A stretch of DNA of 64,000 bases, from positions 62,001 to 126,000 of the forward strand of contig NZ_JANZKZ010000002.1 in NCBI RefSeq assembly GCF_025770725.1, written 5' to 3'. Below are positions 1-64,000 of this stretch, in pieces; the first letter of the stretch is position 1; every line of letters starts with the position of its first letter. Source of the stretch: Sulfurospirillum oryzae. GTDB taxonomy: Bacteria > Campylobacterota > Campylobacteria > Campylobacterales > Sulfurospirillaceae. The notes under the pieces were generated by a model that saw only the letters and a list, made by a program, of their open reading frames with translations, was not told where the DNA came from and ran no database searches. The translations under genes and the position numbers were made by a program.

Positions 1-1
1 A

Positions 2-346
2 AAATACCCTCAAGCAGTTGAGCTTTATCTGGTGGCGACGGCGTATGGCTATTTTGATGGAGCACGTGTGGTTGATAAAAGCACACGACAAGTTTTAGAT
101 ACGCTCAAAACAGAAATTTTTGGACCACTCGATGCCAATAAGCGCAACCAGTTTGCAGAAGTTTTACGTACTAAATTGGACGATATGAAATCAAGCTGCA
201 ACTTTTTAGAAAAACTGGGAAAGCCGACCTATTATCCAAAATACATGGTACAAAATGGTGTCACACGTGGTGATGGACTTATTTTGAATTATGATGCAAG
301 AGTGATCTGGGAAGATACCCGCTTTAGCTATTTGAAATGCCCGTAA
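2..346 (+). CDS. Hypothetical protein, 5'-truncated by the window edge
   Basis: The reading frame is open from base 2, and no stop separates the edge from the codons before the GTG at 32, so the gene begins outside the window. The visible C-terminal 114 residues show no motif I can tie to a family. The segment is mixed alpha/beta in character with two cysteines (one internal, one at Cys-Pro at the very end) and no membrane segment. It ends 21 bases before the convergent serine dehydratase gene, and the small gap contains a TTTACATGTAAA palindrome. It could be a C-terminal domain of a metabolic enzyme, but function is not assignable. Confidence 0.6.
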   Translation, partial: KYPQAVELYLVATAYGYFDGARVVDKSTRQVLDTLKTEIFGPLDANKRNQFAEVLRTKLDDMKSSCNFLEKLGKPTYYPKYMVQNGVTRGDGLILNYDARVIWEDTRFSYLKCP

Positions 347-352
347 ATCATC

Positions 353-364
353 TTTACATGTAAA
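353..364. repeat. TTTACATGTAAA palindrome between convergent genes
   Basis: Perfect 12-bp palindrome, extended to 14 bp (CTTTACATGTAAAG), filling most of the 21-bp gap between the convergent partial gene and sdaA. It might serve as part of a bidirectional terminator, though without a U-tract on either side. Confidence 0.9.
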
Positions 365-367
365 GCT

Positions 368-1558
368 CTAAAGATAACGTTTGGCTAGACCTCCGAGCGA
401 AGTCTCTTTGTAGTTGGTGTTCATGTCTTTTCCCGTTTCGACCATCGTTTGGATGATCTCATCAAAACTTACTTTATGCGCTCCATCGGTGTATGAGGTG
501 TATTCTGCTGCGTCAATGGCGCGAATGGCCGCCACCGCGTTGCGCTCGATGCAGGGTACTTGCACGTAGCCTGCTATGGGGTCGCACGTCATACCAAGAT
601 GATGCTCTAACCCCATCTCTGCCGCATAATCAATCTGTTGTAAATTGCCGCCAAAAAGATACGATGCCATGCCTGCTGCCATCGAACATGCCACACCTAC
701 TTCGCCTTGACATCCCACTTCTGCACCCGAAATGGAGCCATTGAATTTTACGATATTCCCCAAAAGTCCCGCAACGGCAAGAGCACGCAAACAGTCAATT
801 TGATCTAAGTTGTAGAGTTCTTTAAGGTAGCGAAGGACAGCAGGTACGACCCCACATGCCCCACAAGTGGGTGCTGTCACGACAATATTGCCAGACGCGT
901 TCTCTTCACTGGTGGCGAGGGCATAGGCGAAGATGATGCCATGTGCTCGTTTTTCTTCTTTTCGTGCTTTGGCAAAGAACATGGGAGCTTTTCTGGGGTA
1001 TTGGAGAATGCCTGGCAGAACGCCGGATTGTTTCAATCCTCGATCGATTGTAGTCTGCATGCTCGCCCACACCTCGGCAAGATACTCCCAAATCGCTTCG
1101 CCTTCGTACGTTTCGACGTATTGCCACAGCTCTTTATGCTCTTTTTCGCACCATTTTATAATCTCGCCAAGCGTTGTGAGCGGATAGATCGAAGGCTCAG
1201 GTGTAGCACTCTCTCCCGCTTCTTTAAGCGCACTGCCTCCCACGCTGTAAACTTCCCAAGAGCCTAGTAGCTCTTGTTTATTGTCAAATGCTTCAAAAAA
1301 CATGCCATTGGAGTGAAACGGTTTGGTGATGTCGGGGCGAAAAAGGATTTCAACACCCTTCGTTGCTAAGGCTTGATGCAAGGCATCATCGGTTAAGTGA
1401 CCACGCCCTGTGGCGGCAAGCGAGCCAAAAAGCGTGACGCGGTACAAAGAGGCATTTGGGAAGCGTTTTTTAAAAAGCGTGCCAGCGTTATAAGGTCCCA
1501 TCGTGTGGCTAGAAGAGGGTCCATGCCCAATGCAGTAAAATGATTTGAGTGATTGCAT
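368..1558 (-). CDS. sdaA: L-serine dehydratase (L-serine ammonia-lyase), iron-sulfur type
   Basis: Deaminates L-serine to pyruvate and ammonia in the cytoplasm. The 396-residue protein has the family N-terminus around GPSSSHTMGP (residues 13-22), which belongs to the beta domain. The alpha domain carries the cysteine motif TCGACG and later CDP and VPC cysteines, the usual ligands of the oxygen-labile [4Fe-4S] cluster. It is shorter than the roughly 450-residue enteric enzymes but appears complete. The start is supported by an AAAGG ribosome site that abuts a TTTACATGTAAA palindrome. A TGCTATAAT -10 box lies upstream. The gene is monocistronic, convergent with the partial gene at the left edge and divergent from ruvX. 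Confidence 0.94.
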   Translation of the reverse strand: MQSLKSFYCIGHGPSSSHTMGPYNAGTLFKKRFPNASLYRVTLFGSLAATGRGHLTDDALHQALATKGVEILFRPDITKPFHSNGMFFEAFDNKQELLGSWEVYSVGGSALKEAGESATPEPSIYPLTTLGEIIKWCEKEHKELWQYVETYEGEAIWEYLAEVWASMQTTIDRGLKQSGVLPGILQYPRKAPMFFAKARKEEKRAHGIIFAYALATSEENASGNIVVTAPTCGACGVVPAVLRYLKELYNLDQIDCLRALAVAGLLGNIVKFNGSISGAEVGCQGEVGVACSMAAGMASYLFGGNLQQIDYAAEMGLEHHLGMTCDPIAGYVQVPCIERNAVAAIRAIDAAEYTSYTDGAHKVSFDEIIQTMVETGKDMNTNYKETSLGGLAKRYL

Positions 1559-1567
1559 GACACACCT

Positions 1568-1579
1568 TTTACATGTAAA
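1568..1579. repeat. TTTACATGTAAA palindrome in the sdaA leader
   Basis: Perfect copy 9 bases upstream of the sdaA start codon. Its last bases run into the AAAGG ribosome-binding site, and it lies between the -10 box and the start. Confidence 0.9.
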
Positions 1580-1590
1580 AATTGTGGTGG

Positions 1591-1596
1591 ATTATA
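1591..1596 (-). promoter_or_regulatory. Extended -10 box for sdaA
   Basis: On the minus strand this reads TGCTATAAT, a sigma-70 -10 with TGn extension. It sits 33 bases upstream of the sdaA start codon. No clear -35 is seen, as is usual in this phylum. Confidence 0.65.
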
Positions 1597-1714
1597 GCAC
1601 ATAAACAGATTTTCATTTCGAGAGAATGCTTAAAAAATGAGCCAATAAAAGGTGTAAAGAGCGCTTTAAATCAATCTTAGATAGAATTAAGTCATTCCAA
1701 TAAAGAGCAAATTC

Positions 1715-2122
1715 GTGAAAAAAATAGCAAGTATTGATATTGGGTTGAAACGTATTGGTGTGGCACTCTGTTTGGCGGCGGGAATTGTCTCACCGCAAGA
1801 GGCGATATTGCGTAAAAATCGTGACCAAGCCGCGCGCGATGTTGATACTTTTTTAAACGAATGGAGCATCGAGCTTCTGGTTGTAGGACTTCCAAAAGGC
1901 GGCAGTAGCAGCGAAGAGATGGAGCGGCGCATCAAACACTTTGTAAGCCTGCTAAAATTTAGCGGCGAAGTGGTGTACCAAGACGAGTACGGCTCAAGCA
2001 ATGAAGCCAAAGAGATGATGCAAGGTGTCATTCGTCAAAAACGTGATGGACGCATTGACTCTATGGCGGCAAAAGTCATTTTAGAACGCTATTTGGATGC
2101 AGAAAAGGCGAGTCATGGTTGA
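1715..2122 (+). CDS. ruvX: Putative pre-16S rRNA nuclease / Holliday junction resolvase RuvX (YqgF)
   Basis: RNase H-fold nuclease of the RuvX/YqgF family, which matures the 5' end of 16S rRNA and may cleave recombination intermediates. The 135-residue protein opens with the family signature DIGLKRIGVAL (first catalytic Asp near residue 8), has VVGLPKGG in the middle and DEYGSS with the last acidic residue near 88-90, and ends with a typical helix. The start is GTG at 1715. It overlaps the next gene by 8 bases, so the two are probably co-transcribed. Length is normal for the family (about 130-140). Confidence 0.92.
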   Translation: MKKIASIDIGLKRIGVALCLAAGIVSPQEAILRKNRDQAARDVDTFLNEWSIELLVVGLPKGGSSSEEMERRIKHFVSLLKFSGEVVYQDEYGSSNEAKEMMQGVIRQKRDGRIDSMAAKVILERYLDAEKASHG

Positions 2123-2723
2123 GCTTGAAGTTGCCGAGATTATCGGTACGGTTGCTTTTGCGCTGAGTGGTTTTTACGTAGCAGTCAAAGAGAAGCTTGA
2201 TCTTTTGGGTGTTTTTATTGCTTCCTTTTTGACAGCACTTGGCGGAGGTCTGGTACGCGATATGCTAGCCGATCGTCCTCCTTACACTTTTACGCATCTA
2301 TTGCCTTCTTTCTTGGTGATTGCCGTGATCGTTTTGAGTGTTCTTTTGCAATTGCACCGTAAAGATGAGATTGAAAAAAAAATCTATTTTATCATTAGCG
2401 ATACGTTAGGGTTGGTCTCTTTTTCGATTTCTGGAGCGTTGATTGGGTTGCAAGTAGGGTTTAACTTTTTTGGTGTGGTACTTTTAGCGCTTGTAACCGC
2501 TGTTGGAGGTGGTGTCATTCGAGACATCTTGCTCAACCGTGTACCCTTACTCTTAACCAGTGAGTTTTACGGTACGGTCTCGCTTTTAGTAGGGGCGATT
2601 TTGTTTGTGTTTGCGCAGTTTGACATTGGTGGATATGTACCTGTGATGGTCGTATTTGCTTTTGGCGTAGCGCTTCGGTTGCTGGCGTATTATAAACAGT
2701 GGAATTTGCCCAAAATTGGGTAA
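2115..2723 (+). CDS. Trimeric intracellular cation channel family membrane protein (UPF0126/YadS-like)
   Basis: About 202 residues, nearly all hydrophobic, with seven predicted membrane helices arranged as two three-helix repeats. Each repeat has the family hallmark at the end of its second helix: GGGLVRDML in the first and GGGVIRDIL in the second. Members relate to TRIC channels and have been linked to cation or glycine movement; the substrate here is unknown. The ATG at 2115 was chosen over one at 2097 because it has an AAGGCGA ribosome site and the protein then begins as homologues do. It overlaps the end of ruvX. Confidence 0.88.
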   Translation: MVELEVAEIIGTVAFALSGFYVAVKEKLDLLGVFIASFLTALGGGLVRDMLADRPPYTFTHLLPSFLVIAVIVLSVLLQLHRKDEIEKKIYFIISDTLGLVSFSISGALIGLQVGFNFFGVVLLALVTAVGGGVIRDILLNRVPLLLTSEFYGTVSLLVGAILFVFAQFDIGGYVPVMVVFAFGVALRLLAYYKQWNLPKIG

Positions 2724-2732
2724 GGTTTTTTT

Positions 2733-2741
2733 TGCTATAAT
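2733..2741 (+). promoter_or_regulatory. Extended -10 box TGCTATAAT before argD
   Basis: TGCTATAAT followed about 12 bases later by the GAGGAG ribosome-binding site of the aminotransferase gene. This suggests a short leader and a transcript separate from ruvX. Confidence 0.7.
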
Positions 2742-2764
2742 TGCGTTTTTTAGAGGAGTACGTG

Positions 2765-3952
2765 ATGGATTTTGAAACAATGGATAAAGAGTATGTGTTG
2801 CAGACGTATGCGAGAAACTATGTCAATTTTAAACACGGTATTAACGCAACACTTTTTGATGATAAAGGCAGAGATTATATCGATTTTACGAGCGGTATAG
2901 GTGTGGTCAGTGTAGGACATGGCAATCAAAGACTTGCCGATGCGATAAGTGAGCAAGCACGCAATATCATTCATACGTCTAATCTTTACATGATCGAACC
3001 ACAGGCAAGACTCGCCAAAAAAATCAATGAACTTACAGGCTTTGATGTTGCGGTCTTTTTTGGAAACTCAGGCGCTGAGGCGAATGAGGGAGCCATTAAA
3101 CTAGCACGCAAATACGGTGAGAAAAAATTTGCCAATAAAAAATATAAAGTCTTAACCCTAGAACACTCGTTTCACGGAAGAACCATAACAACGGTGAAAG
3201 CAACAGGTCAAGAGAGCTTTCATAAAACGGCTTTTGCACCGTATCCAGAAGGATTTTCATACACAAAAGAGATCGCAGATCTTTACAATGCTATCGATGA
3301 TGAAACGGTTGCCGTCATGATCGAACTCGTGCAAGGCGAGGGTGGCGTTAAAGCGTTTCCAAAAGCAGACATTCAAGCGTTGGCAAAGTTTTTAAAAGAG
3401 AAAGAGATTTTGCTCATTATCGATGAAGTGCAAAGTGGCGTCTTTAGAAGCGGCGAGTTTTTAGCGACATCTCTTTATGAGATTGAGCCAGACATCATCA
3501 CGCTTGCAAAAGGTCTTGCGGGTGGCGTGCCTATCGGTGCGGTTGTGACCAAACACAAAGACATCTTTGAAGCGGGAGATCACGGCAGTACGTTTGGAGG
3601 AAACTTTCTCTCCACACGCGCAGGACTTGAAGCGTTAACCATCTTAGAAGAGTACAAACAAAGCGGTATGCTGGATGAGGCACTGATCTATTTTGATGAG
3701 AAACTAAAATCTACATGTAAAGCATTTCCAGAGCTTTTTGAAAGCGTAGAAGGACTTGGTTTAATGCGTGGTATGAGATGTCTTAATGGCGACATCTTAG
3801 CCAGTGTCATCAAAAAAGCGTTTGAGCATGGTGTCCTTGTACTCAAAGCGGGCAAAAATACGCTTCGTTTCTTGCCACCACTCACGATCTCTAAAGAAGA
3901 GATGGATGAGGGCTTTAAACGTCTAGAGAGTGCGTGCAAAGCGCTTTTGTAA
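2765..3952 (+). CDS. argD: Acetylornithine (and possibly succinyldiaminopimelate) aminotransferase
   Basis: PLP-dependent class III aminotransferase converting N-acetylglutamate semialdehyde to N-acetylornithine in arginine biosynthesis. About 395 residues. Visible landmarks are the GxGV start of the large domain, FFGNSGAEANE (phosphate-binding), SFHGRT, the cofactor-contacting IIDEVQSGVFRSG, the Schiff-base lysine in TLAKGLAGGVPIGA, and STFGGNFLS. The start at 2765 follows a GAGGAG ribosome site and the product begins with residues typical of ArgD. The midA-like gene starts 9 bases downstream, so the genes probably form an operon with thiS. An odd-substrate omega-aminotransferase is possible but less likely. 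Confidence 0.9.
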   Translation: MDFETMDKEYVLQTYARNYVNFKHGINATLFDDKGRDYIDFTSGIGVVSVGHGNQRLADAISEQARNIIHTSNLYMIEPQARLAKKINELTGFDVAVFFGNSGAEANEGAIKLARKYGEKKFANKKYKVLTLEHSFHGRTITTVKATGQESFHKTAFAPYPEGFSYTKEIADLYNAIDDETVAVMIELVQGEGGVKAFPKADIQALAKFLKEKEILLIIDEVQSGVFRSGEFLATSLYEIEPDIITLAKGLAGGVPIGAVVTKHKDIFEAGDHGSTFGGNFLSTRAGLEALTILEEYKQSGMLDEALIYFDEKLKSTCKAFPELFESVEGLGLMRGMRCLNGDILASVIKKAFEHGVLVLKAGKNTLRFLPPLTISKEEMDEGFKRLESACKALL

Positions 3953-3961
3953 AAGAGATAC

Positions 3962-4987
3962 GTGAAATTTAGCGAGTATATGCAAACGTGGCTCTATGGC
4001 AATGAGGGCTACTACACTAAAGAGCGAACCATTGGAAAAGAGGGTGATTTTTACACCGCTGTGAGTACGAGTATGTTCTTTGGTGGATCTATTGCTAAAC
4101 GACTGATTTCAACCATTGAGTGTGGGTTTTTAAGCCCAACTTGTCATGTGGTTGAGATCGGCGCGCACAAAGGCTATTTGCTTGCCGATATGATTCAGTT
4201 TATCTATACCCTCAAACCAGAACTTCTTCAAACCCTTACATTTATCATTGTTGAGCCTTTTGGCGCGAACCAAGCGATGCAAAAAACGTACTTTGAAGAG
4301 GCATTTGGTGATGCCATAAAACTTTTACATGTAAAGTGTTTGGAAGCGTTTACATGTAAAGAGGCATTCTTTGTTGCCAATGAGATTTTCGATGCTTTTT
4401 CGTGTGAACTCATCAAAGAAGATCAAATGCTTTTTATTGAAAATGGAAAAGCTTTTTTTGATGTAATGGATGAAGAAACGAAGGGAAAAGCGGACGAATA
4501 TGGCATTCACAAAGGAGAGCTTTGTTTAGGGTATGAGCCTTTTGCAAAAGCAATGAGTCACTGTTGTGGACGCTTTGAATTTGTCACGTTTGATTACGGC
4601 GAAAAAGAAGCGAGAGATGATTTTTCACTGCGTGTTTATGCGAGCCATCAGGTGTATCCTTTTTTTGCACTCACCGATTTAGTGGAAGAAAAGCTGCGCG
4701 AACAAAATGATTTTAATACCTTTTTTGCCAATTCAGACATTACGTATGATGTCAACTTTAGTCATCTTTTTCATGCCTTTGAAAAAAGCGGCATCAGAGT
4801 GCATGACTATGGCACTCAGATGAAAGCGTTAGTCGATTTTGGATTGATTGAGCTTTTAGAACTGTTTGCTAAAAACGTTTCAGAAAAGCAGTACGAGATA
4901 GAATTAAACCGTATAAAAACATTGATCGATCCCTCTTTTATGGGCGAGCGATTTAAAATGGCGTGTTTTCGCAAAGGAGAAGTGTAA
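3962..4987 (+). CDS. SAM-dependent methyltransferase, MidA/NDUFAF7 family (DUF185)
   Basis: The 341-residue protein has the family pattern: an N-terminal GDFYTAVSTSMFFG stretch near residue 28, then the SAM-binding VVEIGAHKGYLLADM near 62, and a later FVANEIFDAF motif. The mitochondrial relatives methylate an arginine of a complex I subunit during assembly; the bacterial substrate is not known. The start is GTG. Two perfect TTTACATGTAAA palindromes lie inside the gene only 25 bases apart (4324 and 4349), read once as LHVK and once as FTCK. The stop codon overlaps the thiS start (TAATG). Confidence 0.85.
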   Translation: MKFSEYMQTWLYGNEGYYTKERTIGKEGDFYTAVSTSMFFGGSIAKRLISTIECGFLSPTCHVVEIGAHKGYLLADMIQFIYTLKPELLQTLTFIIVEPFGANQAMQKTYFEEAFGDAIKLLHVKCLEAFTCKEAFFVANEIFDAFSCELIKEDQMLFIENGKAFFDVMDEETKGKADEYGIHKGELCLGYEPFAKAMSHCCGRFEFVTFDYGEKEARDDFSLRVYASHQVYPFFALTDLVEEKLREQNDFNTFFANSDITYDVNFSHLFHAFEKSGIRVHDYGTQMKALVDFGLIELLELFAKNVSEKQYEIELNRIKTLIDPSFMGERFKMACFRKGEV

Positions 4988-5184
4988 TGCAATTAATCAT
5001 CAATGGCGAAAAAAAAGAGAGCAAAGCCAAAACAATCAAAGCTCTTTTGGATGAACTAGGCATTGAGAGCAAAGTGATGGCAGCGGCAGTGAATATGAAT
5101 GTCGTTAAAAAAGAGCAGTGGGAAAGCTATGAGCTTGCGGAAAGTGATAAAGTGGAATTTCTACAGTTTGTGGGTGGCGGTTAA
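4987..5184 (+). CDS. thiS: Sulfur carrier protein ThiS
   Basis: Sixty-five-residue ubiquitin-like protein ending in VGGG. Its C-terminal glycine is adenylated and then carries the thiocarboxylate used for the thiazole ring of thiamin. The product begins MQLIINGEKKE, typical of ThiS. The start codon overlaps the stop of the preceding methyltransferase, indicating translational coupling. It ends in a 4-base overlap with the convergent acpS gene. Other thi genes are not in the window. Confidence 0.9.
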   Translation: MQLIINGEKKESKAKTIKALLDELGIESKVMAAAVNMNVVKKEQWESYELAESDKVEFLQFVGGG

Positions 5185-5555
5185 TGCCAAAGTTGGCGGG
5201 TGCTTTTTTGACCTTCAATAATCACTACAGCGATAGCAAAGCCGTTGTCATGAGTGATGGAGAGCGAAAGATCGGTTATTTCATACATTTCAATCAAATG
5301 ACGTGAAAGCGTAAAGTAGGGTGCATTGCGTGCATCTTTGTAGAGTTTAATGTCAAAAAATCCGCATTGTTCACTAATCCCAATGCCAAGGGCTTTCGAA
5401 ACAGCCTCTTTCGCGGCATAAAATCCAGCAGTCGTAGCATCGTTTTTAGCAAGAAGTATCTCTTCGGGGGTTAAAAATTTAGCAAGCGCCTTGTCTCCAA
5501 AGCGCTCTTTGAGTTTTGTAATTCGTTCTATCGAAACGAGGTCTATACCGATCAT
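5181..5555 (-). CDS. acpS: Holo-[acyl-carrier-protein] synthase
   Basis: Transfers the 4'-phosphopantetheine arm of CoA onto apo-ACP for fatty acid synthesis. The 124-residue protein has the family motifs MIGIDLVSIERI at the N-terminus (Mg-binding Asp) and FYAAKEAVSKALG near residue 46 (catalytic Glu/Lys), ending with the SITHDNGFA beta strand. Length is standard. It overlaps the end of fliL by 4 bases, an arrangement I know from other campylobacterotans. Confidence 0.95.
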   Translation of the reverse strand: MIGIDLVSIERITKLKERFGDKALAKFLTPEEILLAKNDATTAGFYAAKEAVSKALGIGISEQCGFFDIKLYKDARNAPYFTLSRHLIEMYEITDLSLSITHDNGFAIAVVIIEGQKSTRQLWH

Positions 5556-6097
5556 TGAACCACGAAATCTGTAAAGTAGATGTTTTTGACTTGTCCATCG
5601 GAAAGATTTTCATTGATTTTATCAAGCACTTCTTCTTTGAGCTTGTCTTTGCCTTTAAGTGTGCTAATTTCTTCAAATGTTTTAGAAGAGAACGTACGAA
5701 TGATAATGTCTCTAATCAACGATTTTTTATGATCCATCTCAGGCTGAAGTTTAACGTCACTGAGTTCTAAATCGACAGCAACTTTTAAAAAGCGGTTACC
5801 GCTTTCACTGAGTAAGTTGACAACAAATTGTGCCATTGGGTACATCGGACCTATAGCAAGGTGATCGGTTGATTTTTTGCTACTACTGCTTTTTTTCTTC
5901 TCTGTTTTCACATCTGGGGCATGTGCCGCTGTTGACGCTGCTTCTTCATGACTACTACTGCCTAAAAGTAAAAAAGCCGCCGCACCTCCACCTACAAGGA
6001 GTACTACCAATAAAACAATAACAATGATGAGAACCATATTGCCTTTGGGTTTCTTTTCAACTGCGACGTCGCCATCTTCAGGTTTTTTACCAGCCAT
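5552..6097 (-). CDS. fliL: Flagellar basal body-associated protein FliL
   Basis: Single-pass inner-membrane protein at the flagellar stator-rotor interface. The 181-residue product has a short cytoplasmic basic segment, one strongly hydrophobic helix (about residues 21-45), a low-complexity Ser/Lys-rich linker and the conserved periplasmic SPFH-like FliL domain (from about residue 80), with the MAQFVVNLL and RFLKVAVDLEL strands. It is followed by acpS. A TTTACATGTAAA palindrome directly precedes the AAAGGAAA ribosome site. Confidence 0.92.
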   Translation of the reverse strand: MAGKKPEDGDVAVEKKPKGNMVLIIVIVLLVVLLVGGGAAAFLLLGSSSHEEAASTAAHAPDVKTEKKKSSSSKKSTDHLAIGPMYPMAQFVVNLLSESGNRFLKVAVDLELSDVKLQPEMDHKKSLIRDIIIRTFSSKTFEEISTLKGKDKLKEEVLDKINENLSDGQVKNIYFTDFVVQ

Positions 6098-6110
6098 TCT
6101 TCTTTCCTTT

Positions 6111-6122
6111 TTTACATGTAAA
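6111..6122. repeat. TTTACATGTAAA palindrome upstream of fliL
   Basis: Perfect copy 13 bases upstream of the fliL start codon, immediately before the AAAGGAAA ribosome-binding site. Confidence 0.9.
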
Positions 6123-6127
6123 TATGC

Positions 6128-6158
6128 TTTTCACATATATCGTTTAATTTTGTGAAAA
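6128..6158 (-). terminator. Weak hairpin downstream of radA
   Basis: TTTTCACA and TGTGAAAA form an 8-bp stem with a 15-base loop just after the radA stop codon (minus strand). The arm itself supplies only a short U-run, so this is a weak terminator candidate. Confidence 0.35.
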
Positions 6159-6160
6159 AT

Positions 6161-7516
6161 TTACATCCATTCGATTAATTTTGAAACTTCATCGATATTA
6201 TAACACTTGATTCCCTCAATTTTTTCCAATGGAAGGGATGGAACAACTGCTTTTTCAAACTGCTGAGACTTCGCCTCTTTGAGTCTAAGATCAAGGTTGA
6301 AGATGTCACGTACATCGCCAATCAAGGAGACTTCACCTATGAAGATGGTGTCTTTGCTAATAGGGCGATTGCGATATGAGCTAATAATCGCTGCAATAAT
6401 GGCAAGATCGGCAGAGGTTTCGCTGATCTTAATCCCTCCAGCGATGTTGATATAGACATCGTATTGATTAAGAGGCAGATCAAGCTTGCGCTCTAAAAGT
6501 GCCAAAAGCATAGTAAGGCGGTTGAGTTCATATCCGGTTGCACTGCGTTTGGGGTTGGGGTAGCCACTATCACTCACCAATGCTTGCACTTCGAGCACGA
6601 TGGGACGGCTTCCTTCCATCAAAACGGTGATAGCAGAGCCCGCTTGTGCTTTGCCACGAGTAAAAAACTTTTTAGAAATGTCTTTAGCGCTAACTAATCC
6701 CGCTTTGGTCATCTCAAAAATGCCCACTTCGCTGGTTGTGCCAAAACGGTTTTTAAAACCTCGAAGCAATCTGAGTTCGCGTGAAGAGTCGCCCTCAAAA
6801 TAGAGCACCGTATCAACCATGTGTTCAAGCACACGAGGCCCTGCGATAGAACCCTCTTTCGTAATATGCCCGATAATGAAAATAGCGATATTTTTATCTT
6901 TGCCATAACGCATCAACTCAAATGTAATCTCTCGGACTTGTGAGACACTTCCTGGCGCTGAGGCTACTTTTTCGCTGTAAATAGTTTGAATTGAATCAAT
7001 GATGAGGACTTCAAATGCGTGTTGCTCAAGTTCTTTAAAAATCGTATCGAGTCTGATTTCAGAAAGAAGGTAGAGATTTGGGTAGTTACTGTCAACACGG
7101 TTAGCGCGAAGTTTGATCTGGCTTGAAGACTCTTCGCCACTCACATAGAGAACTTTTTTACCCTCTTTGGCAAGGTTTCCCGCAATTTTTAAAAGCAGGG
7201 TTGATTTCCCCACACCTGGGCTTCCACCAATGAGCGTGAGACTTCCTTGAACAATGCCTCCACCAAGAACGAGGTCAAGCTCGCAATCGCCTGAACTGTA
7301 GCGCTCAATCTGTTCAAAACTTACTTCCGTAATAGGAATAGCGTTACTTTGTGTACTGGTCGTAGGTTTGGAGTTAATCTCTTTAAGGACTTCTATCTGT
7401 TTATCGCTCAGTTCTATATACTCATCCCATGCACCACAATTTGGGCATTTACCAAGCCATTTGGCACTTTGATGTCCACAGGCTTGGCATTCAAAAAGAA
7501 TCTGTTTCTTAGCCAT
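6161..7516 (-). CDS. radA: DNA repair protein RadA (Sms)
   Basis: RecA-like ATPase that drives branch migration during recombinational repair. The 451-residue protein has the N-terminal zinc finger (CQACGHQS...CPNCGAWD, residues 10-30), Walker [11 protein letters not shown] near residue 97, a Walker B segment ending in IIDSIQT, the RadA-specific KNRFG motif near residue 257, and a C-terminal Lon-protease-like domain. All diagnostic parts are present. The start overlaps the end of ftsY by 8 bases; they are one transcription unit. Confidence 0.96.
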
Positions 7517-8396
7517 GGGTACTAGTAAAAATAGAGTCTAAAATCGTGTTGATGTAATCATCTGCATTAAAAGGTATGAGGTCGTCTCGTCCTTCTCCCA
7601 CACCGACATAGATAATAGGAAGTGCCAATGCTTTAGCTATGCCAAAGAGAGAGCCACCTTTAGCCGTACCATCAAGCTTCGTGATGATAATCGCATCAAT
7701 GCTAATCATTTCATGAAAGGCTTTTGCTTGGTTAATGGCAGAAGTGCCTTGTGTCCCATCTAAGATCAAAATCTTACGGTGAGGAGCGCCACTCAGTGCT
7801 TTATCACAGATACGTACAATTTTTTTAAGTTCATTGGCAAGATTGACTTGGTTGTGTAACCGTCCTGCAGTATCGATGATGACATGATCAATCTTGCGAG
7901 CAATAGCGGAACTGATGGTATCGTATGCAACAGCTGAGGGATCATGCCCTTGTTGTGTAAAGATGATGCCAACATCAATTTTTTCTGCCCAGCTTTTAAG
8001 TTGTTCAATCGCTGCGGCTCTAAACGTATCAGCAGCTCCTAAAAGCACACTTTGATTCTCTTTTTTATAGTTGTGAGCCAGTTTTGCAATGGTCGTTGTT
8101 TTTCCTGCACCATTGACGCCAATCACAAGCTCGACAAAAGGCTTTTGAAGCGTTTCAATGGACGAAGTAGTATCGTATTTAAAATAGGCTTTGAGAACAC
8201 GCTCTACATCAACACGTGCTACATTTTGAGAAGGGGGAAGATAGTAAATAATCTCTTCCACGAGTTCATAAGGAATATCAGACTCAATTAAAATCTCTTC
8301 TAAAAGCGTTTTATCAATTTTTTCGACTTTTTCAGGGAGTATCTCTTTGATGACTCCAAGAGTTTTACCCAGTCCTTTTTTGATTAGTCCAAACAT
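7509..8396 (-). CDS. ftsY: Signal recognition particle receptor FtsY
   Basis: SRP-family GTPase that docks ribosome-nascent-chain complexes at the membrane. The 295-residue protein has the N (helical) domain in the first 95 residues and then the G domain, with G1 [30 protein letters not shown] (G3) and [10 protein letters not shown] (G4). It lacks the long acidic A domain of the E. coli protein, as is common for short FtsY proteins. It directly abuts the thioredoxin gene upstream (stop-to-start spacing of zero) and overlaps radA downstream. Confidence 0.96.
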
Positions 8397-8948
8397 TTAA
8401 AGCACTTTTTTGATGTCGGCGTCGATCATCTCTTCGGGGATGGCACCTACATAATGTGTGGAGTATTTACCTTCTTTGTCATACAAAAACATTAAAGGGA
8501 TATTTTTAACGCCACCCGCACTTTGCGCAAATTTGAAGTTTTCGATACCGTTTGTAATGATGTAATTAATGTTATTAAATTTCACAAAACTGCTGATTTC
8601 TTCATTGGATTTGTTTTCTTCTAAAAGAACACTAATAATGACCAAGTTCTCTTTATATTTTTCTTGAAGGTTATTAAGATGCGGAATTTCAGCTTTGCAA
8701 GGTGGGCACCATGTGGCAAAGAAATTGACTAAAACGACTTTATTTTCATATCCAGAGAAGCTAAAACCTTTTTCAAGAGGGGTAACAACAATCTGTTTAC
8801 CTGAAATATCTTGAAGTACAATCTTTTCATTTTTAATCTCTTCTTGCACTTTCGTTGATTTATCTTCTGTTTTCTTTTTTTCTGAAGAACATCCGCCCAA
8901 AAAGAGCATAGAACAAGCAATAAACACAGCAAACCAAAACTTCATCAT
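8397..8948 (-). CDS. TlpA-like thioredoxin-fold lipoprotein
   Basis: The 183-residue protein has a lipoprotein signal with lipobox LGGC (Cys 20), a charged linker, and an AhpC/TSA-Redoxin fold from about residue 50. The active site is ATWCPPCKAEIP, typical of TlpA/ResA/CcmG-type periplasmic reductants that feed cytochrome c maturation or disulfide reduction. The likely location is the periplasmic face of the inner membrane. First gene of the tlpA-ftsY-radA operon. Its specific partner is unknown. Confidence 0.88.
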   Translation of the reverse strand: MMKFWFAVFIACSMLFLGGCSSEKKKTEDKSTKVQEEIKNEKIVLQDISGKQIVVTPLEKGFSFSGYENKVVLVNFFATWCPPCKAEIPHLNNLQEKYKENLVIISVLLEENKSNEEISSFVKFNNINYIITNGIENFKFAQSAGGVKNIPLMFLYDKEGKYSTHYVGAIPEEMIDADIKKVL

Positions 8949-8961
8949 GATCCTTTAATTA

Positions 8962-9084
8962 AGAGTTTCTATAGAACTCTGTTTGATATGCTTTCAAAGC
9001 AATGCTTAGAAAGCTACATTAGCCACTAGAGCGCGTGAACTTGCCTCAAATGAGGCTAAAACTTCTTGCAAAACGACAAGAAGT
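8962..9084. other. Hairpin-rich divergent intergenic region
   Basis: Three inverted repeats fill the space between the divergent tlpA-like and 5-FCL genes: an imperfect AGAGTT...AACTCT hairpin at about 8962-8979, GCCTCA-AA-TGAGGC at 9043-9056, and a perfect 8-bp stem ACTTCTTG/CAAGAAGT at 9061-9084. Read on the minus strand, the last is followed by TTTTA and resembles a short terminator or attenuator in the tlpA leader. No known RNA family was recognised. Confidence 0.4.
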
Positions 9085-9088
9085 CTAT

Positions 9089-9094
9089 TATAAT
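9089..9094 (+). promoter_or_regulatory. -10 box TATAAT before the 5-FCL gene
   Basis: TATAAT 40 bases upstream of the chosen start codon, just after the CAAGAAGT hairpin arm. Confidence 0.55.
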
Positions 9095-9133
9095 GGCTAT
9101 GATTGTATTCAAACATGCCTTAAAGTGACAACA

Positions 9134-9793
9134 ATGCAAAAAATTAAGTTCGAAACAAAATCAGAATTTCGCTCCTTCGCAAGAGCCAAACTTTGTTCAT
9201 TGCGCAATTCTTACAAGCGCGATAAAATAGTCGAAAAAAATATTTTGGATCTGTTACATCACGTTAAAGCTCGTTCGGTTTTACTCTATGTTTCATTGCC
9301 TATTGAAGCCAATACGCAGGGCATTATTGCTACATGTAGACGAAGAAAATATAAGGTCTATGTTCCGTTTATGGAAGGTATTAGTTTCAAGATGGTAAAA
9401 TGGAGATTGCCTTTGAGTACAAAAAAATTTAACATTGAAGAGCCTAAAAACTCTTTTGCTGTTAAACCAAAAATTGATTTTGCGATAGTGCCCGTCATTG
9501 GGGTTGATGGGGCATTCAAAAGAATTGGTTTTGGAAAAGGGATGTATGATCGATTTTTCGAGTCTCTTGCACCAAAACCTCCAATAGCATTTGTTCAAAA
9601 GGAGTTTTGTATGACACAAAACCTTTTATCAGAAGAACATGATATTGCAGCAGATATTTATTTAACCCCTTATAAAACTATTATTAAAAGAGGGAAAAAT
9701 GGTTCTAGAGTCACTAGCGGTAGGTGGAGCTGCTGTAGTCAGCGGCGTTGCAGGATTTTTCATCGCAAAAAAGATGGAAGCTGCCAATTATGA
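9134..9793 (+). CDS. 5-formyltetrahydrofolate cyclo-ligase family protein
   Basis: ATP-dependent enzyme that returns 5-formyl-THF to 5,10-methenyl-THF. The start at 9134 (MQKIKFETK) was chosen because the upstream 33 codons contain the promoter and hairpins. The protein shows the basic N-terminal helix, the VLLYVSLP segment, and the family signature GFGKGMYDRF near residue 140. The frame then runs on for about 32 codons into rny (shared from 9699), giving an odd Arg/Ser/Cys-rich tail that is probably dispensable. Such a long overlap (95 bases) with the next gene is unusual and implies close coupling. Confidence 0.86.
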   Translation: MQKIKFETKSEFRSFARAKLCSLRNSYKRDKIVEKNILDLLHHVKARSVLLYVSLPIEANTQGIIATCRRRKYKVYVPFMEGISFKMVKWRLPLSTKKFNIEEPKNSFAVKPKIDFAIVPVIGVDGAFKRIGFGKGMYDRFFESLAPKPPIAFVQKEFCMTQNLLSEEHDIAADIYLTPYKTIIKRGKNGSRVTSGRWSCCSQRRCRIFHRKKDGSCQL

Positions 9794-11255
9794 GATACAC
9801 GTTGCCCAAGCCAGGGCTAAAGCGAAAGCGATTGAACACGAAGCGGAGTTAATCCTTAGTAGTAGTAACATTAAAGTTAAAGAAGCCGAATTAGAGGCTA
9901 AACGCAAGTACGAAGACCGTACGATCACTCTTAAAAAAGAGCATTCTGAGAAGATTTTAGAGCTTGATAAAAAAGAGCGTGGTTATAAAGAAGAACTCAA
10001 AAAAATTACAAAAGAACGTGAAGATTTACAACTTTTACAGACCAATGCAGCCTCTTTGTTTGATGAGGGAAAGCAGCTTAAAGAAGAGTACAACATTAAG
10101 GTCAATGAAGCACTTGTTGTGTTGGAACGCTCATCGGGTCTGACACAAAGTGAGGCTAAAGAGATTGTTTTAGCCAAAGTTGAAGAGCAGTCTCGTGCTG
10201 AAATTGCGCATACGGTTAGACGCCTTGAAGAAGATGCAAAACAAGACATTAAACGTCGTGTCAATTATATTTTAGCGCAAGCAACAACGCGTTTTGCGGG
10301 TGAATTTGCGGCTGAACGTCTTATCAATGTGGTTAATATTAAAGATGATGAACTCAAAGGTCGTATTATTGGTAAAGAGGGTCGCAATATCAAAACCCTT
10401 GAGATGCTTTTAGGGGTTGATATTATTATTGACGATACTCCAAATGCGATTATTTTAAGTAGCTTTAACCTCTATCGTCGTGCAATTGCAACCAAAGTCA
10501 TTGAACTTTTGGTTCAAGATGGCAGAATTCAGCCTGCGCGCATAGAGGGTATTTATGAGAAAGTCAAAGATGAATTTGACCAAAGCTTGACCGAAGAGGG
10601 TGAAAATATCATCATCGATCTTGGTATTTCTAAAATGCATCCAGAACTTGTAAAGCTTATAGGTCGTCTAAAATTTAGAGCAAGTTATGGTCAAAATGCA
10701 CTAGGTCACTCTCTTGAAGTGGCGCACCTTGCAGGTATTATTGCGGCAGAAACGGGTGGCGATGTTCTGCTTGCTCGTCGCGCTGGTATCTTACATGATA
10801 TCGGTAAAGCGTTAACCCATGAAACAGCAGGAAGCCACGTTGATTTGGGTGCAGAAATTTGTCGTCGTTATAAAGAGCACGATGTCGTTATTAACGCTAT
10901 TTTTGCGCACCATGGACATGAAGAACCAACTTCGGTTGAAGCCGCAGCTGTCTGTGCTGCCGATACGCTCTCCGCTGCACGTCCAGGGGCACGTAGAGAA
11001 GTTCTTGAGAGTTTCTTGAAACGTGTTCAAGATATTGAAGAGATCGCAAAAAGTAAGCAAGGTATTAAACAAGTGTATGCGATTAATGCGGGTCGTGAGA
11101 TTCGTGTTATTGCCAATGCCAAATTAATTAATGATGACGAAGCTGTACTTTTAGCCAAAGAGATTGCTCAAGAGATTGAGAGTAAAGTGCAGTACCCTGG
11201 TGAGATTAAAGTCAATGTCATCAGAGAGTTACGCGCTGTTGATTTCGCGCGCTAA
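9699..11255 (+). CDS. rny: Ribonuclease Y
   Basis: Membrane-anchored endoribonuclease that starts mRNA decay. The 518-residue protein has an N-terminal membrane helix, a long Lys/Glu-rich coiled coil (about residues 30-200), a KH domain (GRIIGKEGRNIKTLE near 225), then an HD domain with HxxxHDIGKA near residue 365 and the FAHHGHEEP histidines. The order and length fit the family. It overlaps the 5-FCL gene by 95 bases and is followed by a clear palindromic hairpin. Confidence 0.96.
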   Translation: MVLESLAVGGAAVVSGVAGFFIAKKMEAANYEIHVAQARAKAKAIEHEAELILSSSNIKVKEAELEAKRKYEDRTITLKKEHSEKILELDKKERGYKEELKKITKEREDLQLLQTNAASLFDEGKQLKEEYNIKVNEALVVLERSSGLTQSEAKEIVLAKVEEQSRAEIAHTVRRLEEDAKQDIKRRVNYILAQATTRFAGEFAAERLINVVNIKDDELKGRIIGKEGRNIKTLEMLLGVDIIIDDTPNAIILSSFNLYRRAIATKVIELLVQDGRIQPARIEGIYEKVKDEFDQSLTEEGENIIIDLGISKMHPELVKLIGRLKFRASYGQNALGHSLEVAHLAGIIAAETGGDVLLARRAGILHDIGKALTHETAGSHVDLGAEICRRYKEHDVVINAIFAHHGHEEPTSVEAAAVCAADTLSAARPGARREVLESFLKRVQDIEEIAKSKQGIKQVYAINAGREIRVIANAKLINDDEAVLLAKEIAQEIESKVQYPGEIKVNVIRELRAVDFAR

Positions 11256-11265
11256 ACACTTTTAC

Positions 11266-11289
11266 ATGTAGAGGAAATTTCCTCTACAT
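11266..11289 (+). terminator. Perfect palindromic hairpin after rny
   Basis: ATGTAGAGGAAA followed directly by its reverse complement, 11 bases after the rny stop. There is no long U-run. The left edge overlaps a one-mismatch copy of the dispersed palindrome (TTTACATGTAGA at 11261). Confidence 0.5.
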
Positions 11290-11311
11290 TCTGCTTCTTA
11301 ATGGAAATCTA

Positions 11312-13120
11312 ATGCACAACACACTCTATACTTTCAAAACCCTTTTTCACGAGATGAAGCGCTATAAAAAAGAGTTGATCTTTGCCAATGTTGTAGCTTT
11401 TCTAGCAGTGCTAGTGAGCACACCTGCACCTCTTTTGATGCCAATGTTGGTGGATGAAGTATTACTCGGCAAAAAAGGCTTTTTAACGCATAGCATTGAT
11501 ACTTTGTCGGCGCAAAACAACCCCGCTTATGTTTACATTGCTTCTGTTTTGTGTGTTGTTGTGTTGCTCAGATTTTTTTTCTTTTTATTGAACTATTGGC
11601 AAACGAAACTGTTTACGATTGTTTCTAAAAATATCGCTTTCAAAATGCGTAAAGATGTGTTAGCACACTTAAGCCATGTTGCAATGAATCAATTTGAATT
11701 TTTTGGTTCAGGTAAAGCAGCTTCACTGCTTGTAACCGATGTTGAAACCATTGATAATTTTTTAGGTGTTTTTGTCAGTCGTTTAATTATCTCAGTGTTT
11801 ACCATTGTAGGGGTAGGTGCTGTGCTTTTGATGATTCATTGGCAATTGGGACTTTTTATCTTGATTTTAAATCCAATAGTTATTCTTTTTACAACCAAAT
11901 TGGCAAAAAAAGTAGCAAAACTAAAAAAAGAGCAAAATAAAGCATTTGAACTTTTCCAAGACGCTCTTTTAGAGACGCTGGATATGTTTGTACAAATTCG
12001 CGCAACCAATAAAGAGAGACTCTTTTTTGATAAAGTTGAGCAACATGCTAAAACAATTAAAGAGAGCTCAATCATATTTGGCTATAAAAGTGATGGTGCT
12101 AACCGTCTTTCTTTCCTTGTTTTTTTATCAGGCTTTGAACTTTTTCGAGCGGCAAGCATCTTTGTTGTTGCCTATTCGGATTTGAGTATTGGTTCAATGC
12201 TTGCTATTTTTGGTTATTTATGGGTAATGATGCCACCTATTCAAGATATTTTGAATATCCAATATACTTACCATAATGCAGGTAAAGCACTGGATCGTAT
12301 TAATGAAATTATGAGATTAAACACAGAAGAGAGAGGTTTACATGTAAAGAATCCCTTTTCACAAAACAGTACCAATGCAATTGAGGTCAAAAACGTCAGC
12401 TTTAGCTACGATGGCGGTAAAAAGATTTTAGAGGACATTAGCCTTAGTATTCCAAAAGGCTCAAAAATCGCTATAATAGGGGCAAGTGGAAGTGGAAAAA
12501 CCACGTTGGCTCATTTGTTAGTTGGGCTTTATCCTCTTGAAGCTGGTGATATTTTGTTTGATGGTATTTCAATCAAAGAGATTGGCTTGGATGTGGTGCG
12601 TGAGCATCTCTTTTTAGTGTTACAAAATCCACAACTTTTTAATGCTTCTATGGCTCAAAATTTGATGATTGATGCAAAAACGGATAGAGGGTTGATCAGC
12701 GAGGCACTTCAAATTGCTCAGTTGGAGAGTTTTGTCAGCGAATTGCCCGATGGGCTAGACACGCAAATAGGCAAGCATGGCATTAAACTATCAGGTGGTC
12801 AAAGACAGCGCCTATCCATTGCGCGCATGGTGTTGCAAAATCCTAACGTGGTTATCTTGGATGAGTCCACATCGGCTTTGGATGTGCATACAGAAGCAAA
12901 ACTCTTTAATGCGCTTGAAAACTATCTTGAGGGCAAAACGACAATTATTATTGCCCATAGGCTTAGTACCATTAAAAAGGCTGATTTTATCTATGTCCTT
13001 GACAAAGGAAAAATTGTGGAGTCAGGAACACAAGAAGCATTGATGCGCCAAGAGGGTGCATTTTATGAATATGTTGTACAAAATAGAAGGAGTAAAAATG
13101 ATGAAAAAATTATGGCTTAG
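11312..13120 (+). CDS. ABC exporter, fused permease-ATPase (MsbA-like)
   Basis: The 602-residue half-transporter has six membrane helices in the first roughly 310 residues, then a nucleotide-binding domain with Walker A GASGSGKTT (near 393), signature LSGGQRQR, Walker B VVILDES and H-loop IIAHRLST. This is the type I exporter (B-family) layout used for lipid A flippases and drug or peptide exporters; the substrate cannot be read from sequence. A TTTACATGTAAA copy lies at 12337 in the linker. It overlaps the SYLF gene by 23 bases. Confidence 0.9.
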   Translation: MHNTLYTFKTLFHEMKRYKKELIFANVVAFLAVLVSTPAPLLMPMLVDEVLLGKKGFLTHSIDTLSAQNNPAYVYIASVLCVVVLLRFFFFLLNYWQTKLFTIVSKNIAFKMRKDVLAHLSHVAMNQFEFFGSGKAASLLVTDVETIDNFLGVFVSRLIISVFTIVGVGAVLLMIHWQLGLFILILNPIVILFTTKLAKKVAKLKKEQNKAFELFQDALLETLDMFVQIRATNKERLFFDKVEQHAKTIKESSIIFGYKSDGANRLSFLVFLSGFELFRAASIFVVAYSDLSIGSMLAIFGYLWVMMPPIQDILNIQYTYHNAGKALDRINEIMRLNTEERGLHVKNPFSQNSTNAIEVKNVSFSYDGGKKILEDISLSIPKGSKIAIIGASGSGKTTLAHLLVGLYPLEAGDILFDGISIKEIGLDVVREHLFLVLQNPQLFNASMAQNLMIDAKTDRGLISEALQIAQLESFVSELPDGLDTQIGKHGIKLSGGQRQRLSIARMVLQNPNVVILDESTSALDVHTEAKLFNALENYLEGKTTIIIAHRLSTIKKADFIYVLDKGKIVESGTQEALMRQEGAFYEYVVQNRRSKNDEKIMA

Positions 13121-13769
13121 CCTACTGATGGGATTATTAATTTCCACAGCACTCTACGGTTCAGCAGAAGAAAAATTACTTGATTCTTCCAATGCCCTTA
13201 AAAATATGATGCGCGATTCTAAGATTAGAATTCCTCAAAAAGTCTTAGATAACGCTCAAGCGATTGCAATTTTTCCCGCTACCATTGAAATTAGTATGTT
13301 CCTAGGTGGTAAAACGGGCAATGGCGTTATGGTTGTACGTCGCAGTGACGGCTCTTGGAGCTATCCTTTCTTTGTCAATTTGGGAGGGGCTGGACTTGGT
13401 TTCCAAGTGGGCGTTGAGAAAAAAGATATCTTGATGATTTTCAAAAGCACAGACAGTGTGAAGAAGCTTATGAACAATAAAATTACACTGGGTGTTGACG
13501 CATCTGTTGCTGCTGGTCCTGCGGGAGATAGTGCTGGCAGAGGTAGCGAAACTGACTTTAAATCGGAAGTGTATACCTATACCAAAACACAAGGTGCTTT
13601 TGTAGGTGTTTCATTTGATGGCTCGGTTATGAACCATGACTATGATCAAAATATTGAGCTTTATGGCAACAATATCACCCCTGAGCAGATTATAGAGTCT
13701 GATGGTTTGCTTTCATCGTATGCTATTGAGGAATTTCTCAAAGCAGTGCGTAAGCTTACAAGCTACTAA
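13098..13769 (+). CDS. SYLF/Ysc84-domain lipid-binding protein, secreted
   Basis: About 224 residues with a Sec signal peptide (hydrophobic core LWLSLLMGLLIS, cleavage expected after an Ala/Gly-Ser region near residue 20) and a full Ysc84/SYLF domain. The domain shows AIAIFPATIEISMFLGGKTGNG, a family hallmark, and a C-terminal YGNNITPEQI segment. Relatives bind phosphoinositides or other lipids. Start at 13098 or 13101; both are served by the AAGGAG site at 13087-13092. Coupling to the upstream MsbA-like exporter suggests an envelope role. Confidence 0.88.
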   Translation: MMKKLWLSLLMGLLISTALYGSAEEKLLDSSNALKNMMRDSKIRIPQKVLDNAQAIAIFPATIEISMFLGGKTGNGVMVVRRSDGSWSYPFFVNLGGAGLGFQVGVEKKDILMIFKSTDSVKKLMNNKITLGVDASVAAGPAGDSAGRGSETDFKSEVYTYTKTQGAFVGVSFDGSVMNHDYDQNIELYGNNITPEQIIESDGLLSSYAIEEFLKAVRKLTSY

Positions 13770-13777
13770 GGATTCGT

Positions 13778-14341
13778 GTGGAAGATATTCTTAGTTCTCT
13801 CTCAACGTATGGTTATATTATACTTTTTGCGTACTCTTTTGGCGGCGGCATGATAGCAATCATCGCCGCAGGAGTACTCTCTTATGCAGGCAAGATGGAT
13901 CTTACAACCTCGATCGTTGTAGCGGCATTTGCTAACGCTATTGGCAGTACTTTTTTATTTTACATGGGGCGATACAACAAAAAAGCACTTATACCCTACA
14001 TCAAAGCACATAGACGAAAACTAGCGCTCAGTCATATCTTGATGAAAAAGTATGGTGACAAGATCATCTTTATTCAAAAATTTATCTATGGGCTTAAAAC
14101 GTTAGTTCCTATGACGATAGGACTGACAAAATATCCACAAACTAAATTTCATATTATCAATACGATTTCAGCCATTTTATGGGCGGTTATATTAGGTATA
14201 GGAAGTTTTAGGGCAGGGGAGCTTTTAATGCGTATTGCTGCTTATTTCTCAGACAATACAATACTCGCTCCACTTATACTACTCTCCATTGTTGGAATAA
14301 TCTGGTCTTACTTCCAATACGCTACCAAAAAAAAGCATTAG
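13778..14341 (+). CDS. DedA/VTT-family membrane protein
   Basis: The 187-residue protein has about five hydrophobic helices and the DedA-type segment with an FIYGLKTLVPMTIG motif near residue 108 (the F..G/R-R-P-like re-entrant region). DedA/VTT proteins act in envelope homeostasis and undecaprenyl-phosphate or lipid scrambling. The start is GTG at 13778, 8 bases after the SYLF gene, so exporter, SYLF and DedA form a likely envelope operon. It ends just before a strong hairpin terminator. Confidence 0.85.
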   Translation: MEDILSSLSTYGYIILFAYSFGGGMIAIIAAGVLSYAGKMDLTTSIVVAAFANAIGSTFLFYMGRYNKKALIPYIKAHRRKLALSHILMKKYGDKIIFIQKFIYGLKTLVPMTIGLTKYPQTKFHIINTISAILWAVILGIGSFRAGELLMRIAAYFSDNTILAPLILLSIVGIIWSYFQYATKKKH

Positions 14342-14351
14342 CATTAGCCCT

Positions 14352-14379
14352 AAGAGACTTCATACACGTGAAGTCTCTT
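14352..14379 (+). terminator. Rho-independent-type terminator after the dedA-like gene
   Basis: Perfect 11-bp stem AAGAGACTTCA/TGAAGTCTCTT with a 6-base loop, followed by a T-rich run. It starts 11 bases after the stop codon. Confidence 0.8.
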
Positions 14380-14381
14380 AT

Positions 14382-14486
14382 TTAAAATATCTTATTACTC
14401 AAAACAAGCATTTTCTGCTCGAAGCGATTCATAAATTCATTGTATGCTTTACGTGAGTGACTGATGGTACAGATTAAACTTTTCAT
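14382..14486 (-). CDS. Possible small protein (34 residues)
   Basis: An ORF beginning MKSLICTISHSRKAYNEF and ending NKIF lies on the minus strand between the dedA-like terminator and the S24 repressor gene. It has a GAGGAG-like ribosome site (AGAGGAGCC) 6-7 bases before its ATG, which is good for such a short frame. The peptide is basic with one cysteine, is not membrane-like, and matches no family I recognise. An alternative is that the region is only a leader or spacer. Its promoter would be divergent from, and overlap, the repressor operator. Confidence 0.4.
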   Translation of the reverse strand: MKSLICTISHSRKAYNEFMNRFEQKMLVLSNKIF

Positions 14487-14562
14487 AGAAGGCTCCTCTG
14501 TTTTAGACTTTTTTCAAAAGGTTATGAAAGAAGTCTATTAAATTTTCATTATTGTAATAAAA

Positions 14563-14598
14563 TTTGAAAATATGCTATAATAATATTTCAAAATGAAA
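14563..14598 (+). promoter_or_regulatory. Promoter with flanking inverted repeat (probable autoregulatory operator) of the S24 repressor
   Basis: An extended -10 TGCTATAAT (14573-14581) sits between inverted arms TTTGAAA (14563-14569) and TTTCAAA (14586-14592). A second, smaller repeat, TTTCA-AAA-TGAAA (14586-14598), follows. Dyads bracketing a -10 are typical of repressor autoregulation. Confidence 0.55.
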
Positions 14599-14612
14599 TG
14601 TTGGAGGATGAA

Positions 14613-15272
14613 ATGCCAGATATTTTAGCTGTTTTGCATAAAGTTAAAGATATTCTCTCTCAAGAGTTGGGCGAGCGCAAAGTCTTTGACAAAGATGTTG
14701 CCGAAGCGCTTGGTATCAATCAACTGACGCTTGCTACTATGAAAAATCGTGCCAAAATTCCTTATAAAGAGATTTTAGAGTTTTGTGCTAAACGTAAAAT
14801 TTCGATCAATTGGCTTTTATTTGATCAAGTGGTTGAAAGCTTGCAAGCCGAGACTGATAAGTTTGCTCGCGTACACTATTTTAGAGATATTTACGCTTCT
14901 GCTGGTGGAGGTGCTCTCAACGAAGAAGAAGAGGGTGAGATGATGTACCTCGATGAAGAGATTGTTCAAAAGCTCGGTGGCATTGGAATGATCAAATACA
15001 TTCAAGCGATTAATGTGTTGGGCGATTCAATGGAGCCAACGCTTTACAGTGGCGATGTTGTTTTTATCAATAAAGAATATACCAATGCTCGTAAGGCTGG
15101 CATTTATGTTGTTTCAACGCCCGTAGGTCTGTTTATTAAACGTCTTCAACTTCATGCCAATGGTACGGTTGCCCTTGTCTCTGACAATGAGGCGTATGCT
15201 CCTGAGATTATTAACGCTGAGGATGTTCAAGTGATTGGTAAAGTGGTTGGGAAGTTATCGGCGAATGTTTAA
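14613..15272 (+). CDS. CI/LexA-like transcriptional repressor: HTH plus S24 peptidase domain
   Basis: About 219 residues. Residues 5-75 form a phage-CI-type helix-turn-helix (KDVAEALGINQLTLATMKNR). Residues about 90-219 are an S24 (LexA/UmuD-like) peptidase domain with catalytic Ser139 (GDSMEP) and Lys176 (LFIKR). The Ser-to-Lys spacing of 37 equals that of LexA. An Ala97-Gly98 pair in YASAGGG is a candidate autocleavage site. The start at 14613 is preferred because GGAGGAT precedes it; an ATG at 14598 is the alternative. No phage genes surround it, so it is likely a host regulator of DNA-damage or stress response. Confidence 0.82.
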   Translation: MPDILAVLHKVKDILSQELGERKVFDKDVAEALGINQLTLATMKNRAKIPYKEILEFCAKRKISINWLLFDQVVESLQAETDKFARVHYFRDIYASAGGGALNEEEEGEMMYLDEEIVQKLGGIGMIKYIQAINVLGDSMEPTLYSGDVVFINKEYTNARKAGIYVVSTPVGLFIKRLQLHANGTVALVSDNEAYAPEIINAEDVQVIGKVVGKLSANV

Positions 15273-15279
15273 AATGCCG

Positions 15280-15316
15280 TCTTACATGTAAAGCAAAAAT
15301 GCTTTACATGTAAAGA
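15280..15316 (+). terminator. Terminator made of two tandem palindromes
   Basis: A one-mismatch copy (CTTACATGTAAA, from 15281) and a perfect copy (TTTACATGTAAA, 15303-15314) of the dispersed palindrome face each other across AAAAA. Together they form a long hairpin, TTACATGTAAAGCA against TGCTTTACATGTAA, followed by ATTTTTTTAG. It can serve the converging repressor and cyclophilin genes. Confidence 0.75.
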
Positions 15317-15321
15317 TTTTT

Positions 15322-15816
15322 TTAGAGTTTATCTTTGATTTCGATGGTGATCATTTTATCGTTTTGAGCGATACTATCAAGCACTTTGAAGCTCTCTTTG
15401 TCGTCTTTCTCAATTGCACCAAATACAGTGTGTACGCCATCTAAGTGAGGACAATCAACAAAGCAGATGAAAAATTGGCTACCGCCAGTATTTGGACCTG
15501 CATGTGCCATTGAAAGCGAGCCACGTTTGTGTTTACTTTTTTGACCTTTACATTCGCACGCAATATTCCAACCAGGACCGCCAGTTCCTCTACCACTTGG
15601 ACAACCGCCTTGTGCCATAAAGTTTTTAATGACACGGTGGAAAATGAGCCCATCGTAAAATTTGTCATTGGCAAGTGTTGCGAAGTTAGCGACTGCAATA
15701 GGTGTCTCTTCAGGGTTTAATTTAATGACGATATCACCTTTTTCTGTTTTGATAATAGCGTATTGAAAAGCAGCCAATTGCTCTTTTGTGTAGTCGTATG
15801 TTTTAAGTTTGCTCAT
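15322..15816 (-). CDS. Cyclophilin-type peptidyl-prolyl cis-trans isomerase
   Basis: Accelerates prolyl isomerisation during protein folding. The 164-residue protein has the cyclophilin core: FHRVIKNFMAQGG (catalytic Arg, residues about 60-72), the MAHAGPNTGGSQFFI substrate site, and HTVFGAI near the end. No signal peptide is present, so it is probably cytoplasmic. A Cys-containing CECKG insertion sits between the two main motifs. It has its own -10 box at 15850-15855. Confidence 0.94.
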   Translation of the reverse strand: MSKLKTYDYTKEQLAAFQYAIIKTEKGDIVIKLNPEETPIAVANFATLANDKFYDGLIFHRVIKNFMAQGGCPSGRGTGGPGWNIACECKGQKSKHKRGSLSMAHAGPNTGGSQFFICFVDCPHLDGVHTVFGAIEKDDKESFKVLDSIAQNDKMITIEIKDKL

Positions 15817-15849
15817 CGTTTAAAGCCTTTATGATTAAGTTAAGTGCGG

Positions 15850-15855
15850 ATTATA
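15850..15855 (-). promoter_or_regulatory. -10 box for the cyclophilin gene
   Basis: TATAAT on the minus strand, 34 bases upstream of the start codon. Confidence 0.5.
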
Positions 15856-15878
15856 ACAAGCGATTCCTATAAGCTGTA

Positions 15879-18029
15879 TTAACCCTTTTTGTTAACCGAT
15901 ACATTTATGCGTGTTAAGACATTTTTAGGATAGACTGGGTCTTGCGGTGGAGGCGAAGCAATGATAATATGTTGCAGCACACTCATCTTTTGACTCTCTT
16001 TTGCAAACTCGACCAATAGCTTATCCATAGGAAAAAACTGTAGGTATGTTAAAAAGGACTTTTCCCAGTCAATTTCATTATCCATTAAATTTTTAGCCTC
16101 TTTGAATTGTGCAATATAGATTTTTTTCATAATATTGGCAACATTTTGTTTGCAGATAGAGATATTCATATAAGGCTCAATGTTGTTAAAGACCTTCTCA
16201 TATTCTCTTGCTTCAACCAGCGCCATTTGTTGATTATGAAAAAGCTGCTTCATCTCCTCAAGGGTTTGCACCAATGCGTAATGACTTTGAAGTTTGAACT
16301 GTTCTTGTGTTTTAACGGCTTCAAAAAGCATGTTGTTAGACACTTGATGCTCTAAAATGAGTAGAGCTTTGGATGCTTCTTTAAGCCGATTGGCTTGATT
16401 TTGATAAGGTCTAAACTGATGCAAGATATCCGCTAAGATCAAAGATTGCTTGTAATTTTTTTCCTCTAAATATTTCAGTGTTTCTTGCTGTAAACGTTCT
16501 CCTACTTGAAGGACTTTTTGGTACAAAGAGGTCGCTTCTAAGAAGTTGTTTTGGGCGACCAGTCTAAAATAAAAGTTAAAATTTTTCTCTTTAACGGAAG
16601 ATTCTGCCAGCGTAAAGATACCTGAGCGTTTGAGCATATTTTCGATGAGTTGCTTTTTCTCTTCGACTTCTAAAAAGAGTTTAAGACTCTCTTTGGCAGC
16701 CTCTTTATTGAGCAATGGTTCACGCGCAAGGAGGATTTGTGCTTTCTGGAGACTTTTATTCCACAGAGCTTCTATTTGAGCAAATATAGAGCTTTTTCTA
16801 AGTTCTGGTTTAAACTTGACAAGATCATACGCAGGTGCATAGCTCATACTTCTAAAATATCTTTGAAGTGCTATAAGATCAGGCTGTAATGCTTCAATTT
16901 CGCTAAACTCAAGTTTACATTTTGGATGAAATAAGAAGGGTTCAGCGATCTTTTGTGCTTGCTCAATTTCGCCACGAGAGAGAAGATTCATGATGGTTTC
17001 TTTCTCTTCAAGCCAATATTCATAGATTTTTTTGGTCTCTCGATGCGACATGAGAAAAATATTTTTTTGAAAAAGAAGACAGGCGTTTTTGACCTGTTTG
17101 AGCTTGATAAACGTAATAAATTGCTCTTCGAATTCTCTATGATTGTAAAAGATAAGTTCGCCTGTTTTGAACCCCATAATAAAGTATTTTTGGGTTCGTG
17201 AAAGCGTTGTTACACCATAATAAGGCAATTTGACTTGGTATAAAATATCAAGGGTTTTAACATAAACGGCAAAAAGTATCGATTCACGCGTGCCAATATA
17301 AACAAATTTCTTACTGTGAGAAAGCACCATAACAGAAGGCCAGACACTTTCATCTAAGACCATTTCTTTGACAATTTTGCCTTTGAAAAGGTCGATTTTA
17401 AGTATTTTACCATTTCGTGTAATGGCAAGAAGCGTTTGGTCGTCCACAAAAGTCATCATTTCGATGACTGCATTTAACTTTTGTTCAAATACGATTTTAA
17501 AGCTATTGATTTTGTAGATGATAAGTTCGCGTGAAAAAGAGGCACGTGCAGCAAGGCTGTACTCTTCTGAGATCGCTACAGCACTGATGGAATCACTTGA
17601 TACAGGAAGTTCAGCTTGAATAGTACCATCTTCGGGACTGATGATGTAACTGCGACCTCGTTCGTTACCTGTAATGAGAAAAAGGTCATCTTCACTAAGG
17701 GCTGCTTTACTGACGGCTTGATGTTGGTTGTAATGAAAAGAACTGATAGGCATGATTTTAGCGCGCGTATCAATGACATGTTCCAAGCTTTGTTCTGAAA
17801 AAGAGACATAAGCAAAGTTGTGTCCCACGGCAAAAGGGCGTTTATAGTAATCGAAAAGGTTTTGTTGGTATTGGCTAGAAAGAGGCGTACTTTTGGTGAT
17901 TTTTAGTTCATTAAGGTCTATTTTGTGCAGATGGCACTGATTGTCAATGACATGTAAAATCGATTCATCGGCGACACTCGCACAGGAGATTGCCGTATGA
18001 AAGGCTATCTCTCTTGAACTTGGCAGCAT
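15879..18029 (-). CDS. Beta-propeller (WD40/PQQ-like) plus alpha-helical protein of unknown function
   Basis: The 716-residue protein has no signal peptide. The first 340 or so residues consist of repeating beta-rich units of about 40 residues with recurrent hydrophobic-x-T/G-G-N and hydrophobic-Y-x-hydrophobic patterns, as in WD40 or quinoprotein-like propellers. The rest is helical and rich in Glu, Lys and Gln, with repeat-like helical pairs resembling TPR or COPI-type scaffolds. I do not recognise a named family. It overlaps the receiver-PAS gene upstream by 25 bases, so it is translated with a signalling protein and may act as a scaffold or output module. Confidence 0.7.
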   Translation of the reverse strand: MLPSSREIAFHTAISCASVADESILHVIDNQCHLHKIDLNELKITKSTPLSSQYQQNLFDYYKRPFAVGHNFAYVSFSEQSLEHVIDTRAKIMPISSFHYNQHQAVSKAALSEDDLFLITGNERGRSYIISPEDGTIQAELPVSSDSISAVAISEEYSLAARASFSRELIIYKINSFKIVFEQKLNAVIEMMTFVDDQTLLAITRNGKILKIDLFKGKIVKEMVLDESVWPSVMVLSHSKKFVYIGTRESILFAVYVKTLDILYQVKLPYYGVTTLSRTQKYFIMGFKTGELIFYNHREFEEQFITFIKLKQVKNACLLFQKNIFLMSHRETKKIYEYWLEEKETIMNLLSRGEIEQAQKIAEPFLFHPKCKLEFSEIEALQPDLIALQRYFRSMSYAPAYDLVKFKPELRKSSIFAQIEALWNKSLQKAQILLAREPLLNKEAAKESLKLFLEVEEKKQLIENMLKRSGIFTLAESSVKEKNFNFYFRLVAQNNFLEATSLYQKVLQVGERLQQETLKYLEEKNYKQSLILADILHQFRPYQNQANRLKEASKALLILEHQVSNNMLFEAVKTQEQFKLQSHYALVQTLEEMKQLFHNQQMALVEAREYEKVFNNIEPYMNISICKQNVANIMKKIYIAQFKEAKNLMDNEIDWEKSFLTYLQFFPMDKLLVEFAKESQKMSVLQHIIIASPPPQDPVYPKNVLTRINVSVNKKG

Positions 18030-19294
18030 AATTCAAAGTCCTCTTGTTTGACGATACAGATCATATAAGCCTGAGGTTTGTATTGACTGATTTTGACTAA
18101 AACTTCCAGTATATGCCCTATGGATTTTATGACACCTTTAAAGGTAATATCACCATCATAAGGCCAATTGTTTTTTATAGACTCTATACTGGTAAAGTAG
18201 TCCATTTCTTCAAATGTGATCAACTCTTTGAGCTGGAGTTCTTGGGTTGTAAGCTTCAGCAGAAGAGTCTCATCAATGTGATTGCTTACGATCTCCTCAA
18301 AAAGGGCATTATAGTTTTCTAAGATCAGATTATCGGTTAAAAGTGCCGATGCAAAAGGAATCTGTTTTAAAAGCTCATCTTCTTTGACGTCCATCGCAAG
18401 GCTTAGGTTCGCCTTAGATGTCTCTTCATTGTTTTTGTAGAGTTCGGTGAGGTCTTGAACTATGCTGATAAATTCAATGATTTCACCTTGAGCATCTAAA
18501 ATAGGGACAATGGTTTTATAGTGATACAAAGGGGTTAACGTGCGTGTTTGATTGATCATAAGACCTTGCCACGTTTTTTTAGCTAAGATTGTTGTCCAAA
18601 TATCAGAGTACAATGTTTTTGCATTCGAAGGGTGGCTGATGATGTCGTGTTTTTTCCCGATAATTTCTTCTTTGCTATAACCTGTTGCCTTACAAAAATT
18701 GTCATTGACATCAGTAATGATGCCATTTTTATCGGTAATGGAAACGATGGTCGCTTTATCAAGTGCCTCTTTGTAGGCTTTTAAAATAGAATTTTTAAGA
18801 TCAAGTGATTTGGATTGGACGTGGGCAATTTTTTTAAGTTTTTCATTAGTGATTTCTAAGTCATGTTTGTATTGAATCAACTCTTTATCTCGTTGTATAC
18901 GTTCAACAATGGTATGCAATACGCGAAATATTTGCTCACTTTGAAGTGGTTTTGTAATGAAATTATCGACACCTAAGTTGATAAGTTTCATAAGATATTC
19001 GCTCTCATTGTGTGCAGAAGTGACGAGAATAGGAAGTTTAGGATAGAGCATTTTGATTTGCTCAATCATCTCAATGCCATCCATAACAGGCATTCGCATA
19101 TCGGTAATAATGAGATGGTAAGACTCTTGTGCAAGCTTTTGAAGTCCCTCTTGCCCGTTGGTTGCTACATCTACTTGTGCAAAAATATCACTTAGAAAAA
19201 GACTTACCTCTTCACGAAGAGAAAGATCATCTTCTACGTACAATACTTTTAACTCTTTGCTCCAAGCGATAAGCTGGTCGATAGGGTTTTCCAT
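18005..19294 (-). CDS. Response regulator with PAS domain
   Basis: The 429-residue protein has an N-terminal receiver (about 14-130) with the acid pair Glu21/Asp22-Asp23, phospho-acceptor Asp65 in LIITDMRMPVMDG, the conserved TSAHNE and the lysine of ITKPLQ. A linker helix follows, then a PAS domain (about 195-290) with SITDKNGIITDVNDNFCKATGYS. The C-terminal 140 residues are unassigned. There is no kinase, GGDEF or DNA-binding domain. It is a phosphorylation-dependent adaptor, and co-translation with the propeller protein suggests they are partners. Confidence 0.85.
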   Translation of the reverse strand: MENPIDQLIAWSKELKVLYVEDDLSLREEVSLFLSDIFAQVDVATNGQEGLQKLAQESYHLIITDMRMPVMDGIEMIEQIKMLYPKLPILVTSAHNESEYLMKLINLGVDNFITKPLQSEQIFRVLHTIVERIQRDKELIQYKHDLEITNEKLKKIAHVQSKSLDLKNSILKAYKEALDKATIVSITDKNGIITDVNDNFCKATGYSKEEIIGKKHDIISHPSNAKTLYSDIWTTILAKKTWQGLMINQTRTLTPLYHYKTIVPILDAQGEIIEFISIVQDLTELYKNNEETSKANLSLAMDVKEDELLKQIPFASALLTDNLILENYNALFEEIVSNHIDETLLLKLTTQELQLKELITFEEMDYFTSIESIKNNWPYDGDITFKGVIKSIGHILEVLVKISQYKPQAYMICIVKQEDFELCCQVQER

Positions 19295-19365
19295 TACGGT
19301 TCTCCATATGGATTTGATGGGCTTATTATATACTTTTGGCGTTGTATTTGTGTTGTATTTTTTGC

Positions 19366-19371
19366 TATACT
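19366..19371 (+). promoter_or_regulatory. -10 box TGCTATACT for the OmpR-type regulator
   Basis: Extended -10 (TGC then TATACT) about 50 bases upstream of the GTG start of the regulator gene. Confidence 0.5.
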
Positions 19372-19421
19372 TTCTCCGATTGCTCGTTTTTAAGCGAGAA
19401 TTTACTCATTGAGGAAAAAAA

Positions 19422-20114
19422 GTGCGCGAATCGTTATCTTTACTCCTTATCGAAGATGATGTCTCTTTGAATGAAGAGTTAGGCATCTTTTTAAGCGATT
19501 TTTTTGATACGATAGATTCATGCGGTTCTGCGGAAGAAGCGTATGCCAAATACCTTACGTCTTCTTACGATCTTGTTATAACAGATATTCAACTTCCCAA
19601 TCAAAACGGTCTTTCTTTAGTCGAAAAGATTAAGAAAAAAAATCCTTCACAGATGGTCATTGTTATCTCGGCGTATAAAGAGGTGGACTATTTTCTCAAA
19701 AGCATTGATTTGGGGATTTATAGCTTTCTCACCAAGCCGTTTGATTCTCAGCTTCTTATCAATACGATGATCAAAGCGACAAATCAGCTTCGTAATCAGA
19801 AAAGTAAACCGGATTCTTCGCTGGTTTATCTGCATGAAGGAGTAAGTTTTGACATGAAAACAAAAGCTTTACATGTCAATGAAATGCAACAAGAATTGAC
19901 AACGAAAGAAGAGCTTTTACTCTATATCTTAGTCAAAAATGCCAATACCTTTGTACGCAATGAACAGCTTGCTCAAACAATCTGGCAAAGTGATGAAGTG
20001 AACAACTCAACCCTTAGAGCTTTAGTTAAGCGACTGCGCGATAAACTTGGGTATGATGAATGTATCATTAACCTCAAAAATCGAGGGTATAAACTTACTG
20101 CACATCTTTCATAG
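19422..20114 (+). CDS. OmpR/PhoB-type response regulator
   Basis: The 230-residue protein has a receiver domain (residues 5-118; Glu11/Asp12-Asp13, Asp55 in VITDIQLP, Lys in LTKPFD) and a C-terminal winged helix (about 135-228) with LVKRLRDKLG near the recognition helix. The GTG start has GAGGAAAA upstream. It is transcribed opposite to its neighbours and ends in a 20-base overlap with the convergent receiver-GGDEF-EAL gene. The target genes are unknown. Confidence 0.92.
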   Translation: MRESLSLLLIEDDVSLNEELGIFLSDFFDTIDSCGSAEEAYAKYLTSSYDLVITDIQLPNQNGLSLVEKIKKKNPSQMVIVISAYKEVDYFLKSIDLGIYSFLTKPFDSQLLINTMIKATNQLRNQKSKPDSSLVYLHEGVSFDMKTKALHVNEMQQELTTKEELLLYILVKNANTFVRNEQLAQTIWQSDEVNNSTLRALVKRLRDKLGYDECIINLKNRGYKLTAHLS

Positions 20115-21846
20115 GTAATTCTAAAGGAACATTGAAAAAATAGCCTTGAGAGTAATCGACACCCAATTGTCTAACCATCTCAAACTCCTCTTTTGTCGAA
20201 ACATACTCCGCAACGACTTGTATCCCCATTTTTTTAGCCATTAACGCAATGGATTCTACGATGTCTTGATTACGAGGATTGGTGTCAATGCCTTTGATAA
20301 ACTGTCCATCAATTTTAATAAAATCCACACCCAGATTTTCCAAGCGATTAAAATTGGAGCGGTCACTTCCAAAATCATCAAGGGCAAGAAGATAACCCAT
20401 ATCTTTAAGTACTTGCAAGTTAAGCAGTGGGAGGTGGTTGATGTCGCTGATGATGATATCTTCCAAAATCTCAAATGTGACCAATGCAGGATCAATCTGG
20501 TAAAGCTTTTGCTTTGCGATCAAAAAGTCAAGAAAGGTTTGATTGAGCAGATCCTCGTTGGTAATGTTCAGTGAAAATGCAACATTTTGTCCGGAAAAGA
20601 TTTTAAACGATTTATTGATCATAATGCGTGTTAGATTGCTCATAAGTCCACTACGTCTCGCCGCTTCCAAAAAATGAGAAGGAGAGATGATCTCACCATC
20701 ATCTTCAATACGTGCCAAGCACTCATATTTGGTAATTTTTTGCGTCACATTATCGACAATAGGTTGAAAATAGGGCACAACACGGTCTTCTTCGAGTGCA
20801 ATGCGAAACTTTTGAATCCACGTGGTTTCGATTGTGGTGCGTTTGAGAAAAATATCTTGGGTGTTGTAGATGTTGTATTGATTAGGAATACCGCGCATAC
20901 GAGCTTCACGTAGCGCAATACGTGCATTTGGCAATAACGAAGCTGGTGAATTAGAGGTTGCAATGCCGCATGAGAGTGTAATGTAAACGGGTTTCTCTTT
21001 GTCTTCACCAATAGGTGTTTCTCTAAAAAATGCTTGTATTTGAATCGCGACAAACTCTGGATTGATGATCTGTGGATCGAAAATAATGACAAACTCATCA
21101 GAATTATAACGGTAGAGATGAACATCTTGTGAGAGATTGTACTGTAAATATTCACCGACTTTAAAGAGCGCTTCATCGGCAAATTCTGCGCCATACGTTT
21201 GGTTGATAAAGCTGAAATTATCGATGTTGTAAAGCATAATGGTCAGTTGATGATCTTGTTGAAAATTGTCTAAGAAGTGATAGAGCATCGTAGCATTCTG
21301 AAGTTTAGTCACTTTGTCTACGGTTAAAAATTCATGTACGATCTGAGAGTTTTGTGCAAGTTGTAGACTCTGCTCTTCTAATGTTCTCTGTAATATCTCT
21401 TGCTCTTGCGCTTTTTCTTTACGCGTTTTCACTAAAGAGGCGACTTTATAAAGTGTTTCAATGAGCTGATCAAAGTCGATAGGTTTTAAGATATATCCAT
21501 TGATGTTGTTGCGGATACTCTCTAAAAAGTATTCTGTTTCATTGTGCGCTGAAACAACGATGATCGGCTGTTTTGGATTGATGGCTTGAATGCTTCTAAT
21601 CAGATCCATACCATTCATGTGTGGCATATTAAGGTCGGTGATGATGATATCGTAACCATTTTCTTTTTCATTATAGAGCTTTAATGCCTCTACACCATCG
21701 GTTGCTTCATCGATCTCGGCGAAGAGATCAAGCAGAAGTGCTACGGTGTTTTCTCGCAATACCACATCATCTTCGACGTATAAAATACGCAAAGTTGAGG
21801 TAATGTCGACTAGATCTTTAAGGCTAATTTGCACTGTATTCTCCAC
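20095..21846 (-). CDS. Receiver-GGDEF(degenerate)-EAL c-di-GMP signalling protein
   Basis: The 583-residue protein has a receiver (about 15-135; Asp71 in IIITDLNMPHMNG), a coiled linker, a GGDEF-fold domain (about 185-325) and an EAL domain (about 340-580). The cyclase signature is YNSDEF, so diguanylate cyclase activity is unlikely. The EAL domain retains an ECLARIED start, NITNED, LDDFGS, FIKIDG, AEYV and YSQGYFF, so phosphodiesterase activity is plausible, with DRSNF in place of the usual GYSNF. It overlaps the upstream sensor kinase by 23 bases, which marks that kinase as its likely phosphodonor. Confidence 0.9.
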   Translation of the reverse strand: MENTVQISLKDLVDITSTLRILYVEDDVVLRENTVALLLDLFAEIDEATDGVEALKLYNEKENGYDIIITDLNMPHMNGMDLIRSIQAINPKQPIIVVSAHNETEYFLESIRNNINGYILKPIDFDQLIETLYKVASLVKTRKEKAQEQEILQRTLEEQSLQLAQNSQIVHEFLTVDKVTKLQNATMLYHFLDNFQQDHQLTIMLYNIDNFSFINQTYGAEFADEALFKVGEYLQYNLSQDVHLYRYNSDEFVIIFDPQIINPEFVAIQIQAFFRETPIGEDKEKPVYITLSCGIATSNSPASLLPNARIALREARMRGIPNQYNIYNTQDIFLKRTTIETTWIQKFRIALEEDRVVPYFQPIVDNVTQKITKYECLARIEDDGEIISPSHFLEAARRSGLMSNLTRIMINKSFKIFSGQNVAFSLNITNEDLLNQTFLDFLIAKQKLYQIDPALVTFEILEDIIISDINHLPLLNLQVLKDMGYLLALDDFGSDRSNFNRLENLGVDFIKIDGQFIKGIDTNPRNQDIVESIALMAKKMGIQVVAEYVSTKEEFEMVRQLGVDYSQGYFFNVPLELPMKDVQ

Positions 21847-23998
21847 GAATTTTAATTATAAATTTTGCACCTTGTGGTGTATTGATAACATGTAAAGAGC
21901 CATGACAGTGCTCTTCGATAATTGTTTTGGACATATAGAGTCCCAGACCTGTACCATTTTTTTCTATTTTTGTAGAAAAATAGGGGTCAAATATTTTTGG
22001 AATATTTGCCTCAGGAATACCACCTGCATTATCCTCAATCTCGATCACAAAGAGGGCATTTTCTTCATACGCATTGATCCATATAGTACCATCTTCTAAC
22101 TTTTTTTCAAGTATGGCATCTTGTGCATTTTTTAAAATATTGATTAAAACTTGCATCACTTGGGTCTCATACGTAATGAGTTCACTTTTAGAACTATTAT
22201 TTACATGTAACGTTATCTTATGCACATCCAAACTCTTGCCAATGATTTTGATCGCTTTATCAATAATGGTAGATAGTAAACTTTTTTCACAGTGCTGTTC
22301 AGGCCTAAAAAAGTTCCTAAAATCATCAATGGTGCATGTTAAAAATTGGATGTAATTTTCGATTTTACCAATGGCATTGTTTAAAAACTCCTCTTGGTCA
22401 ATTCTTCCTTGCTCACTTTTTAAGTCAAATTTTTTAAGACTTTGTTTGAGCTTGATACTTGCCGTCACCGTAGAGATAGAGCCAAGCGGTTGACGCCATT
22501 GGTGTGCAATCATGCTGATCATTTCGCCCATCTGCGCGAGTCTTGATTGGTAAAGCATCATTTTTTGGGTTTCCATATTTTCGATGACGCCCTCTTTGAT
22601 TTTTTTATCCATAGAGTCGTACAGCTCTTGCAACTCATGGCTCATGGCGGTAAAGTTGTCTAAAAGTGTGTTGATCTCTAAGATATTGGAGCGAGCTATT
22701 TTGGTTGCGATAAGCTTATCTTTAAACTGTTTAGTTGCCTCAATAAGATCGTACAGAGGCGAGAGGATCTGGGTTGAGAATTTCTCAGCACGAGAAAGCA
22801 GTACAAAGAGGAAAACAAGGTAGAACAGAGCCATCAAACCAAGTGCAAAGTAGCCTATTTTATCGGTTTTTGCTTTCAGTTTTGTGCTATTGGCAAGCAA
22901 TGAATCTTGATCAAGCAAGAGAATAAATTTCCAATTGGTTTGGGGAATTGTATTTTGCGTAATGATAAAATCACTCCCTTTACCATGAAATTCAGAAAGA
23001 CTGTTATTTTCTTGAACGATACGGCCAAGTGTCATTGCAAGTGCATTGGTTTTATTGGTAAAAAGATTGAAGTCTTGCGGTTTGCTAATGGTATTGGCTA
23101 TAGGCGCACTATAGGTATGCGATTTAAGCTCTTTAATGCCAAGATGAATTTCGAGTGCTTCATTCATTCCCAAAATTTGCCCCTCTTCATTGACAAGCAT
23201 CGCCATTGAAGTGTAGGGAAGTTTAATGGAGAGAATATTGTTGATGAGTTGATCTATCGTAACATCAATGCCTACAACGCCCTCTAAGAAGTCTCCTTTG
23301 TACACAGGTGCAATGGCACTGATCATCCATCCAAGCCCCGCTGGGTCTAGGTAGGCACTTGTCCAAACCACTTTTTTTGAAGGGTTGTGTATTTTATCGG
23401 CTAGGTAGTAAAAATTAAATGTTGGAATGTCCATGTCATGGGTGTATTGACTTAAAGCATCTGGCATAAAAGGGCAGAGTCTGTTCATGGAGTCATAGGA
23501 GTTAAAATAGACCTGCGCAATGTTTTCATTGGTCTTTAAAACAGCATTATAAAACGTATCGAGCTTTTCAGTGGCAATGGCTTTTGCAAGGCGATTTTGG
23601 CTTCCTTTTTGAACATCAGAGAAAAAGAGGGTACATGAGTCATCGTGTTTTTTTGTATTGGTGATGACACCGTTATTCATAAGGGTATACGTACTATCTT
23701 TGGTGTTTACATGTAAAGGATCAAAAGAGGTAAAAAAGTTTTCATGCTCTTTTTGAAACAAGAGGGTAATGTTTGAAATCGTTTTAAATTCATTATTGAT
23801 AATGGTAGCCGAACGATTGCTAATCTCTTGAATATGTACCTTTGTCTCTTCAATGAGAGCATTTTTAGTGGTTTCATTCACATAAGAATTACTCCAAAAA
23901 TACGCCCAAAGCAACATCACTTCAATAAGAATTAAAGGGAAAATGATTGATTTTAAATACTCTTTTTTGATGAGTTTTGAGAGCGTATTTTGTATCAT
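21824..23998 (-). CDS. Membrane sensor histidine kinase with periplasmic Cache-type domain
   Basis: The 724-residue protein has a first membrane helix (about 17-35), a large periplasmic region (to about 370) that looks like a double Cache sensor including VYKGDFLEGVVGIDVTI, a second helix (about 375-400), and a helical linker. The transmitter follows, with the H-box MIAHQWRQPL and an ATPase domain (N-box NILKNAQDAI, G1 EDNAGG, G2 GTGLGLYM). Ligand unknown; Cache domains bind small molecules such as carboxylates or amino acids. The gene is 4 bases downstream of the second kinase and overlaps the receiver-GGDEF-EAL gene. It carries a palindrome copy at 23706. Confidence 0.9.
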   Translation of the reverse strand: MIQNTLSKLIKKEYLKSIIFPLILIEVMLLWAYFWSNSYVNETTKNALIEETKVHIQEISNRSATIINNEFKTISNITLLFQKEHENFFTSFDPLHVNTKDSTYTLMNNGVITNTKKHDDSCTLFFSDVQKGSQNRLAKAIATEKLDTFYNAVLKTNENIAQVYFNSYDSMNRLCPFMPDALSQYTHDMDIPTFNFYYLADKIHNPSKKVVWTSAYLDPAGLGWMISAIAPVYKGDFLEGVVGIDVTIDQLINNILSIKLPYTSMAMLVNEEGQILGMNEALEIHLGIKELKSHTYSAPIANTISKPQDFNLFTNKTNALAMTLGRIVQENNSLSEFHGKGSDFIITQNTIPQTNWKFILLLDQDSLLANSTKLKAKTDKIGYFALGLMALFYLVFLFVLLSRAEKFSTQILSPLYDLIEATKQFKDKLIATKIARSNILEINTLLDNFTAMSHELQELYDSMDKKIKEGVIENMETQKMMLYQSRLAQMGEMISMIAHQWRQPLGSISTVTASIKLKQSLKKFDLKSEQGRIDQEEFLNNAIGKIENYIQFLTCTIDDFRNFFRPEQHCEKSLLSTIIDKAIKIIGKSLDVHKITLHVNNSSKSELITYETQVMQVLINILKNAQDAILEKKLEDGTIWINAYEENALFVIEIEDNAGGIPEANIPKIFDPYFSTKIEKNGTGLGLYMSKTIIEEHCHGSLHVINTPQGAKFIIKIRGEYSAN

Positions 23999-24002
23999 CT
24001 GC

Positions 24003-25220
24003 TTATCCTTCTTTTAGCTTGATAATGAATTTTGCTCCAGCTGGACTGTTGGTTGCTATTATTTCGCCTCCACAATGCTCTTCAATGATGGTTTTTGACA
24101 TATACAGACCTAGTCCTGTGCCATTTTTTTCCTGTTTAGTTGAAAAATAGGGTTCAAAAACATGTGGCAATACAGACTTAGGAATACCTCCAGCATTATC
24201 TTCAATACAAATAGTCTGCCATATTCCTTCAGATCCAATAGTAATGGTAATATGAGGATTGGGTGTCTCTCGCTCTTTGATGACATCTTCTGCATTTTTG
24301 AGAATATTAAGAATGACTTGCGTGACTTCGTTGGCATACGTAAAAATTTCATTGGTAGCATGTGTTTCGATGCTAATGGTAATGCCATTAATCTCTAAAG
24401 CTTTACCAATGATCTCTAAAGTACGGTTGACCAACTGCGAGAGTGTGACGCTCTCCTTTTGTTTGTTGGGTTTGAAAAAATTGCGAAAGTCATCAATGGT
24501 GTGGGTCAGAAATTGGACATAAGATTCGATCTTGCTCATCGCTTCATTCAAAAAGAGTTTGCTCGCCTCTTGTCCCTCAGGCGTTGAGTAGTCAAAGCGG
24601 TTTAGTGTGATTTTGAGTTTGATAGACGCTGCAACTGCAGAGACAGAGCCCAAAGGTTGGCGCCATTGATGCGCAATCATACTGATCATCTCACCCATCT
24701 GCGCAAGACGAGATTGTTGTAAGATATGCTTATCTTTTTCTCTATTTTTGGCAACTTCTTCTTCGATGCGGCGTTCAAGTGTTTGGTTGATTTCAATGAG
24801 TTCTAAATGGTTTTGACATGCCCGTACCGCATTTTCAAGTTTTGCATGAAATGAGGAAATGATGGCTTTGATAAGTTCAAGTTCAACGATCGTCGCCTCA
24901 AAAACAAATACGATCCAATCTTCTCCCATCTTTACATGTAAAAGGTGCTTACCACTTGGAGCATCGAAAGTGATCATCTCATCATACATGTTTGCCGAAG
25001 GGGTGACAAAGAGATCACTAAATGCTTTTTTACCATGTAAACAGATCTGCTTATATGTTTGAGTGCGTTTGTTATATTCCCAATATACAGACGCAAGAGC
25101 GCCTGTTTTGCGTGAAAAGACTTTCAAAAAATGTTTGACCATCTCTTCGAGTTGAAGTGATGTTCCTATTGCACTAACACATTCAAAAGTAATTAAAAGT
25201 TGTTCATTGAGTTGCTGCAT
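24003..25220 (-). CDS. Cytoplasmic histidine kinase with GAF-like N-terminus
   Basis: About 405 residues with no membrane helix. The first 140 residues look like a GAF-type sensor (weak call). A helical stretch with LERRIEEEVAKN follows, then a transmitter very similar to that of the next gene: H-box MIAHQWRQPL, TIDDFRNFF, NILKNAEDVI, EDNAGG and GTGLGLYM. The ATG at 25220 was chosen because AGGAGG lies just upstream. A palindrome copy at 24931 encodes LHVK. It heads or continues the kinase-kinase-EAL unit and may share the same receiver. Confidence 0.86.
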   Translation of the reverse strand: MQQLNEQLLITFECVSAIGTSLQLEEMVKHFLKVFSRKTGALASVYWEYNKRTQTYKQICLHGKKAFSDLFVTPSANMYDEMITFDAPSGKHLLHVKMGEDWIVFVFEATIVELELIKAIISSFHAKLENAVRACQNHLELIEINQTLERRIEEEVAKNREKDKHILQQSRLAQMGEMISMIAHQWRQPLGSVSAVAASIKLKITLNRFDYSTPEGQEASKLFLNEAMSKIESYVQFLTHTIDDFRNFFKPNKQKESVTLSQLVNRTLEIIGKALEINGITISIETHATNEIFTYANEVTQVILNILKNAEDVIKERETPNPHITITIGSEGIWQTICIEDNAGGIPKSVLPHVFEPYFSTKQEKNGTGLGLYMSKTIIEEHCGGEIIATNSPAGAKFIIKLKEG

Positions 25221-25319
25221 CAAATGCCTCCTGCGACACACATTTGCTAAAAGAAAATCATTGATTTTGCATCAGAGTAAGATACCATAAAGATGCTGAT
25301 ACCCGCAAATCATTCAAAA

Positions 25320-26372
25320 TTAAAGTGTGCCTACAACACATGTGTTATTATAAAATTCGATGCCTTCTTGATTGGCATTAGCTATTTCACCTAGGCTTAA
25401 CATCCCCCAAATCATCGTCTCTTTTGGGTAGGGCTTTGCAATGGCTTTAACCTCTTGTTTAAACTCATTATCTAAAAAGCAAAAACGTGAAATACAATCA
25501 ACGAGTAATACCGATGAAATGCGTTCTTCTTCAATGCCATCACGGGAAATGTATGCTGCTTCTTGAGCGGCTTTGATGAGGTCTTCTTTTTCGCCTTTTA
25601 AGATCGATAAAACAGAGTTTGAGTCTAATTTACCGACTAAAACGATATTCTTGCCATCTGTGGTAACAGGTTCGCGGACAATAAAGTCTCTATTATAACG
25701 CACAATTCCCAGTGGATAACGTTGAGAAATCTTGAAAAACGGTGTGTTTTCAAAGCGCAAATCGCTATCTTTCTCAATCGCTTCTTTATAGATGCTAAAG
25801 GCATCTTTAAAGTTGATTTTTTCGACAACATTTTCATGACAATTCGTAGCAATAAACGGACCTACAAGAGATTTCCATCCATGCTTAACACCAATACCTA
25901 TGGAACTTGTAGAGGTAATAATAATGGCAGAATTCATATAAAAACGGTACATATCAAACATAATAGGCTCTTGGATAAGATTTGATGTCCCCGCTCCTCC
26001 ACCTATAAGTTTTGCCTTTGCTGGTAATTGAGAGTAAAATTCCTCTAAAAAGTCATCAATTTGTGTTGAAAATGCATCGACGATAGTGAAGATAGAGTTT
26101 GTATCGGGCGATGGAATAAATTGGCGTGGGGTATCCATATCGACAATTTGCATTGAAGTTGTGGGGCTGAGTTTTGCCGCAACAATGCCTTTTTCATACG
26201 TTTTACCTTTGAAAATAACCCTTGGGAAAATGGCTCCACACATAGATACATCTTGATGTTTTGGAATATCTAAAAATGGAGTTTCTTCCGCAATGAGGAG
26301 TAAATAAGAACCTTTTTCAAGCTTTTTGTTCAAATCCTCAATGCGCTTAAAAAAAGAGATACGTTCAAACAT
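25320..26372 (-). CDS. FIST domain sensory protein
   Basis: The 350-residue protein spans a FIST N domain (about residues 20-190, with LIGGGAGT) and a FIST C domain (about 200-340, with YPLGIV and the ending CVVGTL). FIST domains are proposed small-ligand sensors, often amino-acid-related, linked to histidine kinases and cyclic-di-GMP proteins. That matches its place 99 bases upstream of two kinases and an EAL protein. It has no transmitter of its own, so it probably passes a signal to the adjacent GAF-like kinase. Confidence 0.85.
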   Translation of the reverse strand: MFERISFFKRIEDLNKKLEKGSYLLLIAEETPFLDIPKHQDVSMCGAIFPRVIFKGKTYEKGIVAAKLSPTTSMQIVDMDTPRQFIPSPDTNSIFTIVDAFSTQIDDFLEEFYSQLPAKAKLIGGGAGTSNLIQEPIMFDMYRFYMNSAIIITSTSSIGIGVKHGWKSLVGPFIATNCHENVVEKINFKDAFSIYKEAIEKDSDLRFENTPFFKISQRYPLGIVRYNRDFIVREPVTTDGKNIVLVGKLDSNSVLSILKGEKEDLIKAAQEAAYISRDGIEEERISSVLLVDCISRFCFLDNEFKQEVKAIAKPYPKETMIWGMLSLGEIANANQEGIEFYNNTCVVGTL

Positions 26373-26508
26373 CGTCTTCTCCCAGATTTTGTTATGAGAA
26401 TTTTATACTACAAGTGTGACAAACGCGTTGTAAAAATAAATACAACTCCTTTGCAACACTTGCACGTTATGATTTTATTAACTAATCAAAGGTGAAGGAT
26501 GTGTATCG

Positions 26509-26910
26509 ATGGAAGAGATGCAACAACATTATATTAATACGCTGAATTATGCAGGGCATGGCGTATGGGACTGGAATACTATAACCAATGAGATCTTTTT
26601 TTCGCACCAATGGAAAAAAATGCTAGGTTATGAGCCAGAAGAGATTGCCAATAACCTAGAAGAGTGGCGCTCACGCATCCATCCTGATGATTTTAACCAA
26701 TGCCTCAATGAGCTTGCCGCTTTATTTAGTGGGCAGAATGAACGTTACCGTAATGAACATCGTATGCTTTGCAAAGATGGAACATATCGGTGGGTGCTTG
26801 ATCAAGGAAGTATCGTAGAGAAAAATGTAGATGGTATTCCTGTGCGTATCATTGGAACTTACACAGACATCGATGATCTAAGACGTGCTCTAGAAGAAAA
26901 AAACAGTTAA
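26509..26910 (+). CDS. Stand-alone PAS-domain protein (PAS fold-3 type)
   Basis: The whole 133-residue protein is one PAS domain: GVWDWNTITNEIFFS at the N-terminus, WRSRIHPDDF in the middle, EHRMLCKDGTYRWVLDQG and the closing RIIGTYTDIDD. No output domain is attached. AAGGAT precedes the ATG. It is divergent from the FIST gene and may act as a sensor subunit. It overlaps the convergent ybaK-like gene by 4 bases. Confidence 0.85.
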   Translation: MEEMQQHYINTLNYAGHGVWDWNTITNEIFFSHQWKKMLGYEPEEIANNLEEWRSRIHPDDFNQCLNELAALFSGQNERYRNEHRMLCKDGTYRWVLDQGSIVEKNVDGIPVRIIGTYTDIDDLRRALEEKNS

Positions 26911-27386
26911 GTTTTAATCAACGCTTCACATGTAGCTTTTGAAGCTTCAATGAGCGCATTAGGCGCAAGGCAGAGTTGTACACCTCTAAGACCTGCACTT
27001 ACATAAACTTTTGTATGCTCATGAATTGAGCTGTCGATGAAAGTAGGATAAACTTTTTTCATAGCCAGTGGCGAACAACCACCTCTGATATACCCCGTAA
27101 GTCCCAAAAGCTCTTTTACTGCAACTAACTCACAGCGTTTTACTTTGGCAACTCTGGCTAAGGCTTTTAGGTCGATTTCTGCTTCGGCTGGAATGCATGC
27201 AACAACGATATGCTTGGCATCGTCGCGTGCTACAAGTGTTTTAAAAACACATTTTGGATCAACGCCCAATGCTGCTGCGGCATGTGTCGCACTAAGATCT
27301 TCCTCATCCACTTCATACGAAGTCATCTCATAAGGAAGTTTTAACGTATCTAAAAAACGTGCTGCATTGGTTTTTTTTAGGCTCAT
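26907..27386 (-). CDS. ybaK: Cys-tRNA(Pro)/Cys-tRNA(Cys) deacylase YbaK/EbsC
   Basis: Editing hydrolase that removes cysteine wrongly attached to tRNA-Pro. The 159-residue protein fits the YbaK family: N-terminal helix, VFKTLVARDD near residue 47, the ...TGYIRGGCSPLAMKK signature near 111-125, and a C-terminal SAGLRGVQLCLAP. Length is normal. It overlaps the upstream membrane-protein gene by 4 bases. Confidence 0.93.
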   Translation of the reverse strand: MSLKKTNAARFLDTLKLPYEMTSYEVDEEDLSATHAAAALGVDPKCVFKTLVARDDAKHIVVACIPAEAEIDLKALARVAKVKRCELVAVKELLGLTGYIRGGCSPLAMKKVYPTFIDSSIHEHTKVYVSAGLRGVQLCLAPNALIEASKATCEALIKT

Positions 27387-27994
27387 TTCTCGACCTTTTT
27401 ATAGGTCGTTTTGACGCCTAAGAGATTGGTTTCGATGGTCTTATCGCCCGTGATGTAAAACGTAATGCCTGTGTTTGTTGCTGGGTCTATGACATTGATT
27501 TTGGTAGGATCGATGTCGTACTTCACCATCGTTGTAATATTAAGCGCTTGGATTTTGTCTTTAGTAAACTCAATGTCACCGACAGGTAAAAAGATATTTT
27601 TTCCTGTCGGTCGCCATTTCCCAATGAGAGGATTGGGTGTTTCACGTAAGGCAAAAACTAAAATAACAGATCCTATGAGTGCCGTAGCAATACCGAGAAC
27701 AATTTTGGGATGGTGTTTTGGATTCCAGTCGCGCTCTTTCATACATTGGCGCATTTTTTCTAAAACAGATTCTCTTGTAGCCGCTTGGTGCACTTCAACA
27801 CGTGGCTCTTGATACACTTTTTGTGATTCATACGCATTTTCTTCTTCAAGTTGACGGAAAAACTCATCTTCATCTTCTTGATTTAAAGGGTCTTTGAGGA
27901 CTTTCTTTTTATTTTTTTGGAGTTTGTCAGGGTCCATATAATCAAGCGTTTCATCTTCTTTGACTTCAAAAAATTTCATAAATTTAGAAAACAT
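27383..27994 (-). CDS. Uncharacterised single-pass membrane protein (paralogue A)
   Basis: The 203-residue protein has a long acidic/charged cytoplasmic N-terminus (1-100), one membrane helix (about 108-126), and an extracytoplasmic domain starting NPLIGKWRPTG and ending GVKTTYKKVEK. The last roughly 80 residues match those of the 28248-28574 product in order and in key residues (NPLxGKWR, a DIEFTK/EIEFDR strand, the VKYDI/VTYDV strand, G-x-KTxYKxV), so the two are paralogues. Function unknown; the compact beta-rich C-domain with a conserved GKWR resembles small lipocalin-like or DUF domains. Co-translated with ybaK. Confidence 0.75.
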   Translation of the reverse strand: MFSKFMKFFEVKEDETLDYMDPDKLQKNKKKVLKDPLNQEDEDEFFRQLEEENAYESQKVYQEPRVEVHQAATRESVLEKMRQCMKERDWNPKHHPKIVLGIATALIGSVILVFALRETPNPLIGKWRPTGKNIFLPVGDIEFTKDKIQALNITTMVKYDIDPTKINVIDPATNTGITFYITGDKTIETNLLGVKTTYKKVEK

Positions 27995-28074
27995 TGTTTG
28001 CCTTGTGTATTAATCTCTGTGTGGAAAAATTATAACATGAGATTCTTTTAAGGACGATGAGGGCGCGAAAAATC

Positions 28075-28086
28075 TTTACATGTAAA
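28075..28086. repeat. TTTACATGTAAA palindrome upstream of paralogue B
   Basis: Perfect copy in the divergent region between the two paralogous membrane-protein genes, about 25 bases upstream of a TGCTATAAT -10 box (28107-28115). Confidence 0.9.
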
Positions 28087-28106
28087 AGAAGGAGCAGGCT
28101 TTTAAA

Positions 28107-28115
28107 TGCTATAAT
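28107..28115 (+). promoter_or_regulatory. Extended -10 box TGCTATAAT
   Basis: A consensus extended -10 that would start transcription near 28122. That is within the open frame that extends the paralogue B gene upstream. Confidence 0.55.
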
Positions 28116-28247
28116 AATGGTAGAGCAATAAAATCCTGTAAAAGAGAACCTATCAAAACAAAACCCATAAAACCAAAATCAGCAACTAAAAAAGTAGCAC
28201 CAAGAGCACGAAGAGCTACGGCACAGAAGAGTCCTAAACGTTCCTCA

Positions 28248-28574
28248 TTGCTTTTAAATCTCTTAGCAAGCGCTCTTGTTATTTTTTTTGTAGCGTTTGG
28301 CATTAAATACGCCATAGACCATACGATCAATTACAATCCATTGCTTGGAAAGTGGAGGGCACAAACCGCTTTAGGGATTATGGAAATAGAGTTTGACCGT
28401 AGTAGCATCTCCTCTTTTGGCACCAAAAATCCTGTAACGTATGATGTTTCAGAAAACAAAGTCATTGTGATTGATGATACCATCAAAGTAGGTAATACCT
28501 ATAAAATTGTTGATGAAAATACCATTTCAACAGAAATAGGTGGATTTAAAACCGTTTATAAACGGGTGAAGTGA
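28248..28574 (+). CDS. Uncharacterised single-pass membrane protein (paralogue B), start uncertain
   Basis: From the TTG at 28248 the product has 108 residues: one membrane helix at the very N-terminus, then NPLLGKWRAQT and a domain ending GGFKTVYKRVK that parallels paralogue A. The TTG has no ribosome site. The frame stays open back to 28086 and encodes a strongly basic tail (IKTKPIKPKS, PRARRATAQK) fitting a cytoplasmic anchor, but contains no ATG, GTG or TTG. An ATG at 28117 in another frame would join this tail if one base were added near 28128. A frameshift or a non-standard start is therefore suspected. Confidence 0.6.
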   Translation: MLLNLLASALVIFFVAFGIKYAIDHTINYNPLLGKWRAQTALGIMEIEFDRSSISSFGTKNPVTYDVSENKVIVIDDTIKVGNTYKIVDENTISTEIGGFKTVYKRVK

Positions 28575-28580
28575 TATAAT
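28575..28580 (+). promoter_or_regulatory. -10 box TATAAT before the 28676 gene
   Basis: TATAAT overlapping the end of the paralogue B gene, giving a leader of roughly 90 bases for the next gene. Confidence 0.45.
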
Positions 28581-28675
28581 GGTCTGTTTTAAAAGAGTCG
28601 ACATAGGAAGTGATTGACTTCAAACTAAAATCCTAAGAGACAATTTGTATTTATACGAAAAACAAGGCCTTTACA

Positions 28676-29059
28676 ATGTTCCATAAAGAAAATAACACGC
28701 TCGACCTACTCGAACAATTCTCCCAAAATACTCAAAAAACGAATCATGCCGAAGATGATAAAAATAAAATCATGTTTCGAGAATTAGGGCAATTTATATC
28801 CAAAACGGATAAACGAGGAAGCAAGAGTAGTTTTGGTATAAGCACTTTGATTTGGTATGCAATCATTGCTGGTATTCTCTTTTTTGCATTCAGAGAAATA
28901 TTTTTTCTCAACCAAATCAATAATTTCTCAGATGTTATCTCGACAATCAATAAAGTGATTGTCGAGGGAACCAATACAGTAACGGAAACAATAACAGAAA
29001 TACAAAAAGCCGCCAATAAAGCTTCTCAAAATGCAAGTAATCAAAAAGAAGAGAGATAA
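28676..29059 (+). CDS. Hypothetical single-pass membrane protein
   Basis: The 127-residue protein has a polar, charged N-terminus, one hydrophobic helix (about 58-78, IWYAIIAGILFFAF), and a C-terminal amphipathic Thr/Ala/Asn-rich helix (TNTVTETITEIQKAANKASQ) that could form a coiled coil. No family is recognised. It stands alone between its own promoter and a hairpin. The ribosome site is poor, so the start is a best guess. Confidence 0.6.
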   Translation: MFHKENNTLDLLEQFSQNTQKTNHAEDDKNKIMFRELGQFISKTDKRGSKSSFGISTLIWYAIIAGILFFAFREIFFLNQINNFSDVISTINKVIVEGTNTVTETITEIQKAANKASQNASNQKEER

Positions 29060-29060
29060 T

Positions 29061-29089
29061 CGTCGATAAAAAAAGCCTTTCTATCGACG
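29061..29089. terminator. Hairpin between convergent genes
   Basis: CGTCGATA and TATCGACG form an 8-bp stem around an A-rich 13-base loop, just after the stop of the rightward gene and ahead of the convergent leftward one. Confidence 0.5.
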
Positions 29090-29120
29090 TAAGTGGTTAT
29101 TATAACTGAGGTAGAGTTTT

Positions 29121-29462
29121 TTATGGAACAGGTTGTATAACCACACTAAATGGCATGTTGTTGTGTTTTTGACTGGATTCTCCATGTATTGTAAAAGTGT
29201 TGTGAAGCTCGTCAAATTTATACTCTTGATAACGTTGTGAAAATCCCGTGTGGTACTTATGCGAATCGAACTCACCAATGGTAATGGTGTCAACGTATTC
29301 TGGATTGTTCATATAAAACGTAACGGTAGCGATGGAAGATTCTACAAGGTCATGGTTAATGTAGTAATTGACTAAAAATTTCTCTTTTCCAACACCTAAA
29401 TCATAAGTTATTTCATTTTTATCTAAAAATGCCTTCATCATTGCATTTGCTGTGTCGCCCAT
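29121..29462 (-). CDS. Hypothetical protein
   Basis: The 113-residue protein is rich in Tyr, Phe, His and Asp with alternating beta-strand patterns (FLVNYYIN, SIATVTFYMNN, NTFTIHGES). It has no signal peptide, membrane helix or cysteine. The ribosome site AAAAGGG precedes the ATG. I do not recognise the family. It ends with a Pro-rich IQPVP tail. Confidence 0.6.
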   Translation of the reverse strand: MGDTANAMMKAFLDKNEITYDLGVGKEKFLVNYYINHDLVESSIATVTFYMNNPEYVDTITIGEFDSHKYHTGFSQRYQEYKFDELHNTFTIHGESSQKHNNMPFSVVIQPVP

Positions 29463-29610
29463 TCAATCCCTTTTAACTTCATATTCTACAATTTTATATT
29501 TTCTCATTTGTATTTTATCTTAAAGATGATGATTAAGGTATGACATTTCAGAAACGATCAAAACTAAGTCGCTCATACGTGTGCATAAAGCTTTAACCAA
29601 ATCTAGTTTG

Positions 29611-30120
29611 CTATCGACACCATTTATTCATCGCATCAAAATTGATTGCCCAAAGACCTTTTTTCGCTTCTTTGGCACTTTTCAAATCTTTTTCAAGTTC
29701 GCCAGGGTAGGCAACTTTTTTATAGATGCACGCGTAACCATCTTTAATGATTTGAGATGAATAGTCTACTCCATCCTTACTTACGGTTGCTAGCATGCGT
29801 CCTGATTGATCTTTTTTGTCTGAGTCAACGACAACTTTGTCACCTTTTTTAAAAAACTTGGAAGCATACTCACTTGCCAATTTTCCTAATTCTTGTTCAT
29901 CTTTAGCCAAGATACCCGCTCTCTTGGCATCTTTTTCAAGCTTTGTACCACTGTTTTTTAGAGGTGTTTGTATGTAGAGCACTCTAACTTTTTCTTCTTT
30001 TTTATCTATCATTATATGAAAGACTTCGCCATCGGTGACTTTGGTTACGATTCCCGTACTTTCTGCTGCAAAAAGAGGTAGGGTTGAGAGCATAGAAGCA
30101 ATGACCAATTTTCTAAACAT
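29611..30120 (-). CDS. Secreted thermonuclease-family (SNase-like) protein
   Basis: About 169 residues starting with a Sec signal peptide (MFRKLVIASMLSTLPLFAA). The SNase-like fold begins at GIVTKVTDGEVFHIMI, with RVLYIQTP (the Asp/Arg of the classic catalytic site is partly replaced), QSGRMLATV and the ending KGLWAIN. In staphylococcal nuclease the catalytic set is Arg-Glu-Arg plus Ca-binding Asp; here QTPL stands in the usual D-x-P position, so nuclease activity is uncertain. The start at 30120 was chosen for the signal peptide. Confidence 0.8.
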   Translation of the reverse strand: MFRKLVIASMLSTLPLFAAESTGIVTKVTDGEVFHIMIDKKEEKVRVLYIQTPLKNSGTKLEKDAKRAGILAKDEQELGKLASEYASKFFKKGDKVVVDSDKKDQSGRMLATVSKDGVDYSSQIIKDGYACIYKKVAYPGELEKDLKSAKEAKKGLWAINFDAMNKWCR

Positions 30121-30157
30121 GCTATTCCTTTTGAAGGGTTGTTTTTTTCTTAAGCGG

Positions 30158-30163
30158 ATTATA
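30158..30163 (-). promoter_or_regulatory. Extended -10 box for the thermonuclease-like gene
   Basis: TGCTATAAT on the minus strand about 40 bases upstream of the start codon. Confidence 0.6.
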
Positions 30164-30265
30164 GCATTTTGGTACAAAGCTTGTGTTTTGAAAAGAAGAA
30201 ATCGATAAAAAAGTTAAATTGACTTTAGAAGTTTTATTTGTGGAAGTTAAGTAAATGAAGAAAAA

Positions 30266-30341
<76 letters not shown>

Positions 30342-30358
30342 ACGGAAGATGTAAAAGG

Positions 30359-30433
30359 TGGATGGGGTAAAGGGATTCGAACCCCTGAATGACTGGACCA
30401 AAACCAGTTGCCTTACCGCTTGGCTATACCCCA
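30359..30433 (-). tRNA. tRNA-Gln (anticodon UUG)
   Basis: The 75-nt cloverleaf has TGGGGTA/TACCCCA acceptor arms, anticodon loop TTTTGGT (anticodon TTG), T-arm GGTTCGAATCC and encoded CCA. It is 17 bases upstream of tRNA-fMet on the same strand and shares its promoter. Confidence 0.96.
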
Positions 30434-30452
30434 ATGCCTTTAACGAGGTGAA

Positions 30453-30481
30453 ATTATAGTCACTTTTAATTTGTTTGTCAA
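30453..30481 (-). promoter_or_regulatory. Consensus sigma-70 promoter of the tRNA-Gln/tRNA-fMet operon
   Basis: On the minus strand TTGACA (30476-30481) and TATAAT (30453-30458) are separated by exactly 17 bases. This is a perfect match and one of the few clear -35 boxes in the window. Confidence 0.85.
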
Positions 30482-30492
30482 GGGGAATTTAC

Positions 30493-30498
30493 TATAAT
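30493..30498 (+). promoter_or_regulatory. -10 box for ribBA
   Basis: TATAAT 27 bases upstream of the ribBA ATG. It is divergent from the tRNA promoter, and the two control regions abut. Confidence 0.6.
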
Positions 30499-30524
30499 CA
30501 ATGAAATAATTTTTTGGAGCGAAA

Positions 30525-31547
30525 ATGCCGATACAAAGAGTCAAACAAGCGATAGAAGATATCAAGCATGGCAAGATGGTAATGATGGTGGACGATGAAG
30601 ATAGGGAGAACGAGGGAGACCTTGTTTACGCTGCAACATTTTCAACTCCTGAGAAAGTTAACTTTATGGCTTCAGAGGCCAAAGGCTTGATTTGTGCTCC
30701 TGTCACCGAAGAGATTGCAAACCGTTTGGGACTCAATCCCATGGTGAAAAACAATGACTCTCAGCATGAGACAGCCTTCACCGTTTCAGTGGATGCACGT
30801 GTATGTACGACGGGTATTTCGGCTTATGAGCGTGACATTACGATCAAAATTCTTGCAGACTCACTCTCTCAACCTTCTGAGCTTGTAAAACCAGGTCATA
30901 TCTTCCCGCTAATAGCGCGTAAAGGAGGAACACTTGTTCGTACTGGGCACACAGAGGGGTCGGTTGATCTTTGCCGTTTAGCAGGGCTTTGTGAAGTTGC
31001 AGTCATCTGTGAAGTCATGAAAGAAGATGGACACATGGCACGTCGTGATGATCTTGATCTTTTTTGTAAAAAACACAACATTAATATTGTGTATATTTCT
31101 GATATTGTGGCGTATCGCATGCAGTCTGAATCATTGGTGCGTGAAATTTTTTCTTCCAATGTTCAGTTCTTTGGCGCGCAAACACGTAAGATTGATATGG
31201 TAGACCACGAAGGCAATCACCACATCGTCTATGCTTTTGGCGAGATTGGCAAAACAAGTGCCGTGAAGTTTCACCATATTTTGCCAGATAATGAGCTTTT
31301 TGCTGATGAACAAAAGTACCAAGGTATTTTAAAAGCGATTGAGTATCTTAAAAAGAACAATGGTGTTTTCATCTTTGTCGATAGCGAATACAGCACAAAC
31401 CAAGAATTACGTGAGTTTGGCATTGGGGCTCAAATTCTTAAAAAGCTGGGTATTGAAAATATTGATCTTATTTCGATTACAAAACATAAAGATTATGTTG
31501 GTCTTTCAGGCTTTGGGCTCAATATCAATCAAGAGATCGTTCTATAA
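30525..31547 (+). CDS. ribBA: 3,4-dihydroxy-2-butanone-4-phosphate synthase with degenerate GTP cyclohydrolase II domain
   Basis: The 340-residue protein supplies the four-carbon unit of riboflavin. The N-terminal RibB domain (1-200) is intact: DDEDRENEGDL, GISAYERD, RTGHTEGSVDLCRLAG and the MARRDDL region. The second half has the fold position of RibA, with FGEIG and GFGLNI remnants, but lacks the zinc-binding C-x10-C-x-C motif and catalytic residues. A separate true RibA is therefore expected elsewhere in the genome. Followed by a palindrome and the Kef gene. Confidence 0.9.
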   Translation: MPIQRVKQAIEDIKHGKMVMMVDDEDRENEGDLVYAATFSTPEKVNFMASEAKGLICAPVTEEIANRLGLNPMVKNNDSQHETAFTVSVDARVCTTGISAYERDITIKILADSLSQPSELVKPGHIFPLIARKGGTLVRTGHTEGSVDLCRLAGLCEVAVICEVMKEDGHMARRDDLDLFCKKHNINIVYISDIVAYRMQSESLVREIFSSNVQFFGAQTRKIDMVDHEGNHHIVYAFGEIGKTSAVKFHHILPDNELFADEQKYQGILKAIEYLKKNNGVFIFVDSEYSTNQELREFGIGAQILKKLGIENIDLISITKHKDYVGLSGFGLNINQEIVL

Positions 31548-31549
31548 TC

Positions 31550-31561
31550 TTTACATGTAAA
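31550..31561. repeat. TTTACATGTAAA palindrome upstream of the Kef-type gene
   Basis: Perfect copy 9 bases upstream of the antiporter start codon. Its end merges with the AAAGGGG ribosome-binding site. Confidence 0.9.
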
Positions 31562-31570
31562 GGGGTGTGA

Positions 31571-33262
31571 ATGGATTTTTTTCTTCTTTCATCACTCGTA
31601 CTTTTAGCTGTGACTGCCATTATGGTGACCATCTCCAAACATATAGGGCTTGGCTCCATCTTGGGGTTGCTTATTGCTGGAATTATTGTAGGACCTCACA
31701 CCCCAGGTCCTATCGTGACAAGCGAAGTGGAGAATCTACGCCATTTTACTGAATTTGGTGTGGTGTTACTGCTCTTTGTCATCGGTCTTGAGATGCAACC
31801 TTCCAAGCTTTGGTCGATGCGAAAAGAGGTTTTTGGCTTAGGCTCACTTCAAGTCATCGCCTCTGGCATTGTGCTGGGGCTTTATATGAATTTTTTTGTT
31901 GATCGTTTCAGTGTCGCAATGCTTTTAGGCTTCACGCTGGCTCTTTCTTCTACCGCGTTTGTTATGCAATTGTTACAAGAAAAAGGGGAGGTTGCCAGCG
32001 AGCATGGTAAAAGTGCTTTTGCGATTTTGCTCCTGCAAGATTTGGCGGTTGTTCCTCTTTTAGCCACGCTTCCTTGGCTTGCTCAAAGCCAAGAAAATAC
32101 GCAGAGTTCATGGATAGAAAGCATTGTAATGGTCATCTCAATGGTCGCATTGCTGATTGTTTTTGGACGTTATATTATTCCTAAAGCACTCGACAAAGTG
32201 GCAAAACAGCGCAATAAAGATGCCTTTTTACTTTTGACGTTACTGAGTGTTGTGCTCTCCGCATATTTGATGGATCATGCAGGGCTTTCAATGGCTCTGG
32301 GTGCGTTTTTGATGGGTATGTTTCTCTCCACTTCACGCTATAGCTATCAAATCGAGTCTAGTTTGGAGCCTTTTAAAGGCATCTTGATGAGTCTCTTTTT
32401 TATCGCCGTTGGCATGTCCATTGATTTTAAAGCTATTATGAATGATCCATTGGTTTTTTCTGAGCATGTGGTCATGATTTTGGTGCTAAAAGCGGTTGTT
32501 ATTTTTGGGTTGATGCTTGCCTTTGGTGCTTCAAAAAGTAATGCCATCAGATTGGCATTTTTGCTTAACCAAAGTGGCGAGTTTGGTTTTGTTCTTTTTG
32601 GCGCGGCTAAAGCGCTTGGAATTATCGACGATCAGCTCTTTGTTGTTGGCATTGGTGTTATTTCTATTAGTATGTTGGTAACGCCTGTGCTTTACAATTT
32701 TGGGTGTAAACTGGCTCATAAACTTACCAATGCCTCACCTTTTTCATACCTCCATGCTGATGAAGAGAGTGAACAAAAAGTGGTTATAGCTGGGTATGGC
32801 AATACGGGTAAAGTGATTGCAAAGATGCTTAAAAACAGCTCCATCCCGTTTATGGTTTTTGATGTAAACCCTACCGAAGTCGCCATCGGGCGCAATGAGG
32901 GCTTACCTGTTTTTTTCGGCGACATCACGGATTTAAAGCTACTCAACACCATCAAGCTGGAACAAGCTTCGATGATCATCGTTTCAATTGACCACAGTTT
33001 AAATGCCATCAAGGTTGTGAAGCACATTAAGGAGTACTATCCGCACATTAAGATTTTAGCACGTGCTTTAGACATCAAAGCGATGGATAAGCTTCTTTTA
33101 GCAGGGGCTAACTGGGTGATTGCTGAGACGCTTGAGAGTAGTATTCGAACAGGAGCAGAAGCGCTGAGTCTTATGGGATCTTCACCTGAGGAGATTCATA
33201 CGCTTTTAGAGGCTCTACGAAAAAACGAGTATGAGCTGATCCGTGAAATGACTAAGGGCTAA
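31571..33262 (+). CDS. Kef/CPA2-type cation:proton antiporter with RCK (TrkA-N) domain
   Basis: The 563-residue protein has about twelve membrane helices (1-385), with the CPA2 features GPHTPG near residue 40 and LLLQDLAVVP near 155. A cytoplasmic nucleotide-binding domain follows (VVIAGYGNTGKVIAKML, about residue 402 onward), which gates K+/H+ exchange in response to NAD(H) or glutathione adducts. It lies 23 bases after ribBA and 36 bases before the META lipoprotein, so the three may be one operon. Specific ion unknown; K+ is likely. Confidence 0.92.
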   Translation: MDFFLLSSLVLLAVTAIMVTISKHIGLGSILGLLIAGIIVGPHTPGPIVTSEVENLRHFTEFGVVLLLFVIGLEMQPSKLWSMRKEVFGLGSLQVIASGIVLGLYMNFFVDRFSVAMLLGFTLALSSTAFVMQLLQEKGEVASEHGKSAFAILLLQDLAVVPLLATLPWLAQSQENTQSSWIESIVMVISMVALLIVFGRYIIPKALDKVAKQRNKDAFLLLTLLSVVLSAYLMDHAGLSMALGAFLMGMFLSTSRYSYQIESSLEPFKGILMSLFFIAVGMSIDFKAIMNDPLVFSEHVVMILVLKAVVIFGLMLAFGASKSNAIRLAFLLNQSGEFGFVLFGAAKALGIIDDQLFVVGIGVISISMLVTPVLYNFGCKLAHKLTNASPFSYLHADEESEQKVVIAGYGNTGKVIAKMLKNSSIPFMVFDVNPTEVAIGRNEGLPVFFGDITDLKLLNTIKLEQASMIIVSIDHSLNAIKVVKHIKEYYPHIKILARALDIKAMDKLLLAGANWVIAETLESSIRTGAEALSLMGSSPEEIHTLLEALRKNEYELIREMTKG

Positions 33263-33268
33263 ATAATG

Positions 33269-33280
33269 TTTACATGTAAA
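33269..33280. repeat. TTTACATGTAAA palindrome upstream of the META lipoprotein gene
   Basis: Perfect copy 7 bases after the antiporter stop and 18 bases before the ATG at 33299, just upstream of the AAAGGAG ribosome site. Confidence 0.9.
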
Positions 33281-33298
33281 GATAGAAAGGAGCGTAGA

Positions 33299-33793
33299 AT
33301 GCGTCGTTTGTCGGCTACTTTGAGCACTTTGCTCGCTGTGAGCATGATGGTAGGTTGTGCGGCATCCTCATCTCAAGATAATCAAACAGAAGCGATGAGT
33401 GTCGATGTTAACCAAACTGGCGCTGTCGACATTGCTTCAGAGGTAAGGTTACAAGAAGTGTACTGGAGACTGATAGGGGTAGAGGGTAAAGCGGTTCTTC
33501 AAAATGCCAATGAGCGCGAAGCCTACATCATTTTAAAATTGGAAAAACAGCGACTCCAAGGCTTTGGTGGATGCAATATTTTAATGGGAAGTTACGATAT
33601 AAGCGAAGCGGAACACAAAGTACACTTTTCGCGTGTTGCTTCAACCATGATGGCATGTCCTCGCTTGTCTGACGAGTCTGCTTTTTTAAAAGTATTGGAG
33701 CGCGTTGAGCATTATCGTATTCAAGATGGTGTTTTACTGCTTCAAAAAGAGGGTAAAACGATGGCGACATTTGAAGCGGTTTATCAGCCTTGA
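33299..33793 (+). CDS. META-domain lipoprotein
   Basis: About 164 residues with a lipoprotein signal (lipobox MVGC, Cys 20), a Ser/Thr/Asp-rich linker and a META/HslJ-like domain (about 65-160). The domain has YWRLIGVEG, GFGGCNILMGSY, STMMACP and the closing MATFEAVYQP. HslJ relatives are linked to outer-membrane stress and novobiocin resistance. The ATG at 33299 is preceded by AAAGGAG. Its 3' end overlaps the truncated histidine kinase gene on the other strand by 10 bases. Confidence 0.87.
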   Translation: MRRLSATLSTLLAVSMMVGCAASSSQDNQTEAMSVDVNQTGAVDIASEVRLQEVYWRLIGVEGKAVLQNANEREAYIILKLEKQRLQGFGGCNILMGSYDISEAEHKVHFSRVASTMMACPRLSDESAFLKVLERVEHYRIQDGVLLLQKEGKTMATFEAVYQP

Positions 33794-34470
33794 GAAGGCA
33801 CTTTCTTCGTGCAACACGCTTTACGCATTTCTAAAAGGCTTTTGGTGTGCGAGCCAAGCCCTTCAAACGCATTTTGAGATTCTAAGAGATCGTATTCTGC
33901 GAGAAAAAGTAGGTCTTCCATAATCTTTTGAAGTGCCATAATTTCCACCAGTTGGTCTTTTAAAACGCTTTGATACTCTTCATTCGAACGCTCTTTTCGC
34001 AAAGCTATTTCGATTTCGCCTCGCATGATGGTTAGGGGTGTGCGTAGTTCATGTGAAGCATTGGTATTGAACTGTTTCATCGTCATGAACGACTCTTGCA
34101 GTCTCTCAAGCATTGCATTAAATGCGTGCGCCAGTTCGTTAATCTCATCGTTGCAAGGACGTTTTTGGATGCGCAATGAGAGGTCTTTGTACGTAATCGC
34201 TTGAATGTCTTTAAGCATCTCTTTGAGAGGTTTAAAATACCGACTCATCAAAAAATAACCACCAATACTCGATAAAATTAAGATAAATGGGTCTAGTATC
34301 CACATTCGGGTCAAAAAGTGCTCTATTGCTTCATGGGTTTGAAGCGTACTGTAGAGATTTTCACGCAGGTTGTTCTCGACATAGACATACAAGGCATAGT
34401 TGAAGCTGGCTAAAACAAGCGTCTGAACGAGCAGATACCACAACAGTAATTTCACTTTAATGCTTGACAT
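33784..34470 (-). pseudogene. Truncated sensor histidine kinase lacking the ATPase domain
   Basis: The 228-residue product has a membrane helix (about 8-28), a short periplasmic part, a second helix (about 57-75), a HAMP domain and the phospho-acceptor helix with FNTNASHELRTPL (His near 139). The protein ends about 70 residues after the His, where the HATPase domain should begin. No N-, G1- or G2-box follows in any frame, because the META gene occupies the space. No partner regulator is adjacent. Either it is a decayed kinase or an ATPase-less protein phosphorylated in trans. Last gene of the seven-gene operon. Confidence 0.75.
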
Positions 34471-35224
34471 TTTGTCCCTTTGTTAACCTGATAATAACCA
34501 CTTCACTGGGAGCATGGAAACGAAAATTAAAGCCCCAACTGCCATACCCTGTGGTCACAAAGATTTGCGTTTTACCCTGCTGATGCAAACCATGAAGATA
34601 GGGCTGAAAAAGCCTGACGATATAGCCAAAAGGGTAAATTTGCCCACCGTGCGTATGCCCACTGAGTTGTAAGTCTATGGGGAAATTTTTGGCAAAACGG
34701 ATGTCTTTAGGTTGATGGGCAAGTAATATGGCAGGCACGTCGGGATTGAGGTTTGAGAAAAGTTCTTTTTCATGGCGTTTGATGCCAAAATATTGACTAA
34801 ACGCATCGCTAAGACCGACAAGTTGTAGCGCTTCACTACCTCGATGGAGCGTAATAATGCGGTTGTCTAAAAGTATAAATCCAAGCGCTTCAACCTCTTT
34901 TGCAAGTGTTTTACATGTAAAAGTAAGGTCGTGATTGCCACTGACAAAATAGACAGGATGTTTGATCTTTTTGAGAATTTCAAGGTGCGCTTTGATGTAT
35001 TTGACGTTTGTATCGAAAAGGTCGCCCGTGAGGGCAACCATATCAATCTCAAGATCGTTGATTTTCTTCACTAAGTGTTCAAGCGCATGAAGTGGTGTTT
35101 TTGCGTTTACATGTAAATCGCTTAGATGCACCATTGTAAAGTTTTCAAAGGATGAAGGTAGTCTTTCTATCTCGACAAACATCCTTTTAAAATTGAGCTT
35201 TTCATACGCCTTTTCAAACATCAT
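34457..35224 (-). CDS. Membrane-associated metallophosphoesterase (YaeI/LpxG-like)
   Basis: The 255-residue protein has the calcineurin-like metal motifs in order: LSDLHVN (about residue 34), LTGDLFD (61), SGNHD (95), LAHQP (169) and SGHTHGG (189). This subgroup includes YkuE/YaeI-type phosphodiesterases acting on nucleotides or UDP-diacylglucosamine; the substrate is not evident. No signal peptide. It carries palindrome copies at 34910 (FTCK) and 35106 (LHVN). It overlaps the truncated kinase by 14 bases and follows yceI by 9. Confidence 0.87.
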   Translation of the reverse strand: MMFEKAYEKLNFKRMFVEIERLPSSFENFTMVHLSDLHVNAKTPLHALEHLVKKINDLEIDMVALTGDLFDTNVKYIKAHLEILKKIKHPVYFVSGNHDLTFTCKTLAKEVEALGFILLDNRIITLHRGSEALQLVGLSDAFSQYFGIKRHEKELFSNLNPDVPAILLAHQPKDIRFAKNFPIDLQLSGHTHGGQIYPFGYIVRLFQPYLHGLHQQGKTQIFVTTGYGSWGFNFRFHAPSEVVIIRLTKGQNVKH

Positions 35225-35233
35225 GAACTACTT

Positions 35234-35776
35234 TTAATTCTTTGCTAACGTAAGGTCGTAAGAGATGACGACTTCATCACGTACGCTTAAAAAAAGCAAG
35301 GTTGGCGGCTCGATGCCAAACTCGCTCATCTTGATGCTAAAGCCGCCTTTGAGTTTAAGAAGATCACTTTGATCGGTAATGTCAGCTTTTGTGTTGATCT
35401 CTTTGATCTGTTTATTGAGGGTGAGTGTCCCTAAAAGATGGTAGCCATCAGCCTCTTTTTTAACCTCTTTGAGTTTAAACATTGTGCTTGGATGCTCTTT
35501 TACATGTAAAGCTTCATACATGTGCTCATCACGTTTTTCATTTTCACTTTTGAGGTTTATAAGATCCATTGAGATTTCACCTTTAAGTGACTCAAGGGCT
35601 GCATCGTCCATATTAAGTTTAGCCGTGATGTGACTGCATTTAGGCGCAATGTTGCTATCTCCTAAGATTTCTGTTTGAGCCCCAATAACGCCCTCTTTAA
35701 AATTAAGCTCACGAGCGAAAGAGGCACTGGTAAGAAGTGATGTGGCAAGAACTGCCAAAGCGATTTTACTGAACAT
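35234..35776 (-). CDS. YceI-like periplasmic lipid-binding protein
   Basis: About 180 residues with a Sec signal peptide (start at 35776: MFSKIALAVLATSLLTSASFA) and a YceI-type lipocalin fold. It has short beta strands, EHPSTMFKLKEV, YHLLGTLTLN and a C-terminal VVISYDLTLAKN. YceI proteins bind polyisoprenoids or quinones. Beside an oxidase-like membrane protein, a quinone-related role is possible but is inference. Palindrome copy at 35499. The start overlaps the end of the upstream polytopic gene by 11 bases. Confidence 0.86.
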   Translation of the reverse strand: MFSKIALAVLATSLLTSASFARELNFKEGVIGAQTEILGDSNIAPKCSHITAKLNMDDAALESLKGEISMDLINLKSENEKRDEHMYEALHVKEHPSTMFKLKEVKKEADGYHLLGTLTLNKQIKEINTKADITDQSDLLKLKGGFSIKMSEFGIEPPTLLFLSVRDEVVISYDLTLAKN

Positions 35777-36767
35777 TGTTGATCCTTTTTTGAGAAGTTT
35801 GATAAATAAAGTTGTAGATTTCGGCACATAAAAGCACACAAATCATCATAACACCAATATAGGTGTAACCAAACAGCGCACTCATAAGTCCGCCGCCACC
35901 TGCGATCCAGCCGGTAAAGACCATAATCATCCCCAGCACTCTGAGGTTTCCCAATGAGGAGAGTCTCTTCATGATGATAAAGTTATAGTACGAAATAACA
36001 AACGGATAAACCATGCTTAGAAGTATGGCTTCGCGTGCCGCATAGAGCATGTAACTGAGTGCAAACAAAAGAGCGATAATAAAATGATGATGCTCTTTGA
36101 ATGTATCGCGAAGCAGATACGCCGCTGCCATGCCAACAAGATGAAAAACAAGAATGACATGCCATGTCTGCGCTCTCCAAATCGAAATATCGCTACTTCG
36201 TGAAAGCGTTTCAAAGAGATTGGCATCTAAAAATGCCCAGATTGCCATAGCTAAGATGGCATAGACACCAAGATGCTCTGACTCAATTTCAACAGTACGT
36301 TTTGGTAAACGGTCTATAAAAAAGCTACATGTAAGCGCAACAAACGAAAGAGCAATGGCGAGATTGCCCCGCAAATGTGGCTCGTAGGTAAAGAGTGCCG
36401 TAGCGATAGCATAAGTGATACCAAGAGCTATTGCAATTTCAGTGTATCGCCATTTGGTCAGCTTGATAAGAAGCGGCGCACTCATGCCAAGGCTAATGCC
36501 CAAAATACCTAAAACCACAAGGTTTAACGAGGGGTAAAAGAGCGAGCAGAGTGCTTGAAGTCCCACAAAAAAGATGATCTTTTTCTGGTCAGTATCAAGG
36601 ATGCCAAAAGAGCGATAGACAAGTAAACTGCCCATTACCCCGCCTAATGGAAGCGTAAAAAATGCACGAATATCGGAGTGAAACACTTCGACAATGCCCG
36701 TTTGTGCGATGAGCAAATAGTAGCAAAACTCACTCGCGACAAAGAGCGTAAAGAGAGCATTAAACAT
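35766..36767 (-). CDS. Polytopic membrane protein of unknown function
   Basis: About 333 residues with roughly ten hydrophobic helices and few charged loops. Histidines occur in the helical WHVILVFHLVG segment and in a KEHHHF loop, with Glu and Arg in FEYxx-like positions absent. No transporter signature is recognised. The ATG at 36767 is chosen over one at 36854 because GGAGG (AAAGGAGGC) precedes it. It overlaps the oxidase-like gene by 8 bases, which makes a functional pairing with that protein likely. Confidence 0.72.
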   Translation of the reverse strand: MFNALFTLFVASEFCYYLLIAQTGIVEVFHSDIRAFFTLPLGGVMGSLLVYRSFGILDTDQKKIIFFVGLQALCSLFYPSLNLVVLGILGISLGMSAPLLIKLTKWRYTEIAIALGITYAIATALFTYEPHLRGNLAIALSFVALTCSFFIDRLPKRTVEIESEHLGVYAILAMAIWAFLDANLFETLSRSSDISIWRAQTWHVILVFHLVGMAAAYLLRDTFKEHHHFIIALLFALSYMLYAAREAILLSMVYPFVISYYNFIIMKRLSSLGNLRVLGMIMVFTGWIAGGGGLMSALFGYTYIGVMMICVLLCAEIYNFIYQTSQKRINNVQ

Positions 36768-38337
36768 AAAGCCTCCTTTGTAATTTTGATGCAAAAATGA
36801 CATAGACAGACGCAAAAGAGAGGTCATACACAGCGATAAGCATCGCTTCAACACCTAACTGGTGCGAAAGATAAAGTGACAAAAACATGGCAGAAACGGC
36901 GATACGGTTGAATGCGCTTATTTTGGCAAGGATCTGAGCAAATGGCGGATGCATTAAACCAAAAAGGTGAAGGATGCCAGTGGTTGTCATAAAGGCAAAA
37001 ACGATGTACTCATACTTTCCTTCAAAACCAAATCCCAAAAGAGGGTAGAGGGTTGAGGCAAAAGCAAACAAAAAGATGCCACCGAGTGCGTCAGAGAGAA
37101 AGCCTGTAAGATGGTAGAGTTTAAGCGTATTGATCTTGTCAACACTCAGCCCCAATTGCGGGTAGAAAAAGCCCATCGTCACAAGCAAGATAAAAAGCCC
37201 GCAGAGCATACGAATCGTCCATAAAAGGCTAATGTCTGCTTGCATAAAGCCCGCTTCCATCATACCCGCCATGGAAAGAGCAATAAGCATGAGCGTAAAT
37301 CCAAGTGTGTAGAAGAGGCTAAAAGATTTATGGTTGAGCTTTTTAAGGTATGGGGAAACTACTGCCATTGCCATAAAAAAGATGTTGACACCCATAGCGA
37401 TGTGCGCGTGTGCCACAACAAGGTCATTGCGGTGAAATAGCCAGCGAATGGAAGGGATAAACAAGATGTTTCCCTCGATGTCCACAAACAAAAAAGAGTA
37501 AACAGCGATGACTAAGAAAGGGTTGTTTTTAAACGTGATCTTCGCGTCACTGAGCCATTTAATCAAAAGGGGCACATAACAAAGGGTAAGGTACTGGAAA
37601 AACCACTCTTGATTGTAGCTAAGATCTCCTATAAAGATGCGATGTGCCACAGAGGCGATGTACCCGACTAGCGGAATAATCCACATGGCATGGTACTTCG
37701 CCACAAACGTCTCTTTGGCATGGAGTTTGATAAGCAGATAAAAAATAGGAATCAGCGTGTAACTCATACCCAGTGTATTGTCTCCATGCGGGCCTACGAT
37801 GGTTTTCTCCACTTGTCCGATGACAGGGTTCATAAGCACCAAAAGCGCGATAGGCGAGGCGATAACAAGGTATAAAGAGACTTTGATCCATAACGGAATG
37901 ACTTTGTACTCTTTGATGTAGTCATACAGCGCTAAGATGTAAAAAACACCTGAAAAGGCGAGAATGAAGTTGAGTTCATACGCAAAGTCATAAAAAACAA
38001 GCCCACGGTGAACGCCCATCAAAAGGCTAATGGTCATAAAGACCAAAAAGATGCACCAAAGGGTGAAGTAGATTTTTAGTTTTTCAAGCCCTTTTTCACT
38101 GTGGATGTTCTCTTTTTCCATTAAAACAAACGGCAAAAATGAGAGCATTAACGGCACAAAACCATACAGCATCAACGAAACATGCACACTTCTGGCATTG
38201 ACCGCTGAGAGTGTGGAGGAGGGCAAGAAGTGCCCTAAAAGATTGAGCGAATACTCAAACCCAAATGCCAAGCCAAGCACTAAAAAGAGTGAGCCTATGA
38301 GAAAGGCCTTTTGTATAAAACTAGAGAATTTTTCCAT
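36760..38337 (-). CDS. Divergent haem-copper oxidase/NO reductase subunit I homologue
   Basis: The 525-residue protein has about twelve to fourteen membrane helices and resembles CcoN/NorB. In helix II, NARSVHVSLMLYGF supplies the low-spin haem His (residue 52). In helix X, VVAHAHIAMGV supplies the HxH pair (310/312) that binds both haems. The second-metal site is altered: one His near 184 (GPHGDN) lacks the H-x3-Y or H-x3-E partner, and the usual His-His pair is AHR (232-233). No subunit II or cytochrome c gene is nearby. It may be a non-canonical oxidase, an NO sensor/reductase or a quinol-haem protein. Overlaps the ABC ATPase gene by 17 bases. Confidence 0.75.
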   Translation of the reverse strand: MEKFSSFIQKAFLIGSLFLVLGLAFGFEYSLNLLGHFLPSSTLSAVNARSVHVSLMLYGFVPLMLSFLPFVLMEKENIHSEKGLEKLKIYFTLWCIFLVFMTISLLMGVHRGLVFYDFAYELNFILAFSGVFYILALYDYIKEYKVIPLWIKVSLYLVIASPIALLVLMNPVIGQVEKTIVGPHGDNTLGMSYTLIPIFYLLIKLHAKETFVAKYHAMWIIPLVGYIASVAHRIFIGDLSYNQEWFFQYLTLCYVPLLIKWLSDAKITFKNNPFLVIAVYSFLFVDIEGNILFIPSIRWLFHRNDLVVAHAHIAMGVNIFFMAMAVVSPYLKKLNHKSFSLFYTLGFTLMLIALSMAGMMEAGFMQADISLLWTIRMLCGLFILLVTMGFFYPQLGLSVDKINTLKLYHLTGFLSDALGGIFLFAFASTLYPLLGFGFEGKYEYIVFAFMTTTGILHLFGLMHPPFAQILAKISAFNRIAVSAMFLSLYLSHQLGVEAMLIAVYDLSFASVYVIFASKLQRRLYV

Positions 38338-38947
38338 CTTTTACCTCGATAATTTTGTCTGCATAATCTGATACTTTGCGGTCGTGTGTCGCGATGATAA
38401 TGGTCGTGCCACTTTTGGAGAGCGTTTTGAAAAGCTCATAGATATTTTGCGAATTGTGTGAGTCTAGGTTTCCCGTTGGTTCATCGGCGAAGATGATTTT
38501 TGGTTGGTTGACAAGTGCTCTAACAATGGCAGCGCGTTGGCGTTGTCCGCCTGAAATCTCATCTGGGTATTTGTCTTTAATCGCTTCGATGTCGCATTGC
38601 TTAAAAAGTGTATCAATGTAAGGGCTCTTGTTGTTAATTGCTGCAAGCTTGATATTTTCCAAAATCGTTAAATAACCGATGAGGTAGTGAAACTGGAAGA
38701 TAAACCCCACCTCTTTTTGACGAAACGCATCAATGTCTTTGATGAGCGTGTATGCTTTTCCCTCAAAGAACAGTTCGCCATGACTTGGGCGAAGCAGGGA
38801 TGAAAGAATGGAAAGTAGAGTAGACTTTCCACCGCCACTTTCGCCCACAATAGCGATGAAATCGCCACGTCTAGCTTCAAAGTTGACGTTATCAAGTGCG
38901 AGGTCATTTTTGTAGTAATGCGTAATGCCATGAGCTTCAAGTATCAT
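38321..38947 (-). CDS. ABC transporter ATPase, LolD/MacB type
   Basis: The 208-residue ATPase has Walker A VGESGGGKSTLLS (near 36), signature SGGQRQR, Walker B IIFADEPTGNLDS and H-loop IIATHDRKV. The PTGNLD string is typical of the LolD/MacB/FtsE group that works with FtsX-like permeases. The partner permease overlaps it by 4 bases upstream. Confidence 0.9.
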   Translation of the reverse strand: MILEAHGITHYYKNDLALDNVNFEARRGDFIAIVGESGGGKSTLLSILSSLLRPSHGELFFEGKAYTLIKDIDAFRQKEVGFIFQFHYLIGYLTILENIKLAAINNKSPYIDTLFKQCDIEAIKDKYPDEISGGQRQRAAIVRALVNQPKIIFADEPTGNLDSHNSQNIYELFKTLSKSGTTIIIATHDRKVSDYADKIIEVKDGKIL

Positions 38948-40026
38948 AGCGCACCCCTTTGAATGAGGATGATCGGGTCGATCTTTGAAGCACTATAGGC
39001 TGGAAGCAATGCGCCTAAAAGTGCCATAAAAAGGGAAAAGCAAAAGACAGCGATGATGGTTTCTAAACTTAGCTCACCATTGACATAGCCTTGAAATTTT
39101 TCAATGTGCGCGATCATAAAAAGTAACGCTTTGGAGAAGAGAAGCGCTGAGATAAAACCAACGCACGTGATGACAAACGTCTCACCAACGACCATACTCA
39201 TAATAAAATTGGACGACTTACCGATGGCTCTTAAAATGCCAAATTCGCTTCTTCGCTCATTGATCGTAATGCTAATAAGACTTGCAATGCCAAGCAGTCC
39301 CATCAAAAAAGCCACCGCGCTGATGACGTTGGAGGAGGTTTCGATGATTTTGAATTGATTGTAATTGTCCACAAACTCATGCGTGGTTTTGGCTTCGATG
39401 TCTGAACTTTGCGCGTTGATGTTTTCAATAAGTGTGTTGGCTTCATATCCTCGCTCCATGCTGACGAGCAAGATGGACGCCTCTTTATTAAAGATAGCAC
39501 TTGCATCCTCGCGATTGAGCACAGCGCCACCGTCTTCAAAGCCCACGCCATTTTCAAAGATGCCTGAAACAGTGAATGTTTTGTTTGAGATAGAGACAAA
39601 TTTGGGTGAATGAAGTCTTGCATTGATGTTTTTGCCCAGAATGACTTCGCCTTTTTTAGGGTAAATGCCCTCAGTAAGTGCATAGGTTTTAAAACGATTT
39701 TCGCTTACACCGTAAATGGCAGCAATAGGTAAGTCGTTGATAGGGCTAGCACCCAGAATGAGCGCATACACCTCTTTAACGCCAGCGATAGTTTTGATTT
39801 TGTCTGCAAGTGAAATGTTGACATCGCTGAAAAAAGTATCGGCGATTTTGGCTTGTGTGACGATGATGTCGCCTTCGGTTTTAAGCATCGTGGAGTACAT
39901 ACCGATGATACCCCTTGAAATCGAGGTTATCATAAAGATAGCCGTGATTGCAACGGTGATGCTTATATAAATAAGAAATGTTTTAAAGCGGTTACGATTC
40001 AGCGCTTTGAAAAAAAGTCCAATCAA
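38944..40026 (-). CDS. FtsX-like ABC permease (MacB/LolE group)
   Basis: About 360 residues: a first membrane helix after a basic N-terminus (FKALNRNRFKTF), a large periplasmic MacB_PCD-like domain (about 45-240), and three C-terminal helices with the FtsX signature INERRSEFGILRAIG. The TTG at 40026 is chosen because AAGGAA lies 5 bases upstream and the product then begins as permeases of this class do; a longer frame to 40200 would run across the intergenic palindrome. These MacB-like systems move lipoproteins, toxins or peptides, or transmit force. First gene of the operon. Confidence 0.85.
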   Translation of the reverse strand: MIGLFFKALNRNRFKTFLIYISITVAITAIFMITSISRGIIGMYSTMLKTEGDIIVTQAKIADTFFSDVNISLADKIKTIAGVKEVYALILGASPINDLPIAAIYGVSENRFKTYALTEGIYPKKGEVILGKNINARLHSPKFVSISNKTFTVSGIFENGVGFEDGGAVLNREDASAIFNKEASILLVSMERGYEANTLIENINAQSSDIEAKTTHEFVDNYNQFKIIETSSNVISAVAFLMGLLGIASLISITINERRSEFGILRAIGKSSNFIMSMVVGETFVITCVGFISALLFSKALLFMIAHIEKFQGYVNGELSLETIIAVFCFSLFMALLGALLPAYSASKIDPIILIQRGAL

Positions 40027-40095
40027 GAAAATTCCTTGCGAGTAATAATTTAATGACAATTTTAGAAAATAAAGATGAACTGAGTATGAATTTTC

Positions 40096-40107
40096 TTTAC
40101 ATGTAAA
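40096..40107. repeat. TTTACATGTAAA palindrome in a divergent promoter region
   Basis: Perfect copy between the FtsX-like permease (minus) and the exonuclease (plus), about 70 bases upstream of the former and 55 of the latter. Confidence 0.9.
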
Positions 40108-40162
40108 ACATTTGAAAGCTATACCGAAGTACAATGCACACAATGTTGCAAGAGGGAGCGTT

Positions 40163-41050
40163 ATGAAAATCATTGTTTTAGACACCGAAACCACAGGCAT
40201 GATGGAAAAAGACCGTATCTGTCAGCTTAGTTATTTAGTTTTAAATGAAGAGTTTGAGATTGAGGAGATTCATAACGATCTGTGTAAGCCGCCACTTCCT
40301 ATTTCATTCGAGGCGATGGCGATTCACCACATTACCCCTGAAATGCTTGAAGGTGAGCCAACGTGTGTGCAAACCAAAGCTTTTAAAAGACTTTTAGAGC
40401 TGAACTCTGCGACCAACATCATCGTCATTCAAAATGCCGCGTTTGATCTTGGTATGCTTGCCAAAGAGGGCTTTACTTCGCAGATGAATCTCATCGACAC
40501 CTTTCGCATTTTACGCGCGTATTACCCACAAGATGGCTCATCCTTTAGCTTGCAGTATAAACGCTATCAATGGGGACTCTACCGTGAAGAAGAGGCTCTA
40601 GCCAAAAAACTTGGCATCACCATCAAAGCACACGATGCTCTTGGCGATGTCATTGTTCTAAAACACCTCTTTGAAAGGCTCTGCGAAGAACACTCCATGC
40701 CAAAGATGATCCTTTTGTGCTCCGAGCCTATCGTGCTAAGTCACATTCCTTACGGTAAAAACAAAGGCAAAAAGTTCGTCGATGTCGCTAAGAGCGATCG
40801 CCAAGACCTCCACTATATGCTAAACGCCAATGGACTCGACGCCGATGTCAAAGCCTCCATTCTTCACGCACTTGAGAGCACTAAAGAGAACGTCACTTTG
40901 ACCATCGGCTTTGGCAAATACGCAGGCAAAACGCCAGAGGAAGTTTTAGAGATAGATAGAAATTACCTTTTATGGATGGTCAATAAGATGGATAATTTGA
41001 ATGCAGAGCTGAAAGAGGCGATAGAGAAGGTTTTGGTTTCGTATCCGTAA
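40163..41050 (+). CDS. DEDDh 3'-5' exonuclease with duplicated ExoX-like C-terminal motif
   Basis: The 295-residue protein has an N-terminal RNase T/DnaQ fold with the DEDDh residues Asp7 and Glu9 (DTETTG), Asp95 (QNAAFD), His157 and Asp162 (HDALGD). After residue 190 come two copies of a short motif: IPYGKNKGKKFVDV...LHYML and FGKYAGKTPEEV...YLLWMV. This matches the small C-terminal element of exodeoxyribonuclease X. The start at 40163 follows a GAGGGAG ribosome site. A role in repair or mismatch processing is likely. The TIR gene follows 23 bases later. Confidence 0.88.
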   Translation: MKIIVLDTETTGMMEKDRICQLSYLVLNEEFEIEEIHNDLCKPPLPISFEAMAIHHITPEMLEGEPTCVQTKAFKRLLELNSATNIIVIQNAAFDLGMLAKEGFTSQMNLIDTFRILRAYYPQDGSSFSLQYKRYQWGLYREEEALAKKLGITIKAHDALGDVIVLKHLFERLCEEHSMPKMILLCSEPIVLSHIPYGKNKGKKFVDVAKSDRQDLHYMLNANGLDADVKASILHALESTKENVTLTIGFGKYAGKTPEEVLEIDRNYLLWMVNKMDNLNAELKEAIEKVLVSYP

Positions 41051-41051
41051 G

Positions 41052-41063
41052 TTTACATGTAAA
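41052..41063. repeat. TTTACATGTAAA palindrome upstream of the TIR gene
   Basis: Perfect copy 10 bases upstream of the TIR gene start. Its end overlaps the AAAGGA ribosome-binding site. Confidence 0.9.
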
Positions 41064-41073
41064 GGAAAAATAT

Positions 41074-41922
41074 ATGACAACAATTCGAGAGTATTTTGAT
41101 ACAGATGCAAAAGCCTTAAATGCTGTAAGTGAATGGGCAATTGGTAGTAATAATGGTTCAAATCTGATTAACGTTGTTGGAAAAATATCATACCGAATTG
41201 AAGAGTATATAAAATATTGGTCATTTTATTTTCCAAAGAATTCTACGACTGACTATATAAAATATATGCTCAGTTTGAAAGAAGTTACAAAATGTCACTT
41301 GGAAAAAGAGCCTTCACAAACAATAGGATATACGGATAGTCCTGAAAGATACAAACTTGAAGACTTTCATTTTACGAAACGAATTTATATTTATATTGAT
41401 GAAGTTATAACAAAAGAGCAGATAATAGAAATAGTAGATCATGGGAAAATATTTGGATTTAGTGTGATAATTAGAGATAAAAGCTATGCAAAAGAAAAAT
41501 CAGAATTAATGAAGCCATTGGCTTTTATATCTCATGATTCAAGAGACAAGGATACTTTGGTTAGAGAGTTGGCACAAGAAATGTACAGTTTGGCATGTCC
41601 TATATGGTATGATGAATATACCTTGAAAGGTGGAGATAATTTAAGAGAAAGCATCGAAAAAGGACTTAAAGAAGCAAAAAAATGTATTGTAATTCTTTCT
41701 AAAAATTTTATTGAAAATAACGGTTGGACAAAAACTGAATTTGAAACGATTTTAGTGAGAGAAATATATAAAAACGAAAATATTTTAATTCCTATTTGGC
41801 ATGGGGTTAGTAAAGATGATATTTATGAATATTCACCCCAATTATTAAATAGATTAGGACTTAATACAAATAAAGGGATTAAGGTACTTGCAAAAGAGCT
41901 AGTAGATTTGATTAATTTATAA
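41074..41922 (+). CDS. TIR-domain protein with an uncharacterised N-terminal domain
   Basis: The 282-residue protein has a C-terminal TIR domain (about 148-282): LAFISHDSRDKD, WYDEYTLKGGDNL, KKCIVILSKNFI and WTKTEFE. Glu222 sits where catalytic Glu of NAD-cleaving TIRs lies. The first 147 residues form an unrecognised mixed domain. The gene is markedly more AT-rich than its neighbours, which suggests horizontal acquisition. Bacterial TIR proteins mostly act in anti-phage defence by NAD depletion or cyclic-ADP-ribose signalling. No partner such as ThsA is nearby, so it may be a stand-alone effector or use the adjacent exonuclease. Confidence 0.85.
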   Translation: MTTIREYFDTDAKALNAVSEWAIGSNNGSNLINVVGKISYRIEEYIKYWSFYFPKNSTTDYIKYMLSLKEVTKCHLEKEPSQTIGYTDSPERYKLEDFHFTKRIYIYIDEVITKEQIIEIVDHGKIFGFSVIIRDKSYAKEKSELMKPLAFISHDSRDKDTLVRELAQEMYSLACPIWYDEYTLKGGDNLRESIEKGLKEAKKCIVILSKNFIENNGWTKTEFETILVREIYKNENILIPIWHGVSKDDIYEYSPQLLNRLGLNTNKGIKVLAKELVDLINL

Positions 41923-42378
41923 AACAAACGGAATAATTCTTTTCGTTTTTTGCCTATAGTTTTTATATTCGTTAGATTGCTCCATCCACAGCATCTCTTC
42001 TTTTTGAGCTTTCAAAAACAGCGTTACAACTAAAAGGGCGTAGATAAAAAGACTCAGCAATGTAGGTTTAGACACCACAACTCCAAGCATTATTACTAGT
42101 ACGGAAAAATACATAGGATGTCTGATGTATCGGTAAGCTCCTGTGGTGATGAGCGAGGCGTTTGCTTTGATCTCGGGGGTGATGTTGAAGTTTCCAAGTT
42201 TGTTGTATTGTAGCGCGTAGATTCCAAAGCATGCACCTATGAAGAAAAGGAGCAAAGGAAAAATGCTCGGTATGTGCAAGCCATGTTTTATAAGTAAGAT
42301 TGCGATGAAGATGAATTGTAACGATACTAAGATGTAAGAGTAGCTTTTGCTCTTCATTTTAACTCTTTGTGTAAACAT
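41917..42378 (-). CDS. Isoprenylcysteine carboxyl methyltransferase-like membrane protein
   Basis: The 153-residue protein has about four helices and the ICMT/PEMT-family C-terminal signature YRYIRHPMYFSVL followed by EEMLWMEQSNEYKNYRQKTKR. Such proteins use SAM to methylate lipids or small hydrophobic substrates; the true substrate is unknown. The start is 42378 or the in-frame ATG at 42357. It overlaps the convergent TIR gene by 6 bases. Confidence 0.83.
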   Translation of the reverse strand: MFTQRVKMKSKSYSYILVSLQFIFIAILLIKHGLHIPSIFPLLLFFIGACFGIYALQYNKLGNFNITPEIKANASLITTGAYRYIRHPMYFSVLVIMLGVVVSKPTLLSLFIYALLVVTLFLKAQKEEMLWMEQSNEYKNYRQKTKRIIPFVL

Positions 42379-42421
42379 TGCAAAGCCCCAATTTTAAGTA
42401 TTGAAGCTTTACATGTAAGGA

Positions 42422-42730
42422 TTATTTTGTCTCTTCTACCTTAGCAGGAGTGGCTGGTTTTTTAGCAGGTTTTGCGATAATCTCAACATAACACTCGCTC
42501 CATTTTTCACTATGAGCTTTGTCGATTTCGGCTGTAAAGTCAGCGTGGTGAATGACGTGCGCTGTTTCGCTATTTTTTCCGAATTTACAGTCAAAGTCCC
42601 AGTAGTGGAAGCCTTCGGGTGTTTTTTTGGCGCGTTCACGTTTGAGGTATTTGCGGATTTCGTGTTTGATGGACTCTACAAGTCGGTCACTGTTTTTGTT
42701 TTCTTCTTGAATAAGAAATATTTTTTTCAA
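42422..42730 (-). CDS. DUF6172-like small protein
   Basis: The 102-residue protein is basic and acidic in alternation: KHEIRKYLKRERAKK, then GFHYWDFDCKFG, then CYVEIIAKP and a Lys/Ala/Pro tail. I associate the KYxKRER...WDFDCxFG...YVEIIAKP pattern with a conserved family labelled DUF6172, from memory and not from a search. Function unknown. No membrane segment. One-mismatch palindrome TTTACATGTAAG lies just downstream at 42408. Confidence 0.7.
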   Translation of the reverse strand: MKKIFLIQEENKNSDRLVESIKHEIRKYLKRERAKKTPEGFHYWDFDCKFGKNSETAHVIHHADFTAEIDKAHSEKWSECYVEIIAKPAKKPATPAKVEETK

Positions 42731-42797
42731 GGATTGCCTTTTAGGGTGTTAATTTTTGAGTTTGCTATTGTACTTTATTTCACCTTTGAGTGCTTGT

Positions 42798-43190
42798 TTA
42801 TTTGAATTCTGCTTTATAAACTTCATCTAAGATTTTCATAAATGCGGTTGGCTCCATGTATCCTGTATAGCCATCAATAAAGGCAAGCCCTTTTGGTGAC
42901 ATAATCGCATTTGCAGGGACATATCTTGTGCGCAAATCAGCGGGCAAAGTAGGGTCCATTTGATTTAGCGTGACAAAAACATATTTTTTGTCTATTTGCT
43001 TTCGGTAGGTAGGGTTGTTAAAAACCTCTTTTGCCATCTGTTTACAGTAAGGACAATCCTCACTGACGATGTTGACAAGAATGAGCTTTTTTTCTTTAAA
43101 GGCTTTGGCACTTTCTGCCTCTAAAAAGCTAGCTTGTAAGGCGGTGAGACTAAGAATTGTAACAAAGAGAGCTTTGAGTAATGTGTTCAT
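42798..43190 (-). CDS. Periplasmic thioredoxin-like protein
   Basis: The 130-residue protein has a Sec signal peptide (cleaved near residue 20, TALQA) and a thioredoxin fold with active site CPYC (about 46-49). It continues with NNPTYRKQIDKKYVFVTLN and VPANAIMSPKG, containing a cis-Pro-like region. This resembles SoxW/DsbD-gamma type small periplasmic reductases. The partner is unknown. It lies beside a TonB receptor gene but has its own spacing (155 bases). Confidence 0.85.
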   Translation of the reverse strand: MNTLLKALFVTILSLTALQASFLEAESAKAFKEKKLILVNIVSEDCPYCKQMAKEVFNNPTYRKQIDKKYVFVTLNQMDPTLPADLRTRYVPANAIMSPKGLAFIDGYTGYMEPTAFMKILDEVYKAEFK

Positions 43191-43301
43191 CGTTTTTACC
43201 TTTGCAAGGATGTCATTGTATAAAACTACCTTAACAAAACTCTAACACAAGCTTTATAAAAGCATATTGAAGCATGAAAGAAGTTTGCGCTTTGTGGCAT
43301 T

Positions 43302-43334
43302 AGGCGAATATCTTGATATGCAAAATATTCGCCT
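43302..43334 (-). terminator. Hairpin downstream of the TonB receptor gene
   Basis: AGGCGAATAT and ATATTCGCCT form a perfect 10-bp stem with a 13-base loop, 11 bases after the receptor stop codon on the minus strand. No U-run follows. Confidence 0.6.
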
Positions 43335-43345
43335 CGTTTACGAGA

Positions 43346-45451
43346 TTAAAAAGAGTATCTCATCGATAACATGGCATTTCTTGGTGCGCCGTAAACATAC
43401 CAGTTTGCTGGTCCATTGCCAACGCCTTCATAGTAAGTTTTATCAAACAGGTTGTTGATGTTGAGTTGAAGTTCAGTGTGCTTGTCAAGTTGGTATTTTG
43501 CCATTAGGTTGACCAGTGAATATGCCCCTTCTTGGATGTAGGTTGTTCCACTGCCAATGTAAAATTTACTGTAATAATTGAGCCCGCCACCAACACTTAG
43601 TTCATTGTTCACTTTGTACTTAGTAAACGCTGACATGGTTGTTCGAGATGCATTGGTGCTAAACTTGTCACCTTTTGCGTCTTCTGCTGAAAAATTTGCC
43701 AAACCAAAGGCTAAACTCCATCTATCGGTCAAATCGCCCGATGCGCCGACTTCAAAGCCTTTGCTCGTAACTCCTTTTGCGGCTTCATAAGCCCACTCTC
43801 CACTTAATAGTTTGATGCCATTAGTCGCTACATTGTCTTGGACGATTTTGAAAAGAGAAAACGAAGTAGTTAACCTTCCTTCAAAGTATTCACCCTTAAT
43901 GCCTGTTTCATAGCTTTTGCCTACGATAGGATCAAGATAGCTTCCAGAAATATCTTTGGCATTTTGTGGTTTGAAGATGTCGGTATAACTTACATACACA
44001 GAGTGGTAGCTATCAAGATTGTACACAAGTCCTGCATAAGGTGTTAATTCACTGCTAAAGGTTCTCTTTGCAACGGATGGGTCGTCTTTTTTGTATTTCC
44101 AGTCAGAGACTCTAATCCCAGAGATAAGTTTGAGGTTTTCACTTAGCGAAAAGCGTCCTGCAAGGTAGCTTCCCAATTGCTCTATCTTTTCATCGGGGCT
44201 TTCTGTAAATGCTACGGATTCAAGTGCATTTGGAATGGTGAAGTGGTAGAAATTGAAGGTTGGAGCTGGTAAGACTTGTCTATCTCTGAGCTCTTTTGTT
44301 CTTTCATTGTATGAAAAACCTGTTATCACTTCATGCGAAAGCCCAAAAGTGGTAAATGGAAAGCTGAGGTATGCGTCAAGATTGGTCTCATCAAAAGTCG
44401 CTTCGGTGGAATAGTTGTTATAGTTAAGTCCAGCTCCTGTTATTTGATTGATTTTCCCTCTGATTTGAACGGTGTTGGTATCTCTATTGGTACGAATAAA
44501 TGAAGACGAGAGATTGAGTGAAATGTCATCATAAAGGTACTGTTTGAGGCTTCCAAAAACTTCTTTGGTTTCTAAGTTGGAGTACGTCCAATCAGGTGTC
44601 AGTGATGTGGAGCGTGAAAAGTTTGTATAGGTATTGTCTGTATAAAATGCAGGTAAACCAAAACTCCAAACACCTTTGTTTTGCAAGTCTTGATAGGTCG
44701 CTCCAAGAGAGAGTATTGTCAAATCACCCAGCTCCGCATCGACAATACCGTAAAATATCTTATCTTTTTTGTGAAAGTTGTCATAAAAAGCGTCCGAGTC
44801 TTCATTTTTGATGATAAAACGGCTTCTAACATGCTTATCTTCTGTTATGGGTGCAGAAATATCTAGGGATTGGGAGTAGTCGTTCCATGAGCCTGCATTG
44901 AGCGAGATGGTGCCTTGTACTTCTTTACTGTTGGCATGTTTACGAATGAAGTTCATCGCCAAGGATGGGTCTCCTTCACCTGTGGTAAGCCCATTGGCAC
45001 CTTTGACAATCTCAACTCTATCGTAAATGATAGGGTCAAAATTTTTATCATTGACGGTTGAATACGTCGGTACGCCATCAATTTTAAAGTAGTTCAAGCT
45101 AAAGCCCCTGACAAATGAGACATAGTTGTCACCGCCTCGGTTGTTAATGGTAAGCCCAGGGATAGCAGCTAAAACATCGTGAAAGGAGTTGATTTGTCTA
45201 TCTTCCATCTCTTGTGATGTGATGACACTGACATTTTGTGGGGTCTCTTTGATAGATAAATCTAACTTCGTTGAGGTGTTCATAGAACCAATAGTATAAG
45301 AATCTACTTCTTCAGTTGTTGAATAATATTGTTTAGCAGCTGTAACTTCAATTGAATCTAATAAGATTATTTCGTTCGCTAAAAGAGGTGTATTGAGTGC
45401 AATGGTAGCAAAAAAAGATAATGTAATAACCTTTTTTTTATTTTGGTACAT
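43346..45451 (-). CDS. TonB-dependent siderophore receptor
   Basis: Outer-membrane active transporter of 701 residues. Signal peptide (ITLSFFATIALNTPLLA), plug domain (about 55-170) with the NVSVITSQEM and VRGF segments and KGANGL, and a 22-strand barrel ending in LSMRYSF with the terminal Phe needed for assembly. It fits the siderophore (FhuA/FpvA) subclass; the ligand is unknown. No Fe transport genes are adjacent. A 21-bp AT-rich palindrome upstream may be a Fur box. Confidence 0.92.
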   Translation of the reverse strand: MYQNKKKVITLSFFATIALNTPLLANEIILLDSIEVTAAKQYYSTTEEVDSYTIGSMNTSTKLDLSIKETPQNVSVITSQEMEDRQINSFHDVLAAIPGLTINNRGGDNYVSFVRGFSLNYFKIDGVPTYSTVNDKNFDPIIYDRVEIVKGANGLTTGEGDPSLAMNFIRKHANSKEVQGTISLNAGSWNDYSQSLDISAPITEDKHVRSRFIIKNEDSDAFYDNFHKKDKIFYGIVDAELGDLTILSLGATYQDLQNKGVWSFGLPAFYTDNTYTNFSRSTSLTPDWTYSNLETKEVFGSLKQYLYDDISLNLSSSFIRTNRDTNTVQIRGKINQITGAGLNYNNYSTEATFDETNLDAYLSFPFTTFGLSHEVITGFSYNERTKELRDRQVLPAPTFNFYHFTIPNALESVAFTESPDEKIEQLGSYLAGRFSLSENLKLISGIRVSDWKYKKDDPSVAKRTFSSELTPYAGLVYNLDSYHSVYVSYTDIFKPQNAKDISGSYLDPIVGKSYETGIKGEYFEGRLTTSFSLFKIVQDNVATNGIKLLSGEWAYEAAKGVTSKGFEVGASGDLTDRWSLAFGLANFSAEDAKGDKFSTNASRTTMSAFTKYKVNNELSVGGGLNYYSKFYIGSGTTYIQEGAYSLVNLMAKYQLDKHTELQLNINNLFDKTYYEGVGNGPANWYVYGAPRNAMLSMRYSF

Positions 45452-45475
45452 AGACGTTCCTTAAATACATGAGTC

Positions 45476-45496
45476 AATATAAATTTAATTTATATT
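45476..45496 (-). promoter_or_regulatory. Possible Fur box (AATATAAA-N5-TTTATATT)
   Basis: A 21-bp sequence with perfect 8-bp inverted arms lies 24 bases upstream of the TonB receptor start. Position and composition suit a Fur operator, but AT-rich palindromes arise readily here. Confidence 0.4.
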
Positions 45497-45640
45497 TTAA
45501 AAACCTAGATTTTTACTAATAAAAATTAAAATAGTGTTAAATAGTATTATTTAAAAAGAGTGCTAAAATAGAAAGTGCTGTTAAAGAGATGGTTTTGTAC
45601 AATAAAAGAAATGAAACAAATGCCTAAAATAAGGAATGAA

Positions 45641-46015
45641 ATGAAAACACGTGTTTATTACGATGACACCGATGCGGGAGGTGTGGTTTACCATGCCAAT
45701 TACCTCAAATTTTGTGAGCGCGCTCGTAGCGACATTTTTTATGAGCATGGCAAAAGCCCAGCGATAGATGGTGGTCATTTTGTGGTCAAGCATCTTGAGG
45801 CAGACTTTATACGTTCAGCAAAGTTAGGGGATCTTTTAGAGGTCAAAAATGAACTCATTGAGCTTAAAAATGCTTCGCTGATTTTAAAACAAGAAGTTTG
45901 GAGAGATGAAGAAAAACTCTTTGCGATGACTTCCACTCTTGCGTATGTTAAAGAGGGAAAGCCATGCAAAATTGATGAAGAGACAAAAGCCTTTTTTAGA
46001 GGACTTTTTACCTAG
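45641..46015 (+). CDS. ybgC: YbgC-like acyl-CoA thioesterase
   Basis: About 124 residues in a single hot-dog fold with the YbgC signature YYDDTDAGGVVYHANYLKFCERAR (catalytic Asp in DTDAGG). The family hydrolyses short- and medium-chain acyl-CoA, often together with Tol-Pal functions; no tol genes are nearby. The ATG at 45641 is chosen for its AAGGA site and family-typical start (MKTRVYY). It overlaps the convergent lipoprotein gene by 4 bases. Confidence 0.92.
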   Translation: MKTRVYYDDTDAGGVVYHANYLKFCERARSDIFYEHGKSPAIDGGHFVVKHLEADFIRSAKLGDLLEVKNELIELKNASLILKQEVWRDEEKLFAMTSTLAYVKEGKPCKIDEETKAFFRGLFT

Positions 46016-47310
46016 TTTTCGCGAATAAACTCATTGCGACCAGGTTGGTAAAGCGAGGTGTTATAGACCACTTGGTTGCCTGAGATTCCTTCTTTAAAGG
46101 TTCTTGAAATTTTACCATCAAAGAACTGCTGACAGAGATAATCCGCCCCAATCGTTGTAGAGTAATTTACCCAGTCATAAACAATGTCATGTCCAAACAT
46201 GGTGTTGATCTCTTCCAATGCTGGTGGCGCTTTTTGAATAGAGTTTGCGATATACATGTGATCTCTGTCTTCATACTGAGTGAGTGTTAAAAGCAGAGGA
46301 TTGTAGTTGATCTGTGTTGAAAGTAGGGCATAAGGGTGAATGTCATTGGCGCGAAGTTGAGATGCAATCAAGCTTGATGTAACCAGCGGTGTGTTGAGAT
46401 AAAGCGATGCGTTATTTAAAGAAGTATTGCCTTTAAAGAGTTGCTTGAAGTTAACTTTGGCATTTTCAACACGTTTTTCATAAAAGACACGGTTACTGTT
46501 TTTCTTAATCATTCCATTGAGTTGGTAACTTAGGCTGCTGCCATCTTCAAAAGTACCTACACGCTCATTGGCTTTTTCAGCTAACAATGCGATTTGCTGG
46601 TCATAGTCAATGCCACCAAAGATGATGTTACTTCCTGCACTACGAACGTTTGATTTTGTAAGTGTTGGGATAAACACAAGCTTGTCTGAGACACGACCTG
46701 CAATAATATTGGCACCTTCAGGCGTTACAGGAGCAATGATATAGTTGTACCCACCGGCTTGAATGTCCGAGAGTGCTTTTGCAATGGATTCTTCTCTCTC
46801 ATCGCCTGAGTTAAAGACATTGAGATCAAAATAGTAGTTTTTATAAAGTAGATATGAAATGACTGAGTTAACAGAGGTGATCGCATACTTTTTGATGGTT
46901 TTTTGAGGCACAAGAACGGCAATTTTAATCATCGTACTGTCATCATTGAGTGGGCGCGCCATTGGTGGTGCAATAACAGGTTCAAGTGGTTGATCTATTG
47001 TTTTTTCAACGGTAGTGCTTGGTGTCGGTGTTGCCATAGCAAGTGTGGTTGAGCTAATTGTATTGTCAATGGTCACTGGTGCAGAAGATGGAAGTGTCTC
47101 TGAGCTTGCTGGTGTGCTTGGCGTTGGAACGGATTTTACTTTTTCAGATCCTGGGTAAGTTGCTGTACTTTTTTGATTAACAGTTGCACCTTTTTTAGCA
47201 CTGGCTGAAAGGTTATAAGTGCTTGGTTTATAGGGTTCTGGTTTAGGACTTGTTGTTGTACAACCTGCAAAAATAAATAAACTGAGGGTCAATGTCAACC
47301 AAAATCTCAT
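46012..47310 (-). CDS. Periplasmic-binding-fold lipoprotein (LpoA-like)
   Basis: The 432-residue protein has a lipoprotein signal (lipobox FAGC, Cys 17), a low-complexity Ser/Thr/Pro/Lys linker (to about 115) and a type I periplasmic-binding fold (about 125-420). The fold shows AVLVPQK, NYIIAPVTPEGANIIAGR, VFIPTLTKSN and YDWVNYSTTIGADYL. This layout is like the C-terminal half of LpoA/YraM, activators of penicillin-binding proteins, but that assignment is inference. It overlaps the uracil-DNA glycosylase gene by 4 bases. Confidence 0.75.
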   Translation of the reverse strand: MRFWLTLTLSLFIFAGCTTTSPKPEPYKPSTYNLSASAKKGATVNQKSTATYPGSEKVKSVPTPSTPASSETLPSSAPVTIDNTISSTTLAMATPTPSTTVEKTIDQPLEPVIAPPMARPLNDDSTMIKIAVLVPQKTIKKYAITSVNSVISYLLYKNYYFDLNVFNSGDEREESIAKALSDIQAGGYNYIIAPVTPEGANIIAGRVSDKLVFIPTLTKSNVRSAGSNIIFGGIDYDQQIALLAEKANERVGTFEDGSSLSYQLNGMIKKNSNRVFYEKRVENAKVNFKQLFKGNTSLNNASLYLNTPLVTSSLIASQLRANDIHPYALLSTQINYNPLLLTLTQYEDRDHMYIANSIQKAPPALEEINTMFGHDIVYDWVNYSTTIGADYLCQQFFDGKISRTFKEGISGNQVVYNTSLYQPGRNEFIREN

Positions 47311-47969
47311 AACATACTCCTTACTTTTAACATATCTGCAAAAACCTCTTTTTTCGCACTGGGGTTTCGCAGTAAAAAACTTGGGTGAAACGTTGGGATC
47401 AATTTGGCTTCACCAAAATTGAGCACTGTTCCACGTATTTTATCGATAGGTGTATCATACTCACCTGTGAGATGATGAAAACTGACGGGTCCAAGAGCAA
47501 CGATGATTTGCGGTCGAATCGTTTGGATCTGCTGCATCACATAGGGTTTACAACACGCAACTTCTTCGGGTGTTGGAACACGATTGTCCGGTGTTTTACA
47601 TTTTAAGATCGTGGTAACGTAGACCTCTTCTTTAGGGATGAGGAGGACTTTTTCGATCATATTTGCAAGCAATTCACCGCTTTTGCCCGAAAAGAGCATA
47701 CCGGTTTCATCTTCACTGACACCAGGATTGTCGCCGATGAACATGACCTTAGCTTTGAGATTACCTGCACCAAAAATGACGTTCTTACGACTCTTTGATA
47801 GCGCGCAGAGATGACACTGTGCAACACTGCTTTTAAGCTCTTCTAAATTGTGCGACAAGACAGGTTGTTTGCTTTGAGAAAGTGGTCTATACTCTTGAAA
47901 GTATTCAAATCCCATCGCCCTGTATTGGTACAAAAGTTTTAAAAGTCTTATTTTTTCAATGTGAGTCAT
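47307..47969 (-). CDS. Uracil-DNA glycosylase, family 4 (iron-sulfur)
   Basis: Removes uracil from DNA. The 220-residue protein has the first cysteine pair CHLC, the motif GDNPGVSEDETG (motif A), further Fe-S cysteines in KCKTPDN and CCKPY, and motif B FHPSFLLRN near the end. A short N-terminal extension (about 40 residues) precedes the core. The start codon lies 35 bases after the nif-operon LRR gene stop, so it may be read through from that operon, but the function is unrelated. Confidence 0.9.
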   Translation of the reverse strand: MTHIEKIRLLKLLYQYRAMGFEYFQEYRPLSQSKQPVLSHNLEELKSSVAQCHLCALSKSRKNVIFGAGNLKAKVMFIGDNPGVSEDETGMLFSGKSGELLANMIEKVLLIPKEEVYVTTILKCKTPDNRVPTPEEVACCKPYVMQQIQTIRPQIIVALGPVSFHHLTGEYDTPIDKIRGTVLNFGEAKLIPTFHPSFLLRNPSAKKEVFADMLKVRSML

Positions 47970-48004
47970 TCTTATATGGTAGCCAAGCAGGAGTTAAAAT
48001 ATCC

Positions 48005-49000
48005 TTATTCGACGTCGCAGTACTCTAAAGAAGGCAGGTTTGGCTTTTGAAGATTGTTATTATTGGCTATAAAAAGATTTTTGAGATTTTTGAGATTTTT
48101 AATCGAGTTTGGAAGATTACTTAAGAGGTTTTCTTCCACATCGAGTTCATAGAGATGTGATAAGTTTCCGATGCATTCAGGGAGGTTTTTAAGGCGGTTA
48201 GCACTCAAATCCAAAGAGGTAAGTTTGGAGAGTTTGCACAGTGTATTTGGCACACTCTCTAAGAGGTTGTTTTCTAAAGAGAGGATTTGCAAATCTTCTA
48301 GTTTTGAAAGGTCAAAGTCGATGGAGGTGAGATGGTTGGAGGCAAGGTTGAGTTTGACCAGCATGTCGTGTGCCTCTAATGAAGGAAGATTTTGTAAAAG
48401 ATTCCCCTCTAAGATGAGTGTTTCAAGCTCTTTTATTTCACCCAGCGATTGGGGCAATGTTGTTAATTTATTGAACGAAAGATCTAAATAATAGAGCGAT
48501 TGCATTGAGCTAAACACATCAGGGAGAGTACTAAAGTAATTGGTGTCCAAGCTTACATGTAAAAGTTTTTTGAGGTTTTTAAAAGCACCATCTAGATGGC
48601 TTAGGCGATTGACTGCAAGGGTTAAACGTGTTAAATTCGTCAGATCGTAAAAACTTTTTGGAAGTGAGCTTAACTGGTTGCCATTGAGGTTTAAAATAAC
48701 CAAAGATAAAAGTTCGCCAAAGGTTTCTGGCAGGCTTTGCAACAGATTGTTTTCGCACTGTAAATTGCGAAGATTTTTAAGCGAGCAAATGCTTTTTGGA
48801 AGCTCGCTTAGGCGGTTACCCGAGATTTTAAGCACACTAAGGTTTTGCAACACTCCAATGCTTTCAGGCAGGCTTTTGAGCTTTTTACGACTCAGATCAA
48901 GAGTGGTGAGGCTTTCAAGTTTTGAGAGTTCCCGAGGCAGAGTATGCTCTAAGCCTTGGGATTTAACCCAGTGTGCAAAATCGCGAATATTCTCACTCAT
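48005..49000 (-). CDS. Leucine-rich repeat protein in the nif cluster
   Basis: About 331 residues made of some twelve tandem 23-residue repeats of the pattern LxxLxxLxLxxNxLxxLPxx (bacterial, plant-like type). There is a short N-terminal cap (FAHWVKSQGLEHTLP) and no signal peptide, so it is probably cytoplasmic. No Fe-S cysteine cluster is present, unlike the LRV FeS proteins of some nif clusters. The start at 49000 overlaps the BFD-like gene by 8 bases, so it is coupled to the nifB-nifV operon. A protein-binding scaffold for Nif maturation is a guess. Confidence 0.8.
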   Translation of the reverse strand: MSENIRDFAHWVKSQGLEHTLPRELSKLESLTTLDLSRKKLKSLPESIGVLQNLSVLKISGNRLSELPKSICSLKNLRNLQCENNLLQSLPETFGELLSLVILNLNGNQLSSLPKSFYDLTNLTRLTLAVNRLSHLDGAFKNLKKLLHVSLDTNYFSTLPDVFSSMQSLYYLDLSFNKLTTLPQSLGEIKELETLILEGNLLQNLPSLEAHDMLVKLNLASNHLTSIDFDLSKLEDLQILSLENNLLESVPNTLCKLSKLTSLDLSANRLKNLPECIGNLSHLYELDVEENLLSNLPNSIKNLKNLKNLFIANNNNLQKPNLPSLEYCDVE

Positions 49001-49250
49001 CACTCTCTCCTTGCTCAAATCTATTGTTTTTTTGATCGATCAAAAAGGCAATCTCTTCATAGTCAATTTCACCAAACTCTACCATGTTAAACAGTGCCAT
49101 CAAAGGGCGTCTGCAACAGGTTTGGTTGCATTCGGTTACCAGTTTTTTGGCTTTTTTATAGGGCAGGGTGGTGGATTTGAAAATATCAATGGCATCTTGA
49201 ATGGTTTTTTGTCCGCATTCACAGATAATTTTAGAAGCATACTCTTGCAT
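48993..49250 (-). CDS. Small BFD-like cysteine protein in the nif operon
   Basis: The 85-residue protein has ICECGQKT near the N-terminus and LVTECNQTCCRRP near residue 40-48. This is a C-x-C plus C-x3-C-C arrangement like bacterioferritin-associated ferredoxin domains, which bind a [2Fe-2S] cluster between helices. It lies 4 bases after nifV and overlaps the LRR gene. NifU-related or Isd/BFD-type cluster-delivery or redox proteins are common near nif genes; the exact role is inference. Confidence 0.72.
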   Translation of the reverse strand: MQEYASKIICECGQKTIQDAIDIFKSTTLPYKKAKKLVTECNQTCCRRPLMALFNMVEFGEIDYEEIAFLIDQKNNRFEQGESDE

Positions 49251-49254
49251 GGAT

Positions 49255-50367
49255 TTATCCCGCTTTTGAAGCGATATAGAGCGCTTTTAGCTCCTTTTTG
49301 TTCAGAACTTTTTTACGCTTTGTGACCATCTCACGCACTTGTGGAAGCATCTTGTTGATGACCTCGTTTTCAGGCTCATAGCCCATAGCACGCAAATGGA
49401 AGAGAAGCGTTGAACTGCCCGAATGTTTCCCAATAGGATAACTTCGCTTCATCCCCACGCTTTGAGGTGTAAAGGCTTCATACGCTTTTTCGTGCTTGAT
49501 CATACCATTGACATGGATGCCTGATTCGTGTGAAAAGATGTTCTTCCCAACAATTGGCATCGTGGCAGAGATACTCTGATTGGAAGCTTTCTCAACCAGT
49601 TGCACCACGTGTTTAAGGGCATCTGCATTGATGACGCGATTTTCTCCAAAAAGGTGCGCAAGGCTCATTAAAACCTGTTCAAAACTGGCGTTTCCTGCAC
49701 GTTCACCCAGACCAATGACCGTTGTGTTAACACTCATAGCGCCCGCTTCAAGACCGCTAATAGCATTCGCCGTTGCCATACCAAAGTCATTATGCGTGTG
49801 CATTTCGATCTCTAAAAGATTGAGGCTTGAAAGGTAGGAGATATGCTCATAGATTTGATGTGGGCGCATAATGCCCACGGTGTCGCAGTAACGGAAGCGA
49901 TTGGCTCCCACACTGGCTCCTAGCTCCATCACCTCTTTGAGAAAACCCAAATCTGCTCTGGAGCTATCCTCACCACCGATGCAGGTAAAAATACCCTCAT
50001 TTTTGCTTACATGTAAAACTTCTTCGAGGCTTTTTAAGAGACGTGCTTTGTCGCCTCCAAACTTCGCTTCGATGAGAATGTCAGAGACAGGGATGGAGAG
50101 ATCAACGGCTTTTAAACCACATGCAAGCGAGGCTTCAAGGTCACTCATCGTGGCACGATTCCAACTCATAATGCGAAGAGGCAGATCAAGGGCTAATATC
50201 TCTTTGATGTCGGCTTGCTCTTTCGCTCCCATCGCTGGAATACCCACTTCTAGCTCATCCGCACCTGCCAAATAAAGAGCAGAAGCAATGGCGATCTTCT
50301 CATCAGTATTAAACGCGACATACGGTGCTTGTTCGCCATCCCTAAGTGTGGTATCGTTGATAATCAT
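49255..50367 (-). CDS. nifV: Homocitrate synthase NifV
   Basis: Makes homocitrate, the organic ligand of FeMo-co, from acetyl-CoA and 2-oxoglutarate. The 370-residue TIM-barrel enzyme has NDTTLRDGEQAP (metal-binding Asp), the HTHNDFGMATANA region with the metal HxH, and NTTVIGLGERAGN; the C-terminal FSHESGIHVNGM is the isopropylmalate-synthase-type signature. It lacks the long regulatory domain of leucine-pathway LeuA, consistent with NifV. It is 18 bases after nifB and 4 before the BFD-like gene. Confidence 0.94.
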   Translation of the reverse strand: MIINDTTLRDGEQAPYVAFNTDEKIAIASALYLAGADELEVGIPAMGAKEQADIKEILALDLPLRIMSWNRATMSDLEASLACGLKAVDLSIPVSDILIEAKFGGDKARLLKSLEEVLHVSKNEGIFTCIGGEDSSRADLGFLKEVMELGASVGANRFRYCDTVGIMRPHQIYEHISYLSSLNLLEIEMHTHNDFGMATANAISGLEAGAMSVNTTVIGLGERAGNASFEQVLMSLAHLFGENRVINADALKHVVQLVEKASNQSISATMPIVGKNIFSHESGIHVNGMIKHEKAYEAFTPQSVGMKRSYPIGKHSGSSTLLFHLRAMGYEPENEVINKMLPQVREMVTKRKKVLNKKELKALYIASKAG

Positions 50368-50385
50368 CGTGTATTCCTTTGCTTC

Positions 50386-51813
50386 TTATGAAGCAGCAAA
50401 AAAGTGTTTACGCACTCCCTTTAAGACAGAAAGCTCAATTGGCTCATCCGCAAAACTCTCATCACACGTCAGGTGAATGCTCTCTAACTCTTTTTGTGGG
50501 CACTCACCAATTTTTTGGGTTAAAAGAAGATGACAATCAGAGAGTGCGTTTTTGATCTCTTCTATTGGATAGCTTCCATCGCATCCCTCTTTACCCATGC
50601 AGTACGATTTTTCGACTTTACGGTGCATGATAAATTTGATCGCCTTATCGCCCGCTTCGTAGATAAGAAACTCTTTGGCGCTTCCAAAGTGATCGTTAAT
50701 GAGACCATTTCCGCGTGTTGTAACAGCGACAAGCATGGTATTGCCATTGGAACTCAGTTCTTCTTTATTGGCAACTTCTTGGCTGATTTTTCCATTCGCC
50801 GCTCTTAAAGCTCTTCGCCATGTTTCAATGTTTTCATGCGTTTTCATACGTTGGTTAAGGTTGTAATGGTGCGAAAGTTCTTCAAAGCTTTTGTCAGCAA
50901 AACTCTCTTTAAAAAATTCATCGCTTCGATCTTCTCCTAAAAGTCCTACCGCATCAGCGCGACATTGGCGACAATGGCGCATCAATTTGACATTGACATC
51001 ACACGCTTCTTGTGCCTTCATAAGCTGTTTGTGACTGGCACTAGGAACGCCATCTAAGCCAAATTTAGTACCGAATTCTGGTTTTGAGATGATGGGCATT
51101 ACATTTTGAATGAAAACACCCAATTCTTTAACTTTTTTAGCAACGAGATGAAGATGTTCGTCATTGATTCCTGGGATTAAGACAGAATTGACTTTAACTA
51201 AAATACCTCTTTGAACCAACATCTTAATACCAAGAAGCTGCTTTTCAAGTAAAAGTTTAGCGCCCTCAACGCCACGGTGTTTTTTGTGCTCGTAAAATAC
51301 CCACGGATAGATTTTGGAGCCGATTTCACCGCTTTCATCAACACTGTTGAGGGTTACTGTAACATGTTCAATGTTGTACTTTGCAATCTCATCAATATGT
51401 TTATGGATCATCAAGCCATTCGTTGAAAGGCAGAGTTTGATGTCAGGAGCGTACTTTTTAAGAAGTGAGAAGGTCTCAAAGGTTTGCTTAGGGTTTGCCA
51501 GTCCATCGCCAGGTCCCGCGATGCCAACAACGCTGAGTTGTTGGATGAGTCCGCCTACATGTAAAACCTTTTTAACAGCTTCTTTAGGAGTTAATTTATA
51601 GCTCGTAACGCCTGGGCGACTCTCGTTGGAGCAGTCGTACTTGCGGTTACAATAGTTGCATTGAATGTTACAAGCAGGAGCAACCGCTACGTGGATACGC
51701 GCATAATGTTGGTGGGCATCTTGGCTATAACAAGGATGGTTGTTAATTTTTTGCAAGATGCTAGCATGAAGTTCATTTTGGGTGTTTGTGGATGATGTAC
51801 AAGAACAACTCAT
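50386..51813 (-). CDS. nifB: Nitrogenase cofactor biosynthesis protein NifB
   Basis: Radical-SAM enzyme that builds NifB-co, the 8Fe-9S-C core of FeMo-co. The 475-residue protein has a Cys-rich N-terminus, the radical-SAM motif ACNIQCNYCN (CX3CX2C), GIAGPGDGLANP, and LMRHCRQCRADAVG for auxiliary clusters. A fused NifX/NafY-like domain (about 360-460; NDHFGSAKEF) completes the two-domain form. It heads the operon and has a sigma-54-like promoter 35-50 bases upstream. Confidence 0.97.
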   Translation of the reverse strand: MSCSCTSSTNTQNELHASILQKINNHPCYSQDAHQHYARIHVAVAPACNIQCNYCNRKYDCSNESRPGVTSYKLTPKEAVKKVLHVGGLIQQLSVVGIAGPGDGLANPKQTFETFSLLKKYAPDIKLCLSTNGLMIHKHIDEIAKYNIEHVTVTLNSVDESGEIGSKIYPWVFYEHKKHRGVEGAKLLLEKQLLGIKMLVQRGILVKVNSVLIPGINDEHLHLVAKKVKELGVFIQNVMPIISKPEFGTKFGLDGVPSASHKQLMKAQEACDVNVKLMRHCRQCRADAVGLLGEDRSDEFFKESFADKSFEELSHHYNLNQRMKTHENIETWRRALRAANGKISQEVANKEELSSNGNTMLVAVTTRGNGLINDHFGSAKEFLIYEAGDKAIKFIMHRKVEKSYCMGKEGCDGSYPIEEIKNALSDCHLLLTQKIGECPQKELESIHLTCDESFADEPIELSVLKGVRKHFFAAS

Positions 51814-51847
51814 GTGCGATCCTTTAGAATTTCTTTACTCTAAAGTT

Positions 51848-51863
51848 TGCACAAAGTGTTCCT
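51848..51863 (-). promoter_or_regulatory. Sigma-54-like promoter (-24/-12) of nifB
   Basis: Minus-strand AGGAACACTTTGTGCA has GG and GC separated by exactly 10 bases. It is nearly the same as the sites before fdxN-like and nifE. The predicted start lies about 25 bases before the nifB ATG. Confidence 0.7.
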
Positions 51864-51875
51864 TAGAAAAGGAAC
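51858..51875 (-). terminator. Hairpin after the GAF-HD-GYP gene
   Basis: GTTCCTT/AAGGAAC, a 7-bp stem with a 4-base loop, directly after the gene's stop (minus strand). One arm contains the -24 element of the nifB promoter. Confidence 0.5.
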
Positions 51876-51877
51876 GG

Positions 51878-52969
51878 TTAGTCTTTTAACTCCTGATAAA
51901 TCGTACGAATTCTTTCAATATTTTCATTAAAAAGAGTTATTAAAGCAGGGTCAAAATGAGTACCGCTATTTTCGTTGAGTAGGGCATGTGCTTTTTCAAA
52001 ACTCCACGGTTCTTTGTAAGGGCGAACCGATATAAGCGCGTCAAAAACATCGGCAATGGCAACAATACGACCAAAAATAGAGATTTCCTCGCCTTTTTTT
52101 GCATGAGGGTAACCACTACCATCCCACTTTTCGTGATGCTCAAGTGCAATGAGTGCGGCCGCTTTAAGGTACTCGTTCTCTTCATCAAAGAGAAGATCAT
52201 GTCCGAGTTGTGAGTGTGTTTTCATAATCTCAAACTCTTCAAAGCTCAGTTTATCGGGTTTGAGCATAATTTTATCGGCAATGCCAATTTTGCCTGCATC
52301 GTGCATAGGAGCGGCTAATTCAATTTTATAGATATCATCTTTATTTAAGCCATACTTTTCGGCTAAAAGGGCACTGTAAAGTCCGACACGTTTAGTGTGT
52401 TTAGAGGTTTCTTGGTCTTTAAATTCAGCAGCAGATGCTAGTTTATTGATAATTTTCGTTTGTGTGTCTCGCAGTTTGTCATACAAAATCGCATTTTCTA
52501 TGGCGGATGCCGCGTAGTTGGAGATAAGCAGCAAAAGTTCAGCATCTGAGTTGGTAAAAATGCCATCTTTTTTATTCAGCGCTTGGAAAACACCAATGGT
52601 ATTTTCTTGGTTGTCAAGAAGCGGAACAGCAAGAATAGTATGTGTAAGATAGCCTGTTTTTTTATCTACATCTTGATTAAAGCGATAGTCATTGTAAGCG
52701 TCAACAACAATTTGAATCTCTTTTGAGAGAGCAGCATTGCCAGCAACGCCTTTTTTTGTGCTAATGCGGATAGGTTCAGTTCCGTGTGCCACTTTAGACC
52801 AGAGTTCTTCTTTATGTGCATCGTGAACGAAGATAGAACAACGATCCGCTTGTAGAATGTCCCTTGCAAAATTTGCAATGGATTCTAAAACATCATTCAA
52901 ACTTTTAGTTTTGTTAATGACTTTGCCAAAGTCTAATAAAATAGCAAGTTGTTTTTCCGCTGAGTTCAT
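51878..52969 (-). CDS. GAF-HD-GYP protein (probable c-di-GMP phosphodiesterase)
   Basis: The 363-residue protein has a GAF domain (about 20-165) with DRCSIFVHD and an HD-GYP domain (about 180-355). The latter carries HDAGKIG, HHEKWDGSGYP and ADVFDAL. HD-GYP proteins hydrolyse c-di-GMP to GMP. GAF may sense nitrogen or redox ligands. It is transcribed away from the neighbouring response regulator with its own -10 box at 53000-53005 and ends next to the nifB promoter. Confidence 0.93.
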   Translation of the reverse strand: MNSAEKQLAILLDFGKVINKTKSLNDVLESIANFARDILQADRCSIFVHDAHKEELWSKVAHGTEPIRISTKKGVAGNAALSKEIQIVVDAYNDYRFNQDVDKKTGYLTHTILAVPLLDNQENTIGVFQALNKKDGIFTNSDAELLLLISNYAASAIENAILYDKLRDTQTKIINKLASAAEFKDQETSKHTKRVGLYSALLAEKYGLNKDDIYKIELAAPMHDAGKIGIADKIMLKPDKLSFEEFEIMKTHSQLGHDLLFDEENEYLKAAALIALEHHEKWDGSGYPHAKKGEEISIFGRIVAIADVFDALISVRPYKEPWSFEKAHALLNENSGTHFDPALITLFNENIERIRTIYQELKD

Positions 52970-52999
52970 AGGTGTCTCTTAATGGAATTAATGTAGAGT

Positions 53000-53005
53000 A
53001 TTATA
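53000..53005 (-). promoter_or_regulatory. -10 box for the GAF-HD-GYP gene
   Basis: Minus-strand TATAAT about 31 bases before the start codon. Confidence 0.5.
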
Positions 53006-53048
53006 ACAAAAGTTTCAAAATATTATTTGCAAAATTATTAGCTTTATG

Positions 53049-53054
53049 TATAAT
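53049..53054 (+). promoter_or_regulatory. -10 box for the response regulator gene
   Basis: Plus-strand TGTATAAT with TATAAT 36 bases before the ATG. It is divergent from the HD-GYP promoter. Confidence 0.5.
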
Positions 53055-53089
53055 ACAAAAATAAGATAAGGTTTGGAGTAGTTATTACA

Positions 53090-53758
53090 ATGCAAAAGAA
53101 AATTAAAGTCCTCTTGATCGAAGATGACTATGAGGCGGCAGGACAGGTCGCGCAGTATTTGGAAAGTGTAGGTTTTGAATTAGATATTTCAGAGACAGCC
53201 GTTGATGGTCTTTTAAAGCTTTCTGCTCAACATTATGATATTTTGTTGTTAGATCTTAGCCTCCCTGATTTTAGTGGATTCGAAGTGATTAAACAAATCA
53301 ACAATCAAAATATTATTCCTATTATTGTATTGAGCTCGCATTCTAATCTCGAAGCTAAAGTGCAGGCATTTCGTTTTGGCGTTGATGACTACTTGTGTAA
53401 GCCGTTTATGCTCGAAGAACTCGAAGTTCGCATGTGGGCGATTTTGAAACGCTGTTCCATGATTAAACTTGAATTTAATAAAAATAATCTTGCCATAGAT
53501 TATAATAACCAAACGATTTTACTCAATCAAAAGCCCGTTTCACTGACAGCCATTGAGTATAAAATCCTTTCTTTCCTCATAGAGAACAAAAATAGAGTTG
53601 TTTATCGTAATGTTTTAGCAATTCATCTCTCGTCTTTGAGTTCACCGCAATCTTTAAACTACCATATTCAAAACATTCGCAAAAAGCTTGGAGATGATCC
53701 AAAAAAGCCACGTTATATCATGACTGAGTATGGAACAGGATACCGTTTAGTGTTATAA
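53090..53758 (+). CDS. OmpR/PhoB-type response regulator
   Basis: The 222-residue protein has a receiver (1-115; Glu11/Asp12-Asp13, Asp55 in LLLDLSLPDF, Lys in LCKPFM) and a winged-helix domain (about 130-222) ending YGTGYRLVL. GTTTGGAG precedes the ATG. Its partner kinase is not adjacent, the nearest being the PAS kinase at 55.6 kb. It lies in the signalling block embedded in the nif region. Confidence 0.93.
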   Translation: MQKKIKVLLIEDDYEAAGQVAQYLESVGFELDISETAVDGLLKLSAQHYDILLLDLSLPDFSGFEVIKQINNQNIIPIIVLSSHSNLEAKVQAFRFGVDDYLCKPFMLEELEVRMWAILKRCSMIKLEFNKNNLAIDYNNQTILLNQKPVSLTAIEYKILSFLIENKNRVVYRNVLAIHLSSLSSPQSLNYHIQNIRKKLGDDPKKPRYIMTEYGTGYRLVL

Positions 53759-53773
53759 AAGCGTTACATTCCT

Positions 53774-53822
53774 TATAATCCTCATAAGAAACTGATAATA
53801 AGCCATATTTTTGGAGTATAAT
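53774..53822 (+). promoter_or_regulatory. Two -10 boxes before the receiver-GGDEF-EAL gene
   Basis: TATAAT at 53774-53779 and again at 53817-53822 (GAGTATAAT), 81 and 38 bases before the start chosen at 53855. Confidence 0.45.
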
Positions 53823-53854
53823 CAAACTATTGATCCGAAAATATGAGGCAAATG

Positions 53855-55636
53855 ATGGATACATCAGCAATGCAGAGTTTAAAATCTCGCTGTAAAAACA
53901 TGCGAATTTTATACATTGAAGACGACGAAGTTACACGAAAGTATACCCATTCTATTTTAAGTGAGTTTTTTGATTTTGTTGATATTGCCAGCGATGGGCA
54001 AAGTGGTTACGATATGTTTGTCGATGCCGAGATCGCGATTCCTCATTTAGGTCTTACCCAAGAGCTTAACACACAACGTTACAACCTTGTTATTACAGAC
54101 ATTAAAATGCCAAAAATGGATGGCATTGCTCTGATTGCTAAGATTCGTAAAATTTGTAAAGAGACGGCTATTATTGTCACGTCAGCACATAATGATGCGG
54201 AGTATTTGATCGAGACGATTCGCTTGGGTGTGGACGGTTACATTTTAAAGCCCATAGAACTTGACCAACTCTTAGATTCCCTTGCTTCAACGATTGAGAC
54301 GATTTTAATTAAAGAAGAACATAGGGCTTACACGAGCTCACTCAAGCAGACCATTGCGTTACAACAGTCTGCACTTGAGGAACAACTTCATACCGATGCA
54401 CTAACCAAATTGCCTAATAAAAATACGTTGGATCGTATATTAGAGCAGATCCAGCCTGTTGAAGTTCCCTCCCTTTTTCTCATTAACATTGATAATTTTA
54501 AAAATTACAATAAACTTTATGGCATTGATGCGGGGAATGAAATATTAGTAGAATTTGCACACCATCTTAAGGCCATTGCTACCTCTCTTTGTTATGATGT
54601 TTTTCGTATCTCTTCAAATGAATTCGTCATGCTTCGCCTTGATACACAACTAGACCCTGAAAAAATCTACGAAGATGTGACGCAAACCCTTGAAGTCCTT
54701 GATGGCATTGAGATTAAAGTGAAAGAACTGAATGAAAAAATATTAGTCAATATTTCAATGGGCGTAACATTTGATCAAGAGAACCTTTTTAGCAAAGCTT
54801 TTACCGCACTTGATTTTGCAAAAAGAACAGGTAAAAACTTTGTTGTCTATACCAGTAATTTAGATGAAACAGAGTCTTTAGCAAATGATTTTTATTGGCA
54901 AGATGTTATTGCCGATACGCTTGATAAAGACAATGTCGTGCCTTTTTTTCAACCTATTTGCAATCAAGAAGGACAAATTATAAAGTACGAAGCACTCATT
55001 CGTATTCGTACCAAAGATAAGTTAGAGCAAGAACAGTATGTTTCGCCTTACTACTTTTTAGATATTGCGCGCCGCACACGACAATACGATAGTCTAAGTC
55101 ATCGTATGATCGAAAAAGTGTTGGAGATGATGATAGCACACCCTACCGTGACATTTTCCATTAACTTTAGCTTTAGAGACATGCTCAACAAAGAAATTCG
55201 AGATCTTGTACGTTCAAAAATTATTCAGATGCAGGAAGAAAACCGAGCCATCAATCTTGTTTTTGAAGTAGTTGAGAGTGAAAAAGTGATCGACTACAAT
55301 ACCATTATAAATTTTCTAAAATACATTAAGTATGACAATGCACCGATTGCTATTGATGACTTTGGGACGGGTTATTCCAATTTTACGCATTTAATGGAAT
55401 TAAATCCAGGGTATCTCAAAATTGACGGTAGTTTGGTAAAAAATCTTGATACGGATATGAAATCGTTGAAACTTGTTAAGGGCATTGTCTCCTTTGCAAA
55501 AGCTTTACATGTAAAGACAATTGCTGAGTATGTGCATAAAAAAGAGATATTTGATATTTTAGTAGATATAGGTGTCGATGAGTTTCAAGGCTATTTTATT
55601 GGTGAACCTTGTCTGGAGCTACAATGTCGTCTTTAA
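53855..55636 (+). CDS. Receiver-GGDEF(degenerate)-EAL protein
   Basis: About 593 residues. The receiver (10-140) has phospho-acceptor Asp82 in VITDIKMPKMDG, and carries an insertion of about 16 residues between its second helix and third strand. A GGDEF-fold domain (about 180-320) reads ISSNEF in place of GGDEF, so no cyclase activity is expected. The EAL domain (about 340-590) retains EALIRI, IDDFGTGYSNF, LKIDGS, AEYVH and EFQGYFIGEP, so phosphodiesterase activity is likely. ATG 53855 is used because GAGG lies 6 bases upstream. Overlaps the kinase by 13 bases. Palindrome at 55504. Confidence 0.9.
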   Translation: MDTSAMQSLKSRCKNMRILYIEDDEVTRKYTHSILSEFFDFVDIASDGQSGYDMFVDAEIAIPHLGLTQELNTQRYNLVITDIKMPKMDGIALIAKIRKICKETAIIVTSAHNDAEYLIETIRLGVDGYILKPIELDQLLDSLASTIETILIKEEHRAYTSSLKQTIALQQSALEEQLHTDALTKLPNKNTLDRILEQIQPVEVPSLFLINIDNFKNYNKLYGIDAGNEILVEFAHHLKAIATSLCYDVFRISSNEFVMLRLDTQLDPEKIYEDVTQTLEVLDGIEIKVKELNEKILVNISMGVTFDQENLFSKAFTALDFAKRTGKNFVVYTSNLDETESLANDFYWQDVIADTLDKDNVVPFFQPICNQEGQIIKYEALIRIRTKDKLEQEQYVSPYYFLDIARRTRQYDSLSHRMIEKVLEMMIAHPTVTFSINFSFRDMLNKEIRDLVRSKIIQMQEENRAINLVFEVVESEKVIDYNTIINFLKYIKYDNAPIAIDDFGTGYSNFTHLMELNPGYLKIDGSLVKNLDTDMKSLKLVKGIVSFAKALHVKTIAEYVHKKEIFDILVDIGVDEFQGYFIGEPCLELQCRL

Positions 55637-56835
55637 CACCAACAATTATTCTTTTTTGCATAGGAGTGATCCTTCTTTTGGGTGCAATGTGGATCTCTCT
55701 GCTTTTAAAACAGCGTCAAAAATTTAAACAGCTCATTGACTTTGCCATTGAAGGAATGGTTGTTTCCCAAAAAGGGCATGTTATCGAAATCAACGACCAA
55801 GCATTAAAAATCTTTGGAGGCAATGACAAGCAAGAGATTCTTGGCAAGCCAATGTTGGATTTTGTTGCACCTGCTTCAAAAGCATTGGTTCAAGCACAAT
55901 CTACGTTGAATACGGATATGTATGAGTGTGTATTGTTGCGTAAAGATGGAACGCCTTTTCCCGCGCTTGTGAGAGGTTCTATCGTGGAAGGGTTTGGAAA
56001 GACGATGCGTGTTTCAGCTGTTATTGATCTGAGCGAACTCAAAGAAGCACAGTATGCACTTCAAACACTTAATGGTAATTTAGAGATTCAAGTGCAAGCA
56101 CAAATCGAAAAAAATCGTCAACAAGAGATGATGCTTTTCCAACAATCCCGTCATGCACAAATGGGAGAGATGATCAGTATGATCGCGCATCAATGGAGAC
56201 AGCCACTCAACGTACTCTCTCTTTTGGCACAAAACATTGTCTTTAAATACAAACTTCAAAAGCTTGATGAACGTGTTATGGATGAGTTTAAAGAGGACTC
56301 TATGCGCCAGATTTTGCAAATGTCTAAAACCATTGATGATTTTAGAGACTTTTTTAAACCTGACAAATCAATCAAAATCTTTGACATCAATCAACAGTTA
56401 GCGCATGCTGTGGAAATGGTAAGGCCAATCGTTGCAGCCCACGGTATTGAGCTTAGTTTTCAAGGCGAGAATGGATTGAAGGTTGAAAGTTTCCCGAATG
56501 AGTTTGGTCAGTCCATCATCAACATTCTTAACAATGCTAAAGATGTTCTTTTAGAGAGTTGTGGTGAGTTTACAAAACAGATTACAGTTGAGGCAAAACG
56601 AGGGGAAAACAATACCGTTGTTATCACGATAGAAGATAATGGCGGGGGGATTGATGAAATGGTTATGCCTTATATTTTTGAGCCTTATTTCTCAACCAAA
56701 GGTGCAAAACATGGTACTGGGTTAGGGCTTTATATGACTAAAATTATCATTGAAGAACACATGCATGGTCGCATAAGTGTCGTAAATGGCGCTGAGGGCG
56801 CTAAATTTGAGATTGTTCTGCAAGGGTTAGCATAA
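55624..56835 (+). CDS. PAS-containing sensor histidine kinase
   Basis: The 403-residue protein has a single N-terminal membrane helix (about 6-28), a PAS domain (about 35-150), a coiled-coil helix and a transmitter. The transmitter shows H-box MIAHQWRQPLN, TIDDFRDFFKP, N-box NILNNAKDVL, G1 EDNGGG and G2 GTGLGLYMTK. No periplasmic domain is seen, so it senses inside the cell, perhaps redox or oxygen through PAS. Co-translated with the preceding EAL protein and the following CheY-like gene (stop and start overlap in TAATG). Confidence 0.92.
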   Translation: MSSLTPTIILFCIGVILLLGAMWISLLLKQRQKFKQLIDFAIEGMVVSQKGHVIEINDQALKIFGGNDKQEILGKPMLDFVAPASKALVQAQSTLNTDMYECVLLRKDGTPFPALVRGSIVEGFGKTMRVSAVIDLSELKEAQYALQTLNGNLEIQVQAQIEKNRQQEMMLFQQSRHAQMGEMISMIAHQWRQPLNVLSLLAQNIVFKYKLQKLDERVMDEFKEDSMRQILQMSKTIDDFRDFFKPDKSIKIFDINQQLAHAVEMVRPIVAAHGIELSFQGENGLKVESFPNEFGQSIINILNNAKDVLLESCGEFTKQITVEAKRGENNTVVITIEDNGGGIDEMVMPYIFEPYFSTKGAKHGTGLGLYMTKIIIEEHMHGRISVVNGAEGAKFEIVLQGLA

Positions 56836-57254
56836 TGGATTTGAGTCGGCTAAAAGGGATACGTCCCTTAGTTATAGAAGATGATAAAGATGTATTAGAG
56901 TCGCTTTTTTCGATTTTCGATACGGTTTTTGATGAGTTTTATATTGCACGTAATGGCGAAGAGGGGTTATACCGATTCTACAAAGATATACCGGATATTA
57001 TTATTACCGATTTACAAATGCCTTTTATGAGTGGCTTTCGCATGATGGAACGTATTCGTATTGAAAATAAAGAGATTCCTATCATCATCACTTCAGCCCA
57101 TAACCAAACAAGTCATATTGAACAAGCGAAAGAGTTGAAGGTCAATGACTATATCACCAAACCTTATGATATAGACGAATTATTTAAGAAAATTTATGAA
57201 AGTTGTTTTCCCAGTCACCTAGGCAAGATCGATCTCGACCAATTTACCATTTAA
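56835..57254 (+). CDS. CheY-like single-domain response regulator
   Basis: The 139-residue protein is a receiver only: Glu15/Asp16-Asp17, Asp59 in IIITDLQMPFMSG, TSAHNQ, and the conserved Lys in ITKPYD. It has no output domain, so it probably relays or buffers phosphate between the kinase and the EAL protein. Its last 36 bases overlap the convergent flavodiiron gene, an unusually long overlap. Confidence 0.9.
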   Translation: MDLSRLKGIRPLVIEDDKDVLESLFSIFDTVFDEFYIARNGEEGLYRFYKDIPDIIITDLQMPFMSGFRMMERIRIENKEIPIIITSAHNQTSHIEQAKELKVNDYITKPYDIDELFKKIYESCFPSHLGKIDLDQFTI

Positions 57255-58451
57255 AATCTCAGCAAACTCTACACCAAACTGATAACATTCTTCAAGTTCG
57301 GATTGACTTGGAATCAGTTTTATTTTAAGGGGTGCAAGCGGAGGAACGCGAAGCTTGAGGGATTTGAGGCGTGCTAAGATATGATCAACCGCTTCACCAC
57401 TCCATCCATAAGATCCAAACGCACCAGCACATTTTCCTTGCTTATCTAAAAACATCAAACACGAAAGCAGATCCCACACAGGTTTTGGAGCATCGGCATT
57501 GATGGTGGGTGTGCCTATCAAAAACCCATCACTCTCTTCTAAAATCTTAATCATATTGGGCTCTTCGATAGACGCTAAATCATATAGATTGGTTATAACG
57601 CCCTTAACACTTTCACTCCCCTCCATAATCATCTGCGCCATCTCTTGCGTGTTTTTATAGCTGGTAAGGTAAAAGATAGAGAGAATTTTTTTGTCCGTTT
57701 TATGATGTTCGACTTTATGACTCCATTGCCTATACGCTTCAATATACTGCTGTGGCTTTTCGCGCAAAATAGGTCCATGAAGAGGCGCTATAAGCTCGAT
57801 TTCAAAACGCTCATAGAGTTTTAGCGCACTTCTGACATAGCTTTGAAAAGGGCGCATAATGTGGTCGTAATAGTACTGAAATGCGTACGAAAAATCGCCC
57901 ACTTTGTCATTAAAAAGGCGTTTATCGTAGTAGTGTGCGCCAAAGACATCGCCGCTAAACAGCAGTTTATCTTCATGCACATAACTGCTCATTGTCTCTG
58001 GCCAATGCAGATAAGGTGTGGTGAGAAACGTGATGGTTTTGCCACCCATTGTGAGCTGCTTGTTCGTCCAAATCGTCTCAAAATTGATCTCATCGGTATT
58101 GGTGAGAGCTTTAAGCATCGTCGTGGCTTGGGGTGAGATGAGCACTTGAGCATGCGGAGCTCTGCGGATCAGCTCAGGCAATGCGCCAGAATGGTCAGGC
58201 TCAATGTGATGGATAATGACGTATTTGATCTCATCATACGAGCATAAAGCATTTACATGGTGGAAAAATTCGTCTTGAAACTCTTTTTTAACGGTATCGA
58301 CAATAATAACGCCCTCAGCAGTTTTGATGAGATACGCGTTATAACTCGAACCATTAGCGGTTCGCATAACAATGTCAAAGGTTCGAATATCGGGGTCAAA
58401 AACACCTATAAAATAGATGTCCTTAGCGATGGCTAGGGGAAGATGCGTCAT
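57219..58451 (-). CDS. fprA: Flavodiiron protein (FprA, A-type flavoprotein)
   Basis: The 410-residue protein reduces O2 (to water) or NO. A metallo-beta-lactamase-like diiron domain (1-250) has the ligand run HxExDH in IIHHIEPDHSG, then HWPE, SGDVFGAHYYD and the LHGP histidine. The FMN-binding flavodoxin domain (255-400) follows with YLTSYKNT, GTPTINADAP and GSYGWSG. Sitting behind nifX in the same operon, it probably protects nitrogenase from oxygen. Overlaps nifX by 29 bases. Confidence 0.92.
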   Translation of the reverse strand: MTHLPLAIAKDIYFIGVFDPDIRTFDIVMRTANGSSYNAYLIKTAEGVIIVDTVKKEFQDEFFHHVNALCSYDEIKYVIIHHIEPDHSGALPELIRRAPHAQVLISPQATTMLKALTNTDEINFETIWTNKQLTMGGKTITFLTTPYLHWPETMSSYVHEDKLLFSGDVFGAHYYDKRLFNDKVGDFSYAFQYYYDHIMRPFQSYVRSALKLYERFEIELIAPLHGPILREKPQQYIEAYRQWSHKVEHHKTDKKILSIFYLTSYKNTQEMAQMIMEGSESVKGVITNLYDLASIEEPNMIKILEESDGFLIGTPTINADAPKPVWDLLSCLMFLDKQGKCAGAFGSYGWSGEAVDHILARLKSLKLRVPPLAPLKIKLIPSQSELEECYQFGVEFAEILNGKLVEIDLA

Positions 58452-58806
58452 GGAGAAACCTTTGCATCCAAAGAGGCGGATTGCTATTTTTTAATGTAAT
58501 AAGCATGTTTAAAAAGGTATCAATGCGCTCGTTCTCTTTCTCCGTTTTAAGCACAAAAATGCCAGAACCCTTGACCATGAGTGAAGCACGTGGTCCGATG
58601 TGCGAAGCGCACAAGATGTTGGCATCTTCTAAGCATTCGATCTTGTAGGCAAGTTTATCACTCTCTTCAGCTAGCTCATTGGGTGATTCGAGTGCTTTTA
58701 AAAAGATAAATGAGTCGCCTTGTATCTCATAGAGATAGTAGCATTTACACCAGCCAAAGTGGTCATTGACATGAATGTTATCGGTGGATGCAAATGCTAT
58801 TTTCAT
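58423..58806 (-). CDS. nifX: NifX-family FeMo-cofactor carrier protein
   Basis: The 127-residue protein belongs to the NifX/NafY/VnfX group: KIAFASTDNIHVNDHFGWCKCY at the N-terminus, with the characteristic His-Phe-Gly that carries NifB-co or FeMo-co precursors between NifB, NifEN and the apo-enzyme. ANILCASHIGPRAS in the middle is also typical. It is 3 bases after the ferredoxin gene and overlaps the flavodiiron gene, so it is in one operon with both. Confidence 0.9.
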   Translation of the reverse strand: MKIAFASTDNIHVNDHFGWCKCYYLYEIQGDSFIFLKALESPNELAEESDKLAYKIECLEDANILCASHIGPRASLMVKGSGIFVLKTEKENERIDTFLNMLITLKNSNPPLWMQRFLHDASSPSHR

Positions 58807-58809
58807 CTG

Positions 58810-59187
58810 TTAACCTGCTACTGGAGCGTGTGCTTGACGATCAGCGATAGAGATCGCTTCACGGTAAGGTTTTGGTGAAACTTCTGGGAACATGATGCCG
58901 TTTTTCTTATGCTCACGAATGCTGTAGATGCCACTCTCATGACCTGCCACATAGTACGCATTGTATTCAGCCGTATAAGGCAGATCCCAAACGATGGCAC
59001 CCTCTGTTGGACACGCATCGGCACATTTTGGCACTGTACCATCAGAGCACTCAATGCACTTTTCTGGTTTGACGTAGGTATTGTCACCATTAACCGGTGA
59101 GTCGCTTGCACTGACGATTGCAGTTGCTGGACACTCGTCGATACAACTGTCACAATTAATACAAAGTTCTGTAATTCTTACTGCCAT
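58810..59187 (-). CDS. fdxN: FdxN-like 2[4Fe-4S] ferredoxin
   Basis: The 125-residue protein has two 4Fe-4S motifs: CINCDSCIDECP (CX2CX2CX3CP) and CIECSDGTVPKCADACP with an eight-residue insertion between the second and third cysteine, the mark of FdxN/FdxB-type nif ferredoxins. A C-terminal extension of about 50 residues is uncommon. It likely feeds electrons to nitrogenase or to NifB. First gene of the fdxN-nifX-fprA operon, with a near-consensus sigma-54 promoter upstream. Confidence 0.88.
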   Translation of the reverse strand: MAVRITELCINCDSCIDECPATAIVSASDSPVNGDNTYVKPEKCIECSDGTVPKCADACPTEGAIVWDLPYTAEYNAYYVAGHESGIYSIREHKKNGIMFPEVSPKPYREAISIADRQAHAPVAG

Positions 59188-59317
59188 GATGGATCCTTTT
59201 GATGGGAATGGATTAGTAACTCTAAAAAGCCTTGCTTAAATGTACCCACAATGCGAAAAGGGCTTCATCACACCGTGGGCGTTGAGTAAGGGTTTTTAAA
59301 GGTACACGCCACTGTCT

Positions 59318-59334
59318 TTGCAAGAGGTGTTCCA
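59318..59334 (-). promoter_or_regulatory. Sigma-54-like promoter (-24/-12) of the fdxN-nifX-fprA operon
   Basis: Minus-strand TGGAACACCTCTTGCAA fits TGGcAC-N5-TTGCA with GG-N10-GC, the best match of the three nif sites. The leader to the ferredoxin start would be about 120 bases. Confidence 0.78.
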
Positions 59335-59364
59335 TAAGAATACTTTTTTCTAAATTTTCTTAAA

Positions 59365-59380
59365 TGGAATACATTATGCA
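59365..59380 (+). promoter_or_regulatory. Sigma-54-like promoter (-24/-12) of nifEN
   Basis: TGGAATACATTATGCA has GG at 59366-59367 and GC at 59378-59379, spacing 10. The predicted first transcribed base falls at about 59391, next to the nifE ATG. Confidence 0.62.
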
Positions 59381-59391
59381 AATCTATAATT

Positions 59392-60735
59392 ATGGTAAAT
59401 AAAAAACTGATCAAGGATTTGTTAAACGAGAGTGCTTGTTCTCATAACAAAACCAAAAAAAGTAGCTGTGACAAACCCAAACCTGGGGCGACAAGCGGAG
59501 GGTGTGCGTTCGAGGGGGCGCAAATATCACTCTTTCCTTATGCGGACGCTGTGCATTTGGTGCATGGCCCCGACACTTGTCTTGGCGCTTCATGGGAGAC
59601 TCGAGCGACACTTACAAGCTATGAAGGTGAAAACAATACTCCATTAGGCTATTGCACCAATGTCACCACGCAAGACATCATTTTTGGTGGTGACAAGAAG
59701 CTTGCGGACGCTCTTTCTTACATCGTAGAGCATAAAAATCCTAAGGCAATTTTTGTCTATGAAACCTGTGTGACAGCGATGATCGGTGATAACATTGACT
59801 ATACCTGTAAAACTGCACAAGATCAGTTTAACATTCCTATTGTAGCGGTGCATGCACCCGGTTTTGTGGGCAGTAAAAACTTAGGCTCTCGTCTTGCGGG
59901 TGAAGCGGTTTTGGACGCGCTTGTGGGTACGCGTGAGCCTGACAGTATTCATCCGTTTGGCATTAACTTGATCGGTGATTATAACGTGACGGGTGATATG
60001 TGGCAGTATAAGCCTATTTTGGAGCGTATTGGCATTAAAATCGTCTCAACCCTCTCAGGTGATGGTCGCATTGAAGCGATCCAAACAGCTCATACAGCAA
60101 AGCTCAATGTCATCGTCTGTGCGAAGTCTTTGGTCACCTTGTGCCGAAAAATGCAGGAGCGCTATAACATCCCTTATGTCAGCGTCTCGTTCTATGGTAA
60201 ACGTGACACCTCAAACGCGATTCGCTCCATCGTCAACGCGTTTGGCGATGCGGAATTGATCGCTAAAGCCGAAGCGGTTATTGCTGAGGAAGAGGCGAAG
60301 TTGACAGAGCGTTTGAAGTCTTATCATTTGATGCTTAAAGGCAAAAAAGCCATCTTAAACACCGGTGGAAATAAGTCATGGTCGATCGCTTCTGCCCTTC
60401 AAGACATTGGCATCGAAGTGGTCGCAACCTGTGTTCAAAAAGCCACCGAAGAAGATGTCGCCATAGCGAGTGAATATGTTCCCATCGTTTTTAAAAACCC
60501 CGGTGCTGAACAGCCAAGATTGATTGATGAGCATAAGGTGGACATTTTGCTTGCGGGTGGTCGTAGTCTTTACACGGCGATTAAAAAACGCATTGCCTTT
60601 GTCGATGTCAACCAAGAGAAAAAAGTGAGTTATGGCGCTTACGGAGGGCTTGAAAACCTTGCTATTGATGTCTGTGCCGCACTTTCAAATCCTGTCTTTA
60701 AACTTGTCGCAAAGGAGGCACCATGGGAGCTATGA
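59392..60735 (+). CDS. nifE: Nitrogenase FeMo-cofactor scaffold protein NifE
   Basis: Alpha-subunit-like half of the NifEN scaffold on which NifB-co matures. The 447-residue protein has the family N-terminus LLNESACSHN, CxxPKPGATSGGCAFEGAQ and LVHGPDTCLGASW with the P-cluster-like cysteines. It also has CVTAMIGDNID, HAPGFVGSKNLG and the YGAYGGLENLA end. ATG 59392 matches homologue length, but no ribosome-binding site precedes it. It overlaps nifN by 13 bases. Confidence 0.96.
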   Translation: MVNKKLIKDLLNESACSHNKTKKSSCDKPKPGATSGGCAFEGAQISLFPYADAVHLVHGPDTCLGASWETRATLTSYEGENNTPLGYCTNVTTQDIIFGGDKKLADALSYIVEHKNPKAIFVYETCVTAMIGDNIDYTCKTAQDQFNIPIVAVHAPGFVGSKNLGSRLAGEAVLDALVGTREPDSIHPFGINLIGDYNVTGDMWQYKPILERIGIKIVSTLSGDGRIEAIQTAHTAKLNVIVCAKSLVTLCRKMQERYNIPYVSVSFYGKRDTSNAIRSIVNAFGDAELIAKAEAVIAEEEAKLTERLKSYHLMLKGKKAILNTGGNKSWSIASALQDIGIEVVATCVQKATEEDVAIASEYVPIVFKNPGAEQPRLIDEHKVDILLAGGRSLYTAIKKRIAFVDVNQEKKVSYGAYGGLENLAIDVCAALSNPVFKLVAKEAPWEL

Positions 60736-62015
60736 TTAACATCAAAGAGTTTAAAAACACAACGCTCAAACCTTTACATGTAAACCCTCTCAAGCTCTCT
60801 CAGCCGATGGGTGCGACGCTCGCATTTTTGGGCATTAAAAACTGTATGCCTTTGATGCACGGAGCGCAAGGGTGTGCTTCGTTTACGAAGGTGCTTTTCA
60901 CGAGGCACTTTAACGATCCTATCGCCATTCAAACCACTGCGGTCAATGACATTACCGCTGTTATTGATGGAGGAGAGAAGGGCATCTCTGAGGCGGTTGA
61001 GAACATCACTAAAAAGGTAACGCCTGATTTGGTGGGGCTTTTTACAACGGGTATGACCGAGACCAAAGGCGATGACATCAAAGGTGCGACACTGCTTTTA
61101 AAAGAGAAGCAAAAAATGGTCTATGTGCATACGCCTGATTTTGAGGGTGGGCTTGAGAGTGGGTGGAGTTTGAGTGTTCAAAACATCATTACGCAACTCA
61201 TTGCGCCTTGTGCCCGTGTTCGTAAAGACAAAGCACTTCTCATCCCCAATGTCAATCTAAGCCCCATTGAAGTTGAAAAACTCAAAGAGGCGTTAGAGCT
61301 TTTAGACTTTGAAGTTTTGGCTCTTCCAGACCTGAGCGATTCGCTCGATGGACACTTGGGTGTCAAACAAGGCGCACTCAGCAGTGGCGGCATTAGCGTT
61401 GCGCAGATTGAGGCCTTAGGCGATGCGGGCGTGGTTATTACGGTAGGTCGCTCAGTTAAAAAATGCGGTGAGCTTTTTTGTGAAAAGTACCCTCAAAGTA
61501 CGCATCTTCATTTTGACAGTCTGATGGGCTTAGAAGCGAGTGATGATTTTTATGCCAAACTTTTAGCTTACATGGGCAGCAAAAGCGTACCCAGTGTCGT
61601 AAAGCGATGGCGCGCACGTTTGCAAGATGTACTTTTAGATACCCACTTTTCACTGGGCAAGGCAAAGATCATCATCGCCGATGAACCCGATAGTGCTTAT
61701 GCCCTCTCTAAAGCGCTTAGGGAAGCTGGAGGGACGTGTGAGGCGTATATTTCCCAGCGTAGTGAGGTGCAAGAAGCCTTTACATGTAAAGTTGTTATTG
61801 GCGATTTGGAAGAGGTCGAAAAAGCCCTTTCTGCGGCAGATATGCTCATTACCAACTATCATGGGGAGCGTTTAGCGCATAAGCATCATAAAGCCCTGCT
61901 TATTCGAGGCTTCCCCAATTACGAGCAAGTAGGTGTTGCCCTTCGCCACAACATTTTGTATGAAGGCAGTTGCGCCTTTTTATGCGAAACAGCCAATCTT
62001 TTAGGACATCATTAA
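60723..62015 (+). CDS. nifN: Nitrogenase FeMo-cofactor scaffold protein NifN
   Basis: Beta-subunit-like half of NifEN. The 430-residue protein has LKLSQPMGATLAFLGIKNCMPLMHGAQGCASF near the N-terminus, FTTGMTETKGDDI, the VNLSP and GGISVAQIEALG segments, and ends in a HNILYEGSCAFLCE-like region. It starts at 60723 after an AAAGGAGG site, overlapping nifE. Two perfect TTTACATGTAAA copies lie inside, at 60773 (LHVN) and 61779 (FTCK). The gene ends the nif region in this window. Confidence 0.95.
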   Translation: MGAMINIKEFKNTTLKPLHVNPLKLSQPMGATLAFLGIKNCMPLMHGAQGCASFTKVLFTRHFNDPIAIQTTAVNDITAVIDGGEKGISEAVENITKKVTPDLVGLFTTGMTETKGDDIKGATLLLKEKQKMVYVHTPDFEGGLESGWSLSVQNIITQLIAPCARVRKDKALLIPNVNLSPIEVEKLKEALELLDFEVLALPDLSDSLDGHLGVKQGALSSGGISVAQIEALGDAGVVITVGRSVKKCGELFCEKYPQSTHLHFDSLMGLEASDDFYAKLLAYMGSKSVPSVVKRWRARLQDVLLDTHFSLGKAKIIIADEPDSAYALSKALREAGGTCEAYISQRSEVQEAFTCKVVIGDLEEVEKALSAADMLITNYHGERLAHKHHKALLIRGFPNYEQVGVALRHNILYEGSCAFLCETANLLGHH

Positions 62016-62060
62016 AAAAGTGGTGATAGTATTACCTCACTAAAAACAGAAGGATAGTGT

Positions 62061-62996
62061 ATGAACCCTATTGAGGCAATACTAAGAAAGCAAAAAGTGC
62101 TTATCATTGATGGTGCGTTTGGTACGGAGTTGGAGCGTAAAGGTTACGACATTAACGACTCGCTTTGGTCAGCGAAGTTTTTGATGGAAAAACCTGAAGC
62201 CATTGGCGAAGTGCATAAAGACTATCTTGAAGCAGGTTCAGACTGCGTGACAACGGCGAGTTACCAAGCGAGTTATGAAGGTTTTATGAAGCGAGGTATG
62301 AGTGAAGAGGAAGCCAAAGCGCTCATTCAATCTTCGGTTAAAATCGCTCAAAAGGTGCGCGATACGTTTTGGAGCGAAACCAAAAACCATGACAAAAGAG
62401 AAAAACCTTTAGTGGCAGCTTCGGTTGGACCTTATGGTGCTTACTTAGCCGATGGCTCAGAATTTAAAGGCAATTATGGACTGAGTCAAGAAGAACTGAT
62501 GAACTTTCATCGCAAACGACTCTCTACACTCATTGAAGCAAAACCCGATCTTTTGGCGTTTGAGACGATGCCTTGTTTGATTGAGGTACAAGCGTTGTGT
62601 AAACTACTAGAAGCGTTCCCCGATATGTATGCGTGGGTGAGTTTTAGTGCCAAAGATGGAACGCATATCAATAGCGGTGAGTGTATACGTGAATGTGCGC
62701 AGTTTCTGGATAGCCAAAAGCAAATCATTGCTATTGGCATCAACTGTACCGCACCTAAATACATCGAATCGCTCATAAGTGAAATCAAGACGGTCACAAC
62801 AAAACCCATCATTGTTTACCCCAATGGTGGGTCAATCTACAATGCGCTGACTAAAACATGGGATGGGCTTTCTCAAAGCGCATCGTATGGGAAGATGGCG
62901 CATACATGGTATGAAAAAGGAGCACGCATCATCGGAGGATGTTGTCAAACAACGCCCGAAGATATAGCGCAAGTTGCACAGTGGGTTAGACCATAA
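62061..62996 (+). CDS. mmuM: Homocysteine S-methyltransferase (MmuM-like)
   Basis: Moves a methyl group from S-methylmethionine or SAM to homocysteine, giving methionine. The 311-residue barrel has DGAFGTELERKGYD at the N-terminus, TTASYQASYEGF, GPYGAYLADGSE, a C-terminal Zn site GINCT (first Cys) and GGCCQTTPE (last two Cys). AGAAGGAT precedes the ATG. It runs the same way as nifEN, 45 bases after it. It could be read through from nifN but has no known nif function. Confidence 0.93.
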   Translation: MNPIEAILRKQKVLIIDGAFGTELERKGYDINDSLWSAKFLMEKPEAIGEVHKDYLEAGSDCVTTASYQASYEGFMKRGMSEEEAKALIQSSVKIAQKVRDTFWSETKNHDKREKPLVAASVGPYGAYLADGSEFKGNYGLSQEELMNFHRKRLSTLIEAKPDLLAFETMPCLIEVQALCKLLEAFPDMYAWVSFSAKDGTHINSGECIRECAQFLDSQKQIIAIGINCTAPKYIESLISEIKTVTTKPIIVYPNGGSIYNALTKTWDGLSQSASYGKMAHTWYEKGARIIGGCCQTTPEDIAQVAQWVRP

Positions 62997-62998
62997 AA

Positions 62999-64000
62999 TT
63001 AACTCGGACTCTCTGTCCTTTTCTCTTTTGAATCAAGCGAAAAACGAACATTTTCATCAATGCTTTTGATATGTAAATCGTGTTGTGGAAAAGGAATTTT
63101 TATACCATGTTCGTTAAGGGTGTTATAGATAAGAATAAGAAAGCGTGAAATCGTTTTGCTTGGTGCGAGGATTTCTTCACCATGTATCCATACTTGAAGC
63201 ATAAAATCAACACTGCTACTGCCCATTCCTGTCATAAGGACATTGGTGTATTTTTCAGGGGTATTCATGACATCGCCATACGCACGTTTTTCAACAGCAT
63301 TAATAAGAACCTCTATGACGTGTTCAGGTTTTGTTCCATAAGCAACACCAAAGGGAATATCAAAGCGTTTTATTTTATCGTGCATCGTCCAGTTAATAAC
63401 GTTGTTTTCAATGAAATTGCGATTGGGCACAATGACGTCGATATTGCCGTTAGTATTGAGTGTGGTGGAGCGCATACGAATATCGAAAACATGACCACGT
63501 AAAGTATCGGACAGCTCAACAAAATCACCAATTTTAATGCTTCGCTCGAACATCAAGATAATGCCAGAAACAAGGTTCGAGACGATATTTTGTAAACCAA
63601 AACCAATACCTACTGAAAGCGCACCTGCAACAAGAGCAATCGAAGAGAGGTCTATACCTAAAACATTTAAAGCGATAAAAAAGGCAGTGATAATGATAAT
63701 GTAATAACCAAGATTGGCCAAAATGGTTCGCGTTGCTTGGTTGATCGATTTGCTATTGTTGGCAATTTTTTTAATACTTGCTTTGTAAAATCCACCCCCA
63801 AAAACACCAATAAGAAAAATCAAGAGGGCTAGAATAAGTTTAAAGGTCGCAATAGGTGTGCCATTTACGGTAAAAAGAGGTTCACTAAACATGAGCCAAA
63901 CTGTTTTAAAAATAGTTTTAAATTCTTGCGTTGTTGTGCCTGTAATTGTATTGATAGTGCCAAAATAGTTCTTTTCCATACCATGCAAAAGAGTTGCCAT
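62999..64000 (-). CDS. Small-conductance mechanosensitive channel (MscS family), possibly 5'-truncated
   Basis: The visible 333 residues include three to four membrane helices. TM3 carries SIALVAGALSVGIGFGLQNIVSNLVSGIIL, the pore-lining MscS signature, followed by the beta domain FERSIKIGDFVELSD and RMRSTTLNTNGNIDVIVPNR, and a C-terminal alpha/beta part. The first visible Met coincides with the window edge. The N-terminal stretch does not look like a signal or a clean start, so the real gene may begin further right. It is convergent with mmuM. Confidence 0.9.
   Translation of the reverse strand: MATLLHGMEKNYFGTINTITGTTTQEFKTIFKTVWLMFSEPLFTVNGTPIATFKLILALLIFLIGVFGGGFYKASIKKIANNSKSINQATRTILANLGYYIIIITAFFIALNVLGIDLSSIALVAGALSVGIGFGLQNIVSNLVSGIILMFERSIKIGDFVELSDTLRGHVFDIRMRSTTLNTNGNIDVIVPNRNFIENNVINWTMHDKIKRFDIPFGVAYGTKPEHVIEVLINAVEKRAYGDVMNTPEKYTNVLMTGMGSSSVDFMLQVWIHGEEILAPSKTISRFLILIYNTLNEHGIKIPFPQHDLHIKSIDENVRFSLDSKEKRTESPS

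What the first reader, a model, noticed from the sequence alone, without database searches (positions are those of the whole stretch)
353..61790. A 12-bp palindrome, TTTACATGTAAA, is iterated 20 times in 64 kb
Exact copies start at 353, 1568, 4324, 4349, 6111, 12337, 15303, 23706, 24931, 28075, 31550, 33269, 34910, 35106, 35499, 40096, 41052, 55504, 60773 and 61779, with at least eight one-mismatch copies. With about 60 percent A+T, chance predicts around 0.02 copies, so enrichment is on the order of a thousandfold. Copies occur inside unrelated genes in two permitted reading frames (FTCK and LHVK/N). That argues for selection or copying of the DNA word itself and not of a protein motif. It resembles cyanobacterial HIP1 or neisserial uptake sequences, but I know of no named function for this word in this group. 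Candidate roles are uptake or recombination signal, nucleoid-protein site, or methylation target (core ACATGT/CATG).
Basis: partly seen in the sequence, partly recalled or inferred. Interest (0 to 1): 0.88.

Follow-up and report, generated by a model that had tools for sequence, protein, structure and literature searches.

The report
Iterated palindromic DNA word in Sulfurospirillum
Sulfurospirillum bacteria carry hundreds of copies of one 12-letter mirror-symmetric DNA word, held in place even at the expense of their proteins and eroding in a lineage that also lost one DNA-methylating enzyme, so it is probably a self-recognition mark rather than chance or a gene feature.

Summary
In detail: 20 exact TTTACATGTAAA in 64 kb (shuffle expectation 0.02), 549 in the 2.63 Mb genome, and 14-792 copies in each of 24 genus genomes. 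The core TACATGTA is enriched in 32 of 397 class genomes (my cut), patchily over three families, with flank dialects.

It is held as DNA: in each of four word-rich species, words shared by at least two others are kept at 14-16 of 18-20 sites, against 8-14% for neighbouring 12-mers. It overrides protein sequence.

In the sister pair G017/G009, nested among word-rich species, it has eroded (112 and 14 copies) to background or below. That pair lacks one gene, an orphan D12-class adenine methyltransferase, which the 14 genus genomes above 500 copies all have. The link is imperfect: several core-rich genomes lack the gene, one carrier has 258 copies, and only three contrasts are independent.

Best reading: a HIP1-like iterated palindrome acting as a (probably methylated) self mark for DNA uptake or recombination, like CtsM/RAATTY in Campylobacter. 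A ParB paralogue, N6_N4 methyltransferases, terminus exclusion and promoter operators were tested and disfavoured.

The parts
353..364 (.). exact 12-mer, intergenic, convergent genes
1568..1579 (.). exact 12-mer, intergenic
4324..4335 (.). exact 12-mer in ORF 3962-4987 (LHVK frame); present at this site in many relatives; CTTACATGTAAG in L048
4349..4360 (.). exact 12-mer in ORF 3962-4987 (FTCK frame; the word-poor relative L009 has TTTCAATGTGAA, FQCE)
6111..6122 (.). exact 12-mer, intergenic
12337..12348 (.). exact 12-mer in ORF 11312-13120
15281..15292 (.). one-mismatch copy CTTACATGTAAA, paired with 15303
   Evidence: core at 15283
15303..15314 (.). exact 12-mer, convergent intergenic; with 15281 it folds as a hairpin followed by a T run (terminator-like)
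23706..23717 (.). exact 12-mer in ORF 21824-23998 (-)
24931..24942 (.). exact 12-mer in ORF 24003-25241 (-)
28075..28086 (.). exact 12-mer, intergenic, divergent genes
31550..31561 (.). exact 12-mer, intergenic
33269..33280 (.). exact 12-mer at the start of ORF 33266-33793
34910..34921 (.). exact 12-mer in ORF 34457-35224 (-)
35106..35117 (.). exact 12-mer in ORF 34457-35224 (-)
35499..35510 (.). exact 12-mer in ORF 35234-35839 (-)
40096..40107 (.). exact 12-mer in ORF 38944-40200 (-)
41052..41063 (.). exact 12-mer, intergenic
55504..55515 (.). exact 12-mer in ORF 53843-55636
60773..60784 (.). exact 12-mer in ORF 60723-62015 (nitrogenase-cofactor-type gene, named by eye)
61779..61790 (.). exact 12-mer in ORF 60723-62015
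3710..3721 (.). core variant TCTACATGTAAA
9329..9340 (.). core variant GCTACATGTAGA
11261..11272 (.). core variant TTTACATGTAGA
22200..22211 (.). core variant TTTACATGTAAC
36324..36335 (.). core variant GCTACATGTAAG
42408..42419 (.). core variant TTTACATGTAAG
48552..48563 (.). core variant CTTACATGTAAA
50006..50017 (.). core variant CTTACATGTAAA
51554..51565 (.). core variant CCTACATGTAAA

Best explanation
TTTACATGTAAA is the Sulfurospirillum dialect of an iterated palindromic DNA word (core TACATGTA, extended CTTTACATGTAAAG with an A-rich 5' and a T-rich 3' arm). An active force at DNA level keeps it at hundreds of places against coding constraint. SHOWN: genome-wide iteration, dialects, conservation at orthologous places, cost to proteins, and erosion at or below background conservation in one lineage that also lacks an orphan D12-class adenine methyltransferase (called MT-A here). 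INFERRED: MT-A methylates inside the word (some of its strong relatives sit in a genus that I take to be Helicobacter, where CATG-specific enzymes of this kind are known; not tested). The word, in methylated form, is a self mark that the DNA-uptake or recombination machinery prefers, so word-bearing alleles spread by biased transformation (molecular drive), much as C. jejuni imports only DNA methylated by CtsM at RAATTY.
For: 549 copies genome-wide, control 0; 24 of 24 genus genomes have it; core enriched in 32 of 397 class genomes by my cut (at least 90 copies and 3x the reversed control). A dialect form at the same orthologous site and dialects by genome. A word shared by at least two other word-rich genomes is kept in G000 16/20, G001 16/20, G004 15/18, G007 14/18, but in G017 5/26 and G009 1/19; pairwise between those four, nearby 12-mers are kept 8-14%. 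Amino-acid identity in word codons is 557/605 among the four (flanks 2485/3094) but 155/222 in G017 and 86/168 in G009 (flanks 905/1150, 652/859). All 14 genus genomes above 500 copies have MT-A (in G012 as two pieces on a gapped contig); of the 10 at or below 412, one (G023) has it. In G009 and G017 the neighbours are there and the gene alone is missing, and they are sisters inside the rich clade. Copies left are of the order of neutral decay from an assumed 680: 125 expected, 112 seen in G017; 37 expected, 14 seen in G009. In family f8 strong relatives of MT-A (E up to 1e-120) occur in 6 of 9 core-rich against 4 of 42 other genomes, Fisher p 8e-4, not corrected for kinship. ComEC in 49 of 50 genomes including G009 and G017, so competence is at least possible. 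CtsM precedent: passages of PMC10046745 and PMC8468864.
Against: No strong MT-A relative was found in core-rich G013 (1201 cores), G021 (671), G184 (1124), G341 (379), G149 (611), G317 (368), G377 (782), G330 (246); G184 and G149 have no D12-class hit at all. So MT-A is not necessary for the core, and G341 has its own dialect without it. Strong relatives occur in many genomes without the word, such as genus g18, so it is not sufficient. G023 has MT-A with only 258 copies (92% complete). Sisters G021 and G022 differ in words (124 and 62 12-mers; 15 cores in 60 kb and 2 in 39 kb) though neither has MT-A. The phylogenetic test has three independent pairs only: two agree, none opposes, p 0.5. Other genes missing in G017/G009 were not surveyed, and MT-A was found after two other families had failed, so the match is partly post hoc. 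No methylation, uptake or competence data exist here. Known uptake words are not palindromes (recalled).
Confidence: 0.4

Rival explanations
1. HIP1-type ratchet: a methyltransferase plus a methylation-directed repair process creates and protects the palindrome, which need have no function of its own (Elhai's model for cyanobacteria).
For: Iterated palindrome; other words in relatives (TAGTACTA in a 21-kb piece of L041, TCATGA excess in G083); one-base deviations mostly at the ends; partial association with an orphan methyltransferase, with exceptions, as Elhai also reports (section read).
Against: The 12-14 bp specificity with A-rich arms is longer than usual methyltransferase sites (recalled). 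Words override amino acids and are then removed faster than flanks change in G009, which points to a strong force. MutS/MutL content of these genomes was not tested.
Confidence: 0.22
2. Binding site of an unknown dimeric nucleoid or chromosome-organising protein present at hundreds of sites.
For: Perfect dyad with A-rich left and T-rich right arms to about 9 bp beyond the core in G007, the window and G346; flank dialects also in genomes without MT-A, as if a protein's specificity had drifted; 17 of 19 close core pairs are spaced 19-28 bp, about two helical turns.
Against: No extra ParB: exactly one HTH_ParB in 21 of 22 genomes, rich and poor alike. No terminus gap in G007: 3-17 cores in each of 20 stretches. 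The A-rich arms are not seen in G137 and G377. Hundreds of individually selected sites that alter proteins would be costly.
Confidence: 0.22
3. Transcription-factor operators of a large regulon.
For: Palindromic shape; about 7-fold or higher density between genes than inside them.
Against: Densest between convergent genes (3.18 per kb) rather than divergent (1.13) or tandem (1.30); 97 of 161 copies lie in genes.
Confidence: 0.04
4. Terminator cassettes: the word is mainly an RNA hairpin element.
For: Highest density between convergent genes; the pair at 15281/15303 folds at z -5.7 ahead of a T run; excess of close pairs, 19 core pairs within 40 bp against 6.3 expected.
Against: Most copies are single and 97 of 161 lie inside genes; a single word makes only a short A/T-rich stem. 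Best seen as a secondary use, as with uptake words elsewhere (recalled). Only one pair was folded.
Confidence: 0.05
5. Chance or compositional artefact.
For: None found.
Against: 0.02 expected against 20 seen; reversed control 0 against 549; conservation.
Confidence: 0.001

Closest known systems
HIP1 (GCGATCGC) and alternate HIPs of cyanobacteria (Elhai 2015, PMC4390886; abstract, outline and part 1 of section 3.4 seen)
   Same: Palindromic word iterated through genes and spacers; replaced by other palindromes in some relatives; association with orphan methyltransferases, with exceptions; deviations mostly at the ends
   Different: Other phylum; A+T-rich; 12-14 bp with A-rich/T-rich arms; graded flank dialects; a lineage in which erosion can be followed
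DNA uptake sequences of Neisseriaceae and Pasteurellaceae (DUS/USS)
   Same: Hundreds of dispersed copies, dialects between relatives, inverted pairs forming terminators (their features are recalled)
   Different: Palindromic; no uptake assay or receptor known here; a methyltransferase is partly associated
CtsM/RAATTY methylation-gated uptake of Campylobacter jejuni
   Same: Same class of bacteria; an adenine methyltransferase marks DNA accepted for uptake. That CtsM is Cj0208 is recalled.
   Different: RAATTY is short and common (27,280 motifs in NCTC11168, PMC4889913 passage); the word here is long and rare by chance, so enrichment shows
parS/Noc/KorB and SlmA sites
   Same: TTT...AAA-type or 12-bp palindromes spread on a chromosome (recalled)
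   Different: No ParB paralogue, no terminus exclusion seen, far more copies

Membership tests
HIP-type highly iterated palindrome | perfect palindrome in great excess over a Markov background, genome-wide | tested here: met
   window and G007 against third-order Markov; 549 genome-wide against 0 for the reversed word
HIP-type highly iterated palindrome | occurs within genes, not only in spacers | tested here: met
   97 of 161 copies in genes over 624 kb of four genomes
HIP-type highly iterated palindrome | other palindromes replace it in relatives | tested here: met
   TAGTACTA 13 against 0.33 expected in 21 kb of L041, no TACATGTA there; flank dialects
HIP-type highly iterated palindrome | a methyltransferase specific for the word or its core is generally present | tested here: inconclusive
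   association with many exceptions; specificity not measured; only two of the methyltransferase families (PF01555, PF02086) were searched
DNA uptake sequence (DUS/USS) | competent cells take up word-bearing DNA preferentially | not testable with these tools
   needs a transformation assay
DNA uptake sequence (DUS/USS) | competence machinery present | tested here: met
   ComEC in 49 of 50 genomes; not discriminating, as word-poor genomes have it too; other competence genes not searched
DNA uptake sequence (DUS/USS) | cognate receptor (ComP-like) | not tested
   no candidate searched
CtsM-type methylated self mark | adenine methyltransferase whose loss ends the function of the mark | tested here: inconclusive
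   MT-A absence coincides with word erosion in one lineage; other core-rich genomes lack it
ParB/Noc site set | dedicated ParB-family reader beyond the chromosomal ParB | tested here: not met
   one HTH_ParB in 21 of 22 genomes, two in word-poor G032
SlmA/Noc nucleoid-occlusion sites | sites missing around the terminus | tested here: not met
   20 stretches of 20 kb at 160-kb steps of G007 (3.18 Mb, one contig) all hold cores; the terminus itself was not mapped and a gap under 140 kb would be missed

The most novel reading that the evidence does not exclude
Free-living Campylobacterota use a palindromic, methylation-gated DNA passport: an orphan D12 adenine methyltransferase marks an iterated word, uptake or recombination prefers marked DNA, the word spreads by molecular drive against coding constraint, and species diverge into dialects. 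It would be the first palindromic uptake word that I know of (recalled) and would join HIP1, DUS and CtsM in one kind of mechanism.
Probability: 0.3. Interest if true: 0.9.

Novelty: new variant of a known kind. Interest (0 to 1): 0.78.

Why it matters
What iterated genomic words such as HIP1 are for is a long-standing open question. Here is a natural knock-out: two sister species in which the maintaining force has ended, with stages from full maintenance to near-complete erosion, a measured cost to proteins, and one candidate gene missing between intact neighbours. Cultured, to my knowledge harmless relatives (e.g. S. multivorans, S. deleyianum) make methylation, binding and uptake directly testable. 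A self mark for uptake would also help to build genetic tools for organohalide-respiring bacteria.

Tried and rejected
N6_N4 methyltransferase (PF01555): hits in 9 of 22 genomes, none in word-rich G001, G007, G341, G184, G149, G137, G367, G377; rejected. ParB paralogue: one HTH_ParB in 21 of 22; rejected. D12 methyltransferase (PF02086): hits in 17 of 22, which led to MT-A; as a strict one-to-one reader it is rejected. Before I wrote down a prediction: G012, G015, G016, G020 positive (all correct), G019 and G022 negative (correct, but G019 is 77% complete), G014 and G023 negative (wrong: G014 carries another allele at another place, G023 carries MT-A), G018 likely positive (wrong; 86% complete). 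ComEC is near universal and decides nothing. Terminus exclusion and promoter bias: not seen. NCBIfam gave two weak hits below cut-off and solved structures none for MT-A; plasmid hits with an annotation are mostly called DNA adenine methylase or Dam family (25 of 98 records listed). Literature: TTTACATGTAAA occurs in 3 unrelated papers and TACATGTA as a word in 3 papers on Phytophthora; the listings (titles and abstract starts) showed nothing on such a word in Campylobacterota. Only that open-licence library was searched. One search counted some sites more than once; one search replaces it.


Full report
WHAT IS THERE. The window lies at G000:C2:62001-126000 of a 2,632,398-bp genome in 11 contigs whose RadA is 98% identical to that of Sulfurospirillum diekertiae. 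All 20 stated copies of TTTACATGTAAA exist; shuffles give 0.02 and a third-order Markov model 0.02. There are 8 one-mismatch copies, 7 of them changed at the outer two positions, and 30 copies of the core TACATGTA against 0.73 expected. The genome has 549 copies; the reversed word has none. All 24 genomes of the genus held here carry it, from 14 (G009) to 792 (G011).

SPREAD AND DIALECTS. Among 397 genomes drawn from the class, 134 have at least one 12-mer, but large counts are confined to family f1 and a few genomes of f8 and f3. For the core TACATGTA, with the reversed core as control, I count as rich those with at least 90 copies and three times the control: 20 of 22 genomes in f1, 9 of 51 in f8, and 3 in f3, 32 of 397 in all (f8 tabulated). 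The distribution is patchy: in genus g12 of f8 five genomes have 113-848 cores and the others 8-61. Flanks differ by lineage: TT before the core in Sulfurospirillum, CT in G213, G137 and G377, TC (CTCTACATGTAGAG) in G341 (7 cores only), and broad ACATGT in G010. At the orthologous site 4324, relative L048 has CTTACATGTAAG. A 21-kb piece of L041, a Campylobacterales metagenome-assembled genome, has TAGTACTA 13 times against 0.33 expected and no TACATGTA. G083 has no core in 100 kb but twice the expected TCATGA. The word has more than 12 bases: outward from the core the half-site reads T (93%), T (65%), C (46%, A only 6%), a position poor in A, then five A-rich positions (36-41%), in G007 (432 half-sites), and likewise in the window and in G346 of another family; G137 and G377 show no A-rich arm.

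WHERE COPIES LIE. Over 624 kb of four word-rich genomes (G000, G001, G004, G007; simple ORF caller), 12-mers occur at 0.17 per kb in genes, 1.13 between divergent, 1.30 between tandem and 3.18 between convergent genes; 97 of 161 are in genes. Close pairs are in excess (core: 19 within 40 bp, 6.3 expected; 17 of them at 19-28 bp). The pair at 15281/15303 folds as a terminator-like hairpin (z -5.7). In G007 (one 3.18-Mb contig) each of 20 stretches at 160-kb steps has 3-17 cores, so no wide terminus gap is seen.

IT IS HELD AT DNA LEVEL. Orthologous 64-80 kb of G000, G001, G004, G007, G017 and G009 were aligned. Between the first four (79-83% identical) 12-mers are kept at 55-92% of aligned sites and nearby 12-mers at 8-14%. 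Counting each orthologous site once, a word present in at least two other rich genomes is kept in G000 16/20, G001 16/20, G004 15/18, G007 14/18, but in G017 5/26 and in G009 1/19. Amino acids in word codons: 557/605 identical among the four against 2485/3094 in flanking codons; 155/222 against 905/1150 in G017; 86/168 against 652/859 in G009. These pooled codon counts include the same site seen from several genomes. Words thus force residues that proteins otherwise avoid, and they are removed once the force ends.

A NATURAL KNOCK-OUT AND A CANDIDATE GENE. On a tree of the radA region (one locus of about 4.3 kb) G017 and G009 are sisters (98/97) inside the rich clade. Their remaining copies (112, 14) are of the order expected if an assumed 680 words had decayed neutrally since their common branch (125, 37); under the same sum with their own branches G000, G001 and G003 would keep 118, 187 and 15 but have 549, 679 and 566. 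Of three DNA-reading families tried (PF01555, HTH_ParB, D12), one subfamily of D12-class adenine methyltransferases (profile A1) fits in part. In Sulfurospirillum I call it MT-A: it precedes a small secreted ORF and a Tat-signal-like gene, with a cheY-like gene on the other side in most carriers (a different gene there in G002, G003, G015, G016 and G020), and I recognised by eye no restriction gene within about 1.5 kb. It is present in all 14 genus genomes with more than 500 copies (in G012 in pieces) and in G023 (258 copies). No strong hit was found in G009, G013, G017, G018, G019, G021 and G022, of which G018 and G019 are 86% and 77% complete; G010 and G014 carry a different allele elsewhere. 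In G009 and G017, as in G010, G014, G021 and G022, the flanking genes are there and this gene alone is missing; the place was not found in G013 and G018 and is cut off in G019. That it is a loss in G009/G017 is inferred from the tree. In f8, strong relatives are in 6 of 9 rich and 4 of 42 other genomes (Fisher p 8e-4; 6 of 10 against 4 of 41 and p 0.002 with a looser cut; not corrected for kinship).

RESULTS AGAINST. Core-rich G013, G021, G184, G341, G149, G317, G377 and G330 lack a strong relative, and G184 and G149 have no D12 hit at all. Strong relatives abound in genomes without the word. G021 and G022 differ in words without either having it. The formal comparison finds only three independent pairs (two agree, none opposes, p 0.5). 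Other genes missing in G017/G009 were not surveyed. The methyltransferase is therefore a linked part at best, and the protein that reads the word is not identified. ComEC is in 49 of 50 genomes tested, the exception being an 86%-complete one, so competence is possible throughout and does not discriminate.

MECHANISM. I favour a self mark in DNA uptake or recombination. A force that spreads alleles regardless of their cost to proteins most easily explains why hundreds of places, many in coding sequence, hold the word and revert afterwards. A precedent exists in the same class: C. jejuni imports only DNA methylated by CtsM at RAATTY (passages of PMC10046745 and, with the motif written RATTY, PMC8468864), and RAATTY is given as the site of Cj0208 (PMC4889913 and PMC4687069 passages); that CtsM is Cj0208 is recalled. 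PMC4687069 mentions an orthologue of the CATG-specific hpyIM in some C. jejuni; that MT-A belongs to that group is my inference from strong hits in genus g18, which I take to be Helicobacter. Elhai's repair ratchet for HIP1 (abstract, outline and first part of section 3.4 of PMC4390886) is the main rival, with an unknown nucleoid protein next.

NOVELTY. The word was not found in print for these bacteria in the searches made (open-licence library only). It works like HIP1 and meets HIP1's descriptive features except a proven methyltransferase. It is not shown to be an uptake sequence.

Noticed in passing
L041 (Campylobacterales MAG M17), whole 21.3 kb: A different iterated palindrome, TAGTACTA, 13 copies against 0.33 expected.
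   Followed up: partly
G083, 100 kb sampled (L060, L192-L195): TACATGTA absent and ACATGT under-represented (8 against 21 expected) but TCATGA doubled (102 against 48) and ATCATGAT 24 against 7.3; it carries a relative of MT-A.
   Followed up: partly
   Followed up: no
L163 and L167 (G338, G204): An MT-A relative sits beside a second, NPPY-type methyltransferase-like gene and a tsaD-like gene, both named by eye.
   Followed up: no
window 49255-51813 and 59392-62015: Nitrogen-fixation-type genes (homocitrate-synthase-like, nifB-like, nifE/N-like), named by eye from the translations.
   Followed up: no
window, whole; L066 (G387, 20 kb): GGCC strongly avoided in the window (observed/expected 0.15) and GATC in G387 (0.11), as under restriction pressure.
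   Followed up: no
G007, 400 kb sampled: CATCGATG is also over-represented (34 against 10.3 by second-order Markov, but 23 by third order), much more weakly.
   Followed up: no

Follow-up and report, generated by a model that had tools for sequence, protein, structure and literature searches.

A phage-type repressor with an S24 autoprotease that probably stands in for LexA in Sulfurospirillum and its relatives

The window, which is the whole stretch of Sulfurospirillum oryzae DNA that was analysed (64,000 nucleotides), contains the gene of a regulator in which a CI-type HTH is joined to an S24 autoprotease, and, divergent from it, a gene of 34 codons. The features of this locus and the evidence on which each is placed are as follows.

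14351..14380, minus strand: hairpin just behind the 34-codon gene, a probable terminator (fold −18.5 kcal/mol, z −3.72)
14382..14486, minus strand: divergent 34-codon gene, MKSLICTISHSRKAYNEFMNRFEQKMLVLSNKIF (equal length in 24/24 genus genomes; pN/pS)
14551..14556, minus strand: −10 element TACAAT of the 34-codon gene, exactly 28 nt from the self-operator
14576..14581, plus strand: −10 element TATAAT of the regulator gene, conserved in aligned promoters and 3 nt before the operator
14585..14599, no strand assigned: operator palindrome ATTTCA-AAA-TGAAAT, conserved in promoters of the genus and beyond
14613..15272, plus strand: regulator gene, CI-type HTH and S24 autoprotease, 219 aa (Shine-Dalgarno sequence GGAGG and orthologue starts)
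14676..14828, plus strand: HTH region, residues 22-72 (PF07022 match and model helices)
Residues 37-45 of the same gene, plus strand: predicted recognition helix (model helices; helix classes agree with operator classes)
14901..14906, plus strand: codons of the candidate cleavage site Ala97-Gly98 (invariant, 81/81)
15027..15029, plus strand: codon of catalytic Ser139 (invariant, 81/81)
15138..15140, plus strand: codon of catalytic Lys176 (invariant, 81/81)

The regulator reading frame is open from an earlier ATG at 14598 (14598-15272); the start is most likely the ATG at 14613, because GGAGG (14603-14607) precedes it and the orthologues begin at the same ATG. The N-terminus of the protein matches PF07022, the phage CI-type HTH, with 24.3 bits (cut-off 22) and is followed by a match to PF00717 (Peptidase_S24, 4.2e-19), which bears out the domain arrangement proposed in a preliminary description of this DNA. 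Among the PHROGs, the protein is best matched by a phage transcriptional repressor (3.1e-36). An AlphaFold model, run without plasmid rows, has a mean pLDDT of 84.5 and a pTM of 0.57, and the solved structures nearest to it are phage 186 CI, Thermotoga LexA, LexA-RecA complexes, lambda CI and UmuD', the top full-length match being a lambda-186 hybrid repressor. The regulator resembles LexA in its S24 domain, in the distance of 37 residues between Ser and Lys and in its Ala-Gly site, as well as in autoregulation and in recA and polymerase targets, these last being predicted here from sequence. It differs from LexA in that it scores only 26.6 bits against the LexA model TIGR00498, whose curated cut-off is 110.95, and in that Pfam finds no LexA-type winged HTH (PF01726) but the CI-type domain in its place.

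Orthologues of the regulator are found in all 24 genomes of the Sulfurospirillum-type genus and also outside it, in further families of its order, and a profile search recovered full-length homologues in 131 of 298 genomes of the class, representing 39 of 58 genera, although the lower-scoring among these 131 may be prophage copies. The preliminary description had pointed to an intact Ala97-Gly98 bond, Ser139 and Lys176; Ser96-Ala97-Gly98-Gly99, Ser139 and Lys176 are present in every one of 81 proteins (80 named relatives and the window protein), so that no orthologue examined has lost them. The assertion that the group lacks classical LexA also holds, since none of the 298 class genomes encodes a protein above the TIGR00498 cut-off in a search that does recover LexA from well-known control genomes. 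Epsilonproteobacteria have been reported to be without LexA, and Campylobacter and Helicobacter without a typical SOS response, with recA not induced by ciprofloxacin in C. jejuni and H. pylori (PMC2390758, PMC2912397). A literature search, mostly outside subscription journals, yielded no SOS regulator for Sulfurospirillum, Sulfurimonas/Sulfurovum or Campylobacterota, and no RNA measurements of damage induction for the targets predicted below.

The layout of domains and the fold match are those of the phage CI repressors of lambda and 186, to which the regulator may further be likened in a possible dual repressor/activator geometry. Moreover, phages of Campylobacter and Helicobacter carry related repressors, and relatives with 44-45% identity lie on three plasmids of Sulfurimonas, Sulfurospirillum and Aliarcobacter (L032, L033, L034). 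The phage-type HTH, the PHROG match and these mobile relatives would suit a remnant phage or mobile-element repressor that has no role in the host. This is, however, a very improbable explanation of a protein that is universal in its genus and strongly conserved, and whose operator and regulon are conserved with it. It is the sole S24 protein of the 2.63-Mb genome and, as the preliminary description had noted, lies amongst housekeeping genes with no phage genes nearby. Hence, whilst it shares a CI-type HTH and an S24 domain with prophage CI proteins, it is not prophage-encoded, and it differs from the phage repressors in having a host DNA-repair regulon; a prophage remnant was ruled out by context and conservation. 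As a separate observation, the three plasmid paralogues are paired with a divergent gene for DNA polymerase IV, an arrangement that resembles a mobile mutagenesis cassette. A Y-family polymerase gene is divergent from the regulator relative in about 11 of the 80 loci.

At the regulator promoter the palindrome ATTTCA-N3-TGAAAT is exact in 23 of the 24 aligned promoters of the genus and has one mismatch in the remaining genome. The operator that had been put forward previously, TTTGAAA-N16-TTTCAAA, can be read at 14563-14592, but its left arm is unconserved even within the genus and looser matches in the window are at chance level, and it was rejected. Outside the genus the palindrome is kept at the regulator promoter with half-sites that are specific to the lineage: ATTTCA in Sulfurospirillum-like genomes, ATGTCA/ATGACA in Sulfurovum-like genomes, the ATTGCA type in Sulfurimonas/Sulfuricurvum-like genomes and TTAACA in Nautiliaceae and Nitratiruptor. 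The classes of predicted recognition helix (NQLT/NHLT, PQTT/PQAT, SQMN/TQMN and TPEN) match the classes of operator. This co-variation is the main evidence that the regulator itself binds the palindrome; it gives support and no proof of binding, as lineage and function are confounded. Two self-promoters of Sulfurimonas-like genomes (L322, L328) have a second palindrome, of the TTGACA-N3-TGTCAA type, between the operator and the −10 element, which suggests two tandem sites in that lineage.

On the minus strand, the self-operator is followed by TACAAT, then by a ribosome-binding site and then by the 34-codon reading frame. This frame is under purifying selection: across the 24 genus genomes its pN/pS is 0.21, and the shifted frames give about 1.17. 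Its product has no match in Pfam or PHROGs, and on sequence grounds it is a previously unseen gene. Relatives of the product with the same C-terminal pattern are present in other lineages, and a motif search of Sulfurovum/Sulfurimonas-type loci found none. At three loci (L287, L290, L305) a small reading frame lies between the regulator and a divergent polymerase gene.

The regulon was sought in the S. oryzae genome by pattern searches and in selected stretches. Five exact palindromes were found (two for a reversed-pattern control), at the regulator's own promoter, before dinB, at a radical-SAM operon, inside gyrB and inside an HD-GYP gene; with up to one mismatch allowed there are 39 sites in the genome against 19 for the control. 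The dinB site lies 65 bp before this Y-family polymerase gene. The radical-SAM product matches TIGR03916, 'putative DNA modification/repair radical SAM protein', with 555 bits, and a second gene lies directly behind it. Of the sites with one mismatch, one is located 100 bp upstream of recA and another 105 bp upstream of a MerR/C5-methylase gene. Exact motifs in gyrB and the HD-GYP gene of this genome, and in thrS-like and other genes of relatives, are coding sequence and were discarded as operators. The expectation that operators would precede recA, uvr or dinB-type genes was therefore realised in part: recA and dinB have them, in the form of the conserved palindrome and not of the sequence first proposed, whereas no uvr gene is preceded by any of the genomic sites with up to one mismatch.

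Across the genus, whose genomes are non-independent observations, the palindrome with at most one mismatch holds a constant place at the regulator promoter in 24/24, at the radical-SAM promoter in 24/24 (21 exact), at 19 dinB promoters and before recA in 21/23, the exceptions being one genome without a good recA site (G015) and one whose site has two mismatches (G017). One genome has the radical-SAM gene as a pair of overlapping frames, broken by a frameshift or a sequencing error (L127/L129, G023:C1:1295674-1296841). Outside the genus a recA palindrome is found in 19 of 33 genomes that have the regulator and in none of the five readable genomes that do not, with 0-4 of 33 for shuffled promoters, and its half-site type follows that of the self-operator. 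Several regulator-bearing lineages have no recA site, among them those with a divergent Y-family polymerase gene, which look, from their promoters, to have a smaller regulon.

It could be argued that another transcription factor binds the palindromes and that the S24 gene is merely one of its targets. The palindrome does also occur ahead of defence genes, and binding by the S24 protein is something that we infer. Nevertheless, the self-site is never missing from the genus, the half-sites shift along with the recognition helix of the regulator, and recA sites are confined to regulator-bearing genomes in a comparison with five that have no regulator, so that a different binding protein appears improbable.

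In other members of the genus the same site precedes a set of accessory genes. One of them encodes an integron integrase, which scores 348 bits against TIGR02249 (cut-off 265), and another a cyclase of CBASS type (PADLOC, 6e-97); the others code for C5 methylases, an NgoPII restriction enzyme, and RhuM and KilA-N proteins. In many other bacteria integron integrases are under the control of LexA (PMC3108266). Several genomes (L170 at 1501 and 2479, L154 at 203 and 653, L156, L178, L074, L066, L067, L135, L141, L142) have, ahead of RhuM and KilA-N genes, a repeat some 100 bp long that is centred on the operator palindrome. Its copies have constant arms, three variable central bases and a TAAAnT exactly 28 nt on, and it could be the promoter of a mobile cassette.

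The distance from palindrome to −10 element (TAnnnT) is 28 nt in 21 of 21 recA promoters, in 19 of 19 dinB promoters (chromosomal copies) and in 22 of 23 radical-SAM promoters; it recurs in 18 of 19 recA promoters of other lineages and in all seven repeat-element promoters. Accessory promoters have it in 11 cases out of 16, the other five being spaced by 27 or 29 nt. TAnnnT is loosely defined, and promoters within one gene family are not independent of each other, but the agreement extends over about a dozen families that are unrelated. This shared geometry makes it likely that the accessory genes are true targets. The preliminary description had mentioned neither the radical-SAM operon nor the divergent 34-codon gene, and it contained nothing on the 28-nt geometry or on accessory targets.

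The centre of the target operator would fall near −48. A fixed spacing between a site and the −10 element is typical of regulators that touch RNA polymerase, and from the promoter sequences it is likely that the regulator makes such a contact at its targets. By contrast, the geometry of the self-promoter differs between lineages: the operator lies 3 nt past the −10 element in Sulfurospirillum-like genomes, and in many Sulfurovum-like genomes it precedes that element by about 19 nt. For the regulator's own promoter, repression is the natural reading of this arrangement. At the targets the sequence would suit either repression that damage relieves or activation, since a steric repressor needs no fixed 28-nt spacing. 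Hence the protein may be a dual regulator akin to lambda CI, repressing itself whilst the intact form activates its targets through RNA polymerase from near −48, in which case damage-triggered cleavage would let recA, dinB, the repair genes and the defence genes drop to a basal level. The near constancy of the spacing in front of unrelated genes, set against a self-promoter that varies, favours such activation. However, less recA and less translesion polymerase after damage would reverse the usual logic, and elsewhere DNA damage induces integron integrases as well as Y-family polymerases. Moreover, epsilonproteobacterial promoters are not known to have a clear −35 box, and without one the masking of −41 to −55 may also repress. 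Activation by the intact protein is considered unlikely, albeit the most serious of the alternatives.

The explanation that we favour, and consider probable, is that a phage-type repressor has been independently recruited as a chromosomal regulator of the DNA-damage response, where it stands in for LexA. The computational results on which this draws are the conserved parts of the protein, the operator and its regulon, the co-variation of operator and protein and the absence of LexA. Two marks of the S24 damage-regulator class are present, namely an S24 domain with an Ala-Gly site and a Ser-Lys dyad, and an operator at its own promoter and at those of recA and an error-prone polymerase. The original suggestion of a chromosomal LexA substitute is accordingly retained as far as the invariant residues and the recA and dinB operators are concerned, and given up for the operator sequence and the uvr sites.

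We infer DNA binding by the regulator, its RecA-stimulated cleavage and the induction of its targets by damage, including the sign of that response. A dimer would bind ATnnCA-N3-TGnnAT palindromes via its N-terminal HTH. At its own promoter it would cover the start site and shut off transcription, and at the site near −48 it would hold down recA, dinB, the TIGR03916 radical-SAM repair operon and the 34-codon gene. Once RecA filaments form on single-stranded DNA, the Ser139/Lys176 dyad is predicted to cut the Ala97-Gly98 bond, whereupon the dimers would be released from DNA and the regulon induced.

Convergent S24 damage regulators are known as HdiR in Streptococcaceae, as UmuDAb in Moraxellaceae and in Bacteroidetes (PMC8565304). 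The non-canonical LexA of Bacteroidetes is similar in that a phage-type HTH is joined to an S24 domain in which Ala-Gly, Ser and Lys are present, in its chromosomal location, in being thought to derive from a phage repressor, and in governing a damage regulon (here predicted from promoters) in bacteria that have no classical LexA; its authors describe these S24 proteins as exclusive to Bacteroidetes (PMC8565304). Unlike that system, the one described here has an ATnnCA-N3-TGnnAT operator, a fixed 28-nt target geometry, a divergent 34-codon gene and accessory defence and integron genes that carry the site, all predicted from sequence. UmuDAb of Acinetobacter is likewise an S24 replacement for LexA linked to error-prone polymerases (PMC11332147, PMC7273328), and a small gene, ddrR, lies opposite umuDAb (PMC7273328), a likeness to the 34-codon gene in position. 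UmuDAb derives from UmuD, whereas the N-terminus of the Sulfurospirillum regulator is a CI-type HTH.

If the regulator works as proposed, large environmental lineages (Sulfurospirillum, Sulfurovum, Sulfurimonas, Sulfuricurvum and others) would have an SOS-type system, built from a phage-type repressor in a group long said to have no SOS, and an S24 protein would have been recruited independently to the damage response once more. The precision of the operator makes the regulon directly testable, and the 34-codon gene becomes a candidate damage-response peptide or co-regulator. DNA damage may also be tied to phage defence and integron activity. A wider proposal, which we advance tentatively as possible rather than probable, is that the Campylobacterota possess an independent system of SOS type, with a recruited phage repressor acting both as autorepressor and as an RNA-polymerase-contacting regulator at a fixed site near −48. 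Incoming and mutually unrelated CBASS, restriction-modification, RhuM, KilA-N and integron integrase genes would share an operator-N28-promoter module that ties phage defence and gene capture to the damage signal, with the new 34-residue peptide as a further component.

A second palindrome, TTTACATGTAAA, was encountered with at most one mismatch at 28 places in the 64-kb window, where 0.47 would be expected (for example 353-364, 4324-4335, 4349-4360, 15303-15314 and 61779-61790), and it is also present at radical-SAM, dinB and RhuM promoters of relatives.
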